Source of the DNA: a virus
DNA length: 60,024 nt
IMG/VR virus record: IMGVR_UViG_3300042455_000193
Coordinates: 1 to 60,024 of that record
Strand: one strand, 5' to 3'
Below are positions 1 to 60,024 of this stretch, in pieces (positions within the stretch are counted from its first letter, which is position 1; each line of letters opens with the position of its first letter). The notes below the pieces were generated by a model. That model saw nothing but the letters and a program-made list of their open reading frames with translations, was not told the origin of the DNA and searched no databases. A program made the position numbers and the translations under genes.

Positions 1-319
1 TTCTTTCCATCCGCTCGTTCGCTTGATGGGTTCTCCATACTTCAATCTCCAATTCAATTCGTTTGATTTCAAAGCGCTGGAGTTCTTCAGCCTCCACTGC
101 ATCCCTTAATACTTCCAGATGTTTGACGTACTCCGGTCGTGAGTAAGACTCACGCTCCTGCGCAGACACGCTAGTGAATCCCTTACGCTCTGCATCTTTC
201 AGAAGCAGACTTAACAAACTCTTTTTGTATTCTTCTAAGTACACGCGATGAGACTTAGCCTGACTGTAGGGAGCTCCCTTCATCCGGTATTCATACAGTA
301 ATTTTTCAATGTCATGCAT
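1..319 (-). CDS. Hypothetical helical protein, 3' end cut by window edge
   Basis: This is the left copy of the 111-residue gene seen complete at 58904-59239; here the last residues fall off the window. The start ATG (317-319) follows an AGGAG about 6 bases upstream and overlaps the preceding nuclease gene by 8 bases. The protein is charged and mostly helical, with no recognised catalytic motif. The two copies differ by a Val/Ile change in the EY(V/I)KH segment. It is part of the leftward replication operon. Confidence 0.8.
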   Translation of the reverse strand, partial: MHDIEKLLYEYRMKGAPYSQAKSHRVYLEEYKKSLLSLLLKDAERKGFTSVSAQERESYSRPEYVKHLEVLRDAVEAEELQRFEIKRIELEIEVWRTHQANERMER

Positions 320-827
320 GTGTAGCTCCTTGTAAAACTGTTAACAAATCTTCAATAGAACCAAGGTGCTGTTGCAGCACACTGTGGCGTGGTCCGTAGC
401 CAAAGTCCTCTACTGTTTTGATCCGGCGAAACTTATCTTTAGAGATAGCGCCAGTTAACCTGACGCTTGCAGGTCCAGTCACTGCTGCACCAACAAGAAT
501 GTCAGCCCTGACATCATCAATGTCATCAACGTACAGTCTGTTATTGCTGCCGTAATCTTTTGATAGCGTCTTGACTTGAATCCTTTTGTCTGAATGCCTG
601 ATGTCTGAGCCATCATCACCATAAAAAAGCAAGTCAACATGAAATGGAATACCCAATACTTTGCATAAGCCTGACTCACCCATCAACCCAATCAGATGAA
701 GTGCATAGTCATCAATGTCCGTGGTGTACTTTTTGTTTCGCAATTGATTTAGTTTCTTGGTCTCATAGATCAATGATGCGTAATGCAAGATCGTGTGCAT
801 CTCTGGTGCTGTGAAAATAACTTTCAT
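312..827 (-). CDS. Putative small PD-(D/E)XK-like nuclease
   Basis: About 171 residues. The centre carries an acidic beta segment, LLFYGDDGSDIRH, followed by RIQVKT. The spacing of Asp and Q-x-K fits the core of restriction-endonuclease-like (PD-(D/E)XK) folds, but family membership is inferred from this pattern alone. The start is taken at 827 because its ATG overlaps the TGA of the HNH gene (ATGA) and follows a GGGG ribosome site; an in-frame ATG at 854 would add nine residues inside the upstream gene. It lies in the replication operon between the HNH protein and a helical protein. A role in recombination, DNA processing or host DNA attack is possible. A second copy is at 59232-59747 with an identical protein. 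Confidence 0.6.
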   Translation of the reverse strand: MKVIFTAPEMHTILHYASLIYETKKLNQLRNKKYTTDIDDYALHLIGLMGESGLCKVLGIPFHVDLLFYGDDGSDIRHSDKRIQVKTLSKDYGSNNRLYVDDIDDVRADILVGAAVTGPASVRLTGAISKDKFRRIKTVEDFGYGPRHSVLQQHLGSIEDLLTVLQGATHA

Positions 828-1117
828 TTCAACCCCAGCAATCCCTGCTTCCACATCTCTATGTGTGTGCGGCAGATAGCAGTCAAGATGTAGTCACGCT
901 TTTCTTCTTTGTTCATGCGTGTACCAGTGTCATACTTGATATGACAGGAGTAGCACAGCCACGCTGTCATGCAGTCGTGAGCCTTGTGCCCCATGCCTTT
1001 GTCATGCTCTTGCAAATTGCTATGCGCTGCCACAACAGTGCCATCATCTGCAAAGCACATGACACAGCGCTGCCCCTTGGCAAGCTTGAGTAACTTGTCG
1101 CTTCTAATCGTGGTCAT
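824..1117 (-). CDS. YbcO/DUF1364-like HNH-type putative nuclease
   Basis: 97 residues from the ATG at 1115-1117, which follows an AGGGAG site; the longer reading from 1168 lies inside the helicase gene. Zinc-type cysteines occur as CVMC near the N-terminus and as CYSCH in the middle. Between them are AHSNLQ and GKGM-type residues (DKGMGHKAHD). This arrangement matches the lambdoid YbcO (DUF1364) family of small HNH/zinc nucleases found in nin-like regions with RusA, which also occurs in this operon. It overlaps the primase-helicase gene upstream and the nuclease gene downstream (ATGA). The right-hand copy differs by Ile/Thr and His/Gln changes. Confidence 0.75.
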   Translation of the reverse strand: MTTIRSDKLLKLAKGQRCVMCFADDGTVVAAHSNLQEHDKGMGHKAHDCMTAWLCYSCHIKYDTGTRMNKEEKRDYILTAICRTHIEMWKQGLLGLK

Positions 1118-2816
1118 GCGTCCAACTCCCTGCCGTGAATGAGTCCGCCATATCTCTAAAGCGCCCACAATCTGATCTCCATTTCAGATTGGCTACACCT
1201 CTATTGCCTAACCAACGTGAACGAATCTTCTGTACATGTACCTCAGTCGATGCGTTTGGGTTGCTCACATCACGGTGTACTGCCACGATGTTGTCTGCCT
1301 TGTTGTAGAAGTGGGCTGACCCTGATACCGAGTAGCCATCTGGTACTGGGTAGGTTCCATCTTTGTCTTTGAACAGCTTGGCAGGGTGGGCAACCAACCA
1401 GATGTGGACTGACTGCTGACGGGCAAAGGTGCGAAGCTGAGTAAGGAATGAGGAGACATACTCTGTCTCGTTAATTCCTTCTTTGCGTCTTGTGTGATCA
1501 AGCTCGTTGTATGGATCAATGATCAACCCCTTCAATCCGTGTCGGCGTACCAGTACCTTGGCTTTATCCAAGACTGAGTCAAGGGTGGGTGTCTCTGGCA
1601 GGATGAAGTGAAAGTGTTCGTGCAACCACTGCTTGGCTTCTGAGAATTCTTTGTCGGTTACAGCGCCGGGTTTGATTCGCTTGCTCATGCGCTTCTCAAG
1701 TAACTTGGCAGAGTGCCAAGTGATAGGCTGATTCTCTGGAGAGCAGACACCAAAGACCCATCCGGCTTGCTCTGCAATGTTGATTGCCAAAGCGTCCAAC
1801 CACTCAGACTTACCCATTGATGGGATGCCAGTGACCAGTGTCCATTGACCCGGAGCGGGGGTGTATAACTTGTCTACGCCTTCCCATCCAGTGGGCTCGC
1901 CTTGGGGTAGCCCGTTGTCAAGCAAAGACTGAAGTTCATCTTCGATGTCCAGTACTGAGAACACACCCTCGACAGGGTAGATCTGCGCTGAGTTGATGCA
2001 CTCACGCAATATTTCCACGCCATGTTTGATGAGTACCTCATTGGCATCCTTGCAGTTGGCTACCCAAGTAACCTTTGCACACCTCTCACGCCCAAGTCTG
2101 CGGGATAACTCTTCTTCGAGGCGCTTGCCCGGCTCGTCTGCATCTACTGCGATGATGAACTTCTTGACTGCATCAAGGCGCTCGTCATTGAGGAAATCAA
2201 ACTTGGTGTCGAATGACTTGGCTGTGGGGGAGGGTGCGCCATCGGGTACGGAGATGGCGTTCTTGAATCCTGCTACCTCGAGCGACAGCGCATCCATCTC
2301 CCCCTCTGTGATGATCGTGCATTCGTCATCGATATCGTCGTACTTGTACAGGATCTTCTCAGCCCCTGCGACTTGGCGAAAGTTCTTACCGCCATCCCTG
2401 TACTTGACGTTGACAACCTCACCGCCACGAATGTAGGGAAATGCTACGCAATTAGCCTCATCCTCGATCTGCGGCATCCACACACGCTCGACAGCAATCC
2501 TGTTGCGAGCAATGACATCCACTGTGATCTTTCGATCATCAAAGAACTGCAAGGATTTGTCTGTCAGAGCAGATGGGCGGTGCTCGGGCCTGACGAACAG
2601 CTTCTTGTGGGCGATGGTTGGTGCGTTGTACTCACCTTGGATGAGACCGCCAGACCAACCGCAATGCCAACAGTGCCAGACTTGTTTGTCTGTGTTGACG
2701 TTGAGGCAGGGGTAGGTCTTTTTCTGGCGTAGATGTGAGCATTTGGGGCACTGAACCTTAACTTCTGTGCCGCTTTTGCCATCAAGAACGATACCAAAAT
2801 CTGCAAAAGATTTCAT
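1104..2816 (-). CDS. Bifunctional DNA primase-helicase (T7 gp4 type)
   Basis: 570 residues. An N-terminal zinc-binding primase domain is seen as CPKC and, about 29 residues on, CWHC. A TOPRIM domain follows (ITEGEMDALSLE, then AVDADEPGK). The C-terminal half is a RecA/DnaB-type helicase with Walker A GIPSMGKS and a Walker B-like LIIDPYNELD. It should prime lagging-strand synthesis and unwind the phage replication fork; no phage DNA polymerase gene is visible, so the host polymerase is presumably recruited. The ATG at 2816 is chosen because AAGGAG lies 9 bases upstream; a GTG at 2825 would abut that site. It is the first gene of the leftward operon, with a TTAGC-N3-GCTAA-type site 19 bases upstream of the start. 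Confidence 0.93.
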   Translation of the reverse strand: MKSFADFGIVLDGKSGTEVKVQCPKCSHLRQKKTYPCLNVNTDKQVWHCWHCGWSGGLIQGEYNAPTIAHKKLFVRPEHRPSALTDKSLQFFDDRKITVDVIARNRIAVERVWMPQIEDEANCVAFPYIRGGEVVNVKYRDGGKNFRQVAGAEKILYKYDDIDDECTIITEGEMDALSLEVAGFKNAISVPDGAPSPTAKSFDTKFDFLNDERLDAVKKFIIAVDADEPGKRLEEELSRRLGRERCAKVTWVANCKDANEVLIKHGVEILRECINSAQIYPVEGVFSVLDIEDELQSLLDNGLPQGEPTGWEGVDKLYTPAPGQWTLVTGIPSMGKSEWLDALAINIAEQAGWVFGVCSPENQPITWHSAKLLEKRMSKRIKPGAVTDKEFSEAKQWLHEHFHFILPETPTLDSVLDKAKVLVRRHGLKGLIIDPYNELDHTRRKEGINETEYVSSFLTQLRTFARQQSVHIWLVAHPAKLFKDKDGTYPVPDGYSVSGSAHFYNKADNIVAVHRDVSNPNASTEVHVQKIRSRWLGNRGVANLKWRSDCGRFRDMADSFTAGSWTHDHD

Positions 2817-2834
2817 ACCAAGCACTCCTTGGCA

Positions 2835-2847
2835 TGAGCTTTGCTAA
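2835..2847 (-). promoter_or_regulatory. Candidate operator TGAGC-TTT-GCTAA
   Basis: Nine of ten arm positions match the palindrome TTAGC-N3-GCTAA found before several other transcription units. It lies 19 bases upstream of the primase-helicase ATG. Confidence 0.5.
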
Positions 2848-2864
2848 TATTTATAAATATATAT

Positions 2865-2986
2865 CTATAGTTTTCTAGAGTAAGATAGTTAACTATAGAA
2901 GAATAGTTAGCTATAGTTTTCTTTAATAATTTCTTAAAGAAATTATTATTAGTACACAAATGTATTAGATAACTATTTACAACTAT
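2865..2986. repeat. Cluster of ATAGTT/AACTAT repeats and palindromes
   Basis: The perfect 12-bp palindrome ATAGTTAACTAT is at 2885-2896 and a near copy, ATAGTTAGCTAT, at 2903-2914. CTATAG recurs at 2865, 2893 and 2911, and AACTAT at 2891, 2971 and 2981. The arrangement suggests a second set of protein-binding sites distinct from TTAGC-N3-GCTAA. Confidence 0.55.
2925..2947. repeat. Perfect 11-bp inverted repeat, 1-base spacer
   Basis: AATAATTTCTT at 2925-2935 is the exact reverse complement of 2937-2947. The arms are purely AT-rich apart from one G:C pair and no U-run follows, so it is more likely a binding site or easily melted element than a terminator. Confidence 0.6.
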
Positions 2987-3116
2987 CGAGATTTGTAATC
3001 GAACTTCACAAAAATTTACAAGATTAATCCCTATAATTTTTGCGAGATTCGTAACTGGTGTGTAACAATTGATGTATAACATTTTTAAATTGTGCTTTAG
3101 AAGAGTTATCAATACT

Positions 3117-3129
3117 TTAGCACAGCTAA
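3117..3129 (+). promoter_or_regulatory. Candidate operator TTAGC-ACA-GCTAA
   Basis: All ten arm positions form a perfect palindrome. It lies 49 bases before the repressor ATG and overlaps a TAATAA that could serve as a -10 element, as expected for autoregulation. Confidence 0.6.
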
Positions 3130-3178
3130 TAATGCCAAACAATGCTTTGATGTTTGAATCAACATAGGAGAATCCCTG

Positions 3179-3769
3179 ATGGCATCAAGAAGAGAGTTAA
3201 CAGCCGAAGAAATGGCTGATACACAGCGACTGCAGCAGCTGTGGAAATCGCGTGCACACACCCTTGGACTGACCCAAGCCAAGGCAAGCCAGATGTTTGG
3301 CTTTGCCAATCAAAGCGCTATCAGTCAGTACCTCAATGGGCGTATCCCTTTGAACATGGAAACTACGACTCGCTTTGCTGCGCTGCTCAAAGTTCCACTC
3401 GGTGATATCTCCCCAAGTCACGCAAGCAGAACAACATCAACTTCCCCACTGATGAACGCTATGAGAAAAGCGTTTAAGACAGGGGACAACTGTGATCTGA
3501 TTGCTGTGACCAGCGGCATGCAAGACATCGTTGGCAACTCCGATTACCTTCTTGTTGACAAGAGCCAAAAGAAACCCGCTAAAGGCGTTTTCTTGGTGGG
3601 TGTAGGCGCTGATACCAGAACACTGCGTTTATCGCCCTACAAGTCTTCCTATCGAGTTACAGGGCTAGTGCCAGGAAGTGAAGTCTCTCTACCCAAAGAG
3701 GCACTGGAAGCTATGAACATTATCGGCAAGGTTGCTGGCGTGATGATGATGCTTCAAGAAGACTTTTAA
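3179..3769 (+). CDS. CI-like phage repressor (XRE HTH plus S24-like domain)
   Basis: 196 residues. Residues ~15-65 form an XRE-type helix-turn-helix (LGLTQAKASQMFG, then QSAISQYLNGRIPL). The C-terminal part resembles the S24/LexA-CI fold (GNSDYLLVDKSQ, then VGADTRTLRLSPY). In self-cleaving members a GDSM-like Ser and a later Lys form the dyad. Here the matching segment reads TSGMQD, and the Lys position falls in TRTLRL, so autoproteolysis looks unlikely. AGGAG precedes the ATG by 8 bases. It is transcribed divergently from the replication operon and is the likely lysogeny repressor acting on the operators here. Confidence 0.85.
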   Translation: MASRRELTAEEMADTQRLQQLWKSRAHTLGLTQAKASQMFGFANQSAISQYLNGRIPLNMETTTRFAALLKVPLGDISPSHASRTTSTSPLMNAMRKAFKTGDNCDLIAVTSGMQDIVGNSDYLLVDKSQKKPAKGVFLVGVGADTRTLRLSPYKSSYRVTGLVPGSEVSLPKEALEAMNIIGKVAGVMMMLQEDF

Positions 3770-3793
3770 ATCTGCTGTTAGGGTTTGTCATTA

Positions 3794-3806
3794 TTAGCAT
3801 TGCTAT
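3794..3806 (+). promoter_or_regulatory. Candidate operator TTAGC-ATT-GCTAT
   Basis: Nine of ten arm positions match the recurring palindrome. It sits in the 112-bp gap between the repressor and the ERF gene, 76 bases before the ERF start. TATATGATTG downstream could include a promoter element. Confidence 0.6.
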
Positions 3807-3881
3807 TGTAATTTGATCAAAGTCAATATATGATTGGCACTCCAACGCAAAGGTTGGTGTTACAAATCATAGGAGTTGACG

Positions 3882-4589
3882 ATGGTCAAAGAGGTGATGG
3901 GACACGTTGTCCCCCATGTGTATCAAGCAATTGCCGAGGTCATGTCTCGGTTAGCCAAAGACGGTATCGGTAAAGACCGTCGCAATGAACAGCAGGGATA
4001 CGCCTTTCGGGGTATCGATGATGTCTACAACGCACTAGCACCCATCCTTGCGGATGTCGGTCTGTGCATACTCCCACAAGTCAAGTCTCGTGAAGTCGTT
4101 GAGAGAACCTCCGGTAATGGGCGTACTCTTTTCTACGTCAACGTAGACGTAGACTTTTCTTTTGTCTCCACAAAGGATGGCTCTTGCCACGTTGTGTCCA
4201 TGCCCGGTGAGGCAATGGATTCGGGAGACAAAGCAACCAACAAAGCAATGTCAGCGGCGTACAAGTACGCATGCTTGCAAACGTTTTGTATTCCCACTGA
4301 GGGTGACAATGATGCGGATGCAACAACACACAATGTTAGCGCCGCTCCCGCAGTCAAAGTCGTAGCGCCCAAAGTATCAGCAGTAAAAAAACCTCAGTCG
4401 CAAGACAAGCTAATCGGTGAAGCTGAAGTTCAAACTATCACCAACCTAGCGCAACATGCAGGTATCACGCTTGAGCAAATCTGCTCCAAGCACAACATCC
4501 CATTCATCGAATTGCTACCCCTTGCTAAAGCCGGGGATGTGATCAAACGTCTACAAGAACTGTCAGTAACCACAGGAGAAACAGCATGA
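3882..4589 (+). CDS. erf: ERF-family single-strand annealing protein
   Basis: 235 residues. The N-terminal ~150 residues show the ERF pattern: IAEVMSRLAKDGIGKDRRN, then YAFRGIDDVYNALAPILAD, then a MDSGDKATNKAMSAAYKYA segment ahead of IPTEGDNDAD. The Ala/Lys/Pro-rich linker and C-terminal helical part are less conserved. ERF proteins anneal complementary single strands and promote recombination or circularisation of phage DNA. The ATG at 3882 has AGGAG at 3871-3875; a TTG at 3876 would add two residues. It heads a tight operon with a small partner protein and a PD-(D/E)XK exonuclease, a standard recombination module. Confidence 0.9.
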   Translation: MVKEVMGHVVPHVYQAIAEVMSRLAKDGIGKDRRNEQQGYAFRGIDDVYNALAPILADVGLCILPQVKSREVVERTSGNGRTLFYVNVDVDFSFVSTKDGSCHVVSMPGEAMDSGDKATNKAMSAAYKYACLQTFCIPTEGDNDADATTHNVSAAPAVKVVAPKVSAVKKPQSQDKLIGEAEVQTITNLAQHAGITLEQICSKHNIPFIELLPLAKAGDVIKRLQELSVTTGETA

Positions 4590-4858
4590 GTTATCAACAA
4601 GCACCACAACAAATCTCTTTGATTGTGTTTAAAAACAAATACAAATCTAAACCTACACACCCTGACATGACGGGAACCATGACGTTGCCTGATGGCAAAC
4701 AGATGGAGATCTCTTTGTGGAACAAGGTAAGCGAGACTTCTGGCGAAGAATTCTACGCAGGTAACGCAAAAGAAAAGTGGGTCAAGCCTGAAGGCTATGT
4801 GTCCAAGGGACAGCCTCGCACCCAAGCCAATCAGAACCGAGTCAAGATCGATTTCTAA
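4586..4858 (+). CDS. Small ERF-associated protein, unknown function
   Basis: 90 residues; starts by ATGA overlap with the ERF stop and follows AGGAG. The motif KSKPTHPDMTGTMTLPDGK followed by ISLWNK resembles small phage proteins often encoded beside annealing proteins. Its compact beta-rich look (N-K-x-K...H-P-D...G...W) would fit a nucleic-acid-binding role, but that is not shown. It ends one base before the exonuclease gene. Confidence 0.8.
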   Translation: MSYQQAPQQISLIVFKNKYKSKPTHPDMTGTMTLPDGKQMEISLWNKVSETSGEEFYAGNAKEKWVKPEGYVSKGQPRTQANQNRVKIDF

Positions 4859-5692
4859 ATGAACTTCACCAATCTACACGGGCTACCTCAAGCCTTGGTG
4901 GATGCGGTGATGAAAGATTCATACGTGGGCGGGGGAGATATCTCCGTCACACGCTTGATCGATACACCACAACGCCGAGTCTTGGAGCGTAAGCACAAGA
5001 ACGTCATCGTCGAAGATGTCATTGAGCGCATGTTCTCCATGTGGGGACAGGTTGCTCACGGCATCCTTGAGCGTAGTGACAAGGAAGCTATTGTTGAAGA
5101 GCGCCTGTACATGGAAGTCAATGGTTGGAAGTTGTCGGGTCAGCTCGACAGGCTACTTACTGCCAATGAATCCATTGAAGACTGGAAGACTCTCTCAGTC
5201 TTTAAGAAAGACTCGGACGCATGGGAGAAGCAGCTCAACATCTACCGCTTGCTTGCGCACAAGAATGGCTACAAGGTAAACCAACTCAAGGTCAACGCCA
5301 TCTACAGAGATTGGCGCAGGTTTGAAGCCAAGCGGGGAGGGGACTATCCGCCCATTCCCTTTGCTGTGATCGACATTCCTGTCTGGACATTGGAAGAAAC
5401 AGAGGAGTACGTTGCCACTCGGGTTGCCATGCATCAAGCAGCAGACCGTGGTGATGTTACGCCATGTACGGATGAGGAGCGGTGGGCAACACCAACAACC
5501 TACGCTCTCATGAAAGAAGGTGGCAAACGTGCCACTAAAGTAGCGCCAACAAAAGAGGAACTCGGAGACCCAGCCAAAGGATTCTTTATCGAAGAACGCC
5601 TTGGTGGATACCGACGATGTGAAGAATTTTGTTCTGTCGCTCCATTTTGTAAACAGTTCAATGGCGAACGCACACTGGAGAAACAAGAATGA
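4859..5692 (+). CDS. RecB-like PD-(D/E)XK exonuclease
   Basis: 277 residues. Nuclease core residues can be followed: His67 in GQVAHGILER, Asp97 in SGQLDRL, Asp108-x-Lys110 in IEDWKT, and the QxxxY helix (QLNIY, 125-129). The C-terminus holds CTDEERW and CEEFCSVAPFC, cysteines that in Cas4/AddB-type relatives bind an Fe-S cluster; whether four ligands are complete here is uncertain. It probably resects DNA ends so the ERF protein can anneal strands. The start follows the previous stop directly, and its own stop overlaps the next gene by ATGA. Confidence 0.88.
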   Translation: MNFTNLHGLPQALVDAVMKDSYVGGGDISVTRLIDTPQRRVLERKHKNVIVEDVIERMFSMWGQVAHGILERSDKEAIVEERLYMEVNGWKLSGQLDRLLTANESIEDWKTLSVFKKDSDAWEKQLNIYRLLAHKNGYKVNQLKVNAIYRDWRRFEAKRGGDYPPIPFAVIDIPVWTLEETEEYVATRVAMHQAADRGDVTPCTDEERWATPTTYALMKEGGKRATKVAPTKEELGDPAKGFFIEERLGGYRRCEEFCSVAPFCKQFNGERTLEKQE

Positions 5693-5898
5693 TCCTAGAT
5701 GTCAACGAAGCAGCTAATTTTTTAGGGGTCTCAACTGAGACCATTCGTATCCTTGCTCGAGGCAAGAAGATCCCAAGCGCCAAGATAGGTCGCCAATGGA
5801 GATTTCAGCAAGACGATTTAATAACTTTTTTGAGGAGCCAATATGAACCAACAAAAAATACAACTGGCTCAGATGCACAAACAGCAGTACCTGCATGA
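5689..5898 (+). CDS. Excisionase/MerR-type winged HTH protein
   Basis: 69 residues. The sequence LDVNEAANFLGVSTETIR, then GKKIPSAKIGRQWRF, is the classic HTH_17 (Xis/MerR-like) DNA-binding pattern. It could be the recombination directionality factor for the integrase at 7821, though it lies 2 kb from it, or a small transcription factor of the early operon. It starts by ATGA overlap with the exonuclease stop. The last 56 bases overlap the next gene in another frame. Confidence 0.82.
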   Translation: MILDVNEAANFLGVSTETIRILARGKKIPSAKIGRQWRFQQDDLITFLRSQYEPTKNTTGSDAQTAVPA

Positions 5899-6100
5899 GT
5901 GGATAGAAGAGTGGTGGGTTCAAGCGCATGAGGATCGTGAGTACATATCGTCTGCTGATTGGGCAAACGTTGCTGTCACCATGATTGCCATGCTGATCAA
6001 CGCCTCAAGCGACAAGCTTGAAGACAGAGAGAAGCTAGCGTTTGAGACAAGCAAGATGATCCACGATGCGCTGTCAGCGTACAACCATTTGGAGCAGTGA
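5843..6100 (+). CDS. Hypothetical early protein
   Basis: 85 residues with a strong GAGGAG site before the ATG despite a 56-bp overlap with the HTH gene. Helical and acidic, with Trp-rich HEWIEEWWVQAHEDRE near the N-terminus. No family recognised. The stop TGA is shared with the next start (TGATG). Confidence 0.75.
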   Translation: MNQQKIQLAQMHKQQYLHEWIEEWWVQAHEDREYISSADWANVAVTMIAMLINASSDKLEDREKLAFETSKMIHDALSAYNHLEQ

Positions 6101-6321
6101 TGTTCTGCCCAGTTTGTGGGGAGCAGACAAAGATTCTGCAAACCCGCCTACTGGCAGATGGATCAAAGAAGAGAAGAAGAGAGTGCCTCGATTGTGAGGT
6201 GAGGTTTACTTCAGTCGAGAAGCTCTCTTCAATCCCAAAGCCCAAAGCAGTTCGCGGCATTAAACGGGAGAGTCAGGAGGTTGGTTCAGCACCTCCGGAT
6301 CTCTCAAAGTTATGGCGGTGA
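6100..6321 (+). CDS. NrdR-like zinc-ribbon protein lacking the ATP-cone
   Basis: 73 residues. CPVCGEQTKILQTRL, then RRRECLDCEVRFTSVEK, closely matches the zinc ribbon and Arg-rich strand of NrdR, the repressor of ribonucleotide reductase genes. NrdR also carries an ATP-cone of about 100 residues, which is absent; the protein ends in a basic tail. It may bind NrdR boxes or interfere with host NrdR, or be a generic zinc-ribbon adaptor. GGAG precedes the ATG, which overlaps the previous stop. Confidence 0.75.
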   Translation: MFCPVCGEQTKILQTRLLADGSKKRRRECLDCEVRFTSVEKLSSIPKPKAVRGIKRESQEVGSAPPDLSKLWR

Positions 6322-6324
6322 GGC

Positions 6325-6636
6325 ATGGAGTCAAAGCTTCGCTTCACCCCAAGTCAAGCGAGTAGGGAGGATGAGTGGGCAATGCAGTTGTACGAGTGTC
6401 GCAAGAGGTTTTGTGAACACGTATCGATTGCTTTGCAGACTCGCTCTCCTACCCGCCGAAGAGAACTCTACGAAGGATGGCGTAAAGAGTTTGGAGATGC
6501 AGCCACAAGAGATTGGGCCAAGTATGCAGAAGGTGTGTATGCGGGGGGGGATACCAAGCTGCTCGAGAACCTACGCAAGATGACGCAAGAGTTACCCAAA
6601 TCAATTCCTAGTTACATGATTGTGAGGGAAACATGA
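6325..6636 (+). CDS. Hypothetical early protein
   Basis: 103 residues, rich in Arg, Glu and Trp, probably all-helical (RRRELYEGWRKEFGD). No known motif. It is in series with its neighbours (3 bases after the previous stop, 4-base overlap with the next gene). The ribosome site is weak (GGTGAGG). An overlapping frame at 6281-6583 is judged a shadow. Confidence 0.7.
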   Translation: MESKLRFTPSQASREDEWAMQLYECRKRFCEHVSIALQTRSPTRRRELYEGWRKEFGDAATRDWAKYAEGVYAGGDTKLLENLRKMTQELPKSIPSYMIVRET

Positions 6637-6902
6637 ATACTGAAGATGATGAGTTCCGCCGAATTGAGCGGGAGAATAAATTAAAAAGTAGCGGCATGGA
6701 CTGCTGCACATACGACTGCATACAGGGTAGGGACTGCCCGGTGCGTAAAGCTAAGTGGTCTAACCTGAGTGAGAAGGAGATGTTATTGGCTTACGGCTGG
6801 GGTGAGCAGGAGGTTGCTAGCTGGCAAATCAGGTTTGCCAAGGAGAAGATTTTGGAAGGACTCAGAAGCGTTGAGTCTGCGATCAGGAGTAAGAACACAT
6901 GA
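6633..6902 (+). CDS. Small Cys-motif protein
   Basis: 89 residues. MDCCTYDCIQGRDCPVRK near residue 22 is a cysteine cluster (C-C-x3-C-x5-C) shared by many small phage proteins of unknown role; it may bind zinc. The rest is helical. It starts by ATGA-type overlap and its stop overlaps the next start. Confidence 0.75.
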   Translation: MNTEDDEFRRIERENKLKSSGMDCCTYDCIQGRDCPVRKAKWSNLSEKEMLLAYGWGEQEVASWQIRFAKEKILEGLRSVESAIRSKNT

Positions 6903-7084
6903 GCCGCAAAGGACCTAGCTTTGAGTCGTGGAGCATTGAGAATTTAATTAAGTTCTCCAGCGAGGCATACGAAAAACTATGCCAACAAGATGACTACATC
7001 CAGCAACTTCAATGCGATTTGAAGACTGCCATAGAGGCTTACAGAAAACTCAATGAAAAAGTTGGTGACCATGACACAAGATGA
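6899..7084 (+). CDS. Small coiled-coil protein
   Basis: 61 residues with heptad-like spacing (YIQQLQCDLKTAIEAYRKLN). ATGA overlap with the previous gene. Function unknown. Confidence 0.65.
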   Translation: MSRKGPSFESWSIENLIKFSSEAYEKLCQQDDYIQQLQCDLKTAIEAYRKLNEKVGDHDTR

Positions 7085-7289
7085 AATCATTGAGATGGCT
7101 AAACAGGCTGGATTTAGGATTGGTTTAGATATTCCAAGCATTTATGAGGCACATGAACGCTTTGCCAAGCTAGTAGCACAGCATGAGCGTGAGGCGTGTG
7201 CTTATTGGGCAGGGATTGCACTACTTGGCGCTGATCAACGCCTCTCGAATCGAGTAGATCAAGCCATCCGAGCAAGGGGACAAGCATGA
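7071..7289 (+). CDS. Small conserved phage protein
   Basis: 72 residues. MTQDEIIEMAKQAGF and FAKLVAQHEREACA are recurrent in small early phage proteins of unknown function. The in-frame ATG at 7053 would add MKKLVT; the 7071 start is preferred because that N-terminus is the common one, though neither has a strong ribosome site. It overlaps both neighbours. Confidence 0.65.
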   Translation: MTQDEIIEMAKQAGFRIGLDIPSIYEAHERFAKLVAQHEREACAYWAGIALLGADQRLSNRVDQAIRARGQA

Positions 7290-7759
7290 CTAAAGACGAA
7301 GCATTACGCCTTGCATTGGAGGCGTTGGAAAAACTCTGGAACATCATTGACGACATAGACACTTATAGCGATATGGCAAAAGCGGATGAAAAGCTATATC
7401 GTTCATTGGTTGAACGCAGACAGCGCCAGCGGTTTGAAGAAACTGGAATATCAACTGATGGCTATGAATTGCATGGGGGAGCCATCACCGCCATTAAAGC
7501 CGCACTAGAAGCGAAGGATGAGCCTGTGGCTTGGGCGATGTTGCATGACAATGGACATTTCATTGATGCAATACACCCTAATGAACACGCAAGAGTAGAA
7601 GGCGAATACATCACACCTCTTTACACCACCCCACCACAGCGCATATGGGTAGATGTGCCGCTAGATGAAATTCCAGAAATCTATATTGGCGACCTCGCTT
7701 TTGTGCATGGCGTTCAGTGGGCCCAAGCCAAACTAAAAGAATTAAACACCACCAATTAA
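7286..7759 (+). CDS. Conserved early phage protein
   Basis: 157 residues. The N-terminus MTKDEALRLALEALEK, the central AITAIKAALEAKDEPVAWAM and the LYTTPPQR segment form a modular pattern frequent in phage early genes of unknown function. The C-terminal ~40 residues (IYIGDLAFVHGVQWAQAKL) look like a separate small domain. It is the last gene of the early operon before the integrase and overlaps the previous gene by 4 bases. Confidence 0.75.
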   Translation: MTKDEALRLALEALEKLWNIIDDIDTYSDMAKADEKLYRSLVERRQRQRFEETGISTDGYELHGGAITAIKAALEAKDEPVAWAMLHDNGHFIDAIHPNEHARVEGEYITPLYTTPPQRIWVDVPLDEIPEIYIGDLAFVHGVQWAQAKLKELNTTN

Positions 7760-7760
7760 C

Positions 7761-7789
7761 AGCTTTGCTATACTAATGTTCGCAAAGCT
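7761..7789. repeat. Inverted repeat AGCTTTGC / GCAAAGCT before the integrase
   Basis: Eight-base perfect arms with a 13-base loop. Inside lies TTTGC-TAT-ACTAA (7764-7776), 8 of 10 matches to the recurring operator palindrome. CAAAGCTTTG at 7783-7792 recurs at 9056-9065 beyond attP. It could be an operator of the int promoter or a recombinase/Xis site. Confidence 0.5.
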
Positions 7790-7820
7790 TTGTTGATTAG
7801 TGCCTACTAGAAGGATCTGT

Positions 7821-8903
7821 ATGGCAATCAAGCAAAGAGGCAGGGTCTGGTGGTACGAGTTTACGTTGAATGGGAAGTCCTACCGGGGCTCTTGTAAGAC
7901 GCAAGACGAGCATCAGGCACAGGAGTACCACGACAAGGTTAAGGCTGCTGCTTGGCGGCACTCGGTGGTGGGCGAGAAGGTCAGGCGTACATGGGGCGAG
8001 ACGCTCAAGCGCTGGCTGGGTGAGCACGAGAACAAGAAGTCGTATGTTGACGATACAAGGTACGCCGCTTTTTGGACTGAGGAGTTTGCTCGGGCGGGGG
8101 TTGTGTATCTGGATCAGATTACGCCAGACGCAGTGAGCAAGATTCGGGATGCCGAGGTTGGCAGAAAGCACAAGAGATCGGTGAATGTTGAGCGTGTGAT
8201 TTCAAAGAACACGGTTAACAGGAAGCTGGCTCTTCTTCGCAGTGTGATTAACGCCGCGCATGCCGAGTACTTGTGGTTGGAGACGAGACCGTTGTTCAGG
8301 GGGTTTACTGAGAACAATGAGATCGTGAGGTTTTTGGAGCCGCATGAGTTTGAGAGACTGCACAAGGCGTTGCCTAGTCCCTACAACCGGATGGCGCTCT
8401 TTGCGGTTAGCACGGGCTTGAGGTTCGGTAACGTTGGGGGCTTGAGGTGGGAGTATGTAAACCTTGCAAGGAGAACGGTGACGTTCCCTAGTACCTTGAT
8501 GAAGAATGGCAAGCCGTTTTCTGTGGCTTTAAATTCTTCGGCAACGGATGTGGTGAGAGCTCAGTTGGGTGCTAGTGATGAGTGGGTTTTTCCGAGCAGC
8601 ACGGGGGGAAGGATTCCATCCATTCCCTCCAAGATGTGGAAGAAGGCGCTGAAAGATTCTGGGATAGAGAACTTCAGGTGGCACGATCTTAGGCACACAT
8701 GGGCCTCGTGGTTGAGGCAAAGTGGGAAGGTAGGCTTGGATGTGATCCAAGAGATGGGGGGCTGGAAGTCAGCGGTGATGGTGCAGAGGTACGCACACAT
8801 GTCTGTTGAGCATTTGGCGCAGAGTGCGAGTGTGTTGGATGGGGTTTTAAACCCCTCACATTCTGCATTCGCACAAATCTCACACAACAGGGGTGTATTG
8901 TGA
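7821..8903 (+). CDS. int: Tyrosine integrase
   Basis: 360 residues. The N-terminus (MAIKQRGRVWWYEFTLNGKS) is the short arm-binding-like module. A SAM-like core-binding region follows (~residues 55-160) and then the catalytic domain. Catalytic residues are visible: Arg about residue 201 in STGLRFGNVGGL, HDLRHTWAS at about 288-296, the GW pair in EMGGWKS, and the nucleophile Tyr about 323 in VQRYAHMS. It should join attP to a host tRNA-Asn gene. AAGGA precedes the ATG at 7821; a GTG at 7800 would add seven residues. attP lies 32 bases past the stop. Confidence 0.95.
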   Translation: MAIKQRGRVWWYEFTLNGKSYRGSCKTQDEHQAQEYHDKVKAAAWRHSVVGEKVRRTWGETLKRWLGEHENKKSYVDDTRYAAFWTEEFARAGVVYLDQITPDAVSKIRDAEVGRKHKRSVNVERVISKNTVNRKLALLRSVINAAHAEYLWLETRPLFRGFTENNEIVRFLEPHEFERLHKALPSPYNRMALFAVSTGLRFGNVGGLRWEYVNLARRTVTFPSTLMKNGKPFSVALNSSATDVVRAQLGASDEWVFPSSTGGRIPSIPSKMWKKALKDSGIENFRWHDLRHTWASWLRQSGKVGLDVIQEMGGWKSAVMVQRYAHMSVEHLAQSASVLDGVLNPSHSAFAQISHNRGVL

Positions 8904-8934
8904 GTAGCTCCTTACCTGCAAAGCTACTGGAATA

Positions 8935-8979
8935 TGGCTCCTCGAGCTGGGTTCGAACCAGCGACCTACGGATTAACAG
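8935..8979 (-). other. attP: attP core: 3' 45 nt of tRNA-Asn(GTT)
   Basis: Read on the minus strand this is the 3' part of a tRNA. It has anticodon loop CTGTTAA (GTT, Asn), 3' anticodon stem ATCCG, variable loop GTAGGTC, a T-arm GCTGG-TTCGAAC-CCAGC that pairs perfectly, acceptor strand TCGAGGA, discriminator G and CCA. The 5' half (acceptor, D-arm) is missing, so it is not a functional gene. This is the usual sign of an attP that restores the tRNA gene on integration. The position just beyond int supports it. Confidence 0.93.
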
Positions 8980-8999
8980 GGTGACAGTGGATACAAAGG

Positions 9000-9070
9000 T
9001 TTACTAATTAGTACCAGCATTTACTAGAATTGTTTAACTTACGCGCTAATCTAAACAAAGCTTTGCAAAG
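9000..9070. other. Candidate recombinase arm-site region beside attP
   Basis: Contains TTTACTA at 9000-9006 and 9020-9026 (20 bases apart) and the overlapping palindromes CAAAGCTTTG and CTTTGCAAAG at 9056-9070. CAAAGCTTTG also occurs upstream of int. The spacing relative to the core is compatible with integrase arm or accessory sites; this is an inference. No gene lies between 8904 and 9154. Confidence 0.4.
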
Positions 9071-9121
9071 GTAAATGCAGTACCGTAAACACACAGAAGT
9101 CACACAGGGTTTATACCTACC

Positions 9122-9156
9122 AGACCTACGGAGTAAACATCCGTAGGTCTTTTTTT
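9122..9156 (+). terminator. Rho-independent terminator after int/attP
   Basis: Perfect 10-bp stem AGACCTACGG/CCGTAGGTCT, a 9-base loop, then seven T on the plus strand. It stops rightward integrase transcripts before they enter the convergent late operon. The T-run overlaps the stop codon of the giant gene. The left arm repeats ACCTACGGA of the attP core. Confidence 0.9.
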
Positions 9157-12100
9157 ATTCATTCGATACAGCCACACCCTCAAACTTGGATCTGGTAAAT
9201 GCTTTGGTAGCTTGAGCATACAACCTACGCTCCGCTTCCTTCTCGATGTTCTGGTAGTTGATGACTTGCTTTCGCATCGCTTCAGCTTCCTTGGTTTTAC
9301 CAGCCCGAACCAAGACATCTACCTGCTCTTCAGCTTTGTAGCTGGGTCTTCGCATATTCTTGATGCTCTGCTCGACTGACTTCAGGATGGCAACTGTCTG
9401 CCCCAACTCAGGATGCTCCGCCATGATGGCTTTCCTGCGAGGGTCATCAATCTCGTACTTAATTGCATCGTTGTACAAAGCTGTTGCTTCTTTGAATACC
9501 CTTCGGAATGACTGAGCGTCAGCCGACTCAGACGGATAAGCCGAGAACCTGTCAGCCAAAGGCTCCTTCTCCCTTGGTACATCCATACCCCGAGCCTTCC
9601 TAGTCTCATTACCAAGGTATCTGTAGAGTTCGTTTGCCACACCGGGGGTATACCCTTGTATCAGATGATCAATCAAAGCGGGGCTAATGTCAGCACCCTT
9701 CTGGTTGAATCTATCGCCGCCGGTAACACGCTGAAGCCAGACAGTAAAGTCTTTCGATATAGGGTTAACGGAAGCAAAAGCTTTATTCACATCTGATCGA
9801 CCCTCTTGATCGGGACCTGTTAACTCTGGGTAAATGGGACCGCCAAAGCGGTTCTTGTTCACCTCATACTGATACGGTGTGACACCAATGGTAGGCATCA
9901 AAACAGCTAAAGCCTGTTTATAAGGCTCCGATGCAACCTTAGTTAAGTCAAAGCCTGATCCACCCACGGGTGAGAACGCTTCAAAGAACGCTTGCATGAT
10001 GCGCTTTGCTGTAGTGGTTAAAGGTACTGGTCCATTGACCGAGTCAGACATGAATACACCAGCAGCGTAGAACGCATTCCAGCCATAGGGTAGGGGGATA
10101 GCGCCCCATCTCTCATTTGGCGCAACTATGATCGATGTAGCCCGTTTGTAGATGGGTATATCGTCAACTACATTCTTGCCGTGCTTCTTCTTGTACTCGT
10201 CATCCTCATCATCACCCGCTGCTCGAGTCATCGTGCCTACTATGAAGCCCATTGCCGTCAAGCTTCCAGCCAAAGCGGCAAACCTACCCTTGTTGTTCCT
10301 TGCAAGCTCAACCATTTGAGCCGTACCCTGCACCGCAGGATTAAAGAACAAATACAAAGCTCGGACTGCTTCGTTATTTCCACGCATGTTGAAGTCAACC
10401 GTTACCCGGCCAGCATAATCCGCTGCCTGACGGGGAGTTGAGCCGTTCTTTGTCAAGGCTGAATAAGCCGCCAGTCTAGGAGCCATCTCCATTGGGATGG
10501 TCAGCAGCTCCATGAACTTGAGCATGCCGTGCATTTTGGACAGGGTACTCGTGCCGTGCAAAGCCTCATGAATCATTAGAGATTGCTGCTCAAGATCCTT
10601 GCGGTTAATGAACGAAGTCAAAGCGCCAGCAGATCTAGCTTCGTTGTAGATTGCCATACGATCACGATCAGCCTTGCCAGTCGTAGCCGTCGCAAGCAAG
10701 CGAGTGCCGCGAGAAATTGCAAGCAATGTTTTCTGGGCTGCTTTACCTGCTGCAGTAGAGGGTTGCATATCCATGATCGCCATGTGCAGTGCAACACCCA
10801 TAAAAGGCACAAGCTCCTTCATCATCTGCCCAGCAGTAGCAGTTTTAACTTCACCATTGACGGCTGAGTTAAAGAACAAAGTCTGAACGTCTCGAGCGAA
10901 GTTAACCGTAATCCACAATGGGTTATAGGTAGTGATCAGCTGCCCAGTAAACCGAGTGATCTGACCAATTGCATGTAGCAAACGATTTTGCGCAACTGGA
11001 TTCGTGCCGTATAACGATTCAACAATGGAACCGGCTCCAGTATCTTTAAACCTAATGGTTATTGGTATACCTCTTAGCCTTGCGACCATCACATCAGGCT
11101 GTCGAATGTATTGTTCGTTATCTATGATCTGAACAAAACCATCTTCACCAATCTTTTTAATCTTAGATTGCTCATTGATAGAGACAAAGTTCGGGTCATA
11201 GTTTGTTTCAAAGAATGCCAGAACTTTTAGTGAGACTAAATTCTTTTGACCACGAATAATGGATGCCTCGTAGCCAAGGATGGTTCTAGCCAGCACCTCT
11301 TGCGCAATGTCAGATCTACCAAGCGCTCTCTTATCACGAGCTTTATTCAAGAACTTGGTGCTCATGTTTAAGCTAGGGTCATCCATGAAGTCTTCGTCAA
11401 CTTCTTTATTGATGCCAGACAGATTCCGGTAATGCGCATAGGCAGAACGTCTTGCTTCACCATCCTTCTTTGTAATCAATCCAGTGGCAATCTCATTGTT
11501 AATCTTCTTGTCGCTCATTGCATCCAAGAGTTTGCCGATCTCATTGAACTGCTTGGCGTAAGACTGCTGGCTTACAAAGTCAAGGATCTCCCTTGCAATA
11601 AGGGTGTCCATACCAGAGCCTTTTAGGCTGGTTGGATTAATCCTATTGATCTGCAAGTTACGCTCTTCAGCTGTCTGGGCAACTAGGAAAAGATTCAACA
11701 TCTCATCAATAGTGGCGGCTTGGATTGTCCCATCCTCCGATGCGTACCCCTGCTTACCCTTTTGCTTTCTTGCTTCTTTCAGCAAGTTCATGATTGGAGT
11801 GACGAACTCTTTGTTTGCATCCTCAACCATGACAGCTGTCTGGCGCTCATACAAACGCAAGTCTTTGCGCAGATCAAGCTGATCGCTTACACGACCAATC
11901 TTCTCCATCTGCTCAACGATCCTAAATACCGGAGCGTACTGGTTCTGTAACTTGTTAACAGCAGCATTCCAGTAACCACGCAGTCTGCTAACTTCACGAG
12001 ACTTCTCGAACGCCACGTAGTCAGCAGGGATCTTGTTGTCTCTGAAGAATCCAGAACGCACACGCTGCTCAACAGTACCCAATCTCCTCATAAACTGCTG

Positions 12101-15100
12101 AAGCTGATCGTAGTTGTCGAACGTATTTACAAACGATCTTTGGCGGATGTCTCCGTTCTTATTGGAAAACAAATACCATGTGTCATTTAGTGGGTCATAA
12201 CGAGCATAGCCTGTGGTGTTACCACCTTTGGTAGCAAACAACTCATAAGGCAATTTGCCTTCAGCCAGTCGGATATCTCGAGGCGCACCCTTAAGTGGGC
12301 TGTATCCACCGCCATTGTCTACGTGCTGCTTTGCCATCTTTAGGCTGTAAGCCAATTCAGCACTGGTCATCTTGCCAAGGAAGTCAGCCAAGAAGTTAAA
12401 GCCAATGCTACGTAGACCAGCAATCGTCTTGCCAATCCACTCTGTTGCCGCTGATACCTCTACGCCATCAGCCGCCATGTCAGCCAAGACTTCATCGATG
12501 GCTTGCAGCTTGGTTACTCCGCCTTTAGCCACGGCAGCATCTACAGTACGGCGGACAACCTCGTTAGAGTTGTACATGTTCAGCAGGAACTGATCGAAGT
12601 CAGCGCCTTGGAACGCACGGTTGCCCAAGTGTCCGTAAATCTCATGGAAGAGGGTGAACTGCGTGTCCGCCTCGCCAGTCAAATAGTCAGCAAACAGGTA
12701 GGTTACGCCAGTAGCGCTATCGAACAAACCTTTAGCGCCCATACCTTCAGTCAGCATACCTGTGACTTGGTCACGCAAGGCTGCGGGCAATTGGAAGTGG
12801 CTGTTTAGCACCACGATCTGAGGAGCGTTCTTCCACTTGCTGGTAATCTTGGCTACATACGTATTGACCAACTCGTTGGTTAGAACGCCACTGAACATTC
12901 CTCGACGCAGCGGAGCATCATCCTCCCGGGTTGTCATGTCTTGAACATCAACTTCTTCGCCAATGTTATATAGCTCATCGGTAGAAAGATCATCTGTGTT
13001 CTCTTGTCTACCACTAGATCTCTCAAAATCTTCAATAGAAATTGTTGGGGATTCACCAGCAGCGTCTCTCTCTTCCGCTCTTGTGTCCCTAATCTGGTCA
13101 AGCGTGTCTTCCCTTGTCTCCCCAAAGCCCATGTCTTCGCGTAGCTTTGCACCATACTGAGACATGGTATTACCGGTTGATGTGTTCACCACATCTTCCA
13201 TTAATCCATTCATTACCAGACTGTCAATGTGATCAGAAAGAATCTGCTCGGCTTGAACAGTTCCTCGCTCAAAGATCTCGCCTGTGGTTGGATCAACTCC
13301 AGTCATTGCAATCTGATTGACTGCATTAGCAGCATCAGTAATATCCCGTAGATCACTCAACTGTGATCTGATAATCTGGTTTCGGAATTGCCCGAACGTG
13401 GCATCATCCATGAACCGCATACCAAGAAGTTCCTTAATGAATGGAACTCTTGCAGATAAGTTAACTTCGGTATTAACAGCTTTTCTCTTGTTATCGATCC
13501 AAGTTTCAAACTCCTTTTGCTCCGCCTCAGACAAGATATCAAGAACTTGTGTTCTTAAATCTGGTCTAAAGTGCATTGCATATGCAACGTCCCCAAAGTA
13601 AGCATCAACCAGATTCGGAATAGTCTTTGAAAGAATGATCTGCTCACGCTCTGGCATTGTTGATGGATTGCGCATCTCATTCAACGTATGGTCAAGGAAC
13701 AGGAGGTGAGGGAATGCATCCTCTAATGTGTTGGATTCCCTGTCTCCAATCTTGCGGCGTTTAGCTACGTTCTGTGTGGCTTCCTTCCATGCTTGGTAAC
13801 CAGCAACTTCTGAATCAGTGAACGTTCCGTTCTTTAGCAGACCGGGATTAAAGTTAATCACCGAATCCATTGAGCGCATCCATGCGTCACGATTAGCGTA
13901 GCCTGTACCTGCTTGAGCTAGATAGTCTGTAAACCTTTGGCGTAATGCAACGTGCGTATTCTGGGTAATTGCGAAAGGAATATCCACGCCTTGCATACTG
14001 AAAACATCAATGAAGTCATCAAAGCGAAGCAAGCCATCACGACTGGCTGCAGATGCCCAAGAGGTTATCTGGCTTAGTCGTCTGTCGTATTGAGTACCAA
14101 CAAGGTTTGGAAGATCGCCAACTAACCCAGCTAAGAATCGCTTAACAACATTAGCCTTGTTGGTAATGTCGCCTTCCTTGGCAGCTTGATCAATCGCTTG
14201 AGATGCGTCAGCAACAGAGATGGTATTACTACGTACATCCTGAATCAGCTTTCCTAATGCCTCTTCCTCTGTCATTGGAGGTGTTTGATTGGCGGCATCT
14301 TGAGCGGCATTTAACTGCTCTTGGATTTCATTTTGAATCTCAGCTTCAGTTGCAGTAGATTCTTTAAAACCTTCGCTATTGAACTTAGACCTAGCCAACC
14401 TGTTTTGTCTAGCCTCAGACTCTGTAACCGCCAAGGCAGTCAGCATCTGCATGTAGTTAGATAGAAGCTCATTTACTTCTTCGCGGTTGGACCCAGCAAT
14501 GATCGCCTCTTTGGACAGACCCATCATGGTGTCAGCCATGCGGGCAGCGCCACGCTTGAACAAAGCCGCCTTGCTTGCAGCGGACTTGCCTCGAATAAGC
14601 TCAAGCTCTTCGTTTAACTGGCGTAAGCGACCAAGAAGTTCTTGTTTGGTTGATGGTTTGTCGTAAACAAATCCATCAGCGCTGCGGTCATAAGCGTTTA
14701 GATCGCTGTATCCCCACATGCCAGCATTCTCGTCTGACTCATCTTGTAGCTTGAATACTGACTGAGTTCCGTCGCTGTTCTTTACAACCATCGTATTCAA
14801 AGCACTCAGCTTTCCGTACAAATCATTGATTTGTTTTTCCAAAAGCTTACGAGTGTTTGTGAAGTACGCAGTTTGCGTAGTCTGACCAATGATTCCATTG
14901 AACTTACGACGCAACTCCTCTACTGGCTCAGAGTACACAACACGCTTTTCTGCTGGTGCTGGCGCTTCTTTAACTGGCTTGTCTTTAGTAAGCTCGTCCA
15001 GTTGTTTACCTCTGCCTGTACCAATCATTGCCTTCTTAGGCGCTGCCTTGGCTTTCTTCATCAGACTTGAGAAGTCAATACCCCGAGTTTCAAACAACTT

Positions 15101-18100
15101 GTTTTCTCTGAAAACCTTAGATGCTTGACCAACGTTGCCTTGAGACAACAAAGATTCAACCTGAACCAATGGATCATTGGCTCTGAATGTTTCGTTATCG
15201 TTTTCTTCTTGGTCAATGTTGGCTTGACGTACCGTCTTAGCATCTGCCTCAATCTGTTGCTTTAACTTAGATGCCTGATCTGTCTTACCTTCTTTGCGAA
15301 GGCGATTAACTTCAGCCATTCGGTCTTCGACAATCTCTGCCTTATCCCATGTTCCATCGACAGTTTCGTTATAGCCGTTCTCAGAAAGGTACTTGGCAAC
15401 CTCACGCTCACCTACGTTGAAGTCACGGGATCTGTCGGATGCTTTATCTGTAACAATTGTTGCGCCAGCATCAATAGCTTTTTGTATTTCAACAAAGTCT
15501 GGAGCAACACGACCAGAACGATTGCCTTCCGCAGAAATAAAGACTGTATCGTTTGAACTATAAGATCCAACGTTAGCCTTGTTCCCAAATGCTTTGGCAT
15601 ACGCCGTAGTTGAGCTTCTATCGCTGCCCCTGCCTATGAATTTGGTAGCCTTGTCAGCTTTAAGTTGATCTTTAGCTGTGTATTGACTGGTGATGGGTAG
15701 CCTTATACCTGCTGGCTGTCCGCTGGATGCCTCAGAATCCTCCATGAAGCTGGCTGTCTGGTCTCCAGAGTTACCTTTCTGTTGCGCCAACTCAGCCGCC
15801 ACAGAAGACAGCAAATCTCTCACTGTCTCGACATCCGTGAGTTGTTTTTGCAAACCATCGGCTCTGCCAAACATCTCCTTCATCTTTGCAAGGATGCTGT
15901 CAATAGCAATACGAACTGCTTCGAGTAGGTTGGGATTCTTTTGTCCCACCATCTGCCAGAACCTACCATCATTGAACATCAAACCAAGGATGTCACCGGT
16001 AATCTCACTGTCTATATCATTTTTGGAATAACCAAGATCACTCAGCTTCTTGGCGTATCTTGCGTATGCATTCCCCTTGAGGTAACCAACAATACTTGCA
16101 GACAATTCATCCGCTAAAGCTTTGTTTCGATTCTCAAGCTGATGCCATACCTCATGACCTAAGATAAACATGCCATCAACCTTAGACAGTGCTGCCGTGT
16201 TGATGTAAATGTTGTTGCTGTTGTTGTCGCTGAATCCCTTGACTGTTGACTTCTCGGTTGTGTAGCCATTTAACTGAACGCCAAACGCATCAGCAATCTT
16301 CTGCAAGAACGGAGGGACTTCCGTCATCTGAATTTCTGCAGGAGCTACGCCTTCTTTACCCTTTCGAGTATTGGACTCTGTCAGGTGGAATGCGATGACA
16401 TCTTGCGGGGCAGTACCCACATTACCGGCACGATTCTCTGGAGCGTTAATTACCAGAGGCGTAGTCTGCTGCTCAAAACCTGTAGAAGTATTGGCTTGAC
16501 TGCCGGTTGGTGGCAGATTTTCAGGGGACCCTCCAACATTAGAAGCCGTCGCATCTGGAGTCGATTGCTGAAAGATTTGAGTGTTATCAATCTGTGGTGA
16601 TAAACCAATCTGAACACCACTAGATTGTGGTGTGCTTGCTTTATCTTGGTTTATATCGACTTGGGGTTGATCAAAACCTACATCGGCTAGGTCTTGCGCC
16701 GCATCAATCTGAGACTGATCAAAAGATGCGCTGGTTAAGTTTGGCTGCAATACCCCATCCGCTGTATCAGTTAAATCTGTTTGCGGACGTTCTGTTGTAG
16801 CCCCTTGCGCATCCCACATCGCCTCATTCTCAGCATCAATATCTTCTTGAGTACGTTGCGGCTTGGGTGGGAATTTAACTCTGCCCATAGGGGGGAGGGT
16901 ATTCCCGTAGACTTCTGCGCTAGTCAAGAAATCTTCGCCTAACTGAGGAGCATCACTTAAGATTGAGTAGCCTTCATTGATAGCTACCATGTTACCTTTG
17001 AGTGAGTTAAATGCTTCGCTTAAACCAACACGACTTGCTACCCGATCAAGAGATTGTTTGGTAGCTGTACCAGCCTCATCGTCTGATGCTTGGTCATACA
17101 GAGCAGTCATCATGTCCAACGTCTTACGTGTGCCTTGATCAGCATCCCGTTTGAAAGCTCCCTCGATATCAACCGTAGCTCTCAACAAGTTAGCGTCTTC
17201 CAATCGGGTTATGTCTTGATTGAGTTCTTCTTTGGTTGATTGGATATTGCCTCTAGGATCAAGTCCACGAAGTTCAGCCACATTTGTAGCCTGTGTTAGT
17301 TGACCGGGCTTCTCAAGCTTGGCTAATCCACCAAGCTCTGTAACGCTCATAGAAAGCCCTGCAAGCGCTTCCAGTACAGCCTCTGTGGGTGATGCCTCAC
17401 CAGTAGCAGCAAGCTCACCAAGGTACTCTCCAAGACCCTCGCCAACAGTTTCTAATCCAACAGCGGCAGTACCCCTGCCAGCTTTACGTGCAATGGTATT
17501 AACTCCTTCAAGCGCCGTAGTCTGAGCATTACGAATTGCTGATACCAACTTTGGATCTGTAACACCTTCACGAACCATCGCTTCAAACGTGGCTTTCTCC
17601 AAAGCCGCAGTGCTTGCTTCTCTGCCTTGATTGGCAGTAGCCTTTAGCGCCTCAACTTGAGATTGCTTGATTGAAGTTGCTAACTTTGTAGCGTCGTATC
17701 CCGCTGATTCAAGGGTACGCACAGTAGCCGCTTCGACGGCACGGTTGGCTGTACCCAAGATCCATTTGGATGCGCCAAGGGTAGCTACGTCCACTGCGGT
17801 AATGACACCGCCTTTAACAACACCTTGCTGGATCGCTTCATAACGCTCTGCGTCTGAAAAATTACCATCACTTGCAGCTTTCTGCGCCTTGCCGCCAATC
17901 TCCAATGCTGTATTGGCAGAGAACAAACCAGTAATAAAACCAGCAACAGCGCCAATTGGACCACCCAAAGCAAAACCTGCCGCTCCTCCAGCCGCGCCAG
18001 CACCTAAAGATACAGCGGTGTTAGGCAGCTGAGACACAACCATTTGGAATGCGCCTTCAGGATTGTCATACACAGCGCCAGCAACGTTCTTGATACCCGC

Positions 18101-18610
18101 CAGCAATCCAGAGTCATCTGCTGCTTGGCGCTTTTTAATGTCTTGGTTAAATTGCTGTAACGCTAATGCTTGATCTGGTGATCTAGCTGCCGCAGCTCTA
18201 GCAGAATCTACTACCGCACTCCTAGCATCAATCGCTGTAGCGCCAGCGGAGAACAAGCTACCAGCCGTGTCTTGAACACCACCTGCGATAGATTTTCCAA
18301 GACCAGTAAAGAAGCCTTCTTCTTTGGGTTTAACTGGCTGAACTGGCACTGGTTCTTTTGTGTAACTATCCATCCAAGAGAAATCTCTCTCAGGTCCCGG
18401 CTGAAATCCTTCCAGTAAATTTCTTGATCTTTGCTGGGTTGGAGGATTTTGCGGAGGAGGAGTTACATCTTGAGGCTGCGGAATGGCTTGTGCGTTCTCC
18501 CCCAAATTCGGCACAGCTGTCGCCATAAAGTCATCAATGTAATTGATCTTTTTGCCTCTTCGAATTGCAGTCTTTGCTGTGTCTGAATCGAGGTAAAACG
18601 GATTAGCCAT
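9155..18610 (-). CDS. Giant polyvalent virion protein with zincin-like motifs
   Basis: 3,151 residues, the last late gene. Order: a Pro-rich N-terminus; a Gly/Ala-rich hydrophobic stretch (~195-235, GAGAAGGAAGFALGGPIGAV); a zincin-like GHEVWHQLE (~817); a conserved module at ~995-1080 (GRGSDRSST, SAEGNRSGRVAPDF, GATIVTDKASDRSRDFNVGE) typical of large phage polyvalent proteins; a second metallopeptidase-like LFHEIYGHLGN (~1990); and a C-terminal LPD38-like region (from ~2560, YNPLWITVNFARDVQTLFF). Such proteins are thought to be packaged in the capsid and delivered to the host as multi-enzyme effectors. It directly follows two smaller internal-protein candidates. Confidence 0.85.
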   Translation of the reverse strand: MANPFYLDSDTAKTAIRRGKKINYIDDFMATAVPNLGENAQAIPQPQDVTPPPQNPPTQQRSRNLLEGFQPGPERDFSWMDSYTKEPVPVQPVKPKEEGFFTGLGKSIAGGVQDTAGSLFSAGATAIDARSAVVDSARAAAARSPDQALALQQFNQDIKKRQAADDSGLLAGIKNVAGAVYDNPEGAFQMVVSQLPNTAVSLGAGAAGGAAGFALGGPIGAVAGFITGLFSANTALEIGGKAQKAASDGNFSDAERYEAIQQGVVKGGVITAVDVATLGASKWILGTANRAVEAATVRTLESAGYDATKLATSIKQSQVEALKATANQGREASTAALEKATFEAMVREGVTDPKLVSAIRNAQTTALEGVNTIARKAGRGTAAVGLETVGEGLGEYLGELAATGEASPTEAVLEALAGLSMSVTELGGLAKLEKPGQLTQATNVAELRGLDPRGNIQSTKEELNQDITRLEDANLLRATVDIEGAFKRDADQGTRKTLDMMTALYDQASDDEAGTATKQSLDRVASRVGLSEAFNSLKGNMVAINEGYSILSDAPQLGEDFLTSAEVYGNTLPPMGRVKFPPKPQRTQEDIDAENEAMWDAQGATTERPQTDLTDTADGVLQPNLTSASFDQSQIDAAQDLADVGFDQPQVDINQDKASTPQSSGVQIGLSPQIDNTQIFQQSTPDATASNVGGSPENLPPTGSQANTSTGFEQQTTPLVINAPENRAGNVGTAPQDVIAFHLTESNTRKGKEGVAPAEIQMTEVPPFLQKIADAFGVQLNGYTTEKSTVKGFSDNNSNNIYINTAALSKVDGMFILGHEVWHQLENRNKALADELSASIVGYLKGNAYARYAKKLSDLGYSKNDIDSEITGDILGLMFNDGRFWQMVGQKNPNLLEAVRIAIDSILAKMKEMFGRADGLQKQLTDVETVRDLLSSVAAELAQQKGNSGDQTASFMEDSEASSGQPAGIRLPITSQYTAKDQLKADKATKFIGRGSDRSSTTAYAKAFGNKANVGSYSSNDTVFISAEGNRSGRVAPDFVEIQKAIDAGATIVTDKASDRSRDFNVGEREVAKYLSENGYNETVDGTWDKAEIVEDRMAEVNRLRKEGKTDQASKLKQQIEADAKTVRQANIDQEENDNETFRANDPLVQVESLLSQGNVGQASKVFRENKLFETRGIDFSSLMKKAKAAPKKAMIGTGRGKQLDELTKDKPVKEAPAPAEKRVVYSEPVEELRRKFNGIIGQTTQTAYFTNTRKLLEKQINDLYGKLSALNTMVVKNSDGTQSVFKLQDESDENAGMWGYSDLNAYDRSADGFVYDKPSTKQELLGRLRQLNEELELIRGKSAASKAALFKRGAARMADTMMGLSKEAIIAGSNREEVNELLSNYMQMLTALAVTESEARQNRLARSKFNSEGFKESTATEAEIQNEIQEQLNAAQDAANQTPPMTEEEALGKLIQDVRSNTISVADASQAIDQAAKEGDITNKANVVKRFLAGLVGDLPNLVGTQYDRRLSQITSWASAASRDGLLRFDDFIDVFSMQGVDIPFAITQNTHVALRQRFTDYLAQAGTGYANRDAWMRSMDSVINFNPGLLKNGTFTDSEVAGYQAWKEATQNVAKRRKIGDRESNTLEDAFPHLLFLDHTLNEMRNPSTMPEREQIILSKTIPNLVDAYFGDVAYAMHFRPDLRTQVLDILSEAEQKEFETWIDNKRKAVNTEVNLSARVPFIKELLGMRFMDDATFGQFRNQIIRSQLSDLRDITDAANAVNQIAMTGVDPTTGEIFERGTVQAEQILSDHIDSLVMNGLMEDVVNTSTGNTMSQYGAKLREDMGFGETREDTLDQIRDTRAEERDAAGESPTISIEDFERSSGRQENTDDLSTDELYNIGEEVDVQDMTTREDDAPLRRGMFSGVLTNELVNTYVAKITSKWKNAPQIVVLNSHFQLPAALRDQVTGMLTEGMGAKGLFDSATGVTYLFADYLTGEADTQFTLFHEIYGHLGNRAFQGADFDQFLLNMYNSNEVVRRTVDAAVAKGGVTKLQAIDEVLADMAADGVEVSAATEWIGKTIAGLRSIGFNFLADFLGKMTSAELAYSLKMAKQHVDNGGGYSPLKGAPRDIRLAEGKLPYELFATKGGNTTGYARYDPLNDTWYLFSNKNGDIRQRSFVNTFDNYDQLQQFMRRLGTVEQRVRSGFFRDNKIPADYVAFEKSREVSRLRGYWNAAVNKLQNQYAPVFRIVEQMEKIGRVSDQLDLRKDLRLYERQTAVMVEDANKEFVTPIMNLLKEARKQKGKQGYASEDGTIQAATIDEMLNLFLVAQTAEERNLQINRINPTSLKGSGMDTLIAREILDFVSQQSYAKQFNEIGKLLDAMSDKKINNEIATGLITKKDGEARRSAYAHYRNLSGINKEVDEDFMDDPSLNMSTKFLNKARDKRALGRSDIAQEVLARTILGYEASIIRGQKNLVSLKVLAFFETNYDPNFVSINEQSKIKKIGEDGFVQIIDNEQYIRQPDVMVARLRGIPITIRFKDTGAGSIVESLYGTNPVAQNRLLHAIGQITRFTGQLITTYNPLWITVNFARDVQTLFFNSAVNGEVKTATAGQMMKELVPFMGVALHMAIMDMQPSTAAGKAAQKTLLAISRGTRLLATATTGKADRDRMAIYNEARSAGALTSFINRKDLEQQSLMIHEALHGTSTLSKMHGMLKFMELLTIPMEMAPRLAAYSALTKNGSTPRQAADYAGRVTVDFNMRGNNEAVRALYLFFNPAVQGTAQMVELARNNKGRFAALAGSLTAMGFIVGTMTRAAGDDEDDEYKKKHGKNVVDDIPIYKRATSIIVAPNERWGAIPLPYGWNAFYAAGVFMSDSVNGPVPLTTTAKRIMQAFFEAFSPVGGSGFDLTKVASEPYKQALAVLMPTIGVTPYQYEVNKNRFGGPIYPELTGPDQEGRSDVNKAFASVNPISKDFTVWLQRVTGGDRFNQKGADISPALIDHLIQGYTPGVANELYRYLGNETRKARGMDVPREKEPLADRFSAYPSESADAQSFRRVFKEATALYNDAIKYEIDDPRRKAIMAEHPELGQTVAILKSVEQSIKNMRRPSYKAEEQVDVLVRAGKTKEAEAMRKQVINYQNIEKEAERRLYAQATKAFTRSKFEGVAVSNE

Positions 18611-20158
18611 TTATTGCACCTCTTGCCCGACTCCGCTAGTCGGTTTAGGAGTAATCGTAGATTTCTGGTTAATTGGTAAAGGCAGCATCACACCATCCTT
18701 TGTCATCACAAGAATTCCAGCGTTTGTTTGTTTTTCTAATCTATTACCTTTTGCATCAGTTCTGAAGTTATTGTTGTTGCTCCAGAAACTGCTTGCGCCG
18801 GGAGTAGATGGTTCAAGATAAGGCGAATATTTTTTAACTGTAAACGGATCAATATTGTTATTACCCAAACTGATATTTAGGTTTCCAATGTATTGATTGT
18901 TTGCGTAGGATGCCTCAATCTCGCTGTATCGCTTCTGCTTCAACTCTGGACTAATAGTTAAGTTAGCATCTTGACCCGACAACCAAGCGTTGTAATCACG
19001 ATTGATCATACTTTTTAATCCGTCTTGATACAGCGATCTATCTTTTTGTTCTGCCTTGTCACCCAACTGGTCAGAACGTATTTGCCTATCTAGCGCAGTT
19101 CTTGCATTAGCTGATTGGGTGCTGAAAACACTCGCATCATTTTGTCTAATACTATTACCAAAGCGATAGTCGTTATCTATAACTTCTTTAAGGCTTACGG
19201 TCTCAGCTAAAAGACGACGGGGATCCAGCGTCATCTTGCTACCATCTTTCAAAGTTACTTCTAGACCATCGTAAAAATCTTTAGTCTTTAATGCGGCTCC
19301 GGGAACAACGTTTTCAATTTTTATCTTCTTCATTGATTGCACATTGTCGCCAAACCGCTGGTCACCGCTTTCATCAAAAGCAGATTGCGCACCTTTAAAG
19401 TCTCCAGCCAATCCACGCTGAATAGCTACACCCACACCTTCGGCTTGCATCTTCCTGATCTTATCGACTTGATTCATCAAGTCTGAAGATGTTGCCTTGC
19501 CTCGAGCAAAGTCAATCATGCTAAAAGCACCAAGCATTTCTTGAAACTCTTTAGGTGTTGCGCCAAAGATATTTTGTGTGAGCGTTGTTGCTTTCTGTGG
19601 ATCATTCTCAGAAAGAACTTGCAGTGGGCTAATACGCTCTGGAGCCATAGCATCTGGTTGTTCTACGTTAGCAGAAGTACTAATTGCTTGAGTTCGCTTT
19701 GGAACTTTTAATCCACCGGGTGTGCCATTTGCAAAAGACTTAACAGCACCTCCATCAACATACCTGTCAAAATCTTCTGGATCTGCCGGATCAGCCAAGC
19801 TGTAATCAGCTTTGAATCCGTAGTCTGGTGAAGCGAAATTCTTTGGATTAAATGTAGGTCCGCTTTGAGCGCCGAGTTTATTGGTATTCCTATTCAACAG
19901 CTGTTGAATTCTTGGGATGTACGATCTAGTGAGATCGTTTGCTAAAGTAACACCCTCTGTTTCGGCTCCAATTTTCAGACCAGCTGCATCAGCCTGTCTT
20001 GCTAATGCGGCTTTGTATGGCGCATTGGCGGTGATCTCATCACGCTGAAGTTTAATAGCCTCTTCCCTATACTTCTTCGTCTCCTCCGCTTGCTTACGCT
20101 GTTCCGCCAATTGGCGTGATTGCATGTAACCACTTGTGAAATCATATGGATTAGCCAT
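18611..20158 (-). CDS. Putative internal virion protein
   Basis: 515 residues, mostly helical and Gln/Lys/Glu-rich (SRQLAEQRKQAEETKKYREE near the N-terminus), with a disordered C-terminus. No family recognised with confidence. The position between the 343-residue protein and the giant protein is where podoviruses encode ejected core proteins. Like the giant protein it begins MANP. It ends one base before the next gene and overlaps the previous one by a base. Confidence 0.7.
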   Translation of the reverse strand: MANPYDFTSGYMQSRQLAEQRKQAEETKKYREEAIKLQRDEITANAPYKAALARQADAAGLKIGAETEGVTLANDLTRSYIPRIQQLLNRNTNKLGAQSGPTFNPKNFASPDYGFKADYSLADPADPEDFDRYVDGGAVKSFANGTPGGLKVPKRTQAISTSANVEQPDAMAPERISPLQVLSENDPQKATTLTQNIFGATPKEFQEMLGAFSMIDFARGKATSSDLMNQVDKIRKMQAEGVGVAIQRGLAGDFKGAQSAFDESGDQRFGDNVQSMKKIKIENVVPGAALKTKDFYDGLEVTLKDGSKMTLDPRRLLAETVSLKEVIDNDYRFGNSIRQNDASVFSTQSANARTALDRQIRSDQLGDKAEQKDRSLYQDGLKSMINRDYNAWLSGQDANLTISPELKQKRYSEIEASYANNQYIGNLNISLGNNNIDPFTVKKYSPYLEPSTPGASSFWSNNNNFRTDAKGNRLEKQTNAGILVMTKDGVMLPLPINQKSTITPKPTSGVGQEVQ

Positions 20159-21189
20159 TACCGTCCCCCAATTCCGTATTTACGTTTCTGTTCTGCTGCT
20201 GGCATGTGATACTTATCTAACAACTTGTCAAAGAACTCAATGCCTTTGCGGTCAACCACATCTTTTGGTATCACATACTCGCCATTGGATAACATGGCAG
20301 GGATGGAGTCAGAGATTCCTGTGCCGGGTCCTCTTACAGCGCCGCCGGATCTGATATCGCCTCCGTCTGCCCGACCACCACCACCCATAAAAGCACCAGC
20401 AGCGTTCATGATTGCGGCAGTCTGCATTCCTTGTGTTTGGAAATTTGCAAACTGATTCTGGAAGCCCATGTTCAAGTTATTAGCCGCAGAGTTATTCGCA
20501 TTCATTGCGGTGCTGTAATACTGCCCCGGAATCATTGCGCCTTGATTGATCGTGCCCTGCGTTTGATTCATCGAGCTGTTAGCGCCAGCTAAGTTGCCGC
20601 CAGCCAGCTGACTGCTTCCTTGAGATGCGCCGGGGTATCCGCGCCCCACAGAAGCGGCATTGGTTAGCGCTCCACGCTTCATTTGATCTGCGGTTAGGTA
20701 GGCGTTAGTCTGAGCGTTTGCAAGCCCCAGAGCTTGATCTGTTGCGAGTCTTCCTACGGTTGCAGCAAATGCACCTGAGTCTGGTCTTACGCCCATACGG
20801 CTGAGAGATCGCATCCCCTGACCACGAGCGTTTTCAAAACCGTAATTAACGTCAGTGCCAGCTCTCGCTGCTAAGTCTCTGGCGTACTGACCGGTGTTGA
20901 AGTTCATCGCGTCTCTTGCGATAGCTTGCTCTACCGGACGGAACGTTTGCTTGGCGTAGTTAAAGTAATCATCTGAACGAGCTGACTCTTTTTCTGCCAA
21001 TCCTAACTGGCGGTTCATGATTCCTTCAGAGGAATCCAGTAGTCGCTTACGATCTGCATTGTTAATTGCCGCTTGCTCTCGCGCAAACGCCATGCTCTCT
21101 GCTGAAATTTCTTTATTTGCTTCAGCTATGGGCTTGTAGTCAGGAGTAGCTGGTGCTTTCCCGAACAGTAGGTCTCTTACGAAGCTCAT
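20158..21189 (-). CDS. Putative internal virion protein with SDSIPAMLSNGEYVIP motif
   Basis: 343 residues. An N-terminal helical part (AEANKEISAESMAFAREQAA) is followed by a low-complexity Gly/Ala/Asn/Gln-rich middle. The C-terminal GPGTGISDSIPAMLSNGEYV recurs at the C-terminus of many podoviral internal and tail proteins. In this setting it probably belongs to the ejected core. It overlaps the upstream GNAT-like gene by four bases (ATGA). Confidence 0.75.
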   Translation of the reverse strand: MSFVRDLLFGKAPATPDYKPIAEANKEISAESMAFAREQAAINNADRKRLLDSSEGIMNRQLGLAEKESARSDDYFNYAKQTFRPVEQAIARDAMNFNTGQYARDLAARAGTDVNYGFENARGQGMRSLSRMGVRPDSGAFAATVGRLATDQALGLANAQTNAYLTADQMKRGALTNAASVGRGYPGASQGSSQLAGGNLAGANSSMNQTQGTINQGAMIPGQYYSTAMNANNSAANNLNMGFQNQFANFQTQGMQTAAIMNAAGAFMGGGGRADGGDIRSGGAVRGPGTGISDSIPAMLSNGEYVIPKDVVDRKGIEFFDKLLDKYHMPAAEQKRKYGIGGR

Positions 21190-21590
21190 GTCAACTCCTT
21201 CGGTGATATCTCATAGGTATTCATACCGTCTTTACTTTCTACGAAACGGAAACTGGTTGCGTCTAACAGCCTTATGGCTGAGTAGTTATTGCTAGAAATG
21301 CAAACAATCAATGGGTTGTAGTGAGAAAACGCCCACGACAAAGTCGGCTTTAATAAAAAAGCCCACAATCCTTTGTGTTGTTTAGTTACGGCAAGGTGTA
21401 GCTTGTTGCCGATTAGTACAGCGCCCCCGATATCTTTGTCATCATGTTGGTAACCAACTGATGGAAGCTCGGTAAGTTTGCTTAAATAGGTCTGTCTTGA
21501 AAAAGTAGGGGAGACAAAGTATCCTGAGTCAACCCCATCCATTTCTGCCTGAAGATAGACTTCAGGGTTGAGTTGTTTTATCAACCTCAT
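21186..21590 (-). CDS. GNAT-like protein (podoviral internal protein region)
   Basis: 134 residues. GGAVLIGNKLHLAVTKQH, then LWAFLLKPTLSWAF, then SSNNYSAIRLLDATSFRFVE, follows the beta-alpha layout and N-x-x-A-I-R-L...x-F end of GNAT-type acetyltransferase folds. Similar proteins occupy the T7 gp13-like position ahead of core proteins. The acetyl-CoA P-loop is poorly conserved (KQHKGLW), so catalysis is doubtful. GAGGGTG lies ahead of the ATG. A perfect TTAGC-N3-GCTAA site is 29 bases upstream. Confidence 0.7.
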   Translation of the reverse strand: MRLIKQLNPEVYLQAEMDGVDSGYFVSPTFSRQTYLSKLTELPSVGYQHDDKDIGGAVLIGNKLHLAVTKQHKGLWAFLLKPTLSWAFSHYNPLIVCISSNNYSAIRLLDATSFRFVESKDGMNTYEISPKELT

Positions 21591-21619
21591 GCACCCTCAC
21601 AAGCGCAACTAAGCGTAAA

Positions 21620-21632
21620 TTAGCAATGCTAA
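21620..21632 (-). promoter_or_regulatory. Operator-like palindrome TTAGC-AAT-GCTAA
   Basis: A perfect 5+5 palindrome in the only gap (51 bp) between the tail assembly gene and the GNAT-like gene. It is the best copy of the recurring motif and suggests a separate, regulated promoter for the internal-protein operon. Confidence 0.65.
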
Positions 21633-21641
21633 TATTATGAC

Positions 21642-22148
21642 TTATTGTGGCGGTGTGGGCCAGTTAATTTGAGTGGGATAACCTGCTTGTTCAGTGATGT
21701 CACGCAATGCTTGGCGGTACGTCGCCCATGAATCTTTTGTGGCTAAAGGTACGTCGGGTAACTGCGTCCAGTCAGAAGCAACAAGAAAGCGATTTCTTCG
21801 TTCCTTTGCTTTGGTTTCTAATGCGGGAATGTCGGGGATCCACTCCTTAGTTACATAGTCAAAGATGTAGTTGGCGGCAGGTGGAAAGCTAGTTGTAATA
21901 GCGCCATCAGCAACTTCAACCCAAGGAGATGTTCGCATATCGTCGGGCTGGTCTGAGACTTCATACTTTTTGGTGTCCGAGTTAAACCAAGTCGTACCAC
22001 GGTAGTCGGCAGTAAGTACCCATTCCGAGTCATTCCATTTGGGGCGCAGCTTACCTTGAGCTTCGGGAGGTTCTACCGAAACACCAGCAGAAGAATCAAC
22101 ATAGATTGTCCCGCTGTAGAAATTGTGATCGTCGTATGTGTATTTCAT
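21642..22148 (-). CDS. Tail fibre assembly/chaperone-like protein
   Basis: 168 residues. The C-terminal ERRNRFLVASDWTQLPDVPL, then ATYRQALRDITEQAGYPTQI and NWPTPPQ, is the standard C-terminal signature of phage tail-assembly chaperone-like proteins encoded after fibre genes. The N-terminal part (YDDHNFYSGTIYVD) is beta-rich. It overlaps the J-like gene's stop by four bases and probably helps fold or assemble that tail protein. Confidence 0.82.
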   Translation of the reverse strand: MKYTYDDHNFYSGTIYVDSSAGVSVEPPEAQGKLRPKWNDSEWVLTADYRGTTWFNSDTKKYEVSDQPDDMRTSPWVEVADGAITTSFPPAANYIFDYVTKEWIPDIPALETKAKERRNRFLVASDWTQLPDVPLATKDSWATYRQALRDITEQAGYPTQINWPTPPQ

Positions 22149-25100
22149 GCTCGGTTAAGTATCCATCGTACTTGCGTGGGAACTGTGATGTAGGTAAAAG
22201 TGCTTGATACATTTGTAATGATGTACTCCCGCAAATAAATAAAAACACGGTTATCGTCAGTGGTTGTAGTTCCACCGACTGAGTAACGTCTGTTTACAAT
22301 GACTTCTGCGACAACAGTAATATTGAATTGTCCATCCCCACCAGAATAGTTCGCTGAAGACAAAGGCTGCGCACTGCAAGAAAACGGCTGCCTAAGAACG
22401 ACGGCTAAAGGGAACGCCGAAAAATATTCATCAGTTATGCTTGTTGGTACTACACGGTTAATACTGACAATCTGAGTTGTTCCGACCGGAAGTGGAGTGT
22501 CGATGGTGTAGTTGCCCTCACCATCGTTCATGGTAGTACTGGTATACCCCAACAATGTCTTAGATGGCAGATCAATAACGCCACTTTCCAAAACACTACG
22601 GCGAGCAACGTTCATGCTGTCAGCAGTCAAAGAGGTTGCAGTTATTGTCCCCGAAAAAGATCCAGAAGTACCATATACAGTTCCTCTGAAGGTCGCGCCA
22701 CTAAATTCAGCAGATCCAGCTTTATCAATTTGCCATCCAGATACACCGGGTGAATAATTCGTCGACTGAATGAACTGACCAATGTATGCATTGGTAATTA
22801 CGCCAGTGTTAATATAAGTTCCAATATTTGTTGATGTAATTGGATTAGCACTTCTTAAAACTGTGCTGTCTAGTCCACTTATTGTGACAGTTCCTCCACC
22901 AGCGCCACTCAAGACACCTGCAGCACTAATTGAAATTTCACTGTTTGCAACCTTTGTATTTACTCCAGTACCAATTCCAGTTATTGCTCCGTTGGTAATA
23001 GTAATCTGTGAATTAGCTACAGCAGTCCCACTGCCAGTCGAAATTCCTTTGATAGTTCCATCTGCATCTAGGAAAGTATCATTCGCAGCTATAAACCAAG
23101 ATCCAGCCACCTTCTGGTAAAGCTGCTTAGTATCAGTTGCAAGAAACAAATCACCGTCTGAACCCGCCGGTCTATTTGCAAACAAACCTCTGCCGAAAAC
23201 ATTCTTTGTTGCATCCAGCGCGCCGCTATATCCAAGACCTGTAATAGTTACGGTTCCTCCACCAGCGCCACTTAGTGTGCCGTTTGAAGCAAGCGTAATT
23301 AAACCGTTAGCAACAGCAGTTCCATTTCCAGTTCCAATTCCATTAAGAACGCCGTTTGTAATGGTGATCGAGCTATTAGCTACAGCTGTACCAGCACCTG
23401 TCGAAACACCTTTAATAGTTCCATCGCTATCAACAAATGTTTTGTTTGCCGACAAAACCCAGCTACCAGCAATTTTTTGATACAGCTGATTTGTATCATT
23501 TGCAAAGTACACATCACCATCTAAACCACTTGGTATGCTGGCAATGGGTCCTTGTGTAAATACATTACGTGTTGCGTTTAATGCGCCGCTGTATCCAAGA
23601 CCACTGATAGTTACTTGACCACCGCCAGCTCCACTTAAGGTTCCGTTTGCAGCAAGACTTATCCTACTGTTTGCAACTACAGTTCCGCTACCTGCGGAAG
23701 TACCATTTATTGCGCCGTTGGCATCAACAGAAGTATTGTTTGCTGCCAGTACCCATGCGCCATCTACCTTTTGATAAAGTTGAAATGAGTCTGTTGAATA
23801 AAATAAATCACCATCACTGCCAACTGGTCTACTTGCAAAACCACCCTGACTAAATACATTCTTCGTTGCGTTATCTGCGGGTCTACCTGTTCCTGTAACT
23901 CCAGTCCACAGTGATGTTTGACCAAGAGACGCACCGTCAGTTAATTGATTGGTGTTTGTTGTGTAGTTAGCACCGGTATTCCATGCACCTGAAGTGCGAG
24001 CCTTGATGACATATGGATTAGCACTAGTATCTACCCAGATATCTCCATTTACTGGAGAGCTTGGCTCTGTTGCGCTGAAGGTGACTATGTTTCTTGTTGC
24101 ATCACTTGGTGGCTTTGTCCCATCCAAAGCTGAGTAACTAACAGAGTTCTGACCAGCAAGAGTACCAAGCCCACTGATTCTTGATGTGCTTAAAGATGTG
24201 CCAGCACTAAAGATTACATTACCCGCTGAATCTTTGATGCTCAAACCACGGGTATCAATTTGGTCTGCGGAAATTGAGCCAGACACCAATAGGTTTCCAT
24301 TGATGGAAACACCCATTGTTGCCCACGCTGAACCAGACCAATACTTTGTTTGTATGAATGCGGGAGGAGTTTGACCGGAAGTAATTGTGACAGTGTCACC
24401 AATTACCAAATGATTGTTTGTTGTGGCGCTATCGGCTTTTCCAAGCGCAGCCCATACAGCTTGTCTTGCGCTTGTATCACTCCACGCTGCAGCAGTAACT
24501 GCAAGGTTTAACGAACCTCGCAACCCATCTAAAATTACTTTTCCGCCAGCATCAATCTTTGTTGTCCCTTTGATATACACATTTGAGTTCATGTATATAC
24601 CATCCGTGTCTACGCCGAACGGGATGATGTTATTGTCTGGAGTGTTTGTCGCTCCACCAACATAGTTAGGAGAGACAATGGCAAACTTGTCTGCCGCAAT
24701 AATAAATGCTGAAGATGGAACACCATCAACTTCTGTGGCAGAAATTCCAAAACCAGCGATAGCTCCACCGGCTTTTACCTTGATAGAGTATTGCGCCCGG
24801 AGACCAGTTATTCGTTCAGCCTGTGTTGTTAAAGTCTGCTCTAGCTGCGCTCTGCCTGTACCGCCATCTTGGTAATAGTTTCCAAGGCTAGATACTAAAG
24901 TTGTTACCTTACCGGCTGATGCGGAATCTCTGTTAACACTTGCAAAAGATACCTCGCGGATTGCCGCCTGTGCATTGTCAATGCTTGCCGTCAAAGTCTG
25001 GGTGCTTATTGCCAGTGACCTGTCAACTTCTTGTATTCGCTGGTCAACACGCTGGATGTCAGCGCCTCGGTTTTTTGCCTCTTCCGCTAAGTCGCTGATC

Positions 25101-25516
25101 AAAATGTCAACAACCTCTTGTGGCACACCTTTGTAAGAAGAAGCTTTGCCTATTTCTGAGAATATGTCTTGATAGACTTGTGTGGCTTTGATCTTTTTGT
25201 CGAACTGATCAATCATCATAGTCGACAAGTTTGGCGACATCAATGTAACGCCAGTCACGCCGCTTGAGTCAATGCTTTTGATGTACGTTTGTCCACCAGA
25301 GTTAACAGCAATCAATCCGACGTTATACAAATCACGCCAAGTAACAACTTGATCGTATTTAGATCCTCGTCTACCTTCCCGAATCTCAACAATCTCTTTA
25401 ATTGTCTCAACTACATTTCGTAGCTGATTGACATCAGAAGTAGGTGCGGCAAGACCCGGAAGTTTGACACCGTCACCAACTGGTGGATTCTTTTCATTAT
25501 CAATTGGCGTACTCAT
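22145..25516 (-). CDS. J-like tail protein with DUF1983-type region and repeats
   Basis: 1,123 residues. Residues ~95-285 (VDQRIQEVDRSLAISTQTLT...KVKAGGAIAGFGISATE) resemble the DUF1983 region of lambda J-type tip proteins. A central part follows, with three copies of a ~75-residue unit (e.g. GSDGDLFLATDTKQLYQKV, then SGAGGGTVTISGLGYSGALD), and a beta-rich C-terminus. J-type proteins belong to long-tailed phages, so the region appears borrowed into a podovirus context. Likely role: distal tail or fibre, host recognition. Confidence 0.75.
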   Translation of the reverse strand: MSTPIDNEKNPPVGDGVKLPGLAAPTSDVNQLRNVVETIKEIVEIREGRRGSKYDQVVTWRDLYNVGLIAVNSGGQTYIKSIDSSGVTGVTLMSPNLSTMMIDQFDKKIKATQVYQDIFSEIGKASSYKGVPQEVVDILISDLAEEAKNRGADIQRVDQRIQEVDRSLAISTQTLTASIDNAQAAIREVSFASVNRDSASAGKVTTLVSSLGNYYQDGGTGRAQLEQTLTTQAERITGLRAQYSIKVKAGGAIAGFGISATEVDGVPSSAFIIAADKFAIVSPNYVGGATNTPDNNIIPFGVDTDGIYMNSNVYIKGTTKIDAGGKVILDGLRGSLNLAVTAAAWSDTSARQAVWAALGKADSATTNNHLVIGDTVTITSGQTPPAFIQTKYWSGSAWATMGVSINGNLLVSGSISADQIDTRGLSIKDSAGNVIFSAGTSLSTSRISGLGTLAGQNSVSYSALDGTKPPSDATRNIVTFSATEPSSPVNGDIWVDTSANPYVIKARTSGAWNTGANYTTNTNQLTDGASLGQTSLWTGVTGTGRPADNATKNVFSQGGFASRPVGSDGDLFYSTDSFQLYQKVDGAWVLAANNTSVDANGAINGTSAGSGTVVANSRISLAANGTLSGAGGGQVTISGLGYSGALNATRNVFTQGPIASIPSGLDGDVYFANDTNQLYQKIAGSWVLSANKTFVDSDGTIKGVSTGAGTAVANSSITITNGVLNGIGTGNGTAVANGLITLASNGTLSGAGGGTVTITGLGYSGALDATKNVFGRGLFANRPAGSDGDLFLATDTKQLYQKVAGSWFIAANDTFLDADGTIKGISTGSGTAVANSQITITNGAITGIGTGVNTKVANSEISISAAGVLSGAGGGTVTISGLDSTVLRSANPITSTNIGTYINTGVITNAYIGQFIQSTNYSPGVSGWQIDKAGSAEFSGATFRGTVYGTSGSFSGTITATSLTADSMNVARRSVLESGVIDLPSKTLLGYTSTTMNDGEGNYTIDTPLPVGTTQIVSINRVVPTSITDEYFSAFPLAVVLRQPFSCSAQPLSSANYSGGDGQFNITVVAEVIVNRRYSVGGTTTTDDNRVFIYLREYIITNVSSTFTYITVPTQVRWILNRA

Positions 25517-27183
25517 GGAAGAGCCTTCAATTCATCTGTTGTTGATGTCAAGATAGCCCAGTTGATTTTGATATTTGATTCAATCCAAACTTGCCACTCA
25601 GACCCACGACCAGAAGGTAAACGTACAGGATCATTAGTAGTCATTGATTTCGTCAAAACCAATGATCCATCACGATAAATCTTCACCGTGGTTGTAGATG
25701 CTGATAGCTGAGTATCAGTATCAAAATACAACCATGAAAAAGATACAGGCTGCGGGAACCTGTAAACCCTGCTTTTATATGATCCAGTTAATGCTGTGCC
25801 CGACAGAGTAGAGGCATTCTTAATCGAAGTTCCCGTTAGGATGAACAACGTATCTGATGTTCTATCGGAGAATGCAGCATTTGCTGTTAAGTCTAATTTT
25901 GTGTAGCTGCCACTTGTCAAGTCAAACACTAAGCAACCAGAGGTATAGAAAGCGTAGTACCTATTTTCAAACTCAACTCCAATTATTGATGTTGGACTTA
26001 GAGCTTGCCAATCAGCCTTGCTGATGATCCCGGACGTATATACGTTTGCGCTACCGTTTTGATACAACACCAATCCATCTGGACTGGCATAGATTACTGA
26101 GCTACCAATAGTTCTCAATGATCTTTTGGATACGCACGACTGGTTAAGCTCAAGCTTGATAGCGGACATGCCCGCTGAATCAGCGCCATTAACCACATAG
26201 GGATTACCCTTTGTCCCAACAAAGATTGATTGACCAAAAGCAACCATGCCAACTACTTCATACTCAACAACGATTGCGTACTCAGGATTCCATGCGTAAG
26301 GAATGTTTGGTTCAGAGAAGTAAATCGTATTTCCAACGAACCCAGCCATGATTCCATTTGGAAGAGCTACTAATCCCTTAAGAGAAGAATGAGGCATCTC
26401 CCAATTAAAAGTTGGGCATGGCTCACCAAGCCTATCATCAGCAAAATTGTCCAGATAATTTGGATTGGTTTTGGCAGGGTCGTATTTAGTTGTAACTGGT
26501 ATATCAGCCAACGGATGTATCAACATGAATCCACTAGATGAATTTCCTGAAGAGTTCCGATAGATACGTACTCGATTTATATCCGTTCTGTTTACAGGAG
26601 GGGCAAGCCACTCAACCAATACGTTGTCGTTCTGATCGATCTTCAATGGTGTAGCCACAGCCGGGGAGGGCGCAGACTCTTCATCCCTATCAGTGACGTA
26701 TGTGTATATGTATGTTCTATACACATCTCTTAACTCAACACCGGTTGCTGGCGTGTTACCACCTGGAACTGTCAATGCTGCTTGGAATGCGTCATTGATC
26801 GTATTATCTTTATCTTTGAGAATTGACTCGTAGTAAGTTTGAATCTCTAAGTTAATCTTCTTTGCTTGCTGTTGAAGATCAATCAATGTCTTGCTTGTTG
26901 TTTCAACCGCTGTTGAATCCAAAGAGCCTTGAGGATAATTTGCCCATCCAACATAGTTTTCTTTGTCAACAACTTGAACTAATGAGTTGACTAATCTATC
27001 TACTTCTGGTGAGTTTGATAGCGCAGAAGTCTGGTCGTAATACGGCAGTTGAACAAGATTGCTGAGGATAAAGTTTTTTAAACCAGCTTGATCTACTTTC
27101 TTTGCCCCATTGTCATCAACAATGTACGTAGATATTAAGTTTGCTAATTGCGTTACAGATTGGCCGGTAAATTGACTTGGCAT
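25513..27183 (-). CDS. Tail nozzle protein, C-terminal part (split gene)
   Basis: 556 residues. From ~residue 155 it follows podoviral nozzle (gp12-like, tail tubular B) sequences: VYRTYIYTYVTDRDEESAPS, INRVRIYRN, LVALPNGIMAGFVGNTIYF, then NQSCVSKRSLRTIGSSVIYA and SPDGLVLYQ. The N-terminal ~150 residues are helical and lack the usual nozzle start. The ATG lies one base after the stop of the preceding ORF (TAA-T-ATG), in a different frame, with no good ribosome site. Together the two ORFs make one nozzle-sized protein. Confidence 0.82.
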   Translation of the reverse strand: MPSQFTGQSVTQLANLISTYIVDDNGAKKVDQAGLKNFILSNLVQLPYYDQTSALSNSPEVDRLVNSLVQVVDKENYVGWANYPQGSLDSTAVETTSKTLIDLQQQAKKINLEIQTYYESILKDKDNTINDAFQAALTVPGGNTPATGVELRDVYRTYIYTYVTDRDEESAPSPAVATPLKIDQNDNVLVEWLAPPVNRTDINRVRIYRNSSGNSSSGFMLIHPLADIPVTTKYDPAKTNPNYLDNFADDRLGEPCPTFNWEMPHSSLKGLVALPNGIMAGFVGNTIYFSEPNIPYAWNPEYAIVVEYEVVGMVAFGQSIFVGTKGNPYVVNGADSAGMSAIKLELNQSCVSKRSLRTIGSSVIYASPDGLVLYQNGSANVYTSGIISKADWQALSPTSIIGVEFENRYYAFYTSGCLVFDLTSGSYTKLDLTANAAFSDRTSDTLFILTGTSIKNASTLSGTALTGSYKSRVYRFPQPVSFSWLYFDTDTQLSASTTTVKIYRDGSLVLTKSMTTNDPVRLPSGRGSEWQVWIESNIKINWAILTSTTDELKALP

Positions 27184-27184
27184 A

Positions 27185-28213
27185 TTAGGCTTCGTAATTG
27201 TATGTTGTTGGCGAAGACAGAGTGTTAGTCATGTTCAGCAGGTTCTGAGCCAAAGTATTCTTTCCTTTTGTAATCGCATCTGTTACTGCCGTTTGACTGT
27301 AAAAATTAACCCATGCTGCATTGATTGCGGAATTCAAGCCATCACCTCCACTGGCTGCTGCATAAAACTGATCAGCTAATGACTGAAGCTTTGCAGATCT
27401 GGTCTTTACGTAATCATTATTGACAGATACAAGATCAGAAATAAAGTCAACAAACTTTTGAGCTTGTGCGTCCGTGAAAAGCGTAGCGCCAGCTGCGTCT
27501 GTGTATGTCAGCAATATTGATTTGAGATTTGGGAATGCATAAGACGGTGCTCTGGCTCTCAGGATTGCTGCGTAGTTATCCGCATCCACCTCAACACCCG
27601 CTCCAAATAAAGACTTGTAGATCTCTTTGGTTGGAGTCTTAACACCGTTAACTGTTGAGCTTGGAATCGTAAACCTTACCTGATCTTCGTAACTTGTAGA
27701 AGGTGTTGGGATAGTTCCATTCCAAGGAGCTGTTCTTGCTGCGCCTATGTACGTGAGAGTTCTATTGGCGTTCATGTAAGCCAATACTTTTGCACTAAGT
27801 TGCTTGTAATAAGTTTCAGCTTCCTCAGTAGACAGCTCATCCACTACAACTCGCGTAATGGTGGGAGCCAAACTTGCTTTTGGTACGCCAAGTGGACGAA
27901 CCGCCAAAGTGATGTCAGTAACCTTGGGTGCACCATCGCCTGTGTAATACGTTCGCTCAGTTGTATCACTTGCTAGTGGACCGCGAGCGTAATCAACATC
28001 ATTGGTGTTTGTAATGAATGACGAATTGGTTGCAAACCTATACAAGGTTGCCCCTGCTGTAGCGCTTTGCACAGTCGCTGCAGCATAGAACGGACGAAAG
28101 TCGCCAAAGCGGGTATCTAAGTTCTTAACTTCCGTGCCAAATCCTTCTGGCAGTAGCTTGGGAGATATGCTTGGAGCCATCCCTGCAAACTTAGTAATCA
28201 ATATCTGAGGCAT
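27185..28213 (-). CDS. Tail nozzle protein, N-terminal part (split gene)
   Basis: 342 residues. The N-terminus MPQILITKFAGMAPSISPKL, then GFGTEVKNLDTRFGDFRPF, is the typical start of podoviral nozzle proteins, and YYTGDGAPKVTD continues the match. The C-terminal ~200 residues are a helical region corresponding to an insertion. It ends in NYEA and a TAA immediately before the ORF carrying the rest. Either the gene is naturally divided in the helical insertion or one indel broke it. Confidence 0.82.
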   Translation of the reverse strand: MPQILITKFAGMAPSISPKLLPEGFGTEVKNLDTRFGDFRPFYAAATVQSATAGATLYRFATNSSFITNTNDVDYARGPLASDTTERTYYTGDGAPKVTDITLAVRPLGVPKASLAPTITRVVVDELSTEEAETYYKQLSAKVLAYMNANRTLTYIGAARTAPWNGTIPTPSTSYEDQVRFTIPSSTVNGVKTPTKEIYKSLFGAGVEVDADNYAAILRARAPSYAFPNLKSILLTYTDAAGATLFTDAQAQKFVDFISDLVSVNNDYVKTRSAKLQSLADQFYAAASGGDGLNSAINAAWVNFYSQTAVTDAITKGKNTLAQNLLNMTNTLSSPTTYNYEA

Positions 28214-28224
28214 CTCAATCCTTC

Positions 28225-28821
28225 TTAACTTAGAACAGCTATCGCCATTTCAATGTGTTTGATTCGATCATTTAAACCAATGGTTCCACCATTGATCTTC
28301 TTTGTCATCAAGACATAGTTCTGCGAATCAGCGTATTGATTTAATCTGTGTAAATCCCAAAACCATCCGGCAGTCATTGCCGCATACTGAGGTGTCGCTA
28401 CGAGATCAGGCTCCATGACAAAATCTTGTCCGCAAGCCTGACCGGCATGGAAGTAATTGGCATGCCCGGTAAGCTGGATACACCCACGACCACGGAAACG
28501 ATAGCCGTCACCACTAGCCTCATCACGATTACCCATACGATTAGAGTAGACCATGTTGGCAATCTTCTTAGGATTTCTTGCATATTGATTTGCAATCTCC
28601 AAAGTTGGAAATCTTTTTGACCAAAGCTTCATCAACGTCTCAGCCCGGTAGTTAAGGTTCTCTTCAAGAACTTTGAACTGCCCACACTCGTGACCACACT
28701 GACCAATGAATGAAGCTTTCTGAATTGGAGTCAGGATATTGAATCGCTCAAAGGTTGCGTTTAATGCGTCTACCCATTGCGGTCCGATATGGAGTTGTTT
28801 GAGTTGCTCACTACTGACCAT
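28225..28821 (-). CDS. GH19-type endolysin (chitinase-like muramidase)
   Basis: 198 residues. FIGQCGHECGQFKVLEENLN carries the catalytic Glu of glycoside hydrolase family 19 and a second acidic residue. YRFRGRGCIQLTGHANYFHA and GWFWDLHRLN are further GH19 signatures. No signal peptide or membrane anchor is seen, so export through a holin pore is expected. It overlaps the Rz gene upstream by 11 bases. Acts on peptidoglycan glycan strands at lysis. Confidence 0.92.
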   Translation of the reverse strand: MVSSEQLKQLHIGPQWVDALNATFERFNILTPIQKASFIGQCGHECGQFKVLEENLNYRAETLMKLWSKRFPTLEIANQYARNPKKIANMVYSNRMGNRDEASGDGYRFRGRGCIQLTGHANYFHAGQACGQDFVMEPDLVATPQYAAMTAGWFWDLHRLNQYADSQNYVLMTKKINGGTIGLNDRIKHIEMAIAVLS

Positions 28822-29287
28822 TGATCAAGCTCCTTACTTCGTTGTAGGCTGCGACACAGGCGTTGAGTTTGAGGGTGGCTTTATCCCCGTCGGCTGCGAT
28901 GTCGATAAGAGCTGATACAAGCGATTGCTCAGATTCGGTTGGAGGGGGTTCGCTGGGTTGTGTATCTCCAACGGGAGCGGGGGTACTTGCGCTGGCTTGT
29001 GGACAACTGGGGGCGGGGAGGCGCAACCTACCAGTGCGAGCAAGCTCATGCATAGCAGACTGTTTTTTAACAACATCATCTTGTGCCTTTCGTAGTTCAG
29101 TTTCTTTATCAGCTAATTTAGAAGTCATGGTTTGCTCTAACGCCCGAGCTTCCTCATTCTTTTTTGCGATTGCAATTTGCATTTCTTTATCACGATCTGT
29201 CCACCCAAAGTGATAGCCGCCTCTGTAAGTCCCAAAGACTACAAATAACAATCCAACAAGTACCCAAGGCAGTGGTATTCCAAACAT
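28811..29287 (-). CDS. Rz: Rz-like inner-membrane spanin
   Basis: 158 residues: one N-terminal membrane segment (~5-22, LPWVLVGLLFVVFGTYRG) followed by a Lys/Glu-rich periplasmic coiled coil (KKNEEARALEQTMTSKLADK) and a Pro-rich linker. This is the standard i-spanin layout. The o-spanin Rz1 is embedded in the +1 frame at 28834-29079. It lies between the holin candidate and the endolysin. Confidence 0.9.
   Translation of the reverse strand: MFGIPLPWVLVGLLFVVFGTYRGGYHFGWTDRDKEMQIAIAKKNEEARALEQTMTSKLADKETELRKAQDDVVKKQSAMHELARTGRLRLPAPSCPQASASTPAPVGDTQPSEPPPTESEQSLVSALIDIAADGDKATLKLNACVAAYNEVRSLINGQ
28834..29079 (-). CDS. Rz1: Rz1-like outer-membrane spanin lipoprotein, nested in Rz
   Basis: 81 residues wholly inside the Rz gene in another frame. 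The signal peptide ends in a lipobox, LLALVGC at ~13-19, then a Pro-rich mature protein (ASPPPVVHKPAQVPPLPLE) as in lambda Rz1. The nesting and proline content make a chance frame very unlikely. It should pair with Rz to fuse inner and outer membranes during lysis. Confidence 0.9.
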   Translation of the reverse strand: MMLLKNSLLCMSLLALVGCASPPPVVHKPAQVPPLPLEIHNPANPLQPNLSNRLYQLLSTSQPTGIKPPSNSTPVSQPTTK

Positions 29288-29787
29288 TAGTCAACCTCTT
29301 TTCTTGCTGCCGCCAAATGCTCCCTATCGTGGTCATCTTCAAGATGACTAGGAGGAGTTGTCGGAGGAGGAGGGGGAGTCCAAGATTCATCTAGATCAGC
29401 GTTTTTAAATCCCATCCAGTTGTAATTGGTAGATGCCACAGAAGCCGCTACAGGCGCTTGAACTGGTGCAGGGCTACTTGGAGTTGGACTAGGTGCTGAT
29501 GGAGTCGCTACAGCGTTCTGGATGGCGTTTACAGCTGTTCCTACGCCTTTCTTGCCTATGACGCCACCGATGCCACCAACAATCAACAGAACGATGTCGT
29601 TCAACATCTTGGTGTACGCCATGTCAATAGGAGCCATTGTCTTGATTGGTTGCGTTACAAACGTTACGGAGTAAAGCAAGGCAATAACAATAAAGCAAAG
29701 AATCAATGTGACCATAACGACCACAAAGCCCCAGACGTAAACTTCTACTTCTTCAATTGTTAGTCTTGGTTTCTGGTTGTACTTCAT
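29287..29787 (-). CDS. Holin candidate with two membrane segments
   Basis: 166 residues from the ATG at 29787 (a TTG at 29814 is the longer alternative). Membrane segments lie at ~18-45 (WGFVVVMVTLILCFIVIALL) and ~68-88 (DIVLLIVGGIGGVIGKKG), followed by a Pro/Ala-rich tail ending in charged residues. Position directly before Rz and the GH19 endolysin makes it the best holin candidate. GGAG lies 11 bases upstream. It overlaps the small lipoprotein gene by 35 bases. Confidence 0.65.
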   Translation of the reverse strand: MKYNQKPRLTIEEVEVYVWGFVVVMVTLILCFIVIALLYSVTFVTQPIKTMAPIDMAYTKMLNDIVLLIVGGIGGVIGKKGVGTAVNAIQNAVATPSAPSPTPSSPAPVQAPVAASVASTNYNWMGFKNADLDESWTPPPPPTTPPSHLEDDHDREHLAAARKEVD

Positions 29788-29956
29788 TGATTTTTTTCTC
29801 CAAGATTGGGGCAACTAAATACTCGGGACATGTTTGTGTAAATAAACACTTTGGTTTTTGACACTCCTCCAAGTGAAAAGACTCTGGGTTCTGACACTTG
29901 TATCGGTAGCGGTCTTCACAGCCAGCCAGCAGTAAAAGCAAAATTAAATATCTCAT
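29753..29956 (-). CDS. Small Cys-rich lipoprotein
   Basis: 67 residues. A short signal with lipobox LLLLAGC (Cys13) is followed by EDRYRYKCQNPESF and a pattern of further cysteines (C-x3-PKC-x5-C). Small DRYRY-type lipoproteins occur in several podovirus lysis regions; function unknown, perhaps superinfection exclusion or envelope disruption. It starts by ATGA overlap with the 58-residue gene upstream and overlaps the holin candidate. Confidence 0.75.
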   Translation of the reverse strand: MRYLILLLLLAGCEDRYRYKCQNPESFHLEECQKPKCLFTQTCPEYLVAPILEKKINEVQPETKTNN

Positions 29957-30129
29957 GCCATGATGTCCACAGAGTTCGGTCTAGCCCATTGGTTTTTCAC
30001 TTGTTGGGCTTTGTGTGCTTGTTCGTTCTGATGGTTCAGGCGTTGCAGTTCCTGCAAGTTTTTCTGGTGGATAGCTCTTTGAGCTTCCTTGAGAATGTTG
30101 GCATTGATTTGGTATAGCGTGACTCTCAT
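29953..30129 (-). CDS. Small helical protein (58 aa)
   Basis: Translates as MRVTLYQINANILKEAQRAI and continues in a Gln/Asn/His-rich helix (LQELQRLNHQNEQAHKAQQV). Starts by ATGA overlap with the 49-residue gene and ends by ATGA overlap with the lipoprotein gene, so it is embedded in a perfectly coupled cascade. The other frame over this stretch (29981-30178) lacks that coupling. Function unknown. Confidence 0.72.
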   Translation of the reverse strand: MRVTLYQINANILKEAQRAIHQKNLQELQRLNHQNEQAHKAQQVKNQWARPNSVDIMA

Positions 30130-30275
30130 AACCCAATCTTCCCCAGTAAAAGGTTAACAATCTTGTTTGATAAATCATCTGGTAGAAACTTTAAGAAACC
30201 GAGAAACCACCATGCAACGCAACCGTAGCAAAACACTTTGCAAAACAAATCGAACTGTTTTTGGTACTCGTTCAT
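30126..30275 (-). CDS. Very small membrane protein (49 aa)
   Basis: MNEYQKQFDLFCKVFCYGCV is followed by AWWFLGFLKFL, giving one hydrophobic, aromatic-rich segment (~13-30) with flanking charged ends. It starts 3 bases after the previous stop and ends by ATGA overlap with the next gene. A lysis-accessory or holin-partner role is possible from position only. Confidence 0.7.
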   Translation of the reverse strand: MNEYQKQFDLFCKVFCYGCVAWWFLGFLKFLPDDLSNKIVNLLLGKIGL

Positions 30276-30278
30276 GAC

Positions 30279-30776
30279 TCATCTACCGCAGCGATTTGTA
30301 GTGCCGCAAAACTGCACCATTTCATAGATGCCGATGAATAATAAAAACAACAAGAACGCAATCGCACCAATGGCAATGGCCCACTCTTGCATCTCAGCGT
30401 CTTTTTCTTTTTGCTTCTTCTCAGCCGCTTTAAGCGAAGCTATCTCTTTGGCGTCATCTCTGTCCATCTCTGCTTGACGGGCTTTGATCTTGTTCCAAAC
30501 ATCTATCTTTCCTGTTTGCATGAACAACATCTTTAACTCTTCTTCAAATGCTCTGGCTTGCTCTAGCGCCATTTCAATCTGAAGAGCGGTTCCCATGTTG
30601 GAACCTTTCTTATCTCTCTTTGCTTGAAGCATTGCTTTGGTAGCAGTGCTTTTTGCATCAAACATCTTGCCGATCATCGGCGCGAGAGAGCCTAGGTCAT
30701 TAGCTACTTTCGCAGCCTTCTTGACCATGCTAATTGCAGACTGTATTCCCGCTAGTGCTGTTACTGGATCAATCAT
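30279..30776 (-). CDS. Membrane-anchored helical structural/lysis-region protein
   Basis: 165 residues from the ATG at 30776 (GGAG upstream). The N-terminus MIDPVTALAGIQSAISMVKK resembles a family seen near structural genes of many marine and freshwater podoviruses. A long charged coiled coil follows (AKEIASLKAAEKKQKEKDAE), and a C-terminal membrane segment ~138-155 (AIAIGAIAFLLFLLFIGIYE). Function unknown. The start overlaps the stop of the secreted 51-residue protein (ATGA). Confidence 0.75.
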   Translation of the reverse strand: MIDPVTALAGIQSAISMVKKAAKVANDLGSLAPMIGKMFDAKSTATKAMLQAKRDKKGSNMGTALQIEMALEQARAFEEELKMLFMQTGKIDVWNKIKARQAEMDRDDAKEIASLKAAEKKQKEKDAEMQEWAIAIGAIAFLLFLLFIGIYEMVQFCGTTNRCGR

Positions 30777-30928
30777 TTTTTCTCCACTCTTTTCCATTCA
30801 AGGCAAACAACTTTTCTGTTGTAAACATCACCTGTCCATGTCCAGCGGATACAACGATATTCATTATTTTTGTCTTGGCTAGAGGCTCCTGAAAGCGTGA
30901 TGAAAAACAGAAAGACAATAAATTTCAT
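30773..30928 (-). CDS. Small secreted protein (51 aa)
   Basis: MKFIVFLFFITLSGASSQDK is a clear signal-peptide-like start, followed by a short mature part with two cysteines (YRCIRWTW, VVCLEWK) that could form a disulphide. ATGA coupling with the next gene supports translation. The ribosome site is weak (GAAAG). Confidence 0.65.
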   Translation of the reverse strand: MKFIVFLFFITLSGASSQDKNNEYRCIRWTWTGDVYNRKVVCLEWKRVEKK

Positions 30929-30955
30929 CTTTCATCTGTGGTTTAACTAACGTAG

Positions 30956-31150
30956 TCAAAGACCAACTAATTTCTTAAAGAACTCCGCTGCAACGCCGGG
31001 TCCAAACAGAACTGCCAAGATAACGCCGTACAACAGATACTCGATCTTGGTCATTCGTTTGTCTCCAGCATTTAGAGAGTCAGATATCTTGCTGTATCGC
31101 TCGGCGCAGATGGCTTCATGAACTGCCAGCTTTGTTTCTACGTTTTCCAT
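30956..31150 (-). CDS. Small membrane protein with C-terminal TM
   Basis: 64 residues from the ATG at 31150; a TTG at 31168 would add six. The N-terminal helix KLAVHEAICAERYSKI, then RMTKIEYLLYGVILAVLFGP with one membrane segment near the C-terminus. The layout is common in phage small membrane proteins adjacent to lysis genes; a holin or antiholin role is possible. It follows a terminator hairpin, so it may have its own promoter or depend on read-through. Confidence 0.65.
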   Translation of the reverse strand: MENVETKLAVHEAICAERYSKISDSLNAGDKRMTKIEYLLYGVILAVLFGPGVAAEFFKKLVGL

Positions 31151-31164
31151 AAAATCTTTCGACA

Positions 31165-31195
31165 ACAAAAAACCCGCCGAAGCGGGTTTGTTTTA
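31165..31195 (-). terminator. Rho-independent terminator inside late operon
   Basis: Stem AAACCCGC/GCGGGTTT (31170-31177 and 31182-31189) with a CGAA loop, followed on the minus strand by a T-run. It would separate the fibre genes from the lysis/tail genes or attenuate them. Confidence 0.85.
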
Positions 31196-31208
31196 ATTCT
31201 GGGGTTGC

Positions 31209-31379
31209 TTAGTTAGGAAGCGGAGTTTCTTGAGGTTCTTGATCACCTTGCTTCATCTTCGCAATTTCTTGCTCAAGAGTCTTGGCTCGGGCTGCAACAG
31301 ATGCAAGTTGATTGAGAGCTGCATCACGCTGCGCAGCAACTTCACCTAATAGATTCTGGATATACGCTTCATCATTCAT
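31209..31379 (-). CDS. Small coiled-coil protein (56 aa)
   Basis: MNDEAYIQNLLGEVAAQRDA continues with LNQLASVAARAKTLEQEIAK and ends ETPLPN. AGGAG precedes the ATG. It resembles short helical proteins found near phage tail genes. It is preceded by an operator-like site (31415-31427) and followed by a terminator, so it may form a mono- or short operon. Confidence 0.72.
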   Translation of the reverse strand: MNDEAYIQNLLGEVAAQRDAALNQLASVAARAKTLEQEIAKMKQGDQEPQETPLPN

Positions 31380-31414
31380 TGATAGCTCCTAAGTTGTTGA
31401 ATTAGATGTTGATG

Positions 31415-31427
31415 TTATCAACGCTAA
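31415..31427 (-). promoter_or_regulatory. Candidate operator TTATC-AAC-GCTAA
   Basis: Nine of ten arm positions match the recurring palindrome. It lies 35 bases upstream of the 56-residue gene in an AT-rich 132-bp gap that otherwise holds only a 17-codon frame without a ribosome site. Confidence 0.5.
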
Positions 31428-31511
31428 TATTCTATTATAAATGCTTACGTTTGCCAATACTTAGACACTTCAATTTTAAAGATTTGTTGGTTGTCCATGA
31501 TCGTATTTTAA

Positions 31512-32126
31512 TTAGAGGTAACCGTTAGATAGTTGAATAGTAATACCAGTTCGTGTAGTTAATACAGGTGAGCCTGAAGAACTCGAAGATATTTCCACAG
31601 TGTACTCAGCATATACTTGTCGAGCTATATCTTGGTAAATAACAATTTCTCTACCCGGGGAAGTTAATTGAAGCCAACCAGTAGAAGCAGTAGACGCAGC
31701 AGCTGCACCATTACCAACTGCTGCTGTTCGTGTAAACCGAATCCAGTAGTTTGAGCCTATTCCAGATGTAGTTGGGTTTCCCCAAGTTTGGCCAAGAGAT
31801 TGGTATCCAAAATCAAAGCCGTACTGATCCATAGTTCCATTAGCATTCCACCGAATACCTGCGCCAGCTGCTTCTCCGAAGCTATAAAACACATCATCAA
31901 TAAAATACCCATTACCAAAGCCGCTTGAGTACGCTACTGTGAATGCGGGGGTAGCACGTTTGCTATAAAACTCGCTCATCGAGATTGCGCCCGAAGAGAA
32001 CGTGCCAGAACCACCTGCGTCCGTGTACCAAGTGGTGCCTCGGTAGGCGTTTAGATTATTGCCGCGACCAAACTCAGCATTAATCTGCGATATTGAAATC
32101 GCTCCGGACGACTGCAGAGCTGGCAT
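31512..32126 (-). CDS. Tail fibre-type protein
   Basis: 204 residues. The start MPALQSSGAISISQINAEFG, then LNAYRGTTWYTDAG and SGAISMSEFYSKR, is the recurrent N-terminal pattern (sgaIsxsqIN...Isxsdfy) of phage tail and fibre proteins. The remainder is Gly/Ser/Thr-rich beta structure. It follows the fibre gene and a small accessory gene. Likely an adhesin or fibre-tip component. Confidence 0.75.
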   Translation of the reverse strand: MPALQSSGAISISQINAEFGRGNNLNAYRGTTWYTDAGGSGTFSSGAISMSEFYSKRATPAFTVAYSSGFGNGYFIDDVFYSFGEAAGAGIRWNANGTMDQYGFDFGYQSLGQTWGNPTTSGIGSNYWIRFTRTAAVGNGAAAASTASTGWLQLTSPGREIVIYQDIARQVYAEYTVEISSSSSGSPVLTTRTGITIQLSNGYL

Positions 32127-32129
32127 GGC

Positions 32130-32534
32130 TTAAGGTGTTGGTGTTGGCGCAGCAGGAGTCTCAACAACTGGAGCCCAAGGCATAGCTGTCGAAGCCAATG
32201 CAGACCTAGCAACTTCTCTGTCAAGAACAAATTGGATGTGAGCCTTGATACCGGGTAAGCGCGTTTCTGCTGATTCAATCCAAGCAACAACTGCAGCTTC
32301 AGTCAAATTAGATAATGGAACAAAACCTTCAGCGGCGGGGTCGCCTAGATTAGTTACTTGTGGCAACTCAAACTTCTGACCAGCTTCTTCGCCGATCAGT
32401 GTCCACTCCACTTGTTTGACAACACCTGTGTGTTGTCCAACGGTAGCAGTACGAATACCGTTTACCTTGATTGTGAAAGTCGCAGTGTATGTTGGCTCTA
32501 CAACTGCAGAAGGGTTAAGAACGGGTGTAGTCAT
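32130..32534 (-). CDS. Conserved fibre-region protein
   Basis: 134 residues. YTATFTIKVNGIRTATVGQH, then VVKQVEWTLIGEEAG and PLSNLTEAAVVAWIES, forms a small beta domain plus helix seen in many phage proteins next to fibre genes. The C-terminus is Pro/Ala-rich. GGAG precedes the ATG, which lies just after the stop of the large fibre gene. Function unknown; may be a fibre accessory. Confidence 0.75.
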   Translation of the reverse strand: MTTPVLNPSAVVEPTYTATFTIKVNGIRTATVGQHTGVVKQVEWTLIGEEAGQKFELPQVTNLGDPAAEGFVPLSNLTEAAVVAWIESAETRLPGIKAHIQFVLDREVARSALASTAMPWAPVVETPAAPTPTP

Positions 32535-32536
32535 GG

Positions 32537-35500
32537 TTAATCTCCGATGAGTTGGTTGATAAGGAATTCAAGTTGAGATACGCGAGTGCGTAAATCAACA
32601 ACTTCTTTTGCTAGCTCCACGGAAGATGCAAGAGCTGCATTGCCATAAGAGACAGAGAGGGTTTGCATTTCGTCTTTAGTCGTCATGATTGCCTGTGGAA
32701 GCAATCTCTGAAGCGACTGAGCTGAAACACCGACCTGAGACATTTCTTTTTCGTCAATGCGGTCGTAGATACCTACTTTGACTTGAGCCAAGCGAGTGAC
32801 GTAATCCTCTGGCATTGGCTGCCAGTTAGTTTTAAGCCGCTCGTCAGAATAGGCTGTTACGTTACCTGCGTAAGTTCCATTACCGCTCATGTCTAATTGC
32901 CAACGGTTGGCTGCAGCAGACCAGCCGCCTATACGCATTACGTTGTCATCGTCAAGACCCATATTAGTGGCGTAGTGACCACCTTTATGAAACGACATAA
33001 ATGCGGAGTTATTTCCAGTGCTATAAGCCTGTAAAGCTGCCGAGTCTGTATTACCAGATCGTCCATTTCTATTTGTCTGAAAATAAATTATGCCGGTAAT
33101 CGTATCACCGCCGCGATTCATTGTGTAACTAGTGTAGTTGTTGCTGTTTAGGTAGTAAGTCCAGCCGCTAAAACCGCCGCCGCTAACGTTACGTTGAGCA
33201 AGTCGAAGAGAATTGTCTTCCCAACCCCATGCAACTGTTGTGCCCCACAAATTGCTGCCGTTACTGTGACGATAGTGATCGTAGAACCACCATGTGCCTC
33301 CGGGACTGTTTGATATATTGGCGTCATCACCTGCGTGACGCATTGTTCCAGCAGGGGTATTGCCGAAATCGGTATTAATATTTCCGCTTGATCCACTCCG
33401 AGCAAGGTAGTGACTTGAATCAAGACCGCGAGCAGTACCTGTAATACTAATACCCCAAGTACCAGAAGCATTGCCGCCGCCGCGTGTGGGTACATCAAGA
33501 AAATTACGTGCTCCACCGGCAGTAACTTTAACGCCTTGATTAGTAGTTGGGTAAATGGCTACAAGTGAAGATGGTGTGAAATCTTGAACACCAACAGTCA
33601 AAACAATTTCTCTAACGGCAATATCACCTGCGCCATCACGATAAGCAATAGTGTTTGCGGAAGCCGAAGTGGTAGGGTTGTTATACCCAGAGATTGATCC
33701 AGCTGTTCCAGTGACGTTGATGCCCCAAGTACCACTAGCGTTTCCACCGGTTAGGGTTGGTGAGTAAGAGTTGTAGTTTGCTGAAGTGAGAACCGTCTTA
33801 AACGGAGTCCAATTGGCACTGTCTGTTCGATTACGAAACTCCATCGAGCCGCCGTAATGAAACCTTTGTTGTACAGTGCTAGTAGAGCCACCTTGCCCAA
33901 ACACCAAAACAGTGTGACTATCACCAACATTATTTTGGCTCCATACGCCAAGCCCAGTGATCGAATCAACACTACCAGATGAATAACTGCCCCGACCAAC
34001 CATATAGTTAGATGTGTCGGAAAGGCTTCCGGACGAACCTGTAACACTTATTCCCCAAGTTCCTGAAGCACCAGAGCCGCCTAATGATGGAGCGTAACTT
34101 GTGTAGTTGCTAGCATCAAGAATAACTGCTTCAGTACCCCCGCCGGGATTACCTTTATGTACGTATCCAGTACCAGCCATCCATCGCAGCATCCACCCAT
34201 TACCAGCACGATGGAACCCAACCTCGTTGCTGTTCATCATCAAGTTTGCGCCAGAATCAAAATAAATCCCGTGCCAGCCAGCGCGTGATCCAGCAATACG
34301 CCATGAGCCGTATTCAGTATTGTTCGGGTAGAAATGAGCGCCGTTGAGTGGGCTGTACAAGCCGGAGTGATTGCCGAATTCAATCCACTCGTTTGAATAG
34401 TTTCGACCCGTTGTTGTCCAGCCCGGTGAAATTGTCAGGCGGCCAGACATTGATCCGCCGCTCAAAGGTAGTGCGTAAGAGCTGTAGTTACCTGCGTGAA
34501 GAACCTGATTCCCACCTTGCGTTAACGCGCCAACTGCGTTTAGTGTATTACCAAATTCAGCATTGTTGTTTTCTAAATTAATAGTCAGCGGCCAGTAACC
34601 GTTTGCTGTTGCCCATCCACTGCTATTAGTTCCGGCACCTCGCAGTACATAAAAAGTATTGCTGTTTACATGAATCATTGCTGATCGATGATCGGTATCT
34701 TGAAAAACAATAGTTGGATCGCCGAGGTTGAGGGTTAAATAACCAGTTAAAGTGCCACCCCCCAACGGCAATGCATAAGAACCAAAGTTTCCCGAATGCA
34801 AAATGTTTCTTAGGGGGTTCCATGATGTATTTACGCCACTGCGCAGATACCAATTTTCATGAGCACCGGTTGATGCGGGGCCAATAATTTGCCAAGCGGT
34901 ATAGCCGTCATGCCACCCCTGCATGGTCATGGCTGTATGCCAATCTCCACCGCCGACAATCTGATTCGTGAATTCGTAAGTAGTTCTATAGTCTTGATAG
35001 GCGTTTGGCGTGTATTGCCCTGCGCGAGTATCTAGGATTTGATTATAGGTAGAAAACCCTGCGCTACCAGAAGAACCAGTAACGTTGATACTCCATGTTC
35101 CAGATGCGTTTCCACCCGTTAATGTTGGACTGTAGCTGTTATAGTTACCTGCATTTAAGACGGTGTTACCGTTGACAGTAAAAGAACCATTGCGCCCAAC
35201 AGTTAAAATGTCGCCAATTCCATCAGCGTGAAGTGCAAAATTGGAGTTTGCATCGTGGGCAAGCCACCAACCGTAGCCAGAATTGACGCTGTTATTTGTA
35301 TTACGTACCTGCAAACCATAGCGCTGCGTGGAGATCAACTGCAACGGATATCCACTGGTACTGATATAGGTCTGCCCACTAATGGTTCCACCACTTAACG
35401 GCAGAGCGTAGGAGCTGTAGTTACCTGCGTGGAGAACAGTGTTGCCAGCAACTTTAAAACCGCCGCCAGACACATTTATGTTTCCGGCATCACCACTGGG

Positions 35501-36844
35501 AGCGAAGTCCATAATGGTAGATGCTGTTCGAATACGAAGACCGAAGTACCCAGCAAATTGGGGAACTTGCGCCGCGCCAAAGTTTAAGTCACTGAAGCCA
35601 AGTCCATACCATGGAGCACCGTTAACTTGGTCAGCCAAATTGGAAGAAGCAATACCAATTTTGGGGGCATAGATTCCGCTGTTGGCAGTCAAAATTCCAC
35701 TTAATGTACCGCCACTCAAAGGCAATGCATAAGAGTTGTAGTTACCTGCGTGAAGAATTACGTTACCGTTGTATGTAACGTTGTTGATAAACGGATTGCC
35801 GCCGTTGCGACTAAGAGTGTTAATCCAGCCGTTTTGAGCAGCATTGAGGATGTACTGATTGCCGTTATGGTAGAAGTCACCGTTCAGGCTAATGTAGTTG
35901 TTAAATACCGTGACGCCAGACAGCGATGTAGTGCCATTACCATCGACGGTTATTCTGCTCGAGCCATTGATGCCGATACGAAGACTGGACGACTCAAGCC
36001 ACAACGGGGTGTAGGCAGCTGATGTTCGGTTAAAACCTTGTACGACTGTTTGCGTTCCATCCCATCCGAGTTCCAAACCACCACCAGAAGTACCTGCAGC
36101 GAATGCGTTAAGAACTAAACCTCGCCCATATACCGTTCCAGTCAAAGTTCCGCCAGCTAAAGGCAAATAAGTACTAGCCGCAGACGCAGAAGTCAAATAG
36201 CCTGACAACGCAGAGCTTGTGATGTAGCCGCTTGGATTGCTGTTGTTGTACGGCGTGAAGCCCAGAGCAGTTGTCACCATACCGGATGTGATGCCGGTAA
36301 TGTAGCCCGATGGGTTGCTGCTGTTGTAAGGCGTATAACCCAAAGCAGTTGTGACGTTAGCCGACGTAATGCCAGATATATAACCGTTAGGATTAGTGGC
36401 GTTGTAGGGCGTAAAACCTAGTGCTGTGGTCACATTACCGGAAGTAATTCCAGTGATATAACCACTAGGATTGCTGGCATTGTATGGAGTAAATCCGAGT
36501 GCGTTTGTAACGTTGCTTGACGTAATACTTGTTGCAGTATCAGACTTAAATTGATCCAGTAAGCCGCCAGTAATTCTTAGCTCACAAATTACGCCGCTTA
36601 CAAAGGTAAGCGCAGTAGTGCCTTCTTGCGCTCGAACAACAGTCAATGTATCTGCTGTTCTGACGGTAACCTTAACAATCTCAAAGTTACCACCGCCATC
36701 AAGAATAGTCAGATAAAAGAAATCTGATCCAGTAACCGCAGGAAATTTAGCGCCGCCGCCACTTGCCAACACAATACTTGTAGCTGTTGTGTTAATGCCA
36801 GACGCCAATGTGGACGCTGCATTGTTTTTGTACAAGACTGCCAT
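32537..36844 (-). CDS. Long tail fibre with S74 intramolecular chaperone
   Basis: 1,435 residues. The N-terminal ~100 residues form a beta attachment domain. Four or five ~25-residue repeats follow (e.g. SGNVTTALGFTPYNATNPNG), then many repeats of the LHAGNYSSYALPLSGGTLSG type separating beta modules. The last ~105 residues are a Peptidase_S74 chaperone: YSDERLKTN (~1331) with the Ser/Lys dyad that cleaves itself after trimer folding, GVSAQSLQRLLPQA, LSVSYGN, and a terminal coiled coil. It is a trimeric receptor-binding fibre. The start overlaps the upstream stop (TAATG). Confidence 0.9.
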   Translation of the reverse strand: MAVLYKNNAASTLASGINTTATSIVLASGGGAKFPAVTGSDFFYLTILDGGGNFEIVKVTVRTADTLTVVRAQEGTTALTFVSGVICELRITGGLLDQFKSDTATSITSSNVTNALGFTPYNASNPSGYITGITSGNVTTALGFTPYNATNPNGYISGITSANVTTALGYTPYNSSNPSGYITGITSGMVTTALGFTPYNNSNPSGYITSSALSGYLTSASAASTYLPLAGGTLTGTVYGRGLVLNAFAAGTSGGGLELGWDGTQTVVQGFNRTSAAYTPLWLESSSLRIGINGSSRITVDGNGTTSLSGVTVFNNYISLNGDFYHNGNQYILNAAQNGWINTLSRNGGNPFINNVTYNGNVILHAGNYNSYALPLSGGTLSGILTANSGIYAPKIGIASSNLADQVNGAPWYGLGFSDLNFGAAQVPQFAGYFGLRIRTASTIMDFAPSGDAGNINVSGGGFKVAGNTVLHAGNYSSYALPLSGGTISGQTYISTSGYPLQLISTQRYGLQVRNTNNSVNSGYGWWLAHDANSNFALHADGIGDILTVGRNGSFTVNGNTVLNAGNYNSYSPTLTGGNASGTWSINVTGSSGSAGFSTYNQILDTRAGQYTPNAYQDYRTTYEFTNQIVGGGDWHTAMTMQGWHDGYTAWQIIGPASTGAHENWYLRSGVNTSWNPLRNILHSGNFGSYALPLGGGTLTGYLTLNLGDPTIVFQDTDHRSAMIHVNSNTFYVLRGAGTNSSGWATANGYWPLTINLENNNAEFGNTLNAVGALTQGGNQVLHAGNYSSYALPLSGGSMSGRLTISPGWTTTGRNYSNEWIEFGNHSGLYSPLNGAHFYPNNTEYGSWRIAGSRAGWHGIYFDSGANLMMNSNEVGFHRAGNGWMLRWMAGTGYVHKGNPGGGTEAVILDASNYTSYAPSLGGSGASGTWGISVTGSSGSLSDTSNYMVGRGSYSSGSVDSITGLGVWSQNNVGDSHTVLVFGQGGSTSTVQQRFHYGGSMEFRNRTDSANWTPFKTVLTSANYNSYSPTLTGGNASGTWGINVTGTAGSISGYNNPTTSASANTIAYRDGAGDIAVREIVLTVGVQDFTPSSLVAIYPTTNQGVKVTAGGARNFLDVPTRGGGNASGTWGISITGTARGLDSSHYLARSGSSGNINTDFGNTPAGTMRHAGDDANISNSPGGTWWFYDHYRHSNGSNLWGTTVAWGWEDNSLRLAQRNVSGGGFSGWTYYLNSNNYTSYTMNRGGDTITGIIYFQTNRNGRSGNTDSAALQAYSTGNNSAFMSFHKGGHYATNMGLDDDNVMRIGGWSAAANRWQLDMSGNGTYAGNVTAYSDERLKTNWQPMPEDYVTRLAQVKVGIYDRIDEKEMSQVGVSAQSLQRLLPQAIMTTKDEMQTLSVSYGNAALASSVELAKEVVDLRTRVSQLEFLINQLIGD

Positions 36845-38598
36845 TATGCTGCTATCCCGTAAATTTGTTGGATGTCGTAAACCATTTCAATATCTTCCAA
36901 AACTGCATCGACTTGAATGCTTGCAACACTTACACCGCAAACGATATCTGCCGTCACTGCGCTTGCAATGATGTAATTTGCGGAAACAGAGAACTGAACC
37001 TCAATCGTTGATGCCGACGCCTCGATGGTGGAGACACTAGTTGCAAGAGCAAGCTTGCTGAAAGTTGGGAAACTTACTAACCTTGCTCTTGTAATCTGGG
37101 CTGTGGCGGACTGAGCGCCGGAGAGATTCTTGCGAACCTGTGCATTTGCAAAGTCAATGGTCGCTATAGCATTTAGCTGTGCAGCAAAGTTCTTTGTAAT
37201 ATCAACAAAACCAGTTTCAACAGCAGAAGCTTCGCCATTCCCAACCAAAAGCTTAGTCAGAGAAAGCAAAGATTCTTGAGAAGCTGTTGCACTTATTGCC
37301 GCCGCCAAAAGCTTTCTTAACTCAAGAATGGCAGTCGTCGTTGCTATTGCAAAACCAGCTGCCTCTATGATCTTTGTCACAGAAGCACTAGCGTTTGTGT
37401 TAGCCGCCACACTGGCAACCAACGCAAGATTCTTTGTTATGTCTGCAACGGCTGATGTACTTGCGCTCGCGCTTGCAGCAACCGATAGAAGCTTTACAAG
37501 ATCAACTGGAGCCGCTTCAATAGTGGCTACGCCAGATGCTGTTATTTGTAGAATCTTTGTAATGCTTGCTTGCGCGTTTGTTGATGCGCTTGCACTTGCG
37601 ACCAAAAACAGAGACTTTGTAACGTCTGCAACAGCAGATGTACTTGCCGTCGCATTTGCCGCGAAGCTTAAAGACTTGACCAAATCAACTGGCGCTACAT
37701 TAATAGTAGCAACACCGGTTGCAGTGATATTCAAATTCTTTGTGAGACTGGCTTGTGCGCTTGTCAGTGCGCTTGCACTTGCAACCAGTGAAAAACTCTT
37801 CTCGATGCCAGCCGCAGCAGAGGTGTTTGCAATTGCGTTTGCACCAAACGACAAAGACTTAACTAGCGAAACCGGCGCAACGGCAACGACTGCCACACCG
37901 GAGGCTACTATCTGCAAGTTCTTTGTAAGACTTGCTGAAGCTGTGGTAGTTGCTGAACTAGATGCGGAAGCAGAAAGATCTATCTGTAATCTTGCAGTCG
38001 CAGTCGTTGATGCAGCAGCAAATGCTGTCAACGCTAAACTCTTAACCAACTCAACAGATTCAACAGCAACTGTTGAAACTGAGTTAACAGAGAGGTTTAA
38101 ATTCTTTGTGACATTAGCGTTCGATACCGCAACTGTTGTTGTTCCAAACGCCTGAATTCCACCTAGGGTTTTCTCTAGGTTGGCTTGAGCACTTGTTGTT
38201 ACAGATGCGGATGCTTGAGATTCAAAAATTAATAAGAAGGATGCGGTTCCGGTACATGTACCTGCCGCACTTCCAGAGCCTGAGACACTCTTTGTTAAAG
38301 ATGCTGTAGCTGTAGATGTTGTCGCAACCGCAGAAGCTAATGCCGCTAACGGTACGTTTAAACTTGCAATCGCACTGGTAGTTGCTGTTGTAGATGCTGA
38401 AGCCGCAAAAGTGTAATTGACTGTTGCGGAAGCAGTTACATTACAGACCCCGGTTATCGAACCAGAGAAGCCCTTTGTAAGACCAAGTGATCCAGTAACG
38501 GACGCTGTACTACTGACAGCATTTCCAGCTAACGATACAAGTAAACCAGCACTGCCGTTAAGCGTGGCTGCGTTTAATTGACCGCCATTGAAAATCAT
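36844..38598 (-). CDS. Low-complexity fibre made of 20-residue repeats
   Basis: 584 residues built almost only from Ala, Ser, Thr, Val, Leu, Asn and Lys. From ~150 to ~500 it has a 20-21-residue period, each unit starting K-x-L: e.g. KSLSFAANATASTSAVADVT, KSLFLVASASASTNAQASIT, KILQITASGVATIEAAPVDL. Three successive units form a ~61-residue super-repeat visible in the DNA as well (about 183 bp). The spacing suggests a beta-solenoid shaft. The N-terminus MIFNGGQLNAATLNGSAG and the acidic C-terminus differ from the repeats. No enzymatic motif; probably a tail fibre or shaft component. Confidence 0.75.
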   Translation of the reverse strand: MIFNGGQLNAATLNGSAGLLVSLAGNAVSSTASVTGSLGLTKGFSGSITGVCNVTASATVNYTFAASASTTATTSAIASLNVPLAALASAVATTSTATASLTKSVSGSGSAAGTCTGTASFLLIFESQASASVTTSAQANLEKTLGGIQAFGTTTVAVSNANVTKNLNLSVNSVSTVAVESVELVKSLALTAFAAASTTATARLQIDLSASASSSATTTASASLTKNLQIVASGVAVVAVAPVSLVKSLSFGANAIANTSAAAGIEKSFSLVASASALTSAQASLTKNLNITATGVATINVAPVDLVKSLSFAANATASTSAVADVTKSLFLVASASASTNAQASITKILQITASGVATIEAAPVDLVKLLSVAASASASTSAVADITKNLALVASVAANTNASASVTKIIEAAGFAIATTTAILELRKLLAAAISATASQESLLSLTKLLVGNGEASAVETGFVDITKNFAAQLNAIATIDFANAQVRKNLSGAQSATAQITRARLVSFPTFSKLALATSVSTIEASASTIEVQFSVSANYIIASAVTADIVCGVSVASIQVDAVLEDIEMVYDIQQIYGIAA

Positions 38599-38614
38599 AA
38601 AAGTCTACATGCGA

Positions 38615-39052
38615 TTAAGCAAAAGTGATAGACAGTGAACCGGCAGGGAATGTAACTGTGTCAGACTGGTTGATAGTCTTGGCGATGGTCAAAGTGCCGT
38701 AGAACAACAAATTGCCGCCGCTGTCTGCATCATACAAACCAAAGTGAGTCACAGTACCCCAAGTTGCTGAAGGCGTTGGGAATGTCAATGCATTTGTGTT
38801 GGTTGTGTTGCCACCAGTACCTGTAGAAGCAACGCTGTCATTCTGCGTTGATTTCCAATCGGTCAGCGCTTGACTTGCACCAGCTGCAGCTTTAACTCGA
38901 GCGTAACTGCCAGCAGAAACCTCTGTGCCTCCACCAGCTTCACCGGGAGCGCCAGTAAGCAAACCAACATACAGCACAGGGTTGCTATATGTCTGACCAC
39001 GAAACACATGGTCAATTAGTTTGTTCTCCAAATAGTCGGACATTGCAGACAT
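38615..39052 (-). CDS. Conserved phage structural (tail) protein
   Basis: 145 residues. SDYLENKLIDHVFRGQTYSN, then LYVGLLTGAPGEAGGGTEVS and SYARVKA, is a widespread signature in tail-region proteins. The C-terminal half (THFGLYDADSGGNLLFYGTL) is a beta domain. AAAGGA precedes the ATG. Exact role unknown; possibly a fibre-base component. Confidence 0.8.
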   Translation of the reverse strand: MSAMSDYLENKLIDHVFRGQTYSNPVLYVGLLTGAPGEAGGGTEVSAGSYARVKAAAGASQALTDWKSTQNDSVASTGTGGNTTNTNALTFPTPSATWGTVTHFGLYDADSGGNLLFYGTLTIAKTINQSDTVTFPAGSLSITFA

Positions 39053-39063
39053 GTTGTTTTCCT

Positions 39064-39408
39064 TTAAGTTGTGGAAGAAATTTGTTCACGCACAGTGAAC
39101 TTGAGTAAATCGTATATCGTGTGGATAAATCCATCAAAGCTAATTTCAACTTCACCTTCATATGGTCCAGCCGGAACATTCAGAACACCTGAAGAAAAAT
39201 TAAAACGAACTTGACCTGTTGTTCCGTTATTTACTTTTTCGCAAGTAATTGTTGAAAGAACAGTTTTGCTACCTACAGCTCTAAAGTAAACACGAACAAC
39301 CGTAGCGGCATCTGATAAATTAATTGCCAACCCAGTTGTTGGGTCAGTCAGCGTCAACTTCACAAATGGAAGGTTGTCACCTTGAACAAGTTTTATTTTG
39401 TCGGCCAT
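39064..39408 (-). CDS. Baseplate-upper-protein-like N-terminal domain protein
   Basis: 114 residues. KLVQGDNLPFVKLTLTDPTT, then INLSDAATVVRVYFRAVGS and EGEVEISFDG, resembles the beta-sandwich N-terminal domain of BppU-like phage proteins. It lies between an adaptor-like protein and tail proteins, with a one-base overlap to the upstream gene. Likely a structural connector. Confidence 0.65.
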   Translation of the reverse strand: MADKIKLVQGDNLPFVKLTLTDPTTGLAINLSDAATVVRVYFRAVGSKTVLSTITCEKVNNGTTGQVRFNFSSGVLNVPAGPYEGEVEISFDGFIHTIYDLLKFTVREQISSTT

Positions 39409-40058
39409 TAGATTTTCCTCATGCGTACTTGCATACCGGACCGGACATGACCACGAGAAGCTCTTTGTCTGGCGTCGTTGATCCCAGTGTTAAATGCAGC
39501 GCCATGCATTCCAGCTGCAGCTACATTCATATATGCCTTGCCGGGTGAAACCAAAAGTCTTGCTAATGCGCCATGTGCAATGGTTTCTGCATAGTCTTCA
39601 AATATTGAATCTTCACAAGTTGTTGAAGACCGAGTTGGCTTTAAAGAAATACGCAGTGTTAATCCATTTGCAACCGTGTCTTTGGAGCTTGGGTAAATGG
39701 AAAATGTACGTTCATCTTTTTGCGTGAATGACAACGGCGTCGAAATGGATGGTGCGTTATCTGGAATACTGCTGTTATAGAACGCTGGACTATTTACAAA
39801 GTCTGGCGCAATTGGTGACAACTCAGTCATCTTGAACCAGCACTTTAAAATCTTTACCACAAGCTGACCTGCTGGTGGCTCTAGATCGTAATCGCTGATG
39901 CCTGTAACAACCGTAATTGGGTCGTGATCTCTTTGAATGAAATTGCTACGACTACAAAATTCTATGACCGCATCCCTAATAGCTTGAGTTGCCACAATCT
40001 CTGGGCAACCATAGGCATCAATTAAAACCCGTGGCAAGAATGCATCATAGGAAACCAT
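39408..40058 (-). CDS. Head-tail adaptor-like protein
   Basis: 216 residues. MVSYDAFLPRVLIDAYGCPE, then ATQAIRDAVIEFCSRSNFIQ, with a helical end (DYAETIAHGALARLLVSPGK) is the pattern of podoviral connector-proximal proteins. The C-terminus is Arg-rich. It pairs with the 236-residue protein just upstream (one-base overlap), and both follow the capsid region. Confidence 0.7.
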   Translation of the reverse strand: MVSYDAFLPRVLIDAYGCPEIVATQAIRDAVIEFCSRSNFIQRDHDPITVVTGISDYDLEPPAGQLVVKILKCWFKMTELSPIAPDFVNSPAFYNSSIPDNAPSISTPLSFTQKDERTFSIYPSSKDTVANGLTLRISLKPTRSSTTCEDSIFEDYAETIAHGALARLLVSPGKAYMNVAAAGMHGAAFNTGINDARQRASRGHVRSGMQVRMRKI

Positions 40059-40768
40059 TACACACCTCCAGCCGTCAAGCCCGGCGCAGGTGAAGATCCT
40101 TTAGAGTTCAAGTCAGGTGAGTAAGCCACATCCTTCTGAGTCTTGATGCCAAGCATAGTGTTGACAATACTCAAGTAGCTATTTGCCAATGCTGCATTAG
40201 ACGCATATTCAGCATCTTTAGAGTACGCTCTGTACATCACATAGTTCAGGATGACATCTAGATAAATGTCAGAGATAGACAAAGTATCACCAGCTGCAGC
40301 AACATCGGTGGGAGCTACAGAGTAAACAACTTCAAGCTTTGCAGCGGTTGTTGCTGGCGGGTATACGTAAAACAGGGTAGGGGATCTGTTGTCGTAGATG
40401 AAGTGTTTGATTTCAGCGGAACCAGTGGCTGTATGCCACATTGGATCTTGCGTGTCCAAAACTTCTCTGTCGACAATTCGAACAGATCTGCCGGGTACAG
40501 TGACAACTTGATTTGCTGCCGTGGTTCCGGTGACAGTCACGACATTTCGAACAACATCCAACAATCTAAAACCACCGGTTGGAATCGACTGCCTTGTACC
40601 TGCAATCAAAGGCATAACAAATGTAGCTACGCTTGCGTCTGGACGCATCATTGCTACAAGTTTTTGCGAGTCATTGATCCATTTGAATAGCTCAGTATCT
40701 AGCCAGCGTGTAGCATCAATATCGTTAAGAAGTATCCTTACTCTGGATGTTATGTCTGATGCAATCAT
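40058..40768 (-). CDS. Adaptor protein (DUF6682-like, tail tubular A position)
   Basis: 236 residues. ITSRVRILLNDIDATRWLDT, then ELFKWINDSQKLVAMMRPDA, and IPTGGFRLLDVVRNV match phage adaptor proteins that bind below the portal, as T7 gp11 does. The C-terminal helical half (LDVILNYVMYRAYSKDAEYA) fits that fold. Position after capsid genes and before nozzle and fibres supports the role. Confidence 0.8.
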   Translation of the reverse strand: MIASDITSRVRILLNDIDATRWLDTELFKWINDSQKLVAMMRPDASVATFVMPLIAGTRQSIPTGGFRLLDVVRNVVTVTGTTAANQVVTVPGRSVRIVDREVLDTQDPMWHTATGSAEIKHFIYDNRSPTLFYVYPPATTAAKLEVVYSVAPTDVAAAGDTLSISDIYLDVILNYVMYRAYSKDAEYASNAALANSYLSIVNTMLGIKTQKDVAYSPDLNSKGSSPAPGLTAGGV

Positions 40769-40822
40769 TTAAAGCCTCTTTAAGTTTTCAAGCAGCTCAC
40801 CGGCATACTTGTTAAATTTGAA

Positions 40823-41074
40823 TTACCACTTAACCTTATTAGCCCAATACGCCGCAGACATCTTTCCTTTGGAGATGTTCTGAGCATGGCGAGCTTTGAA
40901 TGATTCGTTCCTAGCACTTCCATCCGGAGAACCTGAGACGCCTTGCTGACCAAAACGAATCAGCTTTACTTCGTCTCCAGATTTCGCCAGTACAGCGTGA
41001 GATTTGCTTGGATGATTGGGAGTCTTCTTGGGTTTGTTGTACCCGCTAAACTCTTCAGAACCGCGCTTAATCAT
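40823..41074 (-). CDS. Conserved basic phage protein (DUF6321-like)
   Basis: 83 residues. AKSGDEVKLIRFGQQGVSGS, then SFKARHAQNISKGKMSAAYW and ANKVKW at the C-terminus, is a strongly conserved block in proteins near capsid genes of podoviruses. Very basic; may bind DNA or the capsid interior. ATGA coupling to the 51-residue gene upstream. The 54-bp gap after it is non-coding. Confidence 0.8.
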   Translation of the reverse strand: MIKRGSEEFSGYNKPKKTPNHPSKSHAVLAKSGDEVKLIRFGQQGVSGSPDGSARNESFKARHAQNISKGKMSAAYWANKVKW

Positions 41075-41226
41075 TTCTTTGCCGTCTTTGCTGACTGCTT
41101 AAAATCTTTATCAGTTGGAGCGCCTTTCTCTCCAACCTTTCTCATCTTTTCAGGGGTTTTACCTGCGGCTTTTTGCGCTTCGATCCGCTTTTTCTTTGCG
41201 TTAATATTTGCGTACAAGCCGTTCAT
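41071..41226 (-). CDS. Small basic protein (51 aa)
   Basis: MNGLYANINAKKKRIEAQKA, then MRKVGEKGAPTDKDFKQSAK and TAKK. This Lys-rich small protein is a recognisable companion of the preceding family in capsid regions. AGAGG lies before the ATG and its stop overlaps the next start by ATGA. Confidence 0.8.
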   Translation of the reverse strand: MNGLYANINAKKKRIEAQKAAGKTPEKMRKVGEKGAPTDKDFKQSAKTAKK

Positions 41227-41228
41227 GT

Positions 41229-41510
41229 TCAAACCTCTTGATTGGTAGTTTCTTGCTCGGAAAGCTCTTGCGCTTTTTCAGCAATAGCCTCTTTCCAGTT
41301 TTTGCGCTTTGGTTTTTCTACGGAGTCTTCTTCAGACTCTGCAACTTCTGCTTCAGGCTCAACAGCCACTGCTTGCTGCGGGACAGTTGGGTCTGCAGGA
41401 ATTGGGTCACCTTCGTTGTATGGGACATACCAAGGTCTCTCCTCAATAATTCGCTCGTCAAAAACAGAAACCATTTCTGTCTTTGTGTTGATCATTAGTT
41501 TTACGGTCAT
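41229..41510 (-). CDS. Acidic hypothetical protein downstream of capsid
   Basis: 93 residues from the ATG at 41510; another in-frame ATG is at 41495, and neither has a ribosome site. The N-terminal beta part (VKLMINTKTEMVSVFDERII) is followed by an acidic, Pro/Glu-rich linker and a basic helix (KPKRKNWKEAIAEKAQELSE). The start lies directly after the capsid terminator, so it may be translated from read-through. Function unknown. Confidence 0.6.
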   Translation of the reverse strand: MTVKLMINTKTEMVSVFDERIIEERPWYVPYNEGDPIPADPTVPQQAVAVEPEAEVAESEEDSVEKPKRKNWKEAIAEKAQELSEQETTNQEV

Positions 41511-41511
41511 A

Positions 41512-41548
41512 TAAAAAGAAGGGAGGGGGTTATTCGCCCGCCTCCCTT
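41512..41548 (-). terminator. Rho-independent terminator after major capsid gene
   Basis: Arms AAGGGAGG (41519-41526) and CCTCCCTT (41541-41548), extended by GGG/CCC, with a 7-base loop and a minus-strand T-run (41518-41513). It probably limits read-through so capsid transcript exceeds downstream transcript. Confidence 0.88.
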
Positions 41549-41576
41549 TAAGTGGCAACTACAGGAGACCTGTTAA

Positions 41577-42512
41577 TTACTTGGTAACAACTGCGGTTAC
41601 CAATGCTTCTGGCTTAACTGTTTTAAAACCAAACACATTCAGACCACGCATGATGTTTCCGAATGTTGAGGTAGAGCGGAGTGTTTCCACGTTGGTGATC
41701 TGAGATGCAAAAGAGACCGCATCTTTTGTACCAGCGAGGAGAGTCCACTTGGAACTTGCGTTGTACAAGTTGTTGGATGTGTAGACCGTGAAGCGGTCGA
41801 TCATGCCAATCTTGCCGTTACGCAATGGTGATGTGTCGTCACCAGTTAAGTAGGCTTGTTTCAGATCAGAGCCTTTAATCATTGCGGACATCCACGCAGG
41901 GATAACAATGAAGCGGCCATCTTCTGGAACGTTTTGCTCATCAAGCGCCTGACCCATGTTCAAGATTGTGTCCAGAACAGTAGACTTAGACAAAGTGATA
42001 GGTGCAGCAGTAGTACCCAAGTTGATGCCACCGGAGATAGCTCCAGCAGTAGCGCCTTGGTTGGCAGCAGCAGCGGTCGATGTTGCGCCAGCAACAGCAG
42101 ACAGAACAGCGCTGTCAATGCCGATCTTCATCTGTTGAGCGGCGTCGCTGGTGAACATGTCCATCAGCTTAACGTCAGCCTGTGCAGCATCCACATCGTC
42201 AACAACTACTTGGAAGTACTTGCCGTAATCAACAGTCAATGTGATTGGCGTAGAGACGGGAACTTGACTGGTCAAGCTCATGCCTTTGGTGTAATCACTG
42301 ATGTTGATTGTTGGGATGGTACGGATGTAAACCTTGTCGCCAGAGTTCTTGATCTCGCCTTCCCAGTCGTTGTTCGTGATCTCACTGAGAACAGTGGATT
42401 TATAGAACTTAACTTGGAGCTTGCCAGACCAGATCTCTGGTACGAAGTTAGCGCCGTATGAGTTGGTCGTTTGACCGGATACGTAGTATCCCGAGGTAGT
42501 GCTAATAGCCAT
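41577..42512 (-). CDS. Major capsid protein
   Basis: 311 residues. Position right after scaffold and portal, and the sequence layout: a conserved N-terminal FVPEIWSGKLQVKFYKSTVL, IKNSGDKVYIRTIPTINISD, TVDYGKYFQVVVDDVDAAQA, then the A-domain-like VPEDGRFIVIPAWMSAMIKG and DRFTVYTSNNL. These are typical of HK97-fold coat proteins of P22-/podovirus-like groups. The gene is bounded by a 35-bp gap upstream and a strong terminator downstream, in line with high expression. Confidence 0.9.
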   Translation of the reverse strand: MAISTTSGYYVSGQTTNSYGANFVPEIWSGKLQVKFYKSTVLSEITNNDWEGEIKNSGDKVYIRTIPTINISDYTKGMSLTSQVPVSTPITLTVDYGKYFQVVVDDVDAAQADVKLMDMFTSDAAQQMKIGIDSAVLSAVAGATSTAAAANQGATAGAISGGINLGTTAAPITLSKSTVLDTILNMGQALDEQNVPEDGRFIVIPAWMSAMIKGSDLKQAYLTGDDTSPLRNGKIGMIDRFTVYTSNNLYNASSKWTLLAGTKDAVSFASQITNVETLRSTSTFGNIMRGLNVFGFKTVKPEALVTAVVTK

Positions 42513-42547
42513 TTTGAATTTCCTTCAAGATGACATCCGACTCACTT

Positions 42548-43480
42548 TTAGCGAATACGCTTTTCTACGTGAGCTGCATGGATGTCTGCTTCGATAGCAA
42601 CCATGTCTTTGTCTGAGATCTCACCTCGTCGGGCTTTTTCATAAAAGGTCTGGATCTCTCCTCGAGTCCAAATCTTTTTACCCGGCGGCGGTGTCGATAC
42701 TGTGGAAGTCGAAGGTACGACCTGTGACTCCATAGACTTAGATGCGGTTGCGGCTTGTTTTACCGACATCTCTTTCCACTTGTTGAAGAACCGTGCTGCG
42801 CGCATTGCGTCGTTATTTCTTACAGCATCGTCTAGAGAATCCTGCCTCTGGAACCCAGTCAATTCATCGTATTCACTAAGCCACTTTAAGAAACCTTCGT
42901 TCCTATTCAAGTCTTCCCAATCAGGGACTGAAGTTCTTAACCTCTCATAAAAGTCAATCTCTTGAGTCTTGGTAGAACTTGCTTCGAAACGTTCAAGCTT
43001 GGATTGCAACGCTTGGATCTCAGCATCCTTTGCAGATGCTTCTTCCCTAGCGGCACGGCGGATAAGATCCACCAGTGGCTCACCAAATTCTTGAATTTCT
43101 TCTGGCTTAACGAGCGACTCTTTGGGAGTTGCTTTGGCGGCTTTAACAGCCTCCATCTCTTTCTCGATACTTTGCAGCTTCGCGGTAAGCTCACGATTTC
43201 CAGCGTACAGTCTCGGTACCTCGGCGTTGAATTTGCCGATTAGCGCTTTGTACCTTTGTTCCCATGTGAGGTCTTCCTCTGCCGGAGGAGCATCAACTGG
43301 AGCTTGGGTTTGCGCGGGTTCCGCCGGAACAGCATCTAATTGGGCTTGTTCCTGATTGAGTGGGGGGTCGCTGGCAACGACTGCACTCTCTTCTTGTTGC
43401 TGTTGTGAAGCGCCGTTTAACTGTGCAAGTAGTTCATCAGCACGTTTTTCCGCCTCTAAGACGGCTCGTGGTAGGGACAT
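42548..43480 (-). CDS. Capsid scaffolding protein
   Basis: 310 residues from the ATG at 43480, preceded by GGAG; an in-frame start at 43567 would overlap hairpins and lacks a ribosome site. A Gln/Ala/Pro-rich acidic N-terminal half, then a long coiled coil (ELTAKLQSIEKEMEAVKAAK) and a conserved LRTSVPDWEDLNRNEGFLKW, with a basic C-terminal helix that would bind coat protein. The layout is standard for podoviral scaffolds. It lies between portal and coat genes. Confidence 0.88.
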   Translation of the reverse strand: MSLPRAVLEAEKRADELLAQLNGASQQQQEESAVVASDPPLNQEQAQLDAVPAEPAQTQAPVDAPPAEEDLTWEQRYKALIGKFNAEVPRLYAGNRELTAKLQSIEKEMEAVKAAKATPKESLVKPEEIQEFGEPLVDLIRRAAREEASAKDAEIQALQSKLERFEASSTKTQEIDFYERLRTSVPDWEDLNRNEGFLKWLSEYDELTGFQRQDSLDDAVRNNDAMRAARFFNKWKEMSVKQAATASKSMESQVVPSTSTVSTPPPGKKIWTRGEIQTFYEKARRGEISDKDMVAIEADIHAAHVEKRIR

Positions 43481-43560
43481 CGTTTCTCCATATGCGTGTC
43501 GTTCGGCTATGTCTATGCCTGTCAGGTATATAGACACTTCCTTGCGGCGCGTTTGGTTTT

Positions 43561-43603
43561 GCCACACTGAAAGCCGTGTGGCTGGCTAAACCCCCTACGG
43601 GGG
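43561..43603. other. Two tandem hairpins ahead of scaffold gene
   Basis: GCCACAC/GTGTGGC (43561-43567 with 43576-43582) and CCCCC-TAC-GGGGG (43591-43603). Only a short T-run follows on the minus strand, so they may attenuate transcription or protect the scaffold/capsid mRNA end rather than terminate fully. The rest of the 125-bp gap (43481-43605) shows no gene. Confidence 0.6.
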
Positions 43604-43605
43604 AA

Positions 43606-43827
43606 TTACTTCAGGCGGGTAGGTTGTCGAAGCGTTGCGAGTATTTCCGCAAGCGCCTGACTTCCGCCTTGATTCCAACGAGTAAGAGTTTCATCTTTCG
43701 TCAGAGTTGTTGCGATCATTAATTCAGCATATGACTCTTTGAGCCAATCATGGAATGTTTCGAATTGTGGGTTGCCTTGCAACGAGGCAATAGCTGACAA
43801 TACTTTATCGTCAGCGCGGTTCATCAT
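43606..43827 (-). CDS. Small conserved head-region protein
   Basis: 73 residues. LQGNPQFETFHDWLKESYAE, then RWNQGGSQALAEILATLRQP, is a recognisable small helical protein between portal and scaffold in podovirus-like phages. The first of two tandem ATGs overlaps the upstream stop, with GGTAAG as ribosome site. Function unknown. Confidence 0.75.
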   Translation of the reverse strand: MMNRADDKVLSAIASLQGNPQFETFHDWLKESYAELMIATTLTKDETLTRWNQGGSQALAEILATLRQPTRLK

Positions 43828-44015
43828 CACTTACCGAAATCTTGTTGTGAGCGATAGCCGCAAACAGAGCCACCATCTTTGTAGCCTTGAGGCATCATTC
43901 CTTTAGAAGGCATTGATTTCTTAGCGGCAGATTTAACCTTGCCGCCATTCATGTAGCCTTGGGGCATCATGGGTGTTGCAGACTTTTTACCAGCCATTGG
44001 TTTTTTGTTCATCAT
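43827..44015 (-). CDS. Small basic MPQGYxxGG-repeat protein
   Basis: 62 residues, Lys/Met/Gly-rich, with two copies of MMPQGY-(M/K)-(N/D)-GG and a single Cys near the C-terminus. Similar short basic peptides follow portal genes in related phages; DNA or portal binding is plausible. It overlaps the portal stop. Confidence 0.72.
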   Translation of the reverse strand: MMNKKPMAGKKSATPMMPQGYMNGGKVKSAAKKSMPSKGMMPQGYKDGGSVCGYRSQQDFGK

Positions 44016-46042
44016 TGCATTGCTCCATTCATGGTGTTTGCATCTACGCCGCCAGCAGGATTGCCAGCTTCGTCAACTGTCATTTCATTTCCGGGCGCGG
44101 GAAGTTGCTCTTGCTGCATCTGCATAGCCATCTGCTGTGCCGCTTGCATGGCTTGCATCTTCTCCGCCTCAAACTTAATGCGCTCTGGCTCTTTAACAAT
44201 CTTGCTGGTGTCAAGCTGAAGGGAACTTGCCAACTCACGCAGCAAGTAAGCTCTGCCTTCCATTCCAACAATCTGCATATCCACAGGATTTGCTGTCGCT
44301 TGTAAGAATTCATTGCGCCGAAGCGTGATCTGCTCTTTGTGAACCAGACCCATAGCGCCTTTGGCAACCACAGAGAAGTCGCCTTTGATATAGATATCGT
44401 CGTCGTACATCATGTTATGGATATACATTCGGTGTACACAACCACTGACCACCTTATCAATCGAAGCAATCGAAGACTTGATACCCTTGGCTGCGTTGTC
44501 CATCAACATGGACAAGCCAGAGGCTGTACGACCAGCGCCAGATACGCCAGAGCTGCCATAAACATAGTTAGGTATCCCTGTAACTTCATCTGCTTGCTTT
44601 GCAAAGGCTGAATAAACGCCAAGTAAAACGTCGGCATTCATGTTGGGTTGAAAGAATTTCACGGCTGGCTGACCACCGCCCGTGCGATCTGAGGTAACTT
44701 GCCAGATCTTCCAAGGATAGATAGACGTTACGTCTTCACCGTCCGGCAAACGGTCTACAGTGACTTCAGCTTGTGGTCCACTGGCAATGCCCATGTTGTT
44801 TGCCAAAGCTCTTGCAGAGGCGTTACACATGCTCTGTACGTCACGCATTTGCTCTGGCATTGCGCCGCCCCAGAAGGAGCCGGGGATCTCGTTCCACTGA
44901 GCAATTTCGTATGGGCGCTTACCCAGCGGATCTGGATTAATTACCGCCTTGATAACGTATGGACCAATCATCCATGCGTTGATCTCGTATTCTTTATTCT
45001 CATCAATCTCTTTTTTGGGCATGCCCCAACCGATGAGTGTGTGTCCAGATACAGCGCCCCAGAACTCAATGCCCTCAATCACTGCGTCGTTGTACAGCAG
45101 ACTATGGGGTTTACCCTCAAGGTTATCCCTCTCTTGGTCGCCCATAAGCCAGCTTCTCAAACCCTTGTCACCAAATCTCTCTAAGACTTGGTCGATGTTC
45201 TCATCGCTGTAACCCATCACGCCTTTCATTGATTGGATCTCGCCACGGTTCATTCGGTGACGCTCAATCAACCAACCATCGTTTGGACCTGATGAGTTGG
45301 GGGAAGGGTAGATGTCGAAGGGTGAAACCCGTGCGAACTCTCTGACCAGATCAGTCACCACGACAGGTGTAAAGTCTGGACCCCAAGTCATCGACTTACG
45401 TCGGCGAACAATGGGACCCTTTAAAATCGCACAAGGATAAGTAATGTAGTCATCAATGAAGTCATTGAAGGCTTCGTCAAACTTACCCACACTCATCTGA
45501 TCATCGATCTTGTCTCGCATACGGCGAGCATTGTCTTTAGCCTCGTCACGAAGCTTGACGATGATCTCATCGTGCACTTCTTCCATCCGGGTACGAAACG
45601 CCTCTGGGTGAATGGCAGCGCCAGACTCAACATACTCCATTGCCTCAGTTCTAACCAAGTCAATGATGGACGCTTTGATCTCTGGTGGAATGTTTGGCTC
45701 GTTCTTAGGAACCAAATCAAATGGACGGTCGCCATTGACGGTCATCACATCTTTGATCCACGCAGAAGCTGCACGGCACTTAATGTCCGTTAAGCGCATG
45801 TAGATGTCTGATCCGCCAGTCTTGTTGATCTCAATTGCTTTGTCTGGGTCGTAGACACCACGGCGCTGACGCTCGCATTGAAGAAGTCGCTCTGTGATAG
45901 TTTGCTTTGCAAACTTGGCTCTGTCCCAGCACTGATGGATGTAAGCAGCTAGTTCGCTTTCGACAAACTCAAAGCCTTCACCACCGGGGGTTTGCGCTGA
46001 TACGTCAACCTCCACTGGAGGTCTAGCAATGACTATGCTCAT
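44012..46042 (-). CDS. Portal protein
   Basis: 676 residues from the ATG at 46042 (AAAGG upstream, ATGA overlap with the terminase stop). Large podovirus-type portal: YDPDKAIEINKTGGSDIYMR, then VSPFDIYPSPNSSGPNDGWL and IERHRMNRGEIQSM, WNEIPGSFWGGAMPEQMRDV, GRTASGLSMLMDNAAKGIKS, and a C-terminal Met/Gln-rich barrel helix. It forms the dodecameric DNA gate on which terminase and adaptor dock. Confidence 0.92.
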   Translation of the reverse strand: MSIVIARPPVEVDVSAQTPGGEGFEFVESELAAYIHQCWDRAKFAKQTITERLLQCERQRRGVYDPDKAIEINKTGGSDIYMRLTDIKCRAASAWIKDVMTVNGDRPFDLVPKNEPNIPPEIKASIIDLVRTEAMEYVESGAAIHPEAFRTRMEEVHDEIIVKLRDEAKDNARRMRDKIDDQMSVGKFDEAFNDFIDDYITYPCAILKGPIVRRRKSMTWGPDFTPVVVTDLVREFARVSPFDIYPSPNSSGPNDGWLIERHRMNRGEIQSMKGVMGYSDENIDQVLERFGDKGLRSWLMGDQERDNLEGKPHSLLYNDAVIEGIEFWGAVSGHTLIGWGMPKKEIDENKEYEINAWMIGPYVIKAVINPDPLGKRPYEIAQWNEIPGSFWGGAMPEQMRDVQSMCNASARALANNMGIASGPQAEVTVDRLPDGEDVTSIYPWKIWQVTSDRTGGGQPAVKFFQPNMNADVLLGVYSAFAKQADEVTGIPNYVYGSSGVSGAGRTASGLSMLMDNAAKGIKSSIASIDKVVSGCVHRMYIHNMMYDDDIYIKGDFSVVAKGAMGLVHKEQITLRRNEFLQATANPVDMQIVGMEGRAYLLRELASSLQLDTSKIVKEPERIKFEAEKMQAMQAAQQMAMQMQQEQLPAPGNEMTVDEAGNPAGGVDANTMNGAMQ

Positions 46043-47490
46043 GTCCAACCTTTATTGTTAGCCGTCTTGATTGCTCTGGCTCGTTGTGGGTTTAAGCCCG
46101 ACCTCATCTTTAGACACGCATACTGAAGCGCATCTTGTATGTGAGAGCTATCATCTTTAATCGGGCGATCCCTGAACCTTGCAGGTCCACTTGTCTTGAT
46201 CCGCTCATAGCGGTAACGCCCATTGAAACCACGGCGAAGCTCTCGGCAGCTGGGGTCTAACAAGAATCCCGGCATACCGTCCGCCATGCGAGTGAGGAAG
46301 TACGCCACCGATTCACGGCGCGGTATCCAATCATTTGTGTTCGCTGGCTCCGAAGGAATACCAGCTTCAAGCAACTCCATAAAGCAAGTACGCTCGTCCG
46401 TCTGCGCTCTGATTGAGCCAGCAGGATCGCCAACAGAAAACCTCTGAAAGCCACTGAACTCATTCATCAGTACAGGCTTGACGATGTCGTTGGCAAACTG
46501 CCTGATACCCATGTCTTGTGACACAAGCTCACGCAAAATAACGAACTGCCCCCGTGGGGTCATCTGACAGATAACACATGCTGGGGTTAACCCGAAGTCC
46601 CAACCAAGAATGATTGGCAGTCCCCGTATGGGTTCTATCTTTTCTTTGGCTACATGGATCTTGTCGTTGAACTCCGGATACACATGCTTGCCGTCTGATG
46701 TTGTGCCGTAGTTCCCAAGCAGGAAAACATTTACCCAGTCTTCGGTTTTCGCGCCGATCTGGTTGAGGTAGTACTGGTGACCACCGGGGAGGTTGTCGAT
46801 GTTTTCTGCGTCCGGGTTCGGCTTGTACTCTTCGCCTTCTTTGTAGAGTCCACCGGCTTGGCGGAAGAACTTCCAACCCTTGGGGGTCTCTTCCTCGGCA
46901 ATTTTGTACCACCAGCTGTCGTCGTCTGGGGGGTTTGTATCAAGGATGACGCCACTCCAGCTAGGACCTCCCTTGATTTTGGAGGGGTAGCGTCCGACAC
47001 GCTGGGTGACCATGTCAAAAATTTCTTTAGGAATCTCAGAAGCCTCATTGATCCACGCTCCGGTTAACTCAAGTGATCTGAGCTTTCCCGTCTCTGACGC
47101 TTTATCTAGCGCCAAGAACAATACTTCAAGCTCAAGCGATGTCCCATCCCCCAAATCATCAATGATCATTGTTGATGTAATGGGCGTATCCCACTTCACG
47201 GGAGCTACGTTAGATGGAAACCATGTCTCCCAAGTCTTAATAGTCGTGGACTTAAGCTCTGGATATGTGTTCCTGATGACTGCCCAGCGGCTGCGGCGCA
47301 CTCCGTCGTACCAAGGCTCTTGCCTTAAGGCTCTTGCGACGATCTCAACACAGCAAGAAGAAGACTTACCGGAGCCAACTGGCCCCATCAAACCCCGTAC
47401 AAAGCCGTTATGGGCGTGAAAAAGCCCAGCTTGAGGTCCAGGTGGGTCATACGAGATTAACTCGCCAGAGGTCTCGACCGCTTCAGTCAC
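46039..47490 (-). CDS. terL: Terminase large subunit
   Basis: 483 residues. ATPase domain with Walker A GPVGSGKSSS (~35-44) and a Walker B/catalytic Glu region, LTGAWINEASEIPKE. The nuclease domain has Asp in GWDFGLTPACVICQM (~293) and the C-terminal DDSSHIQDALQYACLK. It pumps DNA into procapsids and cuts it. It overlaps the small partner gene by eight bases upstream and the portal by ATGA. Confidence 0.95.
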   Translation of the reverse strand: MTEAVETSGELISYDPPGPQAGLFHAHNGFVRGLMGPVGSGKSSSCCVEIVARALRQEPWYDGVRRSRWAVIRNTYPELKSTTIKTWETWFPSNVAPVKWDTPITSTMIIDDLGDGTSLELEVLFLALDKASETGKLRSLELTGAWINEASEIPKEIFDMVTQRVGRYPSKIKGGPSWSGVILDTNPPDDDSWWYKIAEEETPKGWKFFRQAGGLYKEGEEYKPNPDAENIDNLPGGHQYYLNQIGAKTEDWVNVFLLGNYGTTSDGKHVYPEFNDKIHVAKEKIEPIRGLPIILGWDFGLTPACVICQMTPRGQFVILRELVSQDMGIRQFANDIVKPVLMNEFSGFQRFSVGDPAGSIRAQTDERTCFMELLEAGIPSEPANTNDWIPRRESVAYFLTRMADGMPGFLLDPSCRELRRGFNGRYRYERIKTSGPARFRDRPIKDDSSHIQDALQYACLKMRSGLNPQRARAIKTANNKGWT

Positions 47491-47722
47491 TTGTTTTAGG
47501 TACGTTGAGGTTAAAAGTAATACCCTGTGCGCCCGTATCCAACTTCAAATCACTCAGATTAGGCAAAGACTTGTCTAAAAGTATCTTTGCAGCAGAGATC
47601 TGCGTTGGTGACAACGTCAATTTCCCATCAATGTGACCAGAAAGCTTGTTGATCAAGTGAGCAACTTGGATTTTCTTCCTCGTATCCTCATCATGTCGGA
47701 TCTTTCGAATACGTGCAGCCAT
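47483..47722 (-). CDS. Putative small terminase / terminase-associated protein
   Basis: 79 residues. HDEDTRKKIQVAHLINKLSG, then LTLSPTQISAAKILLDKSLP and NLSDL, is a helical DNA-binding-like pattern common directly upstream of podoviral large terminase genes. Shorter than canonical TerS, so oligomeric DNA recognition is inferred. It is the first late gene after the 638-bp control region. Confidence 0.75.
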   Translation of the reverse strand: MAARIRKIRHDEDTRKKIQVAHLINKLSGHIDGKLTLSPTQISAAKILLDKSLPNLSDLKLDTGAQGITFNLNVPKTSD

Positions 47723-47780
47723 GTATTTACCCCTGTTTAACCCCTTTTCAGTAGCGCAGCTACAAAGAGCGAGCGCAAAT

Positions 47781-47811
47781 AAAAAAAGCCAACTCGTAAG
47801 TCAGCTTTTTC
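47781..47811 (-). terminator. Hairpin with T-runs on both strands ahead of terminase genes
   Basis: Arms AAAAAGCCAACT and AGTCAGCTTTTT pair at 10 of 12 positions with a short loop. The minus-strand product ends in seven T, so leftward transcripts from the control region would stop 60 bases before the terminase gene unless antiterminated. Confidence 0.75.
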
Positions 47812-47945
47812 TTGGGAATATTTGTTCAATTTAGCGAAAATGTACCAATACTGTTTGATTTATGCTAGTACTATCCCTAGTATATAAACTATAAGCACCA
47901 CTATTGTGCATTCTCGGTACTCTATTAGAGATAGATAGCTATCTT

Positions 47946-47969
47946 GCAAGCGGAACAAGGTCCGCTTGC
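47946..47969. repeat. Perfect 9-bp hairpin GCAAGCGGA / TCCGCTTGC
   Basis: Six-base loop, no T-run on either side. Structural or protein-binding element in the late control region. Confidence 0.6.
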
Positions 47970-48256
47970 TAGTAAACCCCACAAAAAAATTAAAAACTAG
48001 GCTGGTTAACACCCGGGGGGTAGATCACAAGGGTCCATAGGGAGAAGTGCGTTCGTAGAAGTAATACGTTGTTGCTTGACTCCCCGGTAGTTGACTGCCG
48101 TGGTCCATATGGGGGTGCCCACATTGATCGCCCACTACTGTATCCCCCTGCCTACACATCACTAATCCGTGAACCCGCCTGTATCTACGTGTGTTTGTAG
48201 GTATATGTGCGAATTTATTGCGATCTTTAGCTTCTATCTACGGAGTAACAGGGATC

Positions 48257-48279
48257 TTCCCTCCCTAACGAGGAGGGAA
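48257..48279. repeat. 8-bp hairpin TTCCCTCC / GGAGGGAA
   Basis: Seven-base loop containing CTAACGA; no T-run follows. Lies 80 bases before the first right-arm gene, so it may be part of its leader. Confidence 0.5.
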
Positions 48280-48360
48280 TTCACCCTTCTTGGCAAGTTA
48301 ACACCCGTCTGTGTTGTGTTGTCTCAACCCTTGATTTATATACCTTTTTAGGAGCTGACT

Positions 48361-48588
48361 ATGTCAACAAACCGCATACCTTTCGTGTTCAGAACAATGT
48401 TCTTCGTAGCCGATGTACTAAGCATATCGGTGATTGCTATAGCTCTGTACTCATACGTCTTTCAAGTTGTAGATGAGTATGGATACGCAATGGATGGTGT
48501 TGCAACTATTGCGGTAATTCTTGCAGGAATCTTTGGTTTAGTTGCCAACAGGTTTAACCGCAAGGAAGCCATGCACATGCATAGGTAA
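48361..48588 (+). CDS. Small membrane protein, first gene of right arm
   Basis: 75 residues with two membrane segments (~9-32, TMFFVADVLSISVIAIALYS; ~46-63, VATIAVILAGIFGLVANRF) and a basic C-terminus. AGGAG precedes the ATG. Possibly an immunity or superinfection-exclusion membrane protein, by size and topology only. Confidence 0.75.
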   Translation: MSTNRIPFVFRTMFFVADVLSISVIAIALYSYVFQVVDEYGYAMDGVATIAVILAGIFGLVANRFNRKEAMHMHR

Positions 48589-48614
48589 GGCTTCCTCTCT
48601 CGCTCGCTAGTCTC

Positions 48615-48638
48615 CTGCCCCCCTCGATGAGGGGGCAG
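48615..48638 (+). other. Hairpin CTGCCCCC-CTCGATGA-GGGGGCAG
   Basis: Eight-bp GC stem in the 105-bp gap after the membrane protein gene. A near-identical hairpin with the same loop is at 52706-52727. No T-run, so probably an mRNA stability or regulatory element. Confidence 0.65.
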
Positions 48639-48693
48639 TCGCCTTCTCTCGTGTATTTATTTAACTTTAATCATTTCCTCTAAGGAGTTAGTC

Positions 48694-49131
48694 ATGTCTC
48701 TCACAGTAGATTTCAAACCAGCATCGCAAGCCACTTTACGTCTCATGGAGACGCTTGGCATCACAGAAGTACCTCAGTCACAGACTGAAGCATCTCAGAT
48801 GATTTACAACAAGCAAGTACAGCTTGCTACTCGCATACCTACAAAAGCACAGACAGCAGCTGTCTATGCGATAGGTACTAATCCAGAAACTAAGGAACGT
48901 ATGACTAGCTGGGTAGGTCGTGATCTACCCGGCATTCGTCATCGTGAGATTAGTTTCCAGATCGAGTTGCTGAACCATCTTGCAAAGATGGAGTTGGCAA
49001 CTACACAGGCAGAAGTTAACAGCCATGCTGTGGCATTGATTAGCTGTGTCAAGACACGACTGACTAAGTCAGTCAAGGGTGCAGAGCCTGTGAAGTTCTC
49101 TACACCAGAAGCGGAAGACGCTCCTATCTAA
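48694..49131 (+). CDS. Hypothetical right-arm protein
   Basis: 145 residues. AAGGAG before the ATG. Helical with a compact middle (MTSWVGRDLPGIRHREISFQ) and an acidic C-terminus. No family recognised. A strong terminator follows, so it and the membrane gene form one unit. Confidence 0.7.
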   Translation: MSLTVDFKPASQATLRLMETLGITEVPQSQTEASQMIYNKQVQLATRIPTKAQTAAVYAIGTNPETKERMTSWVGRDLPGIRHREISFQIELLNHLAKMELATTQAEVNSHAVALISCVKTRLTKSVKGAEPVKFSTPEAEDAPI

Positions 49132-49170
49132 GACCTTAATTTGCTACCAGTAGTGCGGTAGCTAACCCAT

Positions 49171-49211
49171 ACCTTGGTATGCCAGTAGATGCTGGTGTAC
49201 CAAGGTTTTTT
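49171..49211 (+). terminator. Strong Rho-independent terminator
   Basis: Stem ACCTTGGTA..CCAG/CTGG..TACCAAGGT with a 2+2 internal mismatch, then six T. Ends the first right-arm transcription unit. Confidence 0.92.
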
Positions 49212-49223
49212 CTTTTGTTAACT

Positions 49224-49253
49224 CACTCTCGAATCATTATTTACACGCAAGGA
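49224..49253 (+). promoter_or_regulatory. Repeated leader element, copy A
   Basis: CACTCTCG-A-ATCATTATTT-ACACG-CAAGGA immediately precedes the ATG at 49261. Copy B at 49524-49552 differs at two or three positions and has the same place before the next gene. The last bases form the ribosome site; the conserved upstream part could be a promoter. Confidence 0.6.
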
Positions 49254-49260
49254 TTTAACT

Positions 49261-49452
49261 ATGACTGAAGCAAGATCAAAATTTCTCGCAGATGAAAACA
49301 AGTTCTTGAGAACTTGGGTTAGGGAACTAATACAAGAGAGAGACTCATTACGCCAAGAACTATTTGATATCAAAGACGATCTCATGTTTCCTGTTAAGCG
49401 TACATCTAGGGCTGTATCTATTCCTTATGAGATAGAAGACATACCTTTCTAA
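49261..49452 (+). CDS. Small helical protein
   Basis: 63 residues, with coiled-coil-like WVRELIQERDSLRQELFDIK. AAGGA lies before the ATG within leader element A. Function unknown. Confidence 0.65.
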   Translation: MTEARSKFLADENKFLRTWVRELIQERDSLRQELFDIKDDLMFPVKRTSRAVSIPYEIEDIPF

Positions 49453-49523
49453 GGGGGAAAGCGTGGTGCTTGATTGGTTTCGGGCTTTTACCACGCTAAC
49501 CAATACCTATTTGCATTTAGTTT

Positions 49524-49552
49524 CACTCTCGTATCACTATTTACACGAAGGA
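49524..49552 (+). promoter_or_regulatory. Repeated leader element, copy B
   Basis: CACTCTCG-T-ATCACTATTT-ACACG-AAGGA before the ATG at 49559. Nearly the same as copy A; TCATTATTTACACGC also recurs at 57608-57622. Confidence 0.6.
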
Positions 49553-49558
49553 ATATGT

Positions 49559-49942
49559 ATGGACTCAAGCATTAAGCAACGCTGGGTCAGAGCATTACGC
49601 TCTGGCAAATACAAACAAGTAAGTGGTCAACTTAGAACCGAAGATGGCTTCTGCTGTCTAGGCGTTCTCTGCGATGTTTACAACAAAAACAATTGGACTA
49701 TCGCTGCTGATGAATATCTTGGCGATGAACACCAAGAGTGGCACTACATAGGCAACAAGGGAATGTATCAATCCATCATGAAGGATGTCTTGCCTTATGA
49801 AGTTGTTGAAGCTACTGGTTTAGATAAACAAAATCCAGAAGTGCCTTACGGCATAGATGGAGGCATGTCTTCTCTTGCCGTCATCAACGACAGTGGCGCT
49901 AGCTTTGCACAGATAGCTGACCTCATCGAGACACACCTTTAA
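49559..49942 (+). CDS. Conserved phage protein with FCCLGVLCD motif
   Basis: 127 residues from the ATG at 49559, which AAGGA precedes; a longer frame from 49463 would run through the repeated leader element. ALRSGKYKQVSGQLRTEDGF followed by CCLGVLCDVY is a recognisable small phage family of unknown function, and GIDGGMSSLAVINDSGASFA is near the C-terminus. The paired cysteines may bind metal. Confidence 0.78.
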   Translation: MDSSIKQRWVRALRSGKYKQVSGQLRTEDGFCCLGVLCDVYNKNNWTIAADEYLGDEHQEWHYIGNKGMYQSIMKDVLPYEVVEATGLDKQNPEVPYGIDGGMSSLAVINDSGASFAQIADLIETHL

Positions 49943-49987
49943 CAAAGTATCAGGGTTTATTCCAATATAAACTTAACTTTTAAATTA

Positions 49988-50000
49988 TTAGTATTGCTAT
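49988..50000 (+). promoter_or_regulatory. Candidate operator TTAGT-ATT-GCTAT
   Basis: Eight of ten arm positions match the recurring palindrome. It ends one base before the ATG of the next gene, so its start would be blocked or leaderless if a promoter overlaps it. Confidence 0.45.
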
Positions 50001-50001
50001 T

Positions 50002-50331
50002 ATGTCAACACCAACGCAACAATTAAACACCATGCAAGCACTAGATCTGCACCTCATGTCCCTGATCCAGCACCTCAGTCGCAGCCAGTTGGTTCGACTC
50101 GGTGACCTGATCAACAAAGCAACAGGCACTCATGAAGTTATCACCATCAACGAGATGGATGTCAAGGAATACCTTGCCGAACAGAACGTTGCTATGCCTA
50201 GCAAAGAGTCCATTCAACAAGCATGTGAGTACATCAGCCAGCGTAGTTCTTACCAAGATACGCAATGGTATGCGCACATACAAGACGCAGCTGAACACGC
50301 ATTAGGTTTAGAGGAGGTTCACCATGACTAA
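50002..50331 (+). CDS. Hypothetical protein with possible leaderless start
   Basis: 109 residues. No ribosome site lies before the ATG at 50002 (upstream bases are the operator-like palindrome), and the next in-frame ATG at 50032 also lacks one. Helical (LHLMSLIQHLSRSQLVRLGD). The 3' end contains GAGGAGG for the next gene, with an 8-bp overlap. Function unknown. Confidence 0.65.
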   Translation: MSTPTQQLNTMQALDLHLMSLIQHLSRSQLVRLGDLINKATGTHEVITINEMDVKEYLAEQNVAMPSKESIQQACEYISQRSSYQDTQWYAHIQDAAEHALGLEEVHHD

Positions 50332-50518
50332 TCAGCAGTTGATAGATGTCATGCGGATTGCGAAACATCACCTTGATCACGAGTACCTACATCTTGGAAT
50401 GTTAACCCTAGGCGAACTGCTTAAACAAGACTTGAGCTTTACTGACGAGCAACTTGATGAGCTTAAGCAAAAGATCAATCGAAATCTCTCCAATGCAGAG
50501 GTAACACAACATGACTAA
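50324..50518 (+). CDS. Small hypothetical protein
   Basis: 64 residues, helical and charged (LSFTDEQLDELKQKINRNLS). GAGGAGG ribosome site. Starts MTNQ, as does the next gene. Function unknown. Confidence 0.7.
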   Translation: MTNQQLIDVMRIAKHHLDHEYLHLGMLTLGELLKQDLSFTDEQLDELKQKINRNLSNAEVTQHD

Positions 50519-50696
50519 TCAAGAGATGTACTTCGAGTACTTAGACGATCTCCGCGAAAGCGGAGTGACCAACATGTGGGGAGCAGGGGCGTACCTTGAA
50601 GACGCCTTCAGCCTACCCCGCAGAGTAGCAAGAGACGTTCTCCTTAACTGGATGAACACATACAACCAACGGCACCCACAAGGAGAAACACAATGA
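50511..50696 (+). CDS. Small hypothetical protein
   Basis: 61 residues. YFEYLDDLRESGVTNMWGAG, then AYLEDAFSLPRRVARDVLLN and WM, is a pattern seen in small phage and plasmid proteins of unknown role. Overlaps both neighbours by 4-8 bases. Confidence 0.75.
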   Translation: MTNQEMYFEYLDDLRESGVTNMWGAGAYLEDAFSLPRRVARDVLLNWMNTYNQRHPQGETQ

Positions 50697-51037
50697 AAGC
50701 ATTCTTCATAGACCCATTCAACCGGACAGTCAAAGAGATTGACTACAACGGTGACTTCCGTGAGATCAGCAGACTGCTGGCATGCGACATGTTCACATGC
50801 GCAACCTTCAACAACAAACAAGATACCTTTTACGTTGATGACGAGGGTTTGTTCAGAGCAAACAGGATGTTCTTTGAACATCACGGTTATCCACAACCCT
50901 TATGTGGATTCGGGTTAGTACTAGGTAATACGCCATCAGGTGATTCATGTGAACCCACGGTAACGCTCGAAGAACTAGAGCGTGATCTCAAGTGGTACTC
51001 AGAGTTCACGGTCGGTCTGTCCGGCGCGGTCTATTAA
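50693..51037 (+). CDS. DUF3846-like small protein
   Basis: 114 residues. MKAFFIDPFNRTVKEIDYNG, then ISRLLACDMFTCATFNNKQD and FYVDDEGLFR, resembles the DUF3846 domain found in phage and plasmid accessory genes. GGAG before the ATGA-coupled start. Possibly an anti-defence or regulatory factor; not shown. Confidence 0.7.
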   Translation: MKAFFIDPFNRTVKEIDYNGDFREISRLLACDMFTCATFNNKQDTFYVDDEGLFRANRMFFEHHGYPQPLCGFGLVLGNTPSGDSCEPTVTLEELERDLKWYSEFTVGLSGAVY

Positions 51038-51058
51038 TAAAGAAGGGTGGGAGTAATT

Positions 51059-51487
51059 ATGTTGAAAGATGCACAAAAACCATATGCTCGTTTGCTTATT
51101 CAAAAGCTAAAAGAGTGTGGAATCAAAGAAGTTGTTGTTACCTTTGATGGAAGCGGAGACTCCGGGCAAATCGAAGAGGTTAGCTATGGATCAATGGACA
51201 AGCCGGACGCTTTTGTTGAATGGGTTGAAATTGATTCAACTTGGATAGATGGAAGTTGGGTTGAAAAAAACGAAGTTAAAAAGATTGATATACACAGCGC
51301 CTTAGAAAACTTCTGTTACGAAGCCTTGGAAGATGCTGGCATCGATTGGTACAACAACGATGGCGGATACGGGGAACTTCGAATCAACCTAGATCCAATC
51401 GAGATTAACTTAGAAGTTAGTACAAGATACACAGAAACTTTTACAAGTTCTTTGGGATTTGACGAGAACTTAGAAGAGGTTGAATGA
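51059..51487 (+). CDS. DUF6878-like protein
   Basis: 142 residues from the ATG at 51059 (GGGAG upstream). VVVTFDGSGDSGQIEEVSYG is the characteristic block, with an acidic DAGIDWYNNDGGYGELRINL later. Found in phage and plasmid accessory regions; function unknown. Overlaps the next gene's tandem ATGs. Confidence 0.75.
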   Translation: MLKDAQKPYARLLIQKLKECGIKEVVVTFDGSGDSGQIEEVSYGSMDKPDAFVEWVEIDSTWIDGSWVEKNEVKKIDIHSALENFCYEALEDAGIDWYNNDGGYGELRINLDPIEINLEVSTRYTETFTSSLGFDENLEEVE

Positions 51488-51831
51488 TGCACCCACACCA
51501 TCACTCAATGACTACTGTCAAACAGTACGGCGGCAAACCTGAAGACTACGCCGCTATTCATGATTGGTTTGACGCAACCAAAGAACAGTTTGCTGATGCA
51601 AGACATCGTGCATTACGCCATCACTCTCAGGGAATCTTTGAATGCGAACGAATCTTCGGTCGTGTGATTGTCAATTCAGATGGCAAAGAAGTACCAGTCA
51701 GATACATCGGTGAGCAGCATGTCAAAGAAGACTGTGGTGGTCGCATACCAACCGTTGCTGATTGGTTCCGCAACATCAAGTTGGAAACATGGATGAACCG
51801 TGGCTACAGGATTAATGCATCAGGTGAATAA
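51484..51831 (+). CDS. DUF6915-like protein
   Basis: 115 residues. HPHHHSMTTVKQYGGKPEDY, then AIHDWFDATKEQFADARHRA, LRHHSQGIFECERIFG and EQHVKEDCGGRIPTVADWF. The many His and Asp residues (HPHHHS, HDWFD, RHRALRHH, EQHVKED) look like a metal site. The block is conserved in phage and plasmid accessory proteins. Start ambiguity of one codon (ATGATG). Confidence 0.78.
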   Translation: MMHPHHHSMTTVKQYGGKPEDYAAIHDWFDATKEQFADARHRALRHHSQGIFECERIFGRVIVNSDGKEVPVRYIGEQHVKEDCGGRIPTVADWFRNIKLETWMNRGYRINASGE

Positions 51832-51835
51832 GTCT

Positions 51836-51910
51836 GGCACATGCGTGAAATGAAACCAACTGAAACGGCAACGGGAATGTGCCTAGTCGTGACAGCCGGG
51901 AGAGACCGGC
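51836..51910 (+). ncRNA. Candidate structured leader RNA
   Basis: In a 98-bp gap, GGCACAT (51836) pairs with ATGTGCC (51877-51883), enclosing a 34-base A-rich interior with CCAACTGAAACGG. A second hairpin GCCGG-GAGAGA-CCGGC lies at 51895-51910, 20 bases before the next ATG. The paired arms and purine-rich loops suggest a cis-regulatory RNA; no known class is assigned. Confidence 0.45.
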
Positions 51911-51929
51911 GCTTAACTTAAGGATCAAT

Positions 51930-52265
51930 ATGAAATACCAAACACATAACGAGACAGAAGTAGACACCAACATGTCTCATCTCCAAGGTTATATCACCGC
52001 AGATTACGAAGAACTTGTTGATGCATTCGGTCCGCCAATGCGATACGGCTTCGATGACTACAAGGTAGATGCCGAGTGGCACATCTCATTTGCAGATGGC
52101 AGCGTAGCTTCTATCTATAACTGGAAGAACGGCAGGAACTACATGGGTACACAAGGTATGGATGTACAAGACATACGTGAGTGGCATGTCGGTGGCTTCT
52201 CAAAGATCACCTTGTTTCGGTTGGCTGAAGTATTAAACAAGCAGACTGTTCAAGCAGCAGCTTAA
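51930..52265 (+). CDS. Conserved accessory protein
   Basis: 111 residues from the ATG at 51930 (AAGGA upstream); a longer frame from 51879 would run through the structured element. SHLQGYITADYEELVDAFGP, then DAEWHISFADGSVASIYNWK, then IREWHVGGFSKITL, forms a small alpha/beta domain common in phage and plasmid accessory proteins. Function unknown. Confidence 0.75.
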   Translation: MKYQTHNETEVDTNMSHLQGYITADYEELVDAFGPPMRYGFDDYKVDAEWHISFADGSVASIYNWKNGRNYMGTQGMDVQDIREWHVGGFSKITLFRLAEVLNKQTVQAAA

Positions 52266-52267
52266 TC

Positions 52268-52480
52268 ATGTTAGATCTATTCACTTGGTTCAAAGACATC
52301 TTCCGCACACCATCAGCTATTGAACTTGCATGTAAAGAATTAGATGAGGCTGAGAAGCAGCATCTGTCTCTCAATAACACCCGTGAATACGTTGCAGGAA
52401 TGTTGTCTTACCGAGAAGCTCAGATCAAAAGGCTTCGTATCTACATAGCAAACCACAGGAGTGAAGATGTACAGCTATGA
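52268..52480 (+). CDS. Small helical protein
   Basis: 70 residues. IELACKELDEAEKQHLSLNN, then AGMLSYREAQIKRLRIYI, is a coiled-coil pattern widespread in small phage proteins. Starts 2 bases after the previous stop. Confidence 0.72.
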   Translation: MLDLFTWFKDIFRTPSAIELACKELDEAEKQHLSLNNTREYVAGMLSYREAQIKRLRIYIANHRSEDVQL

Positions 52481-52694
52481 ATTTCGTGGACGTAAACCCA
52501 GTGCATCACAGGTTTACAAGATGGTCATGCATGCAGCCAAGTCTGGGCATGAAAAGATCGAGATCATGTGGGGTGAAAACGCCATTGATCTTGAGTATGC
52601 ACATGGCAAATGGCATGGCTTTGGCTGGATCAAAGACATATCAGGTAACGACATGGCGCTATCAGTAGAAGCAACTCTTAGAGAGTTTGCTTAG
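52467..52694 (+). CDS. Hypothetical protein
   Basis: 75 residues from the ATG at 52467 (AGGAG upstream). MYSYEFRGRKPSASQVYKMV and EKIEIMWGENAIDLEYAHGK suggest a small alpha/beta fold. Overlaps the previous gene by 14 bases. Function unknown. Confidence 0.68.
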   Translation: MYSYEFRGRKPSASQVYKMVMHAAKSGHEKIEIMWGENAIDLEYAHGKWHGFGWIKDISGNDMALSVEATLREFA

Positions 52695-52703
52695 AAGTTC
52701 TCT

Positions 52704-52728
52704 CTCTGCCCCCTCGATGAGGGGCAGA
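52704..52728 (+). other. Hairpin CTGCCCC-CCTCGATGA-GGGGCAG
   Basis: Seven- to eight-bp stem, nearly the same as 48615-48638 including the CTCGATGA loop, and again flanked by TTCTCTC. Probably the same regulatory or mRNA-processing element. Confidence 0.65.
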
Positions 52729-52757
52729 TCGTTCTCTCATTTACTTAAGGAGGTTAC

Positions 52758-52925
52758 GTGGATAGATGGCAGGAACATGTTCGCTCAGAGATTAACTTAG
52801 CTGATGCAGACCCATACAGATTACTAGACATCATGCATAGCCTGACATCAATGGACTCACATGAGCTTATCCCTATGGATATCTCTGTTGATTTATTTGA
52901 TCTTATTGCTTTACGAAACGAATGA
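52758..52925 (+). CDS. Small acidic protein with GTG start (55 aa)
   Basis: AAGGAGG precedes GTG at 52758. The product runs (M)DRWQEHVRSEINLADADPYR and ends DLIALRNE. ATGA overlap with the next gene supports translation. Function unknown. Confidence 0.72.
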   Translation: MDRWQEHVRSEINLADADPYRLLDIMHSLTSMDSHELIPMDISVDLFDLIALRNE

Positions 52926-53716
52926 AACTTTTAACTCGGGCTAACACAAAGATTATCAAAGGTAAACGCAGAGGGTTCTCAACAAACATTCTGCACCTTG
53001 CGCCAGCAAAACTATCAGGGTACGAGACATGCGGTGGTCGCTCAGAACAATGCACCATCTACTGTCTCAACAAGGCTGGTCGCGGTAAGTTTGACCGCAC
53101 ACAACAAGCTCGCATCAGGAAGACTAAGTGGTTCTTTGAATCACGACTCACATTCATGGCTCAGTTAGTTAAGGATATTACGTCAGCTATCAGGTACGCC
53201 AATGCGCATGACCTTGTAGTTGCCATCAGACTTAACGGCACATCAGATATCCCGTGGGAATCAATCAAGAGCGGTGCATTTAAAAACATCATGGCACGGT
53301 TCCCTAACGTGCAGTTCTATGACTACACAAAGGTAGCTGGCAGGAAAAACATTCCGTCTAACTATCACCTTACCTTTAGCGCATCGGAATCAAATCAATC
53401 TCAGGTAACACAAGCAATTGCTAACGGTATGAACGTAGCTGTTGTCTTCGATCAGATTCCAGATAGCTATATGGGATTACCCGTCATTGATGGCGATGAG
53501 GATGATCTCAGATTCCTTGACCCAAAGGGTCACATCGTCGGACTCAAAGCAAAAGGTCCAGCAATCAAGTCAACGTCAACATTCATTGTAAGGAACAACA
53601 ATGCAATCAGAAGCATTAGAGACTTTGGTCAACAACCATTACAAAGGTTTGATCGCAGCCATAGCCTCGCACATTCAAGACAAGGTGGAAACCAACATCA
53701 GGGACTGGCTGTCTAA
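52922..53716 (+). CDS. Gp88-like (DUF7227-type) phage protein with extended C-terminus
   Basis: 264 residues. ILHLAPAKLSGYETCGGRSE, then CTIYCLNKAGRGKFDRTQQA, VVAIRLNGTSDIPWESIK, VQFYDYTKVAGRKN and IDGDEDDLRFLDPKGHIVGL follow the mycobacteriophage gene 88-type family. Four cysteines near the N-terminus and the LNGTSD/DYTK block suggest an enzyme, reaction unknown. The last ~38 residues (after FIVRNN) lie over the start of the next gene in another frame and look non-native. Confidence 0.8.
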   Translation: MKLLTRANTKIIKGKRRGFSTNILHLAPAKLSGYETCGGRSEQCTIYCLNKAGRGKFDRTQQARIRKTKWFFESRLTFMAQLVKDITSAIRYANAHDLVVAIRLNGTSDIPWESIKSGAFKNIMARFPNVQFYDYTKVAGRKNIPSNYHLTFSASESNQSQVTQAIANGMNVAVVFDQIPDSYMGLPVIDGDEDDLRFLDPKGHIVGLKAKGPAIKSTSTFIVRNNNAIRSIRDFGQQPLQRFDRSHSLAHSRQGGNQHQGLAV

Positions 53717-54008
53717 CGAGTTCAAGAACCAGCTTGAGCATCATCAAGTGTTAACTGCTGATAAATATGACAGTAAATCAGATGCGGAAATTTCAGATTA
53801 CTTAGATCGCAACGATTACATCAATGAGAACAACATTGATAGATACATCGAATCATACATCGAGAGCAGCGAAATAGTTACACAAGACAGCCTCAATGAT
53901 TCTATTAATGAATGGATGAGTAACAACTTTGACATCAAAGATTACGACATCGATGACACCATCACAGACGCAGTTAGGTCTTTAAGTTTCACAGTAGAAG
54001 TTAATTAA
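53601..54008 (+). CDS. Acidic hypothetical protein
   Basis: 135 residues, strongly acidic (IDRYIESYIESSEIVTQDSL). AAGGA precedes the ATG, and the frame overlaps the Gp88-like gene by 116 bases, so one of the two overlapped ends is secondary. Function unknown; such acidity is seen in DNA-mimic proteins, but no further evidence supports that. Confidence 0.7.
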   Translation: MQSEALETLVNNHYKGLIAAIASHIQDKVETNIRDWLSNEFKNQLEHHQVLTADKYDSKSDAEISDYLDRNDYINENNIDRYIESYIESSEIVTQDSLNDSINEWMSNNFDIKDYDIDDTITDAVRSLSFTVEVN

Positions 54009-54021
54009 TAAAGGAATAAAT

Positions 54022-55203
54022 ATGAACGCCGTTACCCAACTTGAACAAGCTGCGGTAACGTCCGCCTATAAGGTAGACGTTAGCCAAGGTTCCCGCGATG
54101 GTCGTGTCTCATCACAGTGGTTCAACCGCCCAGATGATCAGCGATTCCTTAACCTCGATGACTTGGCAGCACATGTCAAGGCTCGCTCAGATGCCGCAGT
54201 GCAAACCATTGTGGATGTAGATCACATCCGTGTTCATGCCAGCATGAATGATCCAGAGAAACTCAGCCTTGAGTACCACGGTATGGAGGTGGAGCCTACA
54301 CACTGGGCTTTCGGTCAGCTGTCTAGCCTAGCCGGAGCGCCAGCTGGTTACTTGCGTAAGCTTCCCGCTACTGTAGCCGGTATCAACTTGCAGTATGGGT
54401 TGCAGAACCTGCGCAGTGAGAACGCCAAGCTTTACTACAACGAGAACCAATTACTTGCTGCCACTGGCACTGAGTATGGTCGTGTCCATGACTATGAGTT
54501 AGTCGAAGCTGTTCAGCGTATCGCTGGCAATGGGGTAGGGGATACCCGCTGGAAAGTACCGGGCGTCATCGACTGGAACACCAGCATGTACAACCCGTTC
54601 GTTAACCCAACCAAAGATACAACCACACTGTATGCCTCAGACCGTGATGTCTTCATGTTCTTGGTGGATGACACACACCCCATCGAGATTGGCAAACTCA
54701 AGAATGGTGAGCCTGACTTGATGTTCCGTGGATTCTATGTCTGGAACTCTGAGGTAGGTAGCAAGACGCTTGGCATCAGTACGTTCATGTTGCGTGGCGT
54801 ATGTGCAAACCGCAACATCTGGGGTCAGCAAGACAAGCAGAGCATGACTATTCGTCACAGCAAGAATGCACCACAGCGTTTTGCTTCGGAGGTTGGACCT
54901 GCATTGATTGAGTACTCCAATCAATCTACCCTTGGCGTAATCACCAGTATCAACCAAGCCAAGTCAACCATCGTTGCAACCAATGACGATGAACGCTTCC
55001 AATGGCTGGGCAAACAAGGCTTCAATGCCAAGCAAGCCAAGCGAATCATTGACACAGTGATTCAAGAGGAAGACACCAAGCCTCGCTCAGTCTGGGACTT
55101 TGTCCAAGGCGTGACTGCTGTTGCTCGCAACATCAAGCATACAGATGACCGCCTCGACATGGAGAAGTTGGGCGGCAAGTTAATGGACAAGGCTATTCAC
55201 TAA
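54022..55203 (+). CDS. TIGR03299/DUF932-family phage/plasmid protein
   Basis: 393 residues. LEYHGMEVEPTHWAFGQLSS, then LAGAPAGYLRKLPA, DVFMFLVDDTHPIEIGKL, GFYVWNSEVGSKTLGISTFM and LRGVCANRNIWG are typical of the DUF932/TIGR03299 family found in phages and plasmids. Function unknown; often in accessory clusters. It is the largest right-arm protein, and its composition resembles the late genes more than its small neighbours. Confidence 0.85.
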   Translation: MNAVTQLEQAAVTSAYKVDVSQGSRDGRVSSQWFNRPDDQRFLNLDDLAAHVKARSDAAVQTIVDVDHIRVHASMNDPEKLSLEYHGMEVEPTHWAFGQLSSLAGAPAGYLRKLPATVAGINLQYGLQNLRSENAKLYYNENQLLAATGTEYGRVHDYELVEAVQRIAGNGVGDTRWKVPGVIDWNTSMYNPFVNPTKDTTTLYASDRDVFMFLVDDTHPIEIGKLKNGEPDLMFRGFYVWNSEVGSKTLGISTFMLRGVCANRNIWGQQDKQSMTIRHSKNAPQRFASEVGPALIEYSNQSTLGVITSINQAKSTIVATNDDERFQWLGKQGFNAKQAKRIIDTVIQEEDTKPRSVWDFVQGVTAVARNIKHTDDRLDMEKLGGKLMDKAIH

Positions 55204-55209
55204 ACCAAA

Positions 55210-55227
55210 GGGGAGCTTCGGCTCCCC
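55210..55227 (+). other. Hairpin GGGGAGC-TTCG-GCTCCCC
   Basis: Seven-bp stem closed by a stable UUCG tetraloop 7 bases after the DUF932 stop. No T-run, so likely 3'-end protection or weak termination. Confidence 0.75.
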
Positions 55228-55241
55228 GCAAAGGGGGATAT

Positions 55242-55415
55242 ATGAAACGTAAACGTTGGAAGTACAAAGTTTACTTCAGGGGTTCTGTTATTAAAACATT
55301 TACCTCTCGCAAAGCTGCTCGTCATTTCATGGAACATGCAAATGAATTTGATTTGCCACTTGCTATGCCTTGGGAAACAAGATCAGAGTTATTAATGATT
55401 GGAGAATTGAAATGA
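55242..55415 (+). CDS. Small basic protein (57 aa)
   Basis: MKRKRWKYKVYFRGSVIKTF, then TSRKAARHFMEHANEFDLPL. GGGGG precedes the ATG and the stop overlaps the next start (ATGA). A short beta-alpha basic protein; function unknown. Confidence 0.72.
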   Translation: MKRKRWKYKVYFRGSVIKTFTSRKAARHFMEHANEFDLPLAMPWETRSELLMIGELK

Positions 55416-55849
55416 GTAATGCACAGGTTAAGTTTGCTCCAAAGACAGGCGTGTATTGGTTTGACTTTGCGACTTGGACTTTAAAGCAAGGCGATAAGTA
55501 CAAAGAGTCAACAACAAATCATGTCGTGTATCAAGCAGCAGAAAAAGAATACAAAGCATATCTGAAATTGCAGAAGAAGATCAGCAAACTTCTTGAAGAT
55601 AACTCAGTGCATGAGATACCAACAATCCTAAAGATGGATGACACTAAAGTATTTCAAATGGTTCATGAGATCTACAAGGATGGAGGGTTACATACCCCCG
55701 AAGAATTAGAAGTTGAGGGTGTTGGCGATGGGTTTGCAATTTACTTTAAGAATGTTGCCGGTGAATATATAGATGCAGAGGGTAACTTTCTGTGGTTCGA
55801 AACTGAACTCGAAGCTGAACAATATATCAAGGAGATTGGTAATGTATGA
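55412..55849 (+). CDS. Hypothetical accessory protein
   Basis: 145 residues from the ATG at 55412 (GGAG upstream). VYWFDFATWTLKQGDKYKES, then YQAAEKEYKAYLKLQKKISK, then DGFAIYFKNVAGEYIDAEGN. Helical with a beta end; no family recognised. Confidence 0.68.
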   Translation: MSNAQVKFAPKTGVYWFDFATWTLKQGDKYKESTTNHVVYQAAEKEYKAYLKLQKKISKLLEDNSVHEIPTILKMDDTKVFQMVHEIYKDGGLHTPEELEVEGVGDGFAIYFKNVAGEYIDAEGNFLWFETELEAEQYIKEIGNV

Positions 55850-56132
55850 ACAATTAATTGAAGCATCAACCGCTTTTTATGAATGGGAAGAACTTAGGTA
55901 CAGCGGGAACTCACCACTTAGTGATGATGACAAACAGATATGGATGCAGGGTTATGTGTATGCATCTGAATTATTGAAACATAAGAACAGTCTTGCAGAC
56001 ACGAGAACACCTGATGAACTGTATAACTTTCTTGATGACAATGGTATTGAATACGAATTTGTTGAACAGTTTGAAGGCGTCAGAATATTAAGCATAGAGG
56101 TAGCTGAAATTGAGGAGGAGCAAGATGATTGA
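55842..56132 (+). CDS. Acidic hypothetical protein
   Basis: 96 residues from the ATG at 55842 (AGGAG upstream); a longer frame from 55773 overlaps the previous gene without a ribosome site. STAFYEWEELRYSGNSPLSD, then DDNGIEYEFVEQFEGVRILS. Function unknown. Confidence 0.7.
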   Translation: MYEQLIEASTAFYEWEELRYSGNSPLSDDDKQIWMQGYVYASELLKHKNSLADTRTPDELYNFLDDNGIEYEFVEQFEGVRILSIEVAEIEEEQDD

Positions 56133-56361
56133 AGAAACAATTGAGTGGGAAGACATGGTCCAAGCGCATAAGTGGAATGCTTTACACAATGCTGCATCAG
56201 ACATGGTGAAGCTTGGTGGTGGCTTTGCTTCTGCTTTAGCTAGCGCTTGGTATAAGGCTGACAAAGCTAACAAGAGAAAGATCGAAAACGAATTCTCTGA
56301 TCTGTTCTTTCAGTACATGGATGTTGGTGACAGAGCTTGGTTCGGTAGCTCAATACATTAA
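56125..56361 (+). CDS. Conserved small phage protein
   Basis: 78 residues. HKWNALHNAASDMVKLGGGF, then ASALASAWYKADKANKRKIE, is a recurrent signature of small phage early proteins. GAGGAGG precedes the ATG at 56125. Function unknown. Confidence 0.78.
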   Translation: MIEETIEWEDMVQAHKWNALHNAASDMVKLGGGFASALASAWYKADKANKRKIENEFSDLFFQYMDVGDRAWFGSSIH

Positions 56362-56373
56362 GGAAAAACCAAA

Positions 56374-56565
56374 ATGAAATTGTTTGTGATTTTTGGTGAT
56401 ATCTTTTTCACCGATGACGAGGCGTTGGTCCGCTCGGTGAGTAAGGCAGGTTTCTTCGAGGAAGATGACATCGAAGACATAGCAGATGGTGGAGACTGGA
56501 TAACACCGCACTACTACAACGGCAAGATTATTTTTGCTAAATATCAAGAGGAGAAATGGAGATGA
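56374..56565 (+). CDS. Small hypothetical protein
   Basis: 63 residues, acidic (FFEEDDIEDIADGGDWITPH). Coupled by ATGA to the next gene. Function unknown. Confidence 0.65.
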   Translation: MKLFVIFGDIFFTDDEALVRSVSKAGFFEEDDIEDIADGGDWITPHYYNGKIIFAKYQEEKWR

Positions 56566-56732
56566 CACCCGAAGATATTAAAAAAAAGTACGGCGAGGAG
56601 GCACTTAATATGTTGTATGACGATCTACTAGATTATCCAGTACATGAACTAGCCAACGCCATACTTGGATACAAAACAGAAAAACAAATAAGCAGGTGGA
56701 TTGCAGAATTAAGAGCTGAGATGGAGGAATAA
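56562..56732 (+). CDS. Small helical protein (56 aa)
   Basis: MTPEDIKKKYGEEALNMLYD, ending WIAELRAEMEE. GGAG lies upstream within the previous gene and ATGA coupling is seen. A small helical, HTH-like layout (GYKTEKQISRWIAE) is possible but weak. Confidence 0.68.
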   Translation: MTPEDIKKKYGEEALNMLYDDLLDYPVHELANAILGYKTEKQISRWIAELRAEMEE

Positions 56733-56736
56733 CAGC

Positions 56737-57099
56737 ATGAAATACAAAGCATCAGTTAGATATATGACTTACTGCAACGTAGAAGTTGAAGCAGACAACG
56801 AAAGCGATGCATATGAAAAAGCTTTTCGAGCAAGGATGGAAGAAAATACTAATCATCGACATGAGGGATTCGAAGTAACAAACGTTGAATTAACAGATGA
56901 TAACTTTACCGAAGATCAGCGTGTATTTATGACAGCTTTTCAGAGCTGCGTAGGTAACGTCCCTTCTGATGTACTTAAACAATTCGTACTTCTTGAAGAT
57001 GACAATGACTTTAAAGATATGGAATATTACGGAAGCCTTGCTGATGCAAGAAGCTTATGGGAATCAGCAAGAATACATTTTCAAAAGGAAACAACATGA
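56737..57099 (+). CDS. Hypothetical protein with repeated-domain-like N-terminus
   Basis: 120 residues. KASVRYMTYCNVEVEADNES followed by DAYEKAF is a common phage beta-alpha pattern (ferredoxin-like). The C-terminal half is acidic and helical. Overlaps the next gene by ATGA. Confidence 0.68.
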   Translation: MKYKASVRYMTYCNVEVEADNESDAYEKAFRARMEENTNHRHEGFEVTNVELTDDNFTEDQRVFMTAFQSCVGNVPSDVLKQFVLLEDDNDFKDMEYYGSLADARSLWESARIHFQKETT

Positions 57100-57386
57100 A
57101 AAACTTACAGAAATTTTTAGAGAGAGAGAACTCATGGATCAAAACTACACAGGGTATCTGGAAGAAAACAGGTCCAGCCTTGTACGAAATTGAAACAGCA
57201 GAGGGTAGACAGCGTGTTGCCGATTCAATTGATAGCCAGTTAAGCCCAGAGAATCTTACTTGTGATGGCGAGTTGCCAGTTCGGGAGATCAATGCAAGGT
57301 ACAAGTACCTGACTGCTGCTGCTGCTGATCTGCGCAAGCTAGATCCAACTGTCAAGTTCTGGGAGTACAGCGATGAAACTTACTAA
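57096..57386 (+). CDS. Hypothetical protein
   Basis: 96 residues from the ATG at 57096 (AGGAAAC upstream). KKTGPALYEIETAEGRQRVA, then INARYKYLTAAAADLRKLDP. No family recognised. Overlaps the next gene by 14 bases. Confidence 0.68.
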   Translation: MKNLQKFLERENSWIKTTQGIWKKTGPALYEIETAEGRQRVADSIDSQLSPENLTCDGELPVREINARYKYLTAAAADLRKLDPTVKFWEYSDETY

Positions 57387-57543
57387 GGCACAGCAACAGG
57401 CTCTTAAGCGGGTCTGGTTACGTGGGAGTGAGAAGACATACCTCCAGTTCCGTCGCGGCGTGGCGATGGGATCAGGCTGTATCATGGTTCACTGGTGCAA
57501 CATGTGGCTTGGCATCGAGCCAGATGGGTATACCCATTCTTAA
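57373..57543 (+). CDS. Conserved small phage protein MKLTKAQQQAL (56 aa)
   Basis: MKLTKAQQQALKRVWLRGSE, then TYLQFRRGVAMGSGCIMVHW, ending WLGIEPDGYTHS. Very similar short proteins are encoded in many phages of different groups; function unknown. It is the last gene of the right arm, followed by a hairpin. Confidence 0.8.
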   Translation: MKLTKAQQQALKRVWLRGSEKTYLQFRRGVAMGSGCIMVHWCNMWLGIEPDGYTHS

Positions 57544-57552
57544 ATCATGAAT

Positions 57553-57585
57553 ATACAGGGATAGCCTTCGGGCTATCTCCTGTAT
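57553..57585. terminator. Hairpin between convergent operons
   Basis: Arms ATACAGG-GATAGCC and GGCTATC-T-CCTGTAT (14 bp with one bulge) closed by a TTCG loop. Neither strand has a long T-run, but the position between convergent genes suggests bidirectional termination. Confidence 0.7.
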
Positions 57586-57607
57586 TAAAAATTCCTGAAC
57601 GGGCGAC

Positions 57608-57622
57608 TCATTATTTACACGC
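57608..57622 (+). promoter_or_regulatory. Leader-element core, copy C
   Basis: TCATTATTTACACGC equals the core of leader copy A. Here no rightward gene follows; it lies just past the stop of a leftward gene. Confidence 0.4.
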
Positions 57623-57627
57623 GCCAA

Positions 57628-57888
57628 TTACAAAATATCTTTGAGCATGGTCATGTAGACTGGAGTCTTATCCCCCATGTATGCGCCTTCAATGTTGTAC
57701 TCGTAATACTCTGCCGCCTCTTGATAACTCATCTCTTTGTTTAAGATTTCAATAATCTTGTAGCTATCGTAGACGGCAACCAGTCCAGTGTTTTTGTAGA
57801 CAAGCCCAACAATTGCTTCGTCAAACTTCTCTTCATCTAGTAGCAAGATCTCTGGATTCTCATCAGCCAACTGATCTCTTATCGTCAT
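57628..57888 (-). CDS. Conserved small phage protein
   Basis: 86 residues from the ATG at 57888 (GGGAGGG/AAGG upstream). LLLDEEKFDEAIVGLVYKNT, then VYDSYKIIEILNKEMSYQEA and AYMGDKTPVYM, is a frequent pattern in early phage genes; function unknown. Last gene of the leftward replication operon. Confidence 0.75.
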   Translation of the reverse strand: MTIRDQLADENPEILLLDEEKFDEAIVGLVYKNTGLVAVYDSYKIIEILNKEMSYQEAAEYYEYNIEGAYMGDKTPVYMTMLKDIL

Positions 57889-58373
57889 GCCTTTACCCTC
57901 CCTGACTCTAGCCATTCCCACAAATCATCAAGCGCACGAAGCATCTGCCTCTCCATCGAGTGAGCAAACGATGACCTTAACTTAAATGCCTTGTAGTTAG
58001 TTAACCCAACCTCGGCTGCACATTTACGCACACTGGCTGCAGTCAAGATCTTTTGCACATCCTGCTTTGTCAAGTTGTTCTTTACAGCATCAGGGTTACG
58101 CACTAGTTGTTCAGCTAGTTGTTGAGCGCATACCTTCCGCTCATTCTTGTCGCCGTAAGTTAAGTAGATCCATAACTGTTGATCCATTGGCATCCTATCT
58201 ATCTTGCCAAAGATCATTCCAGCCTGTGCATGAAAGTCGTATGCAGATAAACTGTTTTCATTACGAACTTTCATCTTATCTTTCGACATGAATACACCTG
58301 ATGGTGTAGAGATGATTGGTTTGTTTCGCATACGGAATGCAAATCGGAGTGCTGCTTCTGGTGAGGAGAACAT
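57885..58373 (-). CDS. Putative late-gene regulator (position and HTH-like C-terminus)
   Basis: 162 residues from the ATG at 58373 (GGAGG upstream, TAATG overlap with RusA). SAYDFHAQAGMIFGKIDRMP, then QLWIYLTYGDKN, then SVRKCAAEVGLTNYKAFKLR and SSFAHSMERQMLRALDDL. The C-terminus reads like a helix-turn-helix similar in layout to sigma region 4. Genes directly after RusA in lambdoid-type regions are often Q-type antiterminators, and a terminator ahead of the late genes would suit one. The assignment is inference. Confidence 0.5.
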   Translation of the reverse strand: MFSSPEAALRFAFRMRNKPIISTPSGVFMSKDKMKVRNENSLSAYDFHAQAGMIFGKIDRMPMDQQLWIYLTYGDKNERKVCAQQLAEQLVRNPDAVKNNLTKQDVQKILTAASVRKCAAEVGLTNYKAFKLRSSFAHSMERQMLRALDDLWEWLESGRVKA

Positions 58374-58879
58374 TACATTTCCTCCATGCAAACATACAAA
58401 CTATCTTCCTCAGACCAGAGCTTCACAATGTGACAGTCGCATACCTGTGTATCGTCAAGGTAAAGCCAACGATTGAGTGAGTCCAAGACAATCTTGACAA
58501 CGTTATCAACGTCCGGTTTCTTTGGTGGGATCTGCTGGTGAATAGCAAGATCTTTATCTTTCTTGGACCATGACTTTGGAATCTTGTAGTAAGCCACGAT
58601 ACGGGCTCTAACGCAGCCTTCCCAAGGCTTTTGCCCAGCCATGAGGGGTAACACTACATCCCTTATCAATGACTCGTATGAGCGTGTTAGCTGTGGGGTA
58701 ATTGCAACCCCTGTCTTCTTTACAAAGTGGGGTCTACCTTTACCAATTACTTTCCCCGGAATAACAAATTCAATCTTCCGTGGTGCGGCGAGGTGGGCGG
58801 TAGTCGTAGCACCGCTCGATAGGAGCCGCTCGGTAGAGCTCACAGCGGCGGACAATTTTAAGTTGGTCGTATCGTTCAT
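58373..58879 (-). CDS. rusA: RusA-family Holliday junction resolvase
   Basis: 168 residues as drawn. The RusA core begins at IEFVIPGKVIGKGRPHFVKK (residue 36) and includes KPDVDNVVKIVLDSLNRWLY and LDDTQVCD, whose acidic residues bind metal. It resolves branched recombination intermediates and complements the ERF/exonuclease module. The first 35 residues are atypical and overlap the Cys-rich gene; an ATT at 58774 overlapping that gene's TGA could be the true start. Confidence 0.88.
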   Translation of the reverse strand: MNDTTNLKLSAAVSSTERLLSSGATTTAHLAAPRKIEFVIPGKVIGKGRPHFVKKTGVAITPQLTRSYESLIRDVVLPLMAGQKPWEGCVRARIVAYYKIPKSWSKKDKDLAIHQQIPPKKPDVDNVVKIVLDSLNRWLYLDDTQVCDCHIVKLWSEEDSLYVCMEEM

Positions 58880-58958
58880 AGTAATGTCTGCATCCTTCGC
58901 AAGTTAAGCCCCGTATGCTTTTCTTTCCATCCGCTCGTTCGCTTGATGGGTTCTCCAT
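58770..58958 (-). CDS. Small Cys-rich protein
   Basis: 62 residues. TCEGCRHYYERYDQLK, then RRCELYRAAPIERCYDYRPP, gives four cysteines in a C-x2-C...C...C zinc-like arrangement seen in small phage proteins near RusA. GGAG precedes the ATG. It overlaps the 111-residue gene by 55 bases and RusA as drawn by 110. Confidence 0.75.
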   Translation of the reverse strand: MENPSSERADGKKSIRGLTCEGCRHYYERYDQLKIVRRCELYRAAPIERCYDYRPPRRTTED

Positions 58959-59239
58959 ACTTCAATCTCCAATTCAATTCGTTTGATTTCAAAGCGCTGG
59001 AGTTCTTCAGCCTCCACTGCATCCCTTAATACTTCCAGATGTTTGATGTACTCCGGTCGTGAGTAAGACTCACGCTCCTGCGCAGACACGCTAGTGAATC
59101 CCTTGCGCTCTGCATCTTTCAGAAGCAGACTTAACAAACTCTTTTTGTATTCTTCTAAGTACACGCGATGAGACTTAGCTTGACTGTAGGGAGCTCCCTT
59201 CATCCGGTATTCGTACAGTAATTTTTCAATGTCATGCAT
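58904..59239 (-). CDS. Helical protein of replication operon (111 aa)
   Basis: Complete copy of the gene cut at the left edge. KSHRVYLEEYKKSLLSLLLK, then EYIKHLEVLRDAVEAEELQR: charged, helical, probably coiled-coil. AGGAG before the ATG; 8-bp overlap with the nuclease gene. Function unknown. Confidence 0.78.
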   Translation of the reverse strand: MHDIEKLLYEYRMKGAPYSQAKSHRVYLEEYKKSLLSLLLKDAERKGFTSVSAQERESYSRPEYIKHLEVLRDAVEAEELQRFEIKRIELEIEVWRTHQANERMERKAYGA

Positions 59240-59747
59240 GTGTAGCTCCTTGTAAAACTGTTAACAAATCTTCAATAGAACCAAGGTGCTGTTGCAGCAC
59301 ACTGTGGCGTGGTCCGTAACCAAAGTCCTCTACTGTTTTGATCCGGCGAAACTTATCTTTAGAGATAGCGCCAGTTAACCTGACACTTGCAGGTCCAGTC
59401 ACTGCTGCACCAACAAGAATGTCAGCCCTGACATCATCAATGTCATCAACGTACAGTCTGTTGTTGCTGCCGTAATCTTTTGATAGCGTCTTGACTTGAA
59501 TCCTTTTGTCTGAATGCCTGATGTCTGAGCCATCGTCACCATAGAAAAGCAAGTCAACATGAAATGGAATACCTAATACTTTGCACAAGCCTGACTCACC
59601 CATCAACCCAATCAGATGAAGTGCATAGTCATCAATGTCTGTGGTGTACTTTTTGTTTCGCAGTTGATTTAGTTTCTTGGTCTCATAGATCAATGATGCG
59701 TAATGCAAGATCGTGTGCATCTCTGGTGCTGTGAAAATAACTTTCAT
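59232..59747 (-). CDS. PD-(D/E)XK-like nuclease, right-hand copy
   Basis: Same gene as 312-827. The DNA differs at about ten sites, yet the protein is unchanged, so all these differences are silent and selection is purifying. Start and overlaps as in the left copy. Confidence 0.6.
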   Translation of the reverse strand: MKVIFTAPEMHTILHYASLIYETKKLNQLRNKKYTTDIDDYALHLIGLMGESGLCKVLGIPFHVDLLFYGDDGSDIRHSDKRIQVKTLSKDYGSNNRLYVDDIDDVRADILVGAAVTGPASVRLTGAISKDKFRRIKTVEDFGYGPRHSVLQQHLGSIEDLLTVLQGATHA

Positions 59748-60024
59748 TTCAACCCCAGCAATCCCTGCTTCCACATCTCTATCTGTGTGCGGCAGATAGC
59801 AGTCAAGATGTAGTCACGCTTTTCTTCTTTGTTCATGCGTGTACCAGTGTCATACTTGGTATGACAGGAGTAGCACAGCCACGCTGTCATACAGTCATGA
59901 GCCTTGTGCCCCATGCCTTTGTCATGCTCTTGCAAATTGCTATGCGCTGCCACAACAGTGCCATCATCTGCAAAGCACATGACACAGCGCTGCCCCTTGG
60001 CAAGCTTGAGTAACTTGTCGCTTC
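59744..60024 (-). CDS. YbcO-like HNH protein, 5' end cut by window edge
   Basis: Right-hand copy of 824-1117; the first few codons lie beyond the window. It shows CVMC, CYSCH and the same spacing. It differs from the left copy at HTKYD (Ile to Thr) and CRTQIEM (His to Gln). Confidence 0.75.
   Translation of the reverse strand, partial: SDKLLKLAKGQRCVMCFADDGTVVAAHSNLQEHDKGMGHKAHDCMTAWLCYSCHTKYDTGTRMNKEEKRDYILTAICRTQIEMWKQGLLGLK

Follow-up and report, generated by a model that had tools for sequence, protein, structure and literature searches.

The palindrome TATTAGC-N3-GCTAATA, which occurs in eight scattered places of the analyzed stretch of viral DNA (the window, 60,024 nt), is very probably the 17-bp odd-centred operator of the repressor encoded at 3179-3769, with approximately one operator per promoter. 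This assignment, made from sequence, was already proposed in an earlier note on this DNA for palindromes of the TTAGC type, and it is favored by four computational results: the sites are conserved in relatives, are enriched in non-coding DNA, co-occur with the repressor gene, and agree with sites beside the repressor genes of other phages in which the recognition helix is the same. From these sites we infer binding by the repressor, repression rather than activation, and the positions of the promoters.

Repressor and predicted operators

The genes and sites considered are as follows (sites are given without strand).

1104-2816, minus strand: DNA primase/helicase (phrog_239, 3e-81), opening the leftward early unit
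2835-2847: predicted helicase-unit operator, TGAGCTTTGCTAA, where the leftward helicase-primase unit begins
2885-2976: three TAGTTAACTAT-like copies (2886, 2904, 2966), a rival candidate for the repressor site that relatives do not conserve
3117-3129: predicted operator A, TTAGCACAGCTAA, 49 b upstream of the repressor ATG
3179-3769, plus strand: CI-like repressor, 196 aa, with a lambda-CI-type DNA-binding domain (~1-90) and a LexA/S24-type C-domain (~100-193)
3794-3806: predicted operator B, TTAGCATTGCTAT, upstream of the ERF operon
3882-4589, plus strand: ERF single-strand annealing protein (phrog_155, 5e-35), opening the rightward early unit
7759-7776: predicted int operator, TGCTATACT, covering the int promoter -10; overlapping registers 7759-7771 and 7764-7776
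7821-8903, plus strand: integrase (phrog_1, 2e-61; ORF from 7800)
21620-21632: predicted late-region operator, TTAGCAATGCTAA, within the leftward late region, upstream of the 134-aa gene 21186-21590
31415-31427: predicted late-region operator, TTATCAACGCTAA, upstream of the 56-aa coiled-coil-like gene 31209-31379
47892-47904: predicted terS/right-arm operator, TAAGCACCACTAT, in the ~640-b gap from terS (leftward late genes) to the rightward arm
49988-50000: predicted right-arm operator, TTAGTATTGCTAT, immediately upstream of the ATG at 50002 (rightward arm)

The N-terminal domain of the repressor is a lambda-CI-like helix-turn-helix: the protein matches lambda CI in a phmmer comparison (5.5e-7), its best full-length profile match is a lambda-186 hybrid (7jvt, 6e-18), and the best fold match of its structure model is the lambda CI-operator complex 1lmb (Z 15.6, rmsd 1.8, 92 residues). 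Lambda residues Gln33, Gln44, Ser45, and Asn52, which have operator-contact roles, are kept in the alignments, and lambda Asn55 is replaced by Ile. The model of the C-domain fits coliphage 186 CI (2fjr and 2fkd, Z 8.5-8.6), with which the LexA, UmuD', and lambda CI C-domains tie (Z 7.2-8.5). The alignments place Gly at the position of the active Ser of cleavable repressors, and the repressor is therefore probably not cleaved by the RecA route of self-cleavage.

All seven sites of the earlier note are present, each in a non-coding gap upstream of a gene start, and only the site at 47892-47904 had been overlooked. Two of the seven contain no mismatch to the TTAGC-N3-GCTAA pattern (3117 and 21620), three contain one (2835, 3794, and 31415), and two contain two (7764 and 49988). 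In the window, 2 perfect copies were observed versus 0.04 expected, and 5 copies with up to one mismatch versus 2.0. With up to two mismatches, 35 copies stand against 27.2 expected, 35 being reached in 10 of 100 shuffles; a site with two mismatches is therefore no evidence when judged by the pattern alone. The pattern TTAGYNNNRCTAA likewise demonstrated no excess in the window at up to one mismatch (9 versus 6.8), the matches including a perfect intragenic copy at 11227. Bare pattern counting was thus discarded as an arbiter, since loose matches are not in excess (35 versus 27; 9 versus 6.8).

Enrichment in non-coding DNA

A 17-bp weight matrix was trained on 11 sites, all from relatives and none from the window. 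Its five best matches in the window (3794, 21620, 3117, 2835, and 49988, in this order) are all non-coding and all among the sites of the earlier note, and 7759, 31415, and 47892 rank 8, 9, and 12, respectively. Eight of the top 12 matches are located in non-coding DNA, which constitutes 7.2% of the window by a coding mask hand-picked from the ORFs; column-permuted controls had a mean of 0.93 non-coding matches among the top 12 and reached eight in 1 of 1999 trials. The comparison of non-coding with coding frequency, suggested in the earlier note as a check, therefore came out in favor of the sites. The intragenic matches among the top 12 are those at 26012, 14245, 39554, and 52792, the last within a 55-aa ORF (52758-52925).

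The int site had been placed at 7764-7776 with 8 of 10 matching positions. The sequence is indeed there, although its register is ambiguous, because the window favors 7759-7771 (score 11.3, rank 8, versus score 3.0, rank 73, for 7764) and the relative L053 favors 7764.

Conservation and co-occurrence with the repressor

Of 16 contigs that carry the repressor, 12 retain operator A even though the flanking DNA diverges; the site is absent upstream of the repressor in one subgroup of the 16 (L165, L166, L168, and L226), where the best scores are 2.9-6.3. Operator B is present as 9/10 in L006, L147, and L149, as 8/10 in L052, and as 7/10 in L053 and L051; it is degenerate in L165 and L166, and L185 has no operator B upstream of the next gene. 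The helicase-unit site at 2835 reads GAGCATTGCTAATA in L006 and is reduced to a single half in L051 and L147. The int site is retained in L051, and in L053 it reads TTAGCTATACTAA (9/10) and overlies TTGACA-16-TATACT, the better register there corresponding to 7764, unlike in the window. For the right arm, the 47892 site reads TTAGCAnnACTAT in L008, L010, and L031, and the 49988 site is identical in L031 and reads TTAGGATTGCTAC in L007 and L008. The 21620 site is identical in L129, the sole fetched relative covering it (96% identical there), and 31415 is covered by no fetched relative, so that these two sites are without an informative relative. Six of the eight window sites are recognizable in diverged relatives, some of them partially.

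Strong sites tend to co-occur with the repressor. At a score of 15 or higher (the score limits, 15 and 11, were picked after the results had been seen), nine repressor-bearing loci contain 14 matches (105 kb; 0.35 expected), 10 of which are training sites, versus none in 40 loci (591 kb; 0.2 expected) in which the helicase has no repressor beside it; these 40 are half of 80 helicase loci and likely include near-duplicates. Further helicase loci without a repressor match yielded a strong site in 1 of 18 cases (L218, 15.8). Five contigs have a strong site 40-50 b upstream of a homologue of the window gene 54022-55203, none of these being a training site, and two non-training matches in L147 and L185 lie inside ORFs. 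With up to one mismatch to the pattern, six repressor-bearing records (G001, G002, G003, G005, G006, and G007; 172 kb) contain 16 matches versus 3 for the reversed-pattern control; the respective numbers for eleven records without a repressor beside the helicase (631 kb) are 3 and 9. G004, in which the repressor region was not seen, has 2 matches (control 3), and G019, of unknown status, has 1 (control 1). The two sites each in G001 and G003 that lie inside long open frames (tail-fibre-like in G001) count for nothing.

Sites of other phages with the same recognition helix

The helix SQYL[NT]G is also present in other phages; of 41 non-redundant loci from these, 29 have a match (p<0.05) in the DNA preceding the repressor gene. 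By helix class, the classes having been defined after this result was seen, such matches occur in 19/21 loci with [NTG]QS[AS], 7/7 with TQG[AV], 2/12 with GQ[SAT]VV, and 1/1 of the others. Massilia, Achromobacter, and Stenotrophomonas prophages likewise combine the helix SQYLNGRIPLN/MN with TATTAGY-N3-RCTAATA sites upstream of cI. Unlike in the window, several of the other-phage loci have two or three sites close together upstream of cI, e.g., at -29, -64, and -88 in the viral contig L280 and at -29 and -88 in Stenotrophomonas L301.

An independent matrix was formed by the single best symmetric 17-mer from each of 29 loci of such phages, noise included (17/29 carry TAG, CAG, or AAG at positions 4-6). 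It ranks 49988 first in the window, 21620 second, 2835 fourth, 47892 fifth, 3794 sixth, and 31415 tenth, i.e., six of the eight sites are inside its top ten, whereas operator A (3117) reaches just rank 22 and the int registers ranks 675 and 209. Eight of its top 12 matches are non-coding, including two (21632 and 49968) that adjoin sites and are not sites themselves. In the two sets of controls, column-permuted matrices of equal composition reached the observed non-coding count in 1/1999 and 0/2000 trials.

Alternative explanations

Operators A and B and the int site overlap or adjoin promoter-like sequence, the promoter guesses being weak. By consensus match only, operator A is centred at about -17 of a putative promoter TTATCA-16-AATAAT, and operator B adjoins the -35 of a putative promoter TTGTAA-17-TATGAT, with its centre at about -41. 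The 21620 site lies between genes of a long late unit that runs leftward, and no good promoter accompanies it. Together with the scatter of the sites, this location favors the view that the sites, above all those of the late region, halt elongating RNA polymerase and not initiation. The earlier note had likewise compared them with stoperators. We consider this unlikely and the comparison is not supported, since there are approximately eight symmetric, non-oriented sites in 59 kb, three of them on or beside promoter-like sequence. The stoperators of L5-type (Cluster A) mycobacteriophages, as described in excerpts of PMC6550527, are 13-bp, asymmetric, one-way elements, mostly in one orientation and mostly away from promoters, with up to 30 per genome; they are likewise scattered over the genome, but the sites studied here are two-fold symmetric instead.

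It is quite improbable that the ATAGTTAACTAT-type repeats at 2885-2976 form a local OR for the repressor and that the TTAGC palindromes serve another factor. Three near-identical copies do lie within the helicase-repressor gap. Nonetheless, ATAGNNNNCTAT is absent from L006, L051, L052, L147, L149, and L053, relatives in which the repressor retains the recognition helix and operator A is retained, and the shared-helix repressors of other phages have TATTAG-type sites. The distribution of the rival sequence, whose binding by the repressor the earlier note had named as a possible refutation, hence favors the palindromes.

The probability is lower still that plain promoter elements (extended -10, TGCTAATAT) were read as palindromes. 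The right halves do resemble TGnTAnnnT, and the int site coincides with a -10; however, the operator B palindrome lies upstream of the -35 and, save for its last base, outside the -35/-10 pair, both of its halves are retained in L006, L147, and L149, and the palindrome is absent from the int upstream regions of six loci without a repressor match. Finally, chance matches within AT-rich gaps, with which 35 versus 27 copies at two mismatches would agree, are a scarcely credible source of the whole set: the permuted matrices (1/1999 and 0/2000) and the six of eight sites seen in diverged relatives contradict chance for the stronger sites, while for 31415 it could still hold.

Proposed regulation and comparison with known systems

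If the palindromes are operators of the repressor, the N-terminal domains of a repressor dimer would grip both half-sites in the manner of lambda CI, and in the lysogen such dimers would block RNA polymerase at each operator. Operator A, located on the repressor's own putative promoter, would confer autoregulation, and the other operators would serve the ERF operon, the helicase, int, the terS/right-arm gap, the gene at 50002, and two late-region genes. A single repressor could thereby silence many separate promoters, replacing one central switch. Site B, with its centre at about -41, could in principle also activate, in parallel to lambda OR2, which activates at PRM.

The repressor shares with lambda CI a homologous DNA-binding domain, and its predicted operator is likewise a 17-bp odd-centred palindrome. 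The lambda half-site is TATCACCG, and the half-site predicted here, TATTAGCA, is alike at positions 1, 2, 3, 5, and 7 and different at base 6. The tandem OR/OL array of lambda is absent: a scan of 2800-3200 for scores above 3 returned only 2835 and 3117, 282 b apart, and no tandem operators between the repressor and a divergent early promoter, in agreement with the earlier view that the sites are scattered singly. With coliphage 186 CI the similarity concerns the C-domain fold, tied with LexA-type domains, whereas the DNA-binding domain is of the lambda type instead; induction of 186 involves the antirepressor Tum (excerpts of PMC7708051).

A DNA search with 3000-9000 found no close named phage, and none of the named phages matching the portal reaches 60% identity (Rhizobium phage RHph_TM3_14A, for example, has 35%). 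A paper search for a temperate freshwater podovirus with operator sites returned none, and the titles and abstract openings of the papers listed in other searches contained no account of the system. The window may, tentatively, represent an uncultivated podovirus-type family with a lambda-CI-type repressor whose 186-like C-domain is probably uncleavable; this broader scenario, which we regard as possible but doubtful, would have a clustered OR switch rewired to dispersed single symmetric operators, including late-region sites, a possible elongation roadblock at 21620 besides the promoters, and right-arm operators gained and lost per lineage.

The same DNA-binding module and kind of operator appear in two layouts, neighboring OR-like sites beside cI in other phages and prophages (e.g., Stenotrophomonas) and the scattered single sites described here, and therefore the evolution of phage switches can be tested by comparison. 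A repressor-operator code is predicted, and the genes likely to be silent in a lysogen of this uncultivated temperate family can now be listed. In layout, the eight predicted non-coding sites between 2835 and 50000 resemble the operators of P1 C1, a single repressor with 22 17-bp operators dispersed over the P1 genome (excerpts of PMC8546580), although the P1 operators are asymmetric and those predicted here are symmetric.

Predicted operators in the window

The predicted 17-bp operator of the CI-like repressor (TATTAGC-N3-GCTAATA) is found at these positions of the window:

2835: before the helicase gene
3117: operator A, before the repressor gene (3179-3769, plus strand, 196 aa)
3794: operator B, before the ERF gene
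7759 or 7764 (two registers): before int
21620 and 31415: late region
47892: gap between terS and the right arm
49988: before the right-arm gene at 50002

The seven palindromes reported in the earlier note are all present; site 47892 had been overlooked there. As a bare pattern, the palindrome exceeds chance only for perfect copies (2 vs. 0.04 expected) and at the one-mismatch level (5 vs. 2.0). The excess is absent at two mismatches (35 matches vs. 27.2 expected, with equally many in 10 of 100 shuffles), and the palindromes therefore needed an outside test.

A symmetric 17-bp matrix was built from 11 sites of relatives, with no window site in training. Sites 3794, 21620, 3117, 2835, and 49988 occupy ranks 1-5 in the window, followed by 7759 (rank 8), 31415 (9), and 47892 (12). 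The comparison of intergenic with coding matches proposed in the earlier note revealed enrichment: 8 of the 12 top matches are non-coding, although non-coding DNA makes up 7.2% of bases (corrected coding mask). Permuted-column control matrices place on average 0.93 of their top 12 there, and 1 of 1999 reaches 8. The remaining four matches lie inside genes (26012, 14245, 39554, and 52792).

Conservation in relatives

Scans that targeted repressor, ERF, and helicase yielded relatives of graded divergence (contigs and loci with L-numbers). A conserved island formed by the palindrome precedes the repressor gene in 12 of 16 contigs; the near-identical window copies L003-L005 are left out of this count, and L185-L187 do not differ from one another over the displayed stretch. 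It was not found upstream of the repressor in L165, L166, L168, and L226, which constitute one subgroup by recognition helix. In the repressor-ERF gap the palindrome adjoins the -35 element; it is degenerate in L051, L053, L165, and L166. In L185, where the repressor match is confined to residues 3-79, no palindrome was found before the gene next to the repressor.

Palindromes in relatives of the window
Before the repressor gene: L006, L052, L053, L185-L187, TTAGCACAGCTAA
Before the repressor gene: L051, TTAGCAGAGCTAA
Before the repressor gene: L147, TTAGCATTACTAA
Before the repressor gene: L149, TTAGCACAGCTAT
Before the repressor gene: L225, L232, L233, GTAGCACTGCTAA
Between repressor and ERF: L147, GCTATTGACT
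Between repressor and ERF: L149, GCTATTGACA
Between repressor and ERF: L052, GCTGTTGACT

The int site is retained in L051, and in L053 it reads TTAGCTATACTAA and spans the -10 of a TTGACA-16-TATACT promoter. Site 49988 is retained in L031 and altered by two bases in L007 and L008; site 47892 appears as TTAGCAnnACTAT in L008, L010, and L031. Another palindrome before terS (GTAGCGCAGCTAC, 47751-47763), unaltered in L007, L008, L010, and L031, scores just 8.2 with the relatives' matrix. Five contigs (L019/L175, L017/L184, L166, L168, and L169) carry a strong site approximately 40-50 b upstream of their homologue (64-69% identity) of window gene 54022-55203 (phrog_1362), whereas the window gene has no site upstream; sites are thus gained and lost.

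The perfect predicted operator at 21620 has behind it a 134-aa gene (21186-21590), for which no PHROG or Pfam match was found. In L306, a similar gene (4487-4897) and the one preceding it overlap, leaving no gap for an operator.

Co-occurrence with the repressor

The sites co-occur with the repressor. Matrix matches of at least 15 number 14 in the 105 kb of nine repressor-bearing loci (0.35 expected; the training set accounts for 10), whereas none was found in 591 kb (0.2 expected) of 40 repressor-less helicase loci, which are those of 80 with at least 1,000 b listed upstream and no repressor match. The latter are higher in G+C (mean 0.58), so fewer chance matches arise in them; the Markov expectations account for this. 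Eighteen further helicase loci (L202-L219) yielded one strong match, in L218. L169, L175, and L184 have a match despite being classed as repressor-less; each contig ends near the helicase, and that of L175 has a repressor at its opposite end (L232).

Related repressors of other phages

Alignment A1 supplied repressors from other phages and bacterial genomes. Of 41 non-redundant upstream regions, 29 contain a match at p<0.05 relative to other windows of the same locus. Its presence varies with the residues preceding SQYL, in classes defined after the list of matches was seen.

Loci with a match, by residues preceding SQYL
[NTG]QS[AS]: 19/21
TQG[AV]: 7/7
GQ[SAT]VV: 2/12
Outside these classes: L288, match

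An independent matrix was made from the most symmetric 17-mer of each of 29 favourable-kind loci without use of the podovirus motif (consensus TATTAGTCAGACTAATA). Among 60,008 positions it ranks 49988 first, 21620 second, 2835 fourth, 47892 fifth, 3794 sixth, and 31415 tenth, with poorer ranks for 3117 (22) and int (209 or 675). Eight of its 12 top matches are non-coding, two of these being neighbours of sites; permuted controls average 1.9, and 0 of 2000 reach 8. Several other-phage loci have two or three closely spaced sites upstream of cI (-29, -64, and -88 in L280).

The repressor and its phage

Sequence comparison matches the repressor to lambda CI (5.5e-7), and profile comparison to the lambda-186 hybrid (6e-18). 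Its structure model (mean pLDDT 84, pTM 0.51) likewise matches lambda CI (1lmb, Z 15.6, rmsd 1.8 over 92 residues); the modelled C-domain matches 186 CI (Z 8.5-8.6), with LexA, UmuD', and lambda CI C-domains tied (Z 7.2-8.5). Alignments place Gly at the Ser position of cleavable repressors, as in 186; the L165 and L166 repressors retain Ser. In lambda CI, Gln33, Gln44, Ser45, Asn52, and Asn55 have contact roles, and the operator half-site is TATCACCG. In the alignments, the repressor retains the first four residues, has one extra residue ahead of the helix, and carries Ile in place of Asn55; the half-site TATTAGCA equals that of lambda at positions 1, 2, 3, 5, and 7.

The IMG/VR record (60,024 b) appears to represent a circularly permuted genome (~58.9 kb), given that 1-1104 matches 58921-60024 and that L003 and L005, both near-identical contigs, continue across the joint. 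Sixteen of the 17 mismatches in the overlap are transitions, and two slightly different strains may cover the joint. Genes for primase/helicase, CI-like repressor, ERF, integrase, portal/head-tail adaptor, large terminase, and major head protein suggest a temperate podovirus-type phage; no close named relative was found by DNA search with 3000-9000 or among named phages matching the portal. A 3,151-aa ORF (9155-18610) at the end of the late region is, at a guess, a candidate giant ejected protein. Downstream of int, 45 b (8935-8979) share 91% identity with the tRNA-Asn gene of Erwinia phages; ARAGORN found no whole tRNA, and the stretch is probably attP, for a host tRNA-Asn gene.

Proposed regulation and alternatives

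Relative to consensus-guessed starts, which are weak, the site centres would lie at approximately -41 (ERF), -17 (repressor), -16 or, in the other register, -11 (int), +9 (helicase), and +2 (21620 and 31415). The limits used for these guesses were lax; a stricter scan of 2700-4000 gave 3 promoters, the same number as in shuffles. The repressor is predicted to bind the palindromes and repress, a dimer at these centres blocking initiation. On this reading the layout, with its roughly eight single predicted operators in dispersed positions, is uncommon, whereas the molecule, a lambda-type repressor, is of an ordinary kind. The nearest layout precedent among the systems compared is P1 C1, whose 22 dispersed operators are asymmetric (PMC8546580). 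The earlier note had likened the scattered sites to stoperators; set against the account in PMC6550527, that reading fails on the symmetry and number of sites but is possible for 21620.

The TAGTTAACTAT-like repeats (2885-2976), a sequence named in the earlier note as a rival repressor site, are not the conserved operator, since they are missing from six relatives in which operator A and the repressor helix are both retained; they may function in replication or for a different regulator. In the helicase-repressor gap, L145 and L148 (L052 and L053) have CTATGGGTACC repeat units where the window has TAGTTAACTAT, which points to fast-changing, iteron-like DNA. The gap also contains a perfect AT-rich inverted repeat (TAATAATTTCTT/AAGAAATTATTA, 2924-2948), possibly an origin or terminator, in place of which L052 and L053 have other hairpin-like sequences.
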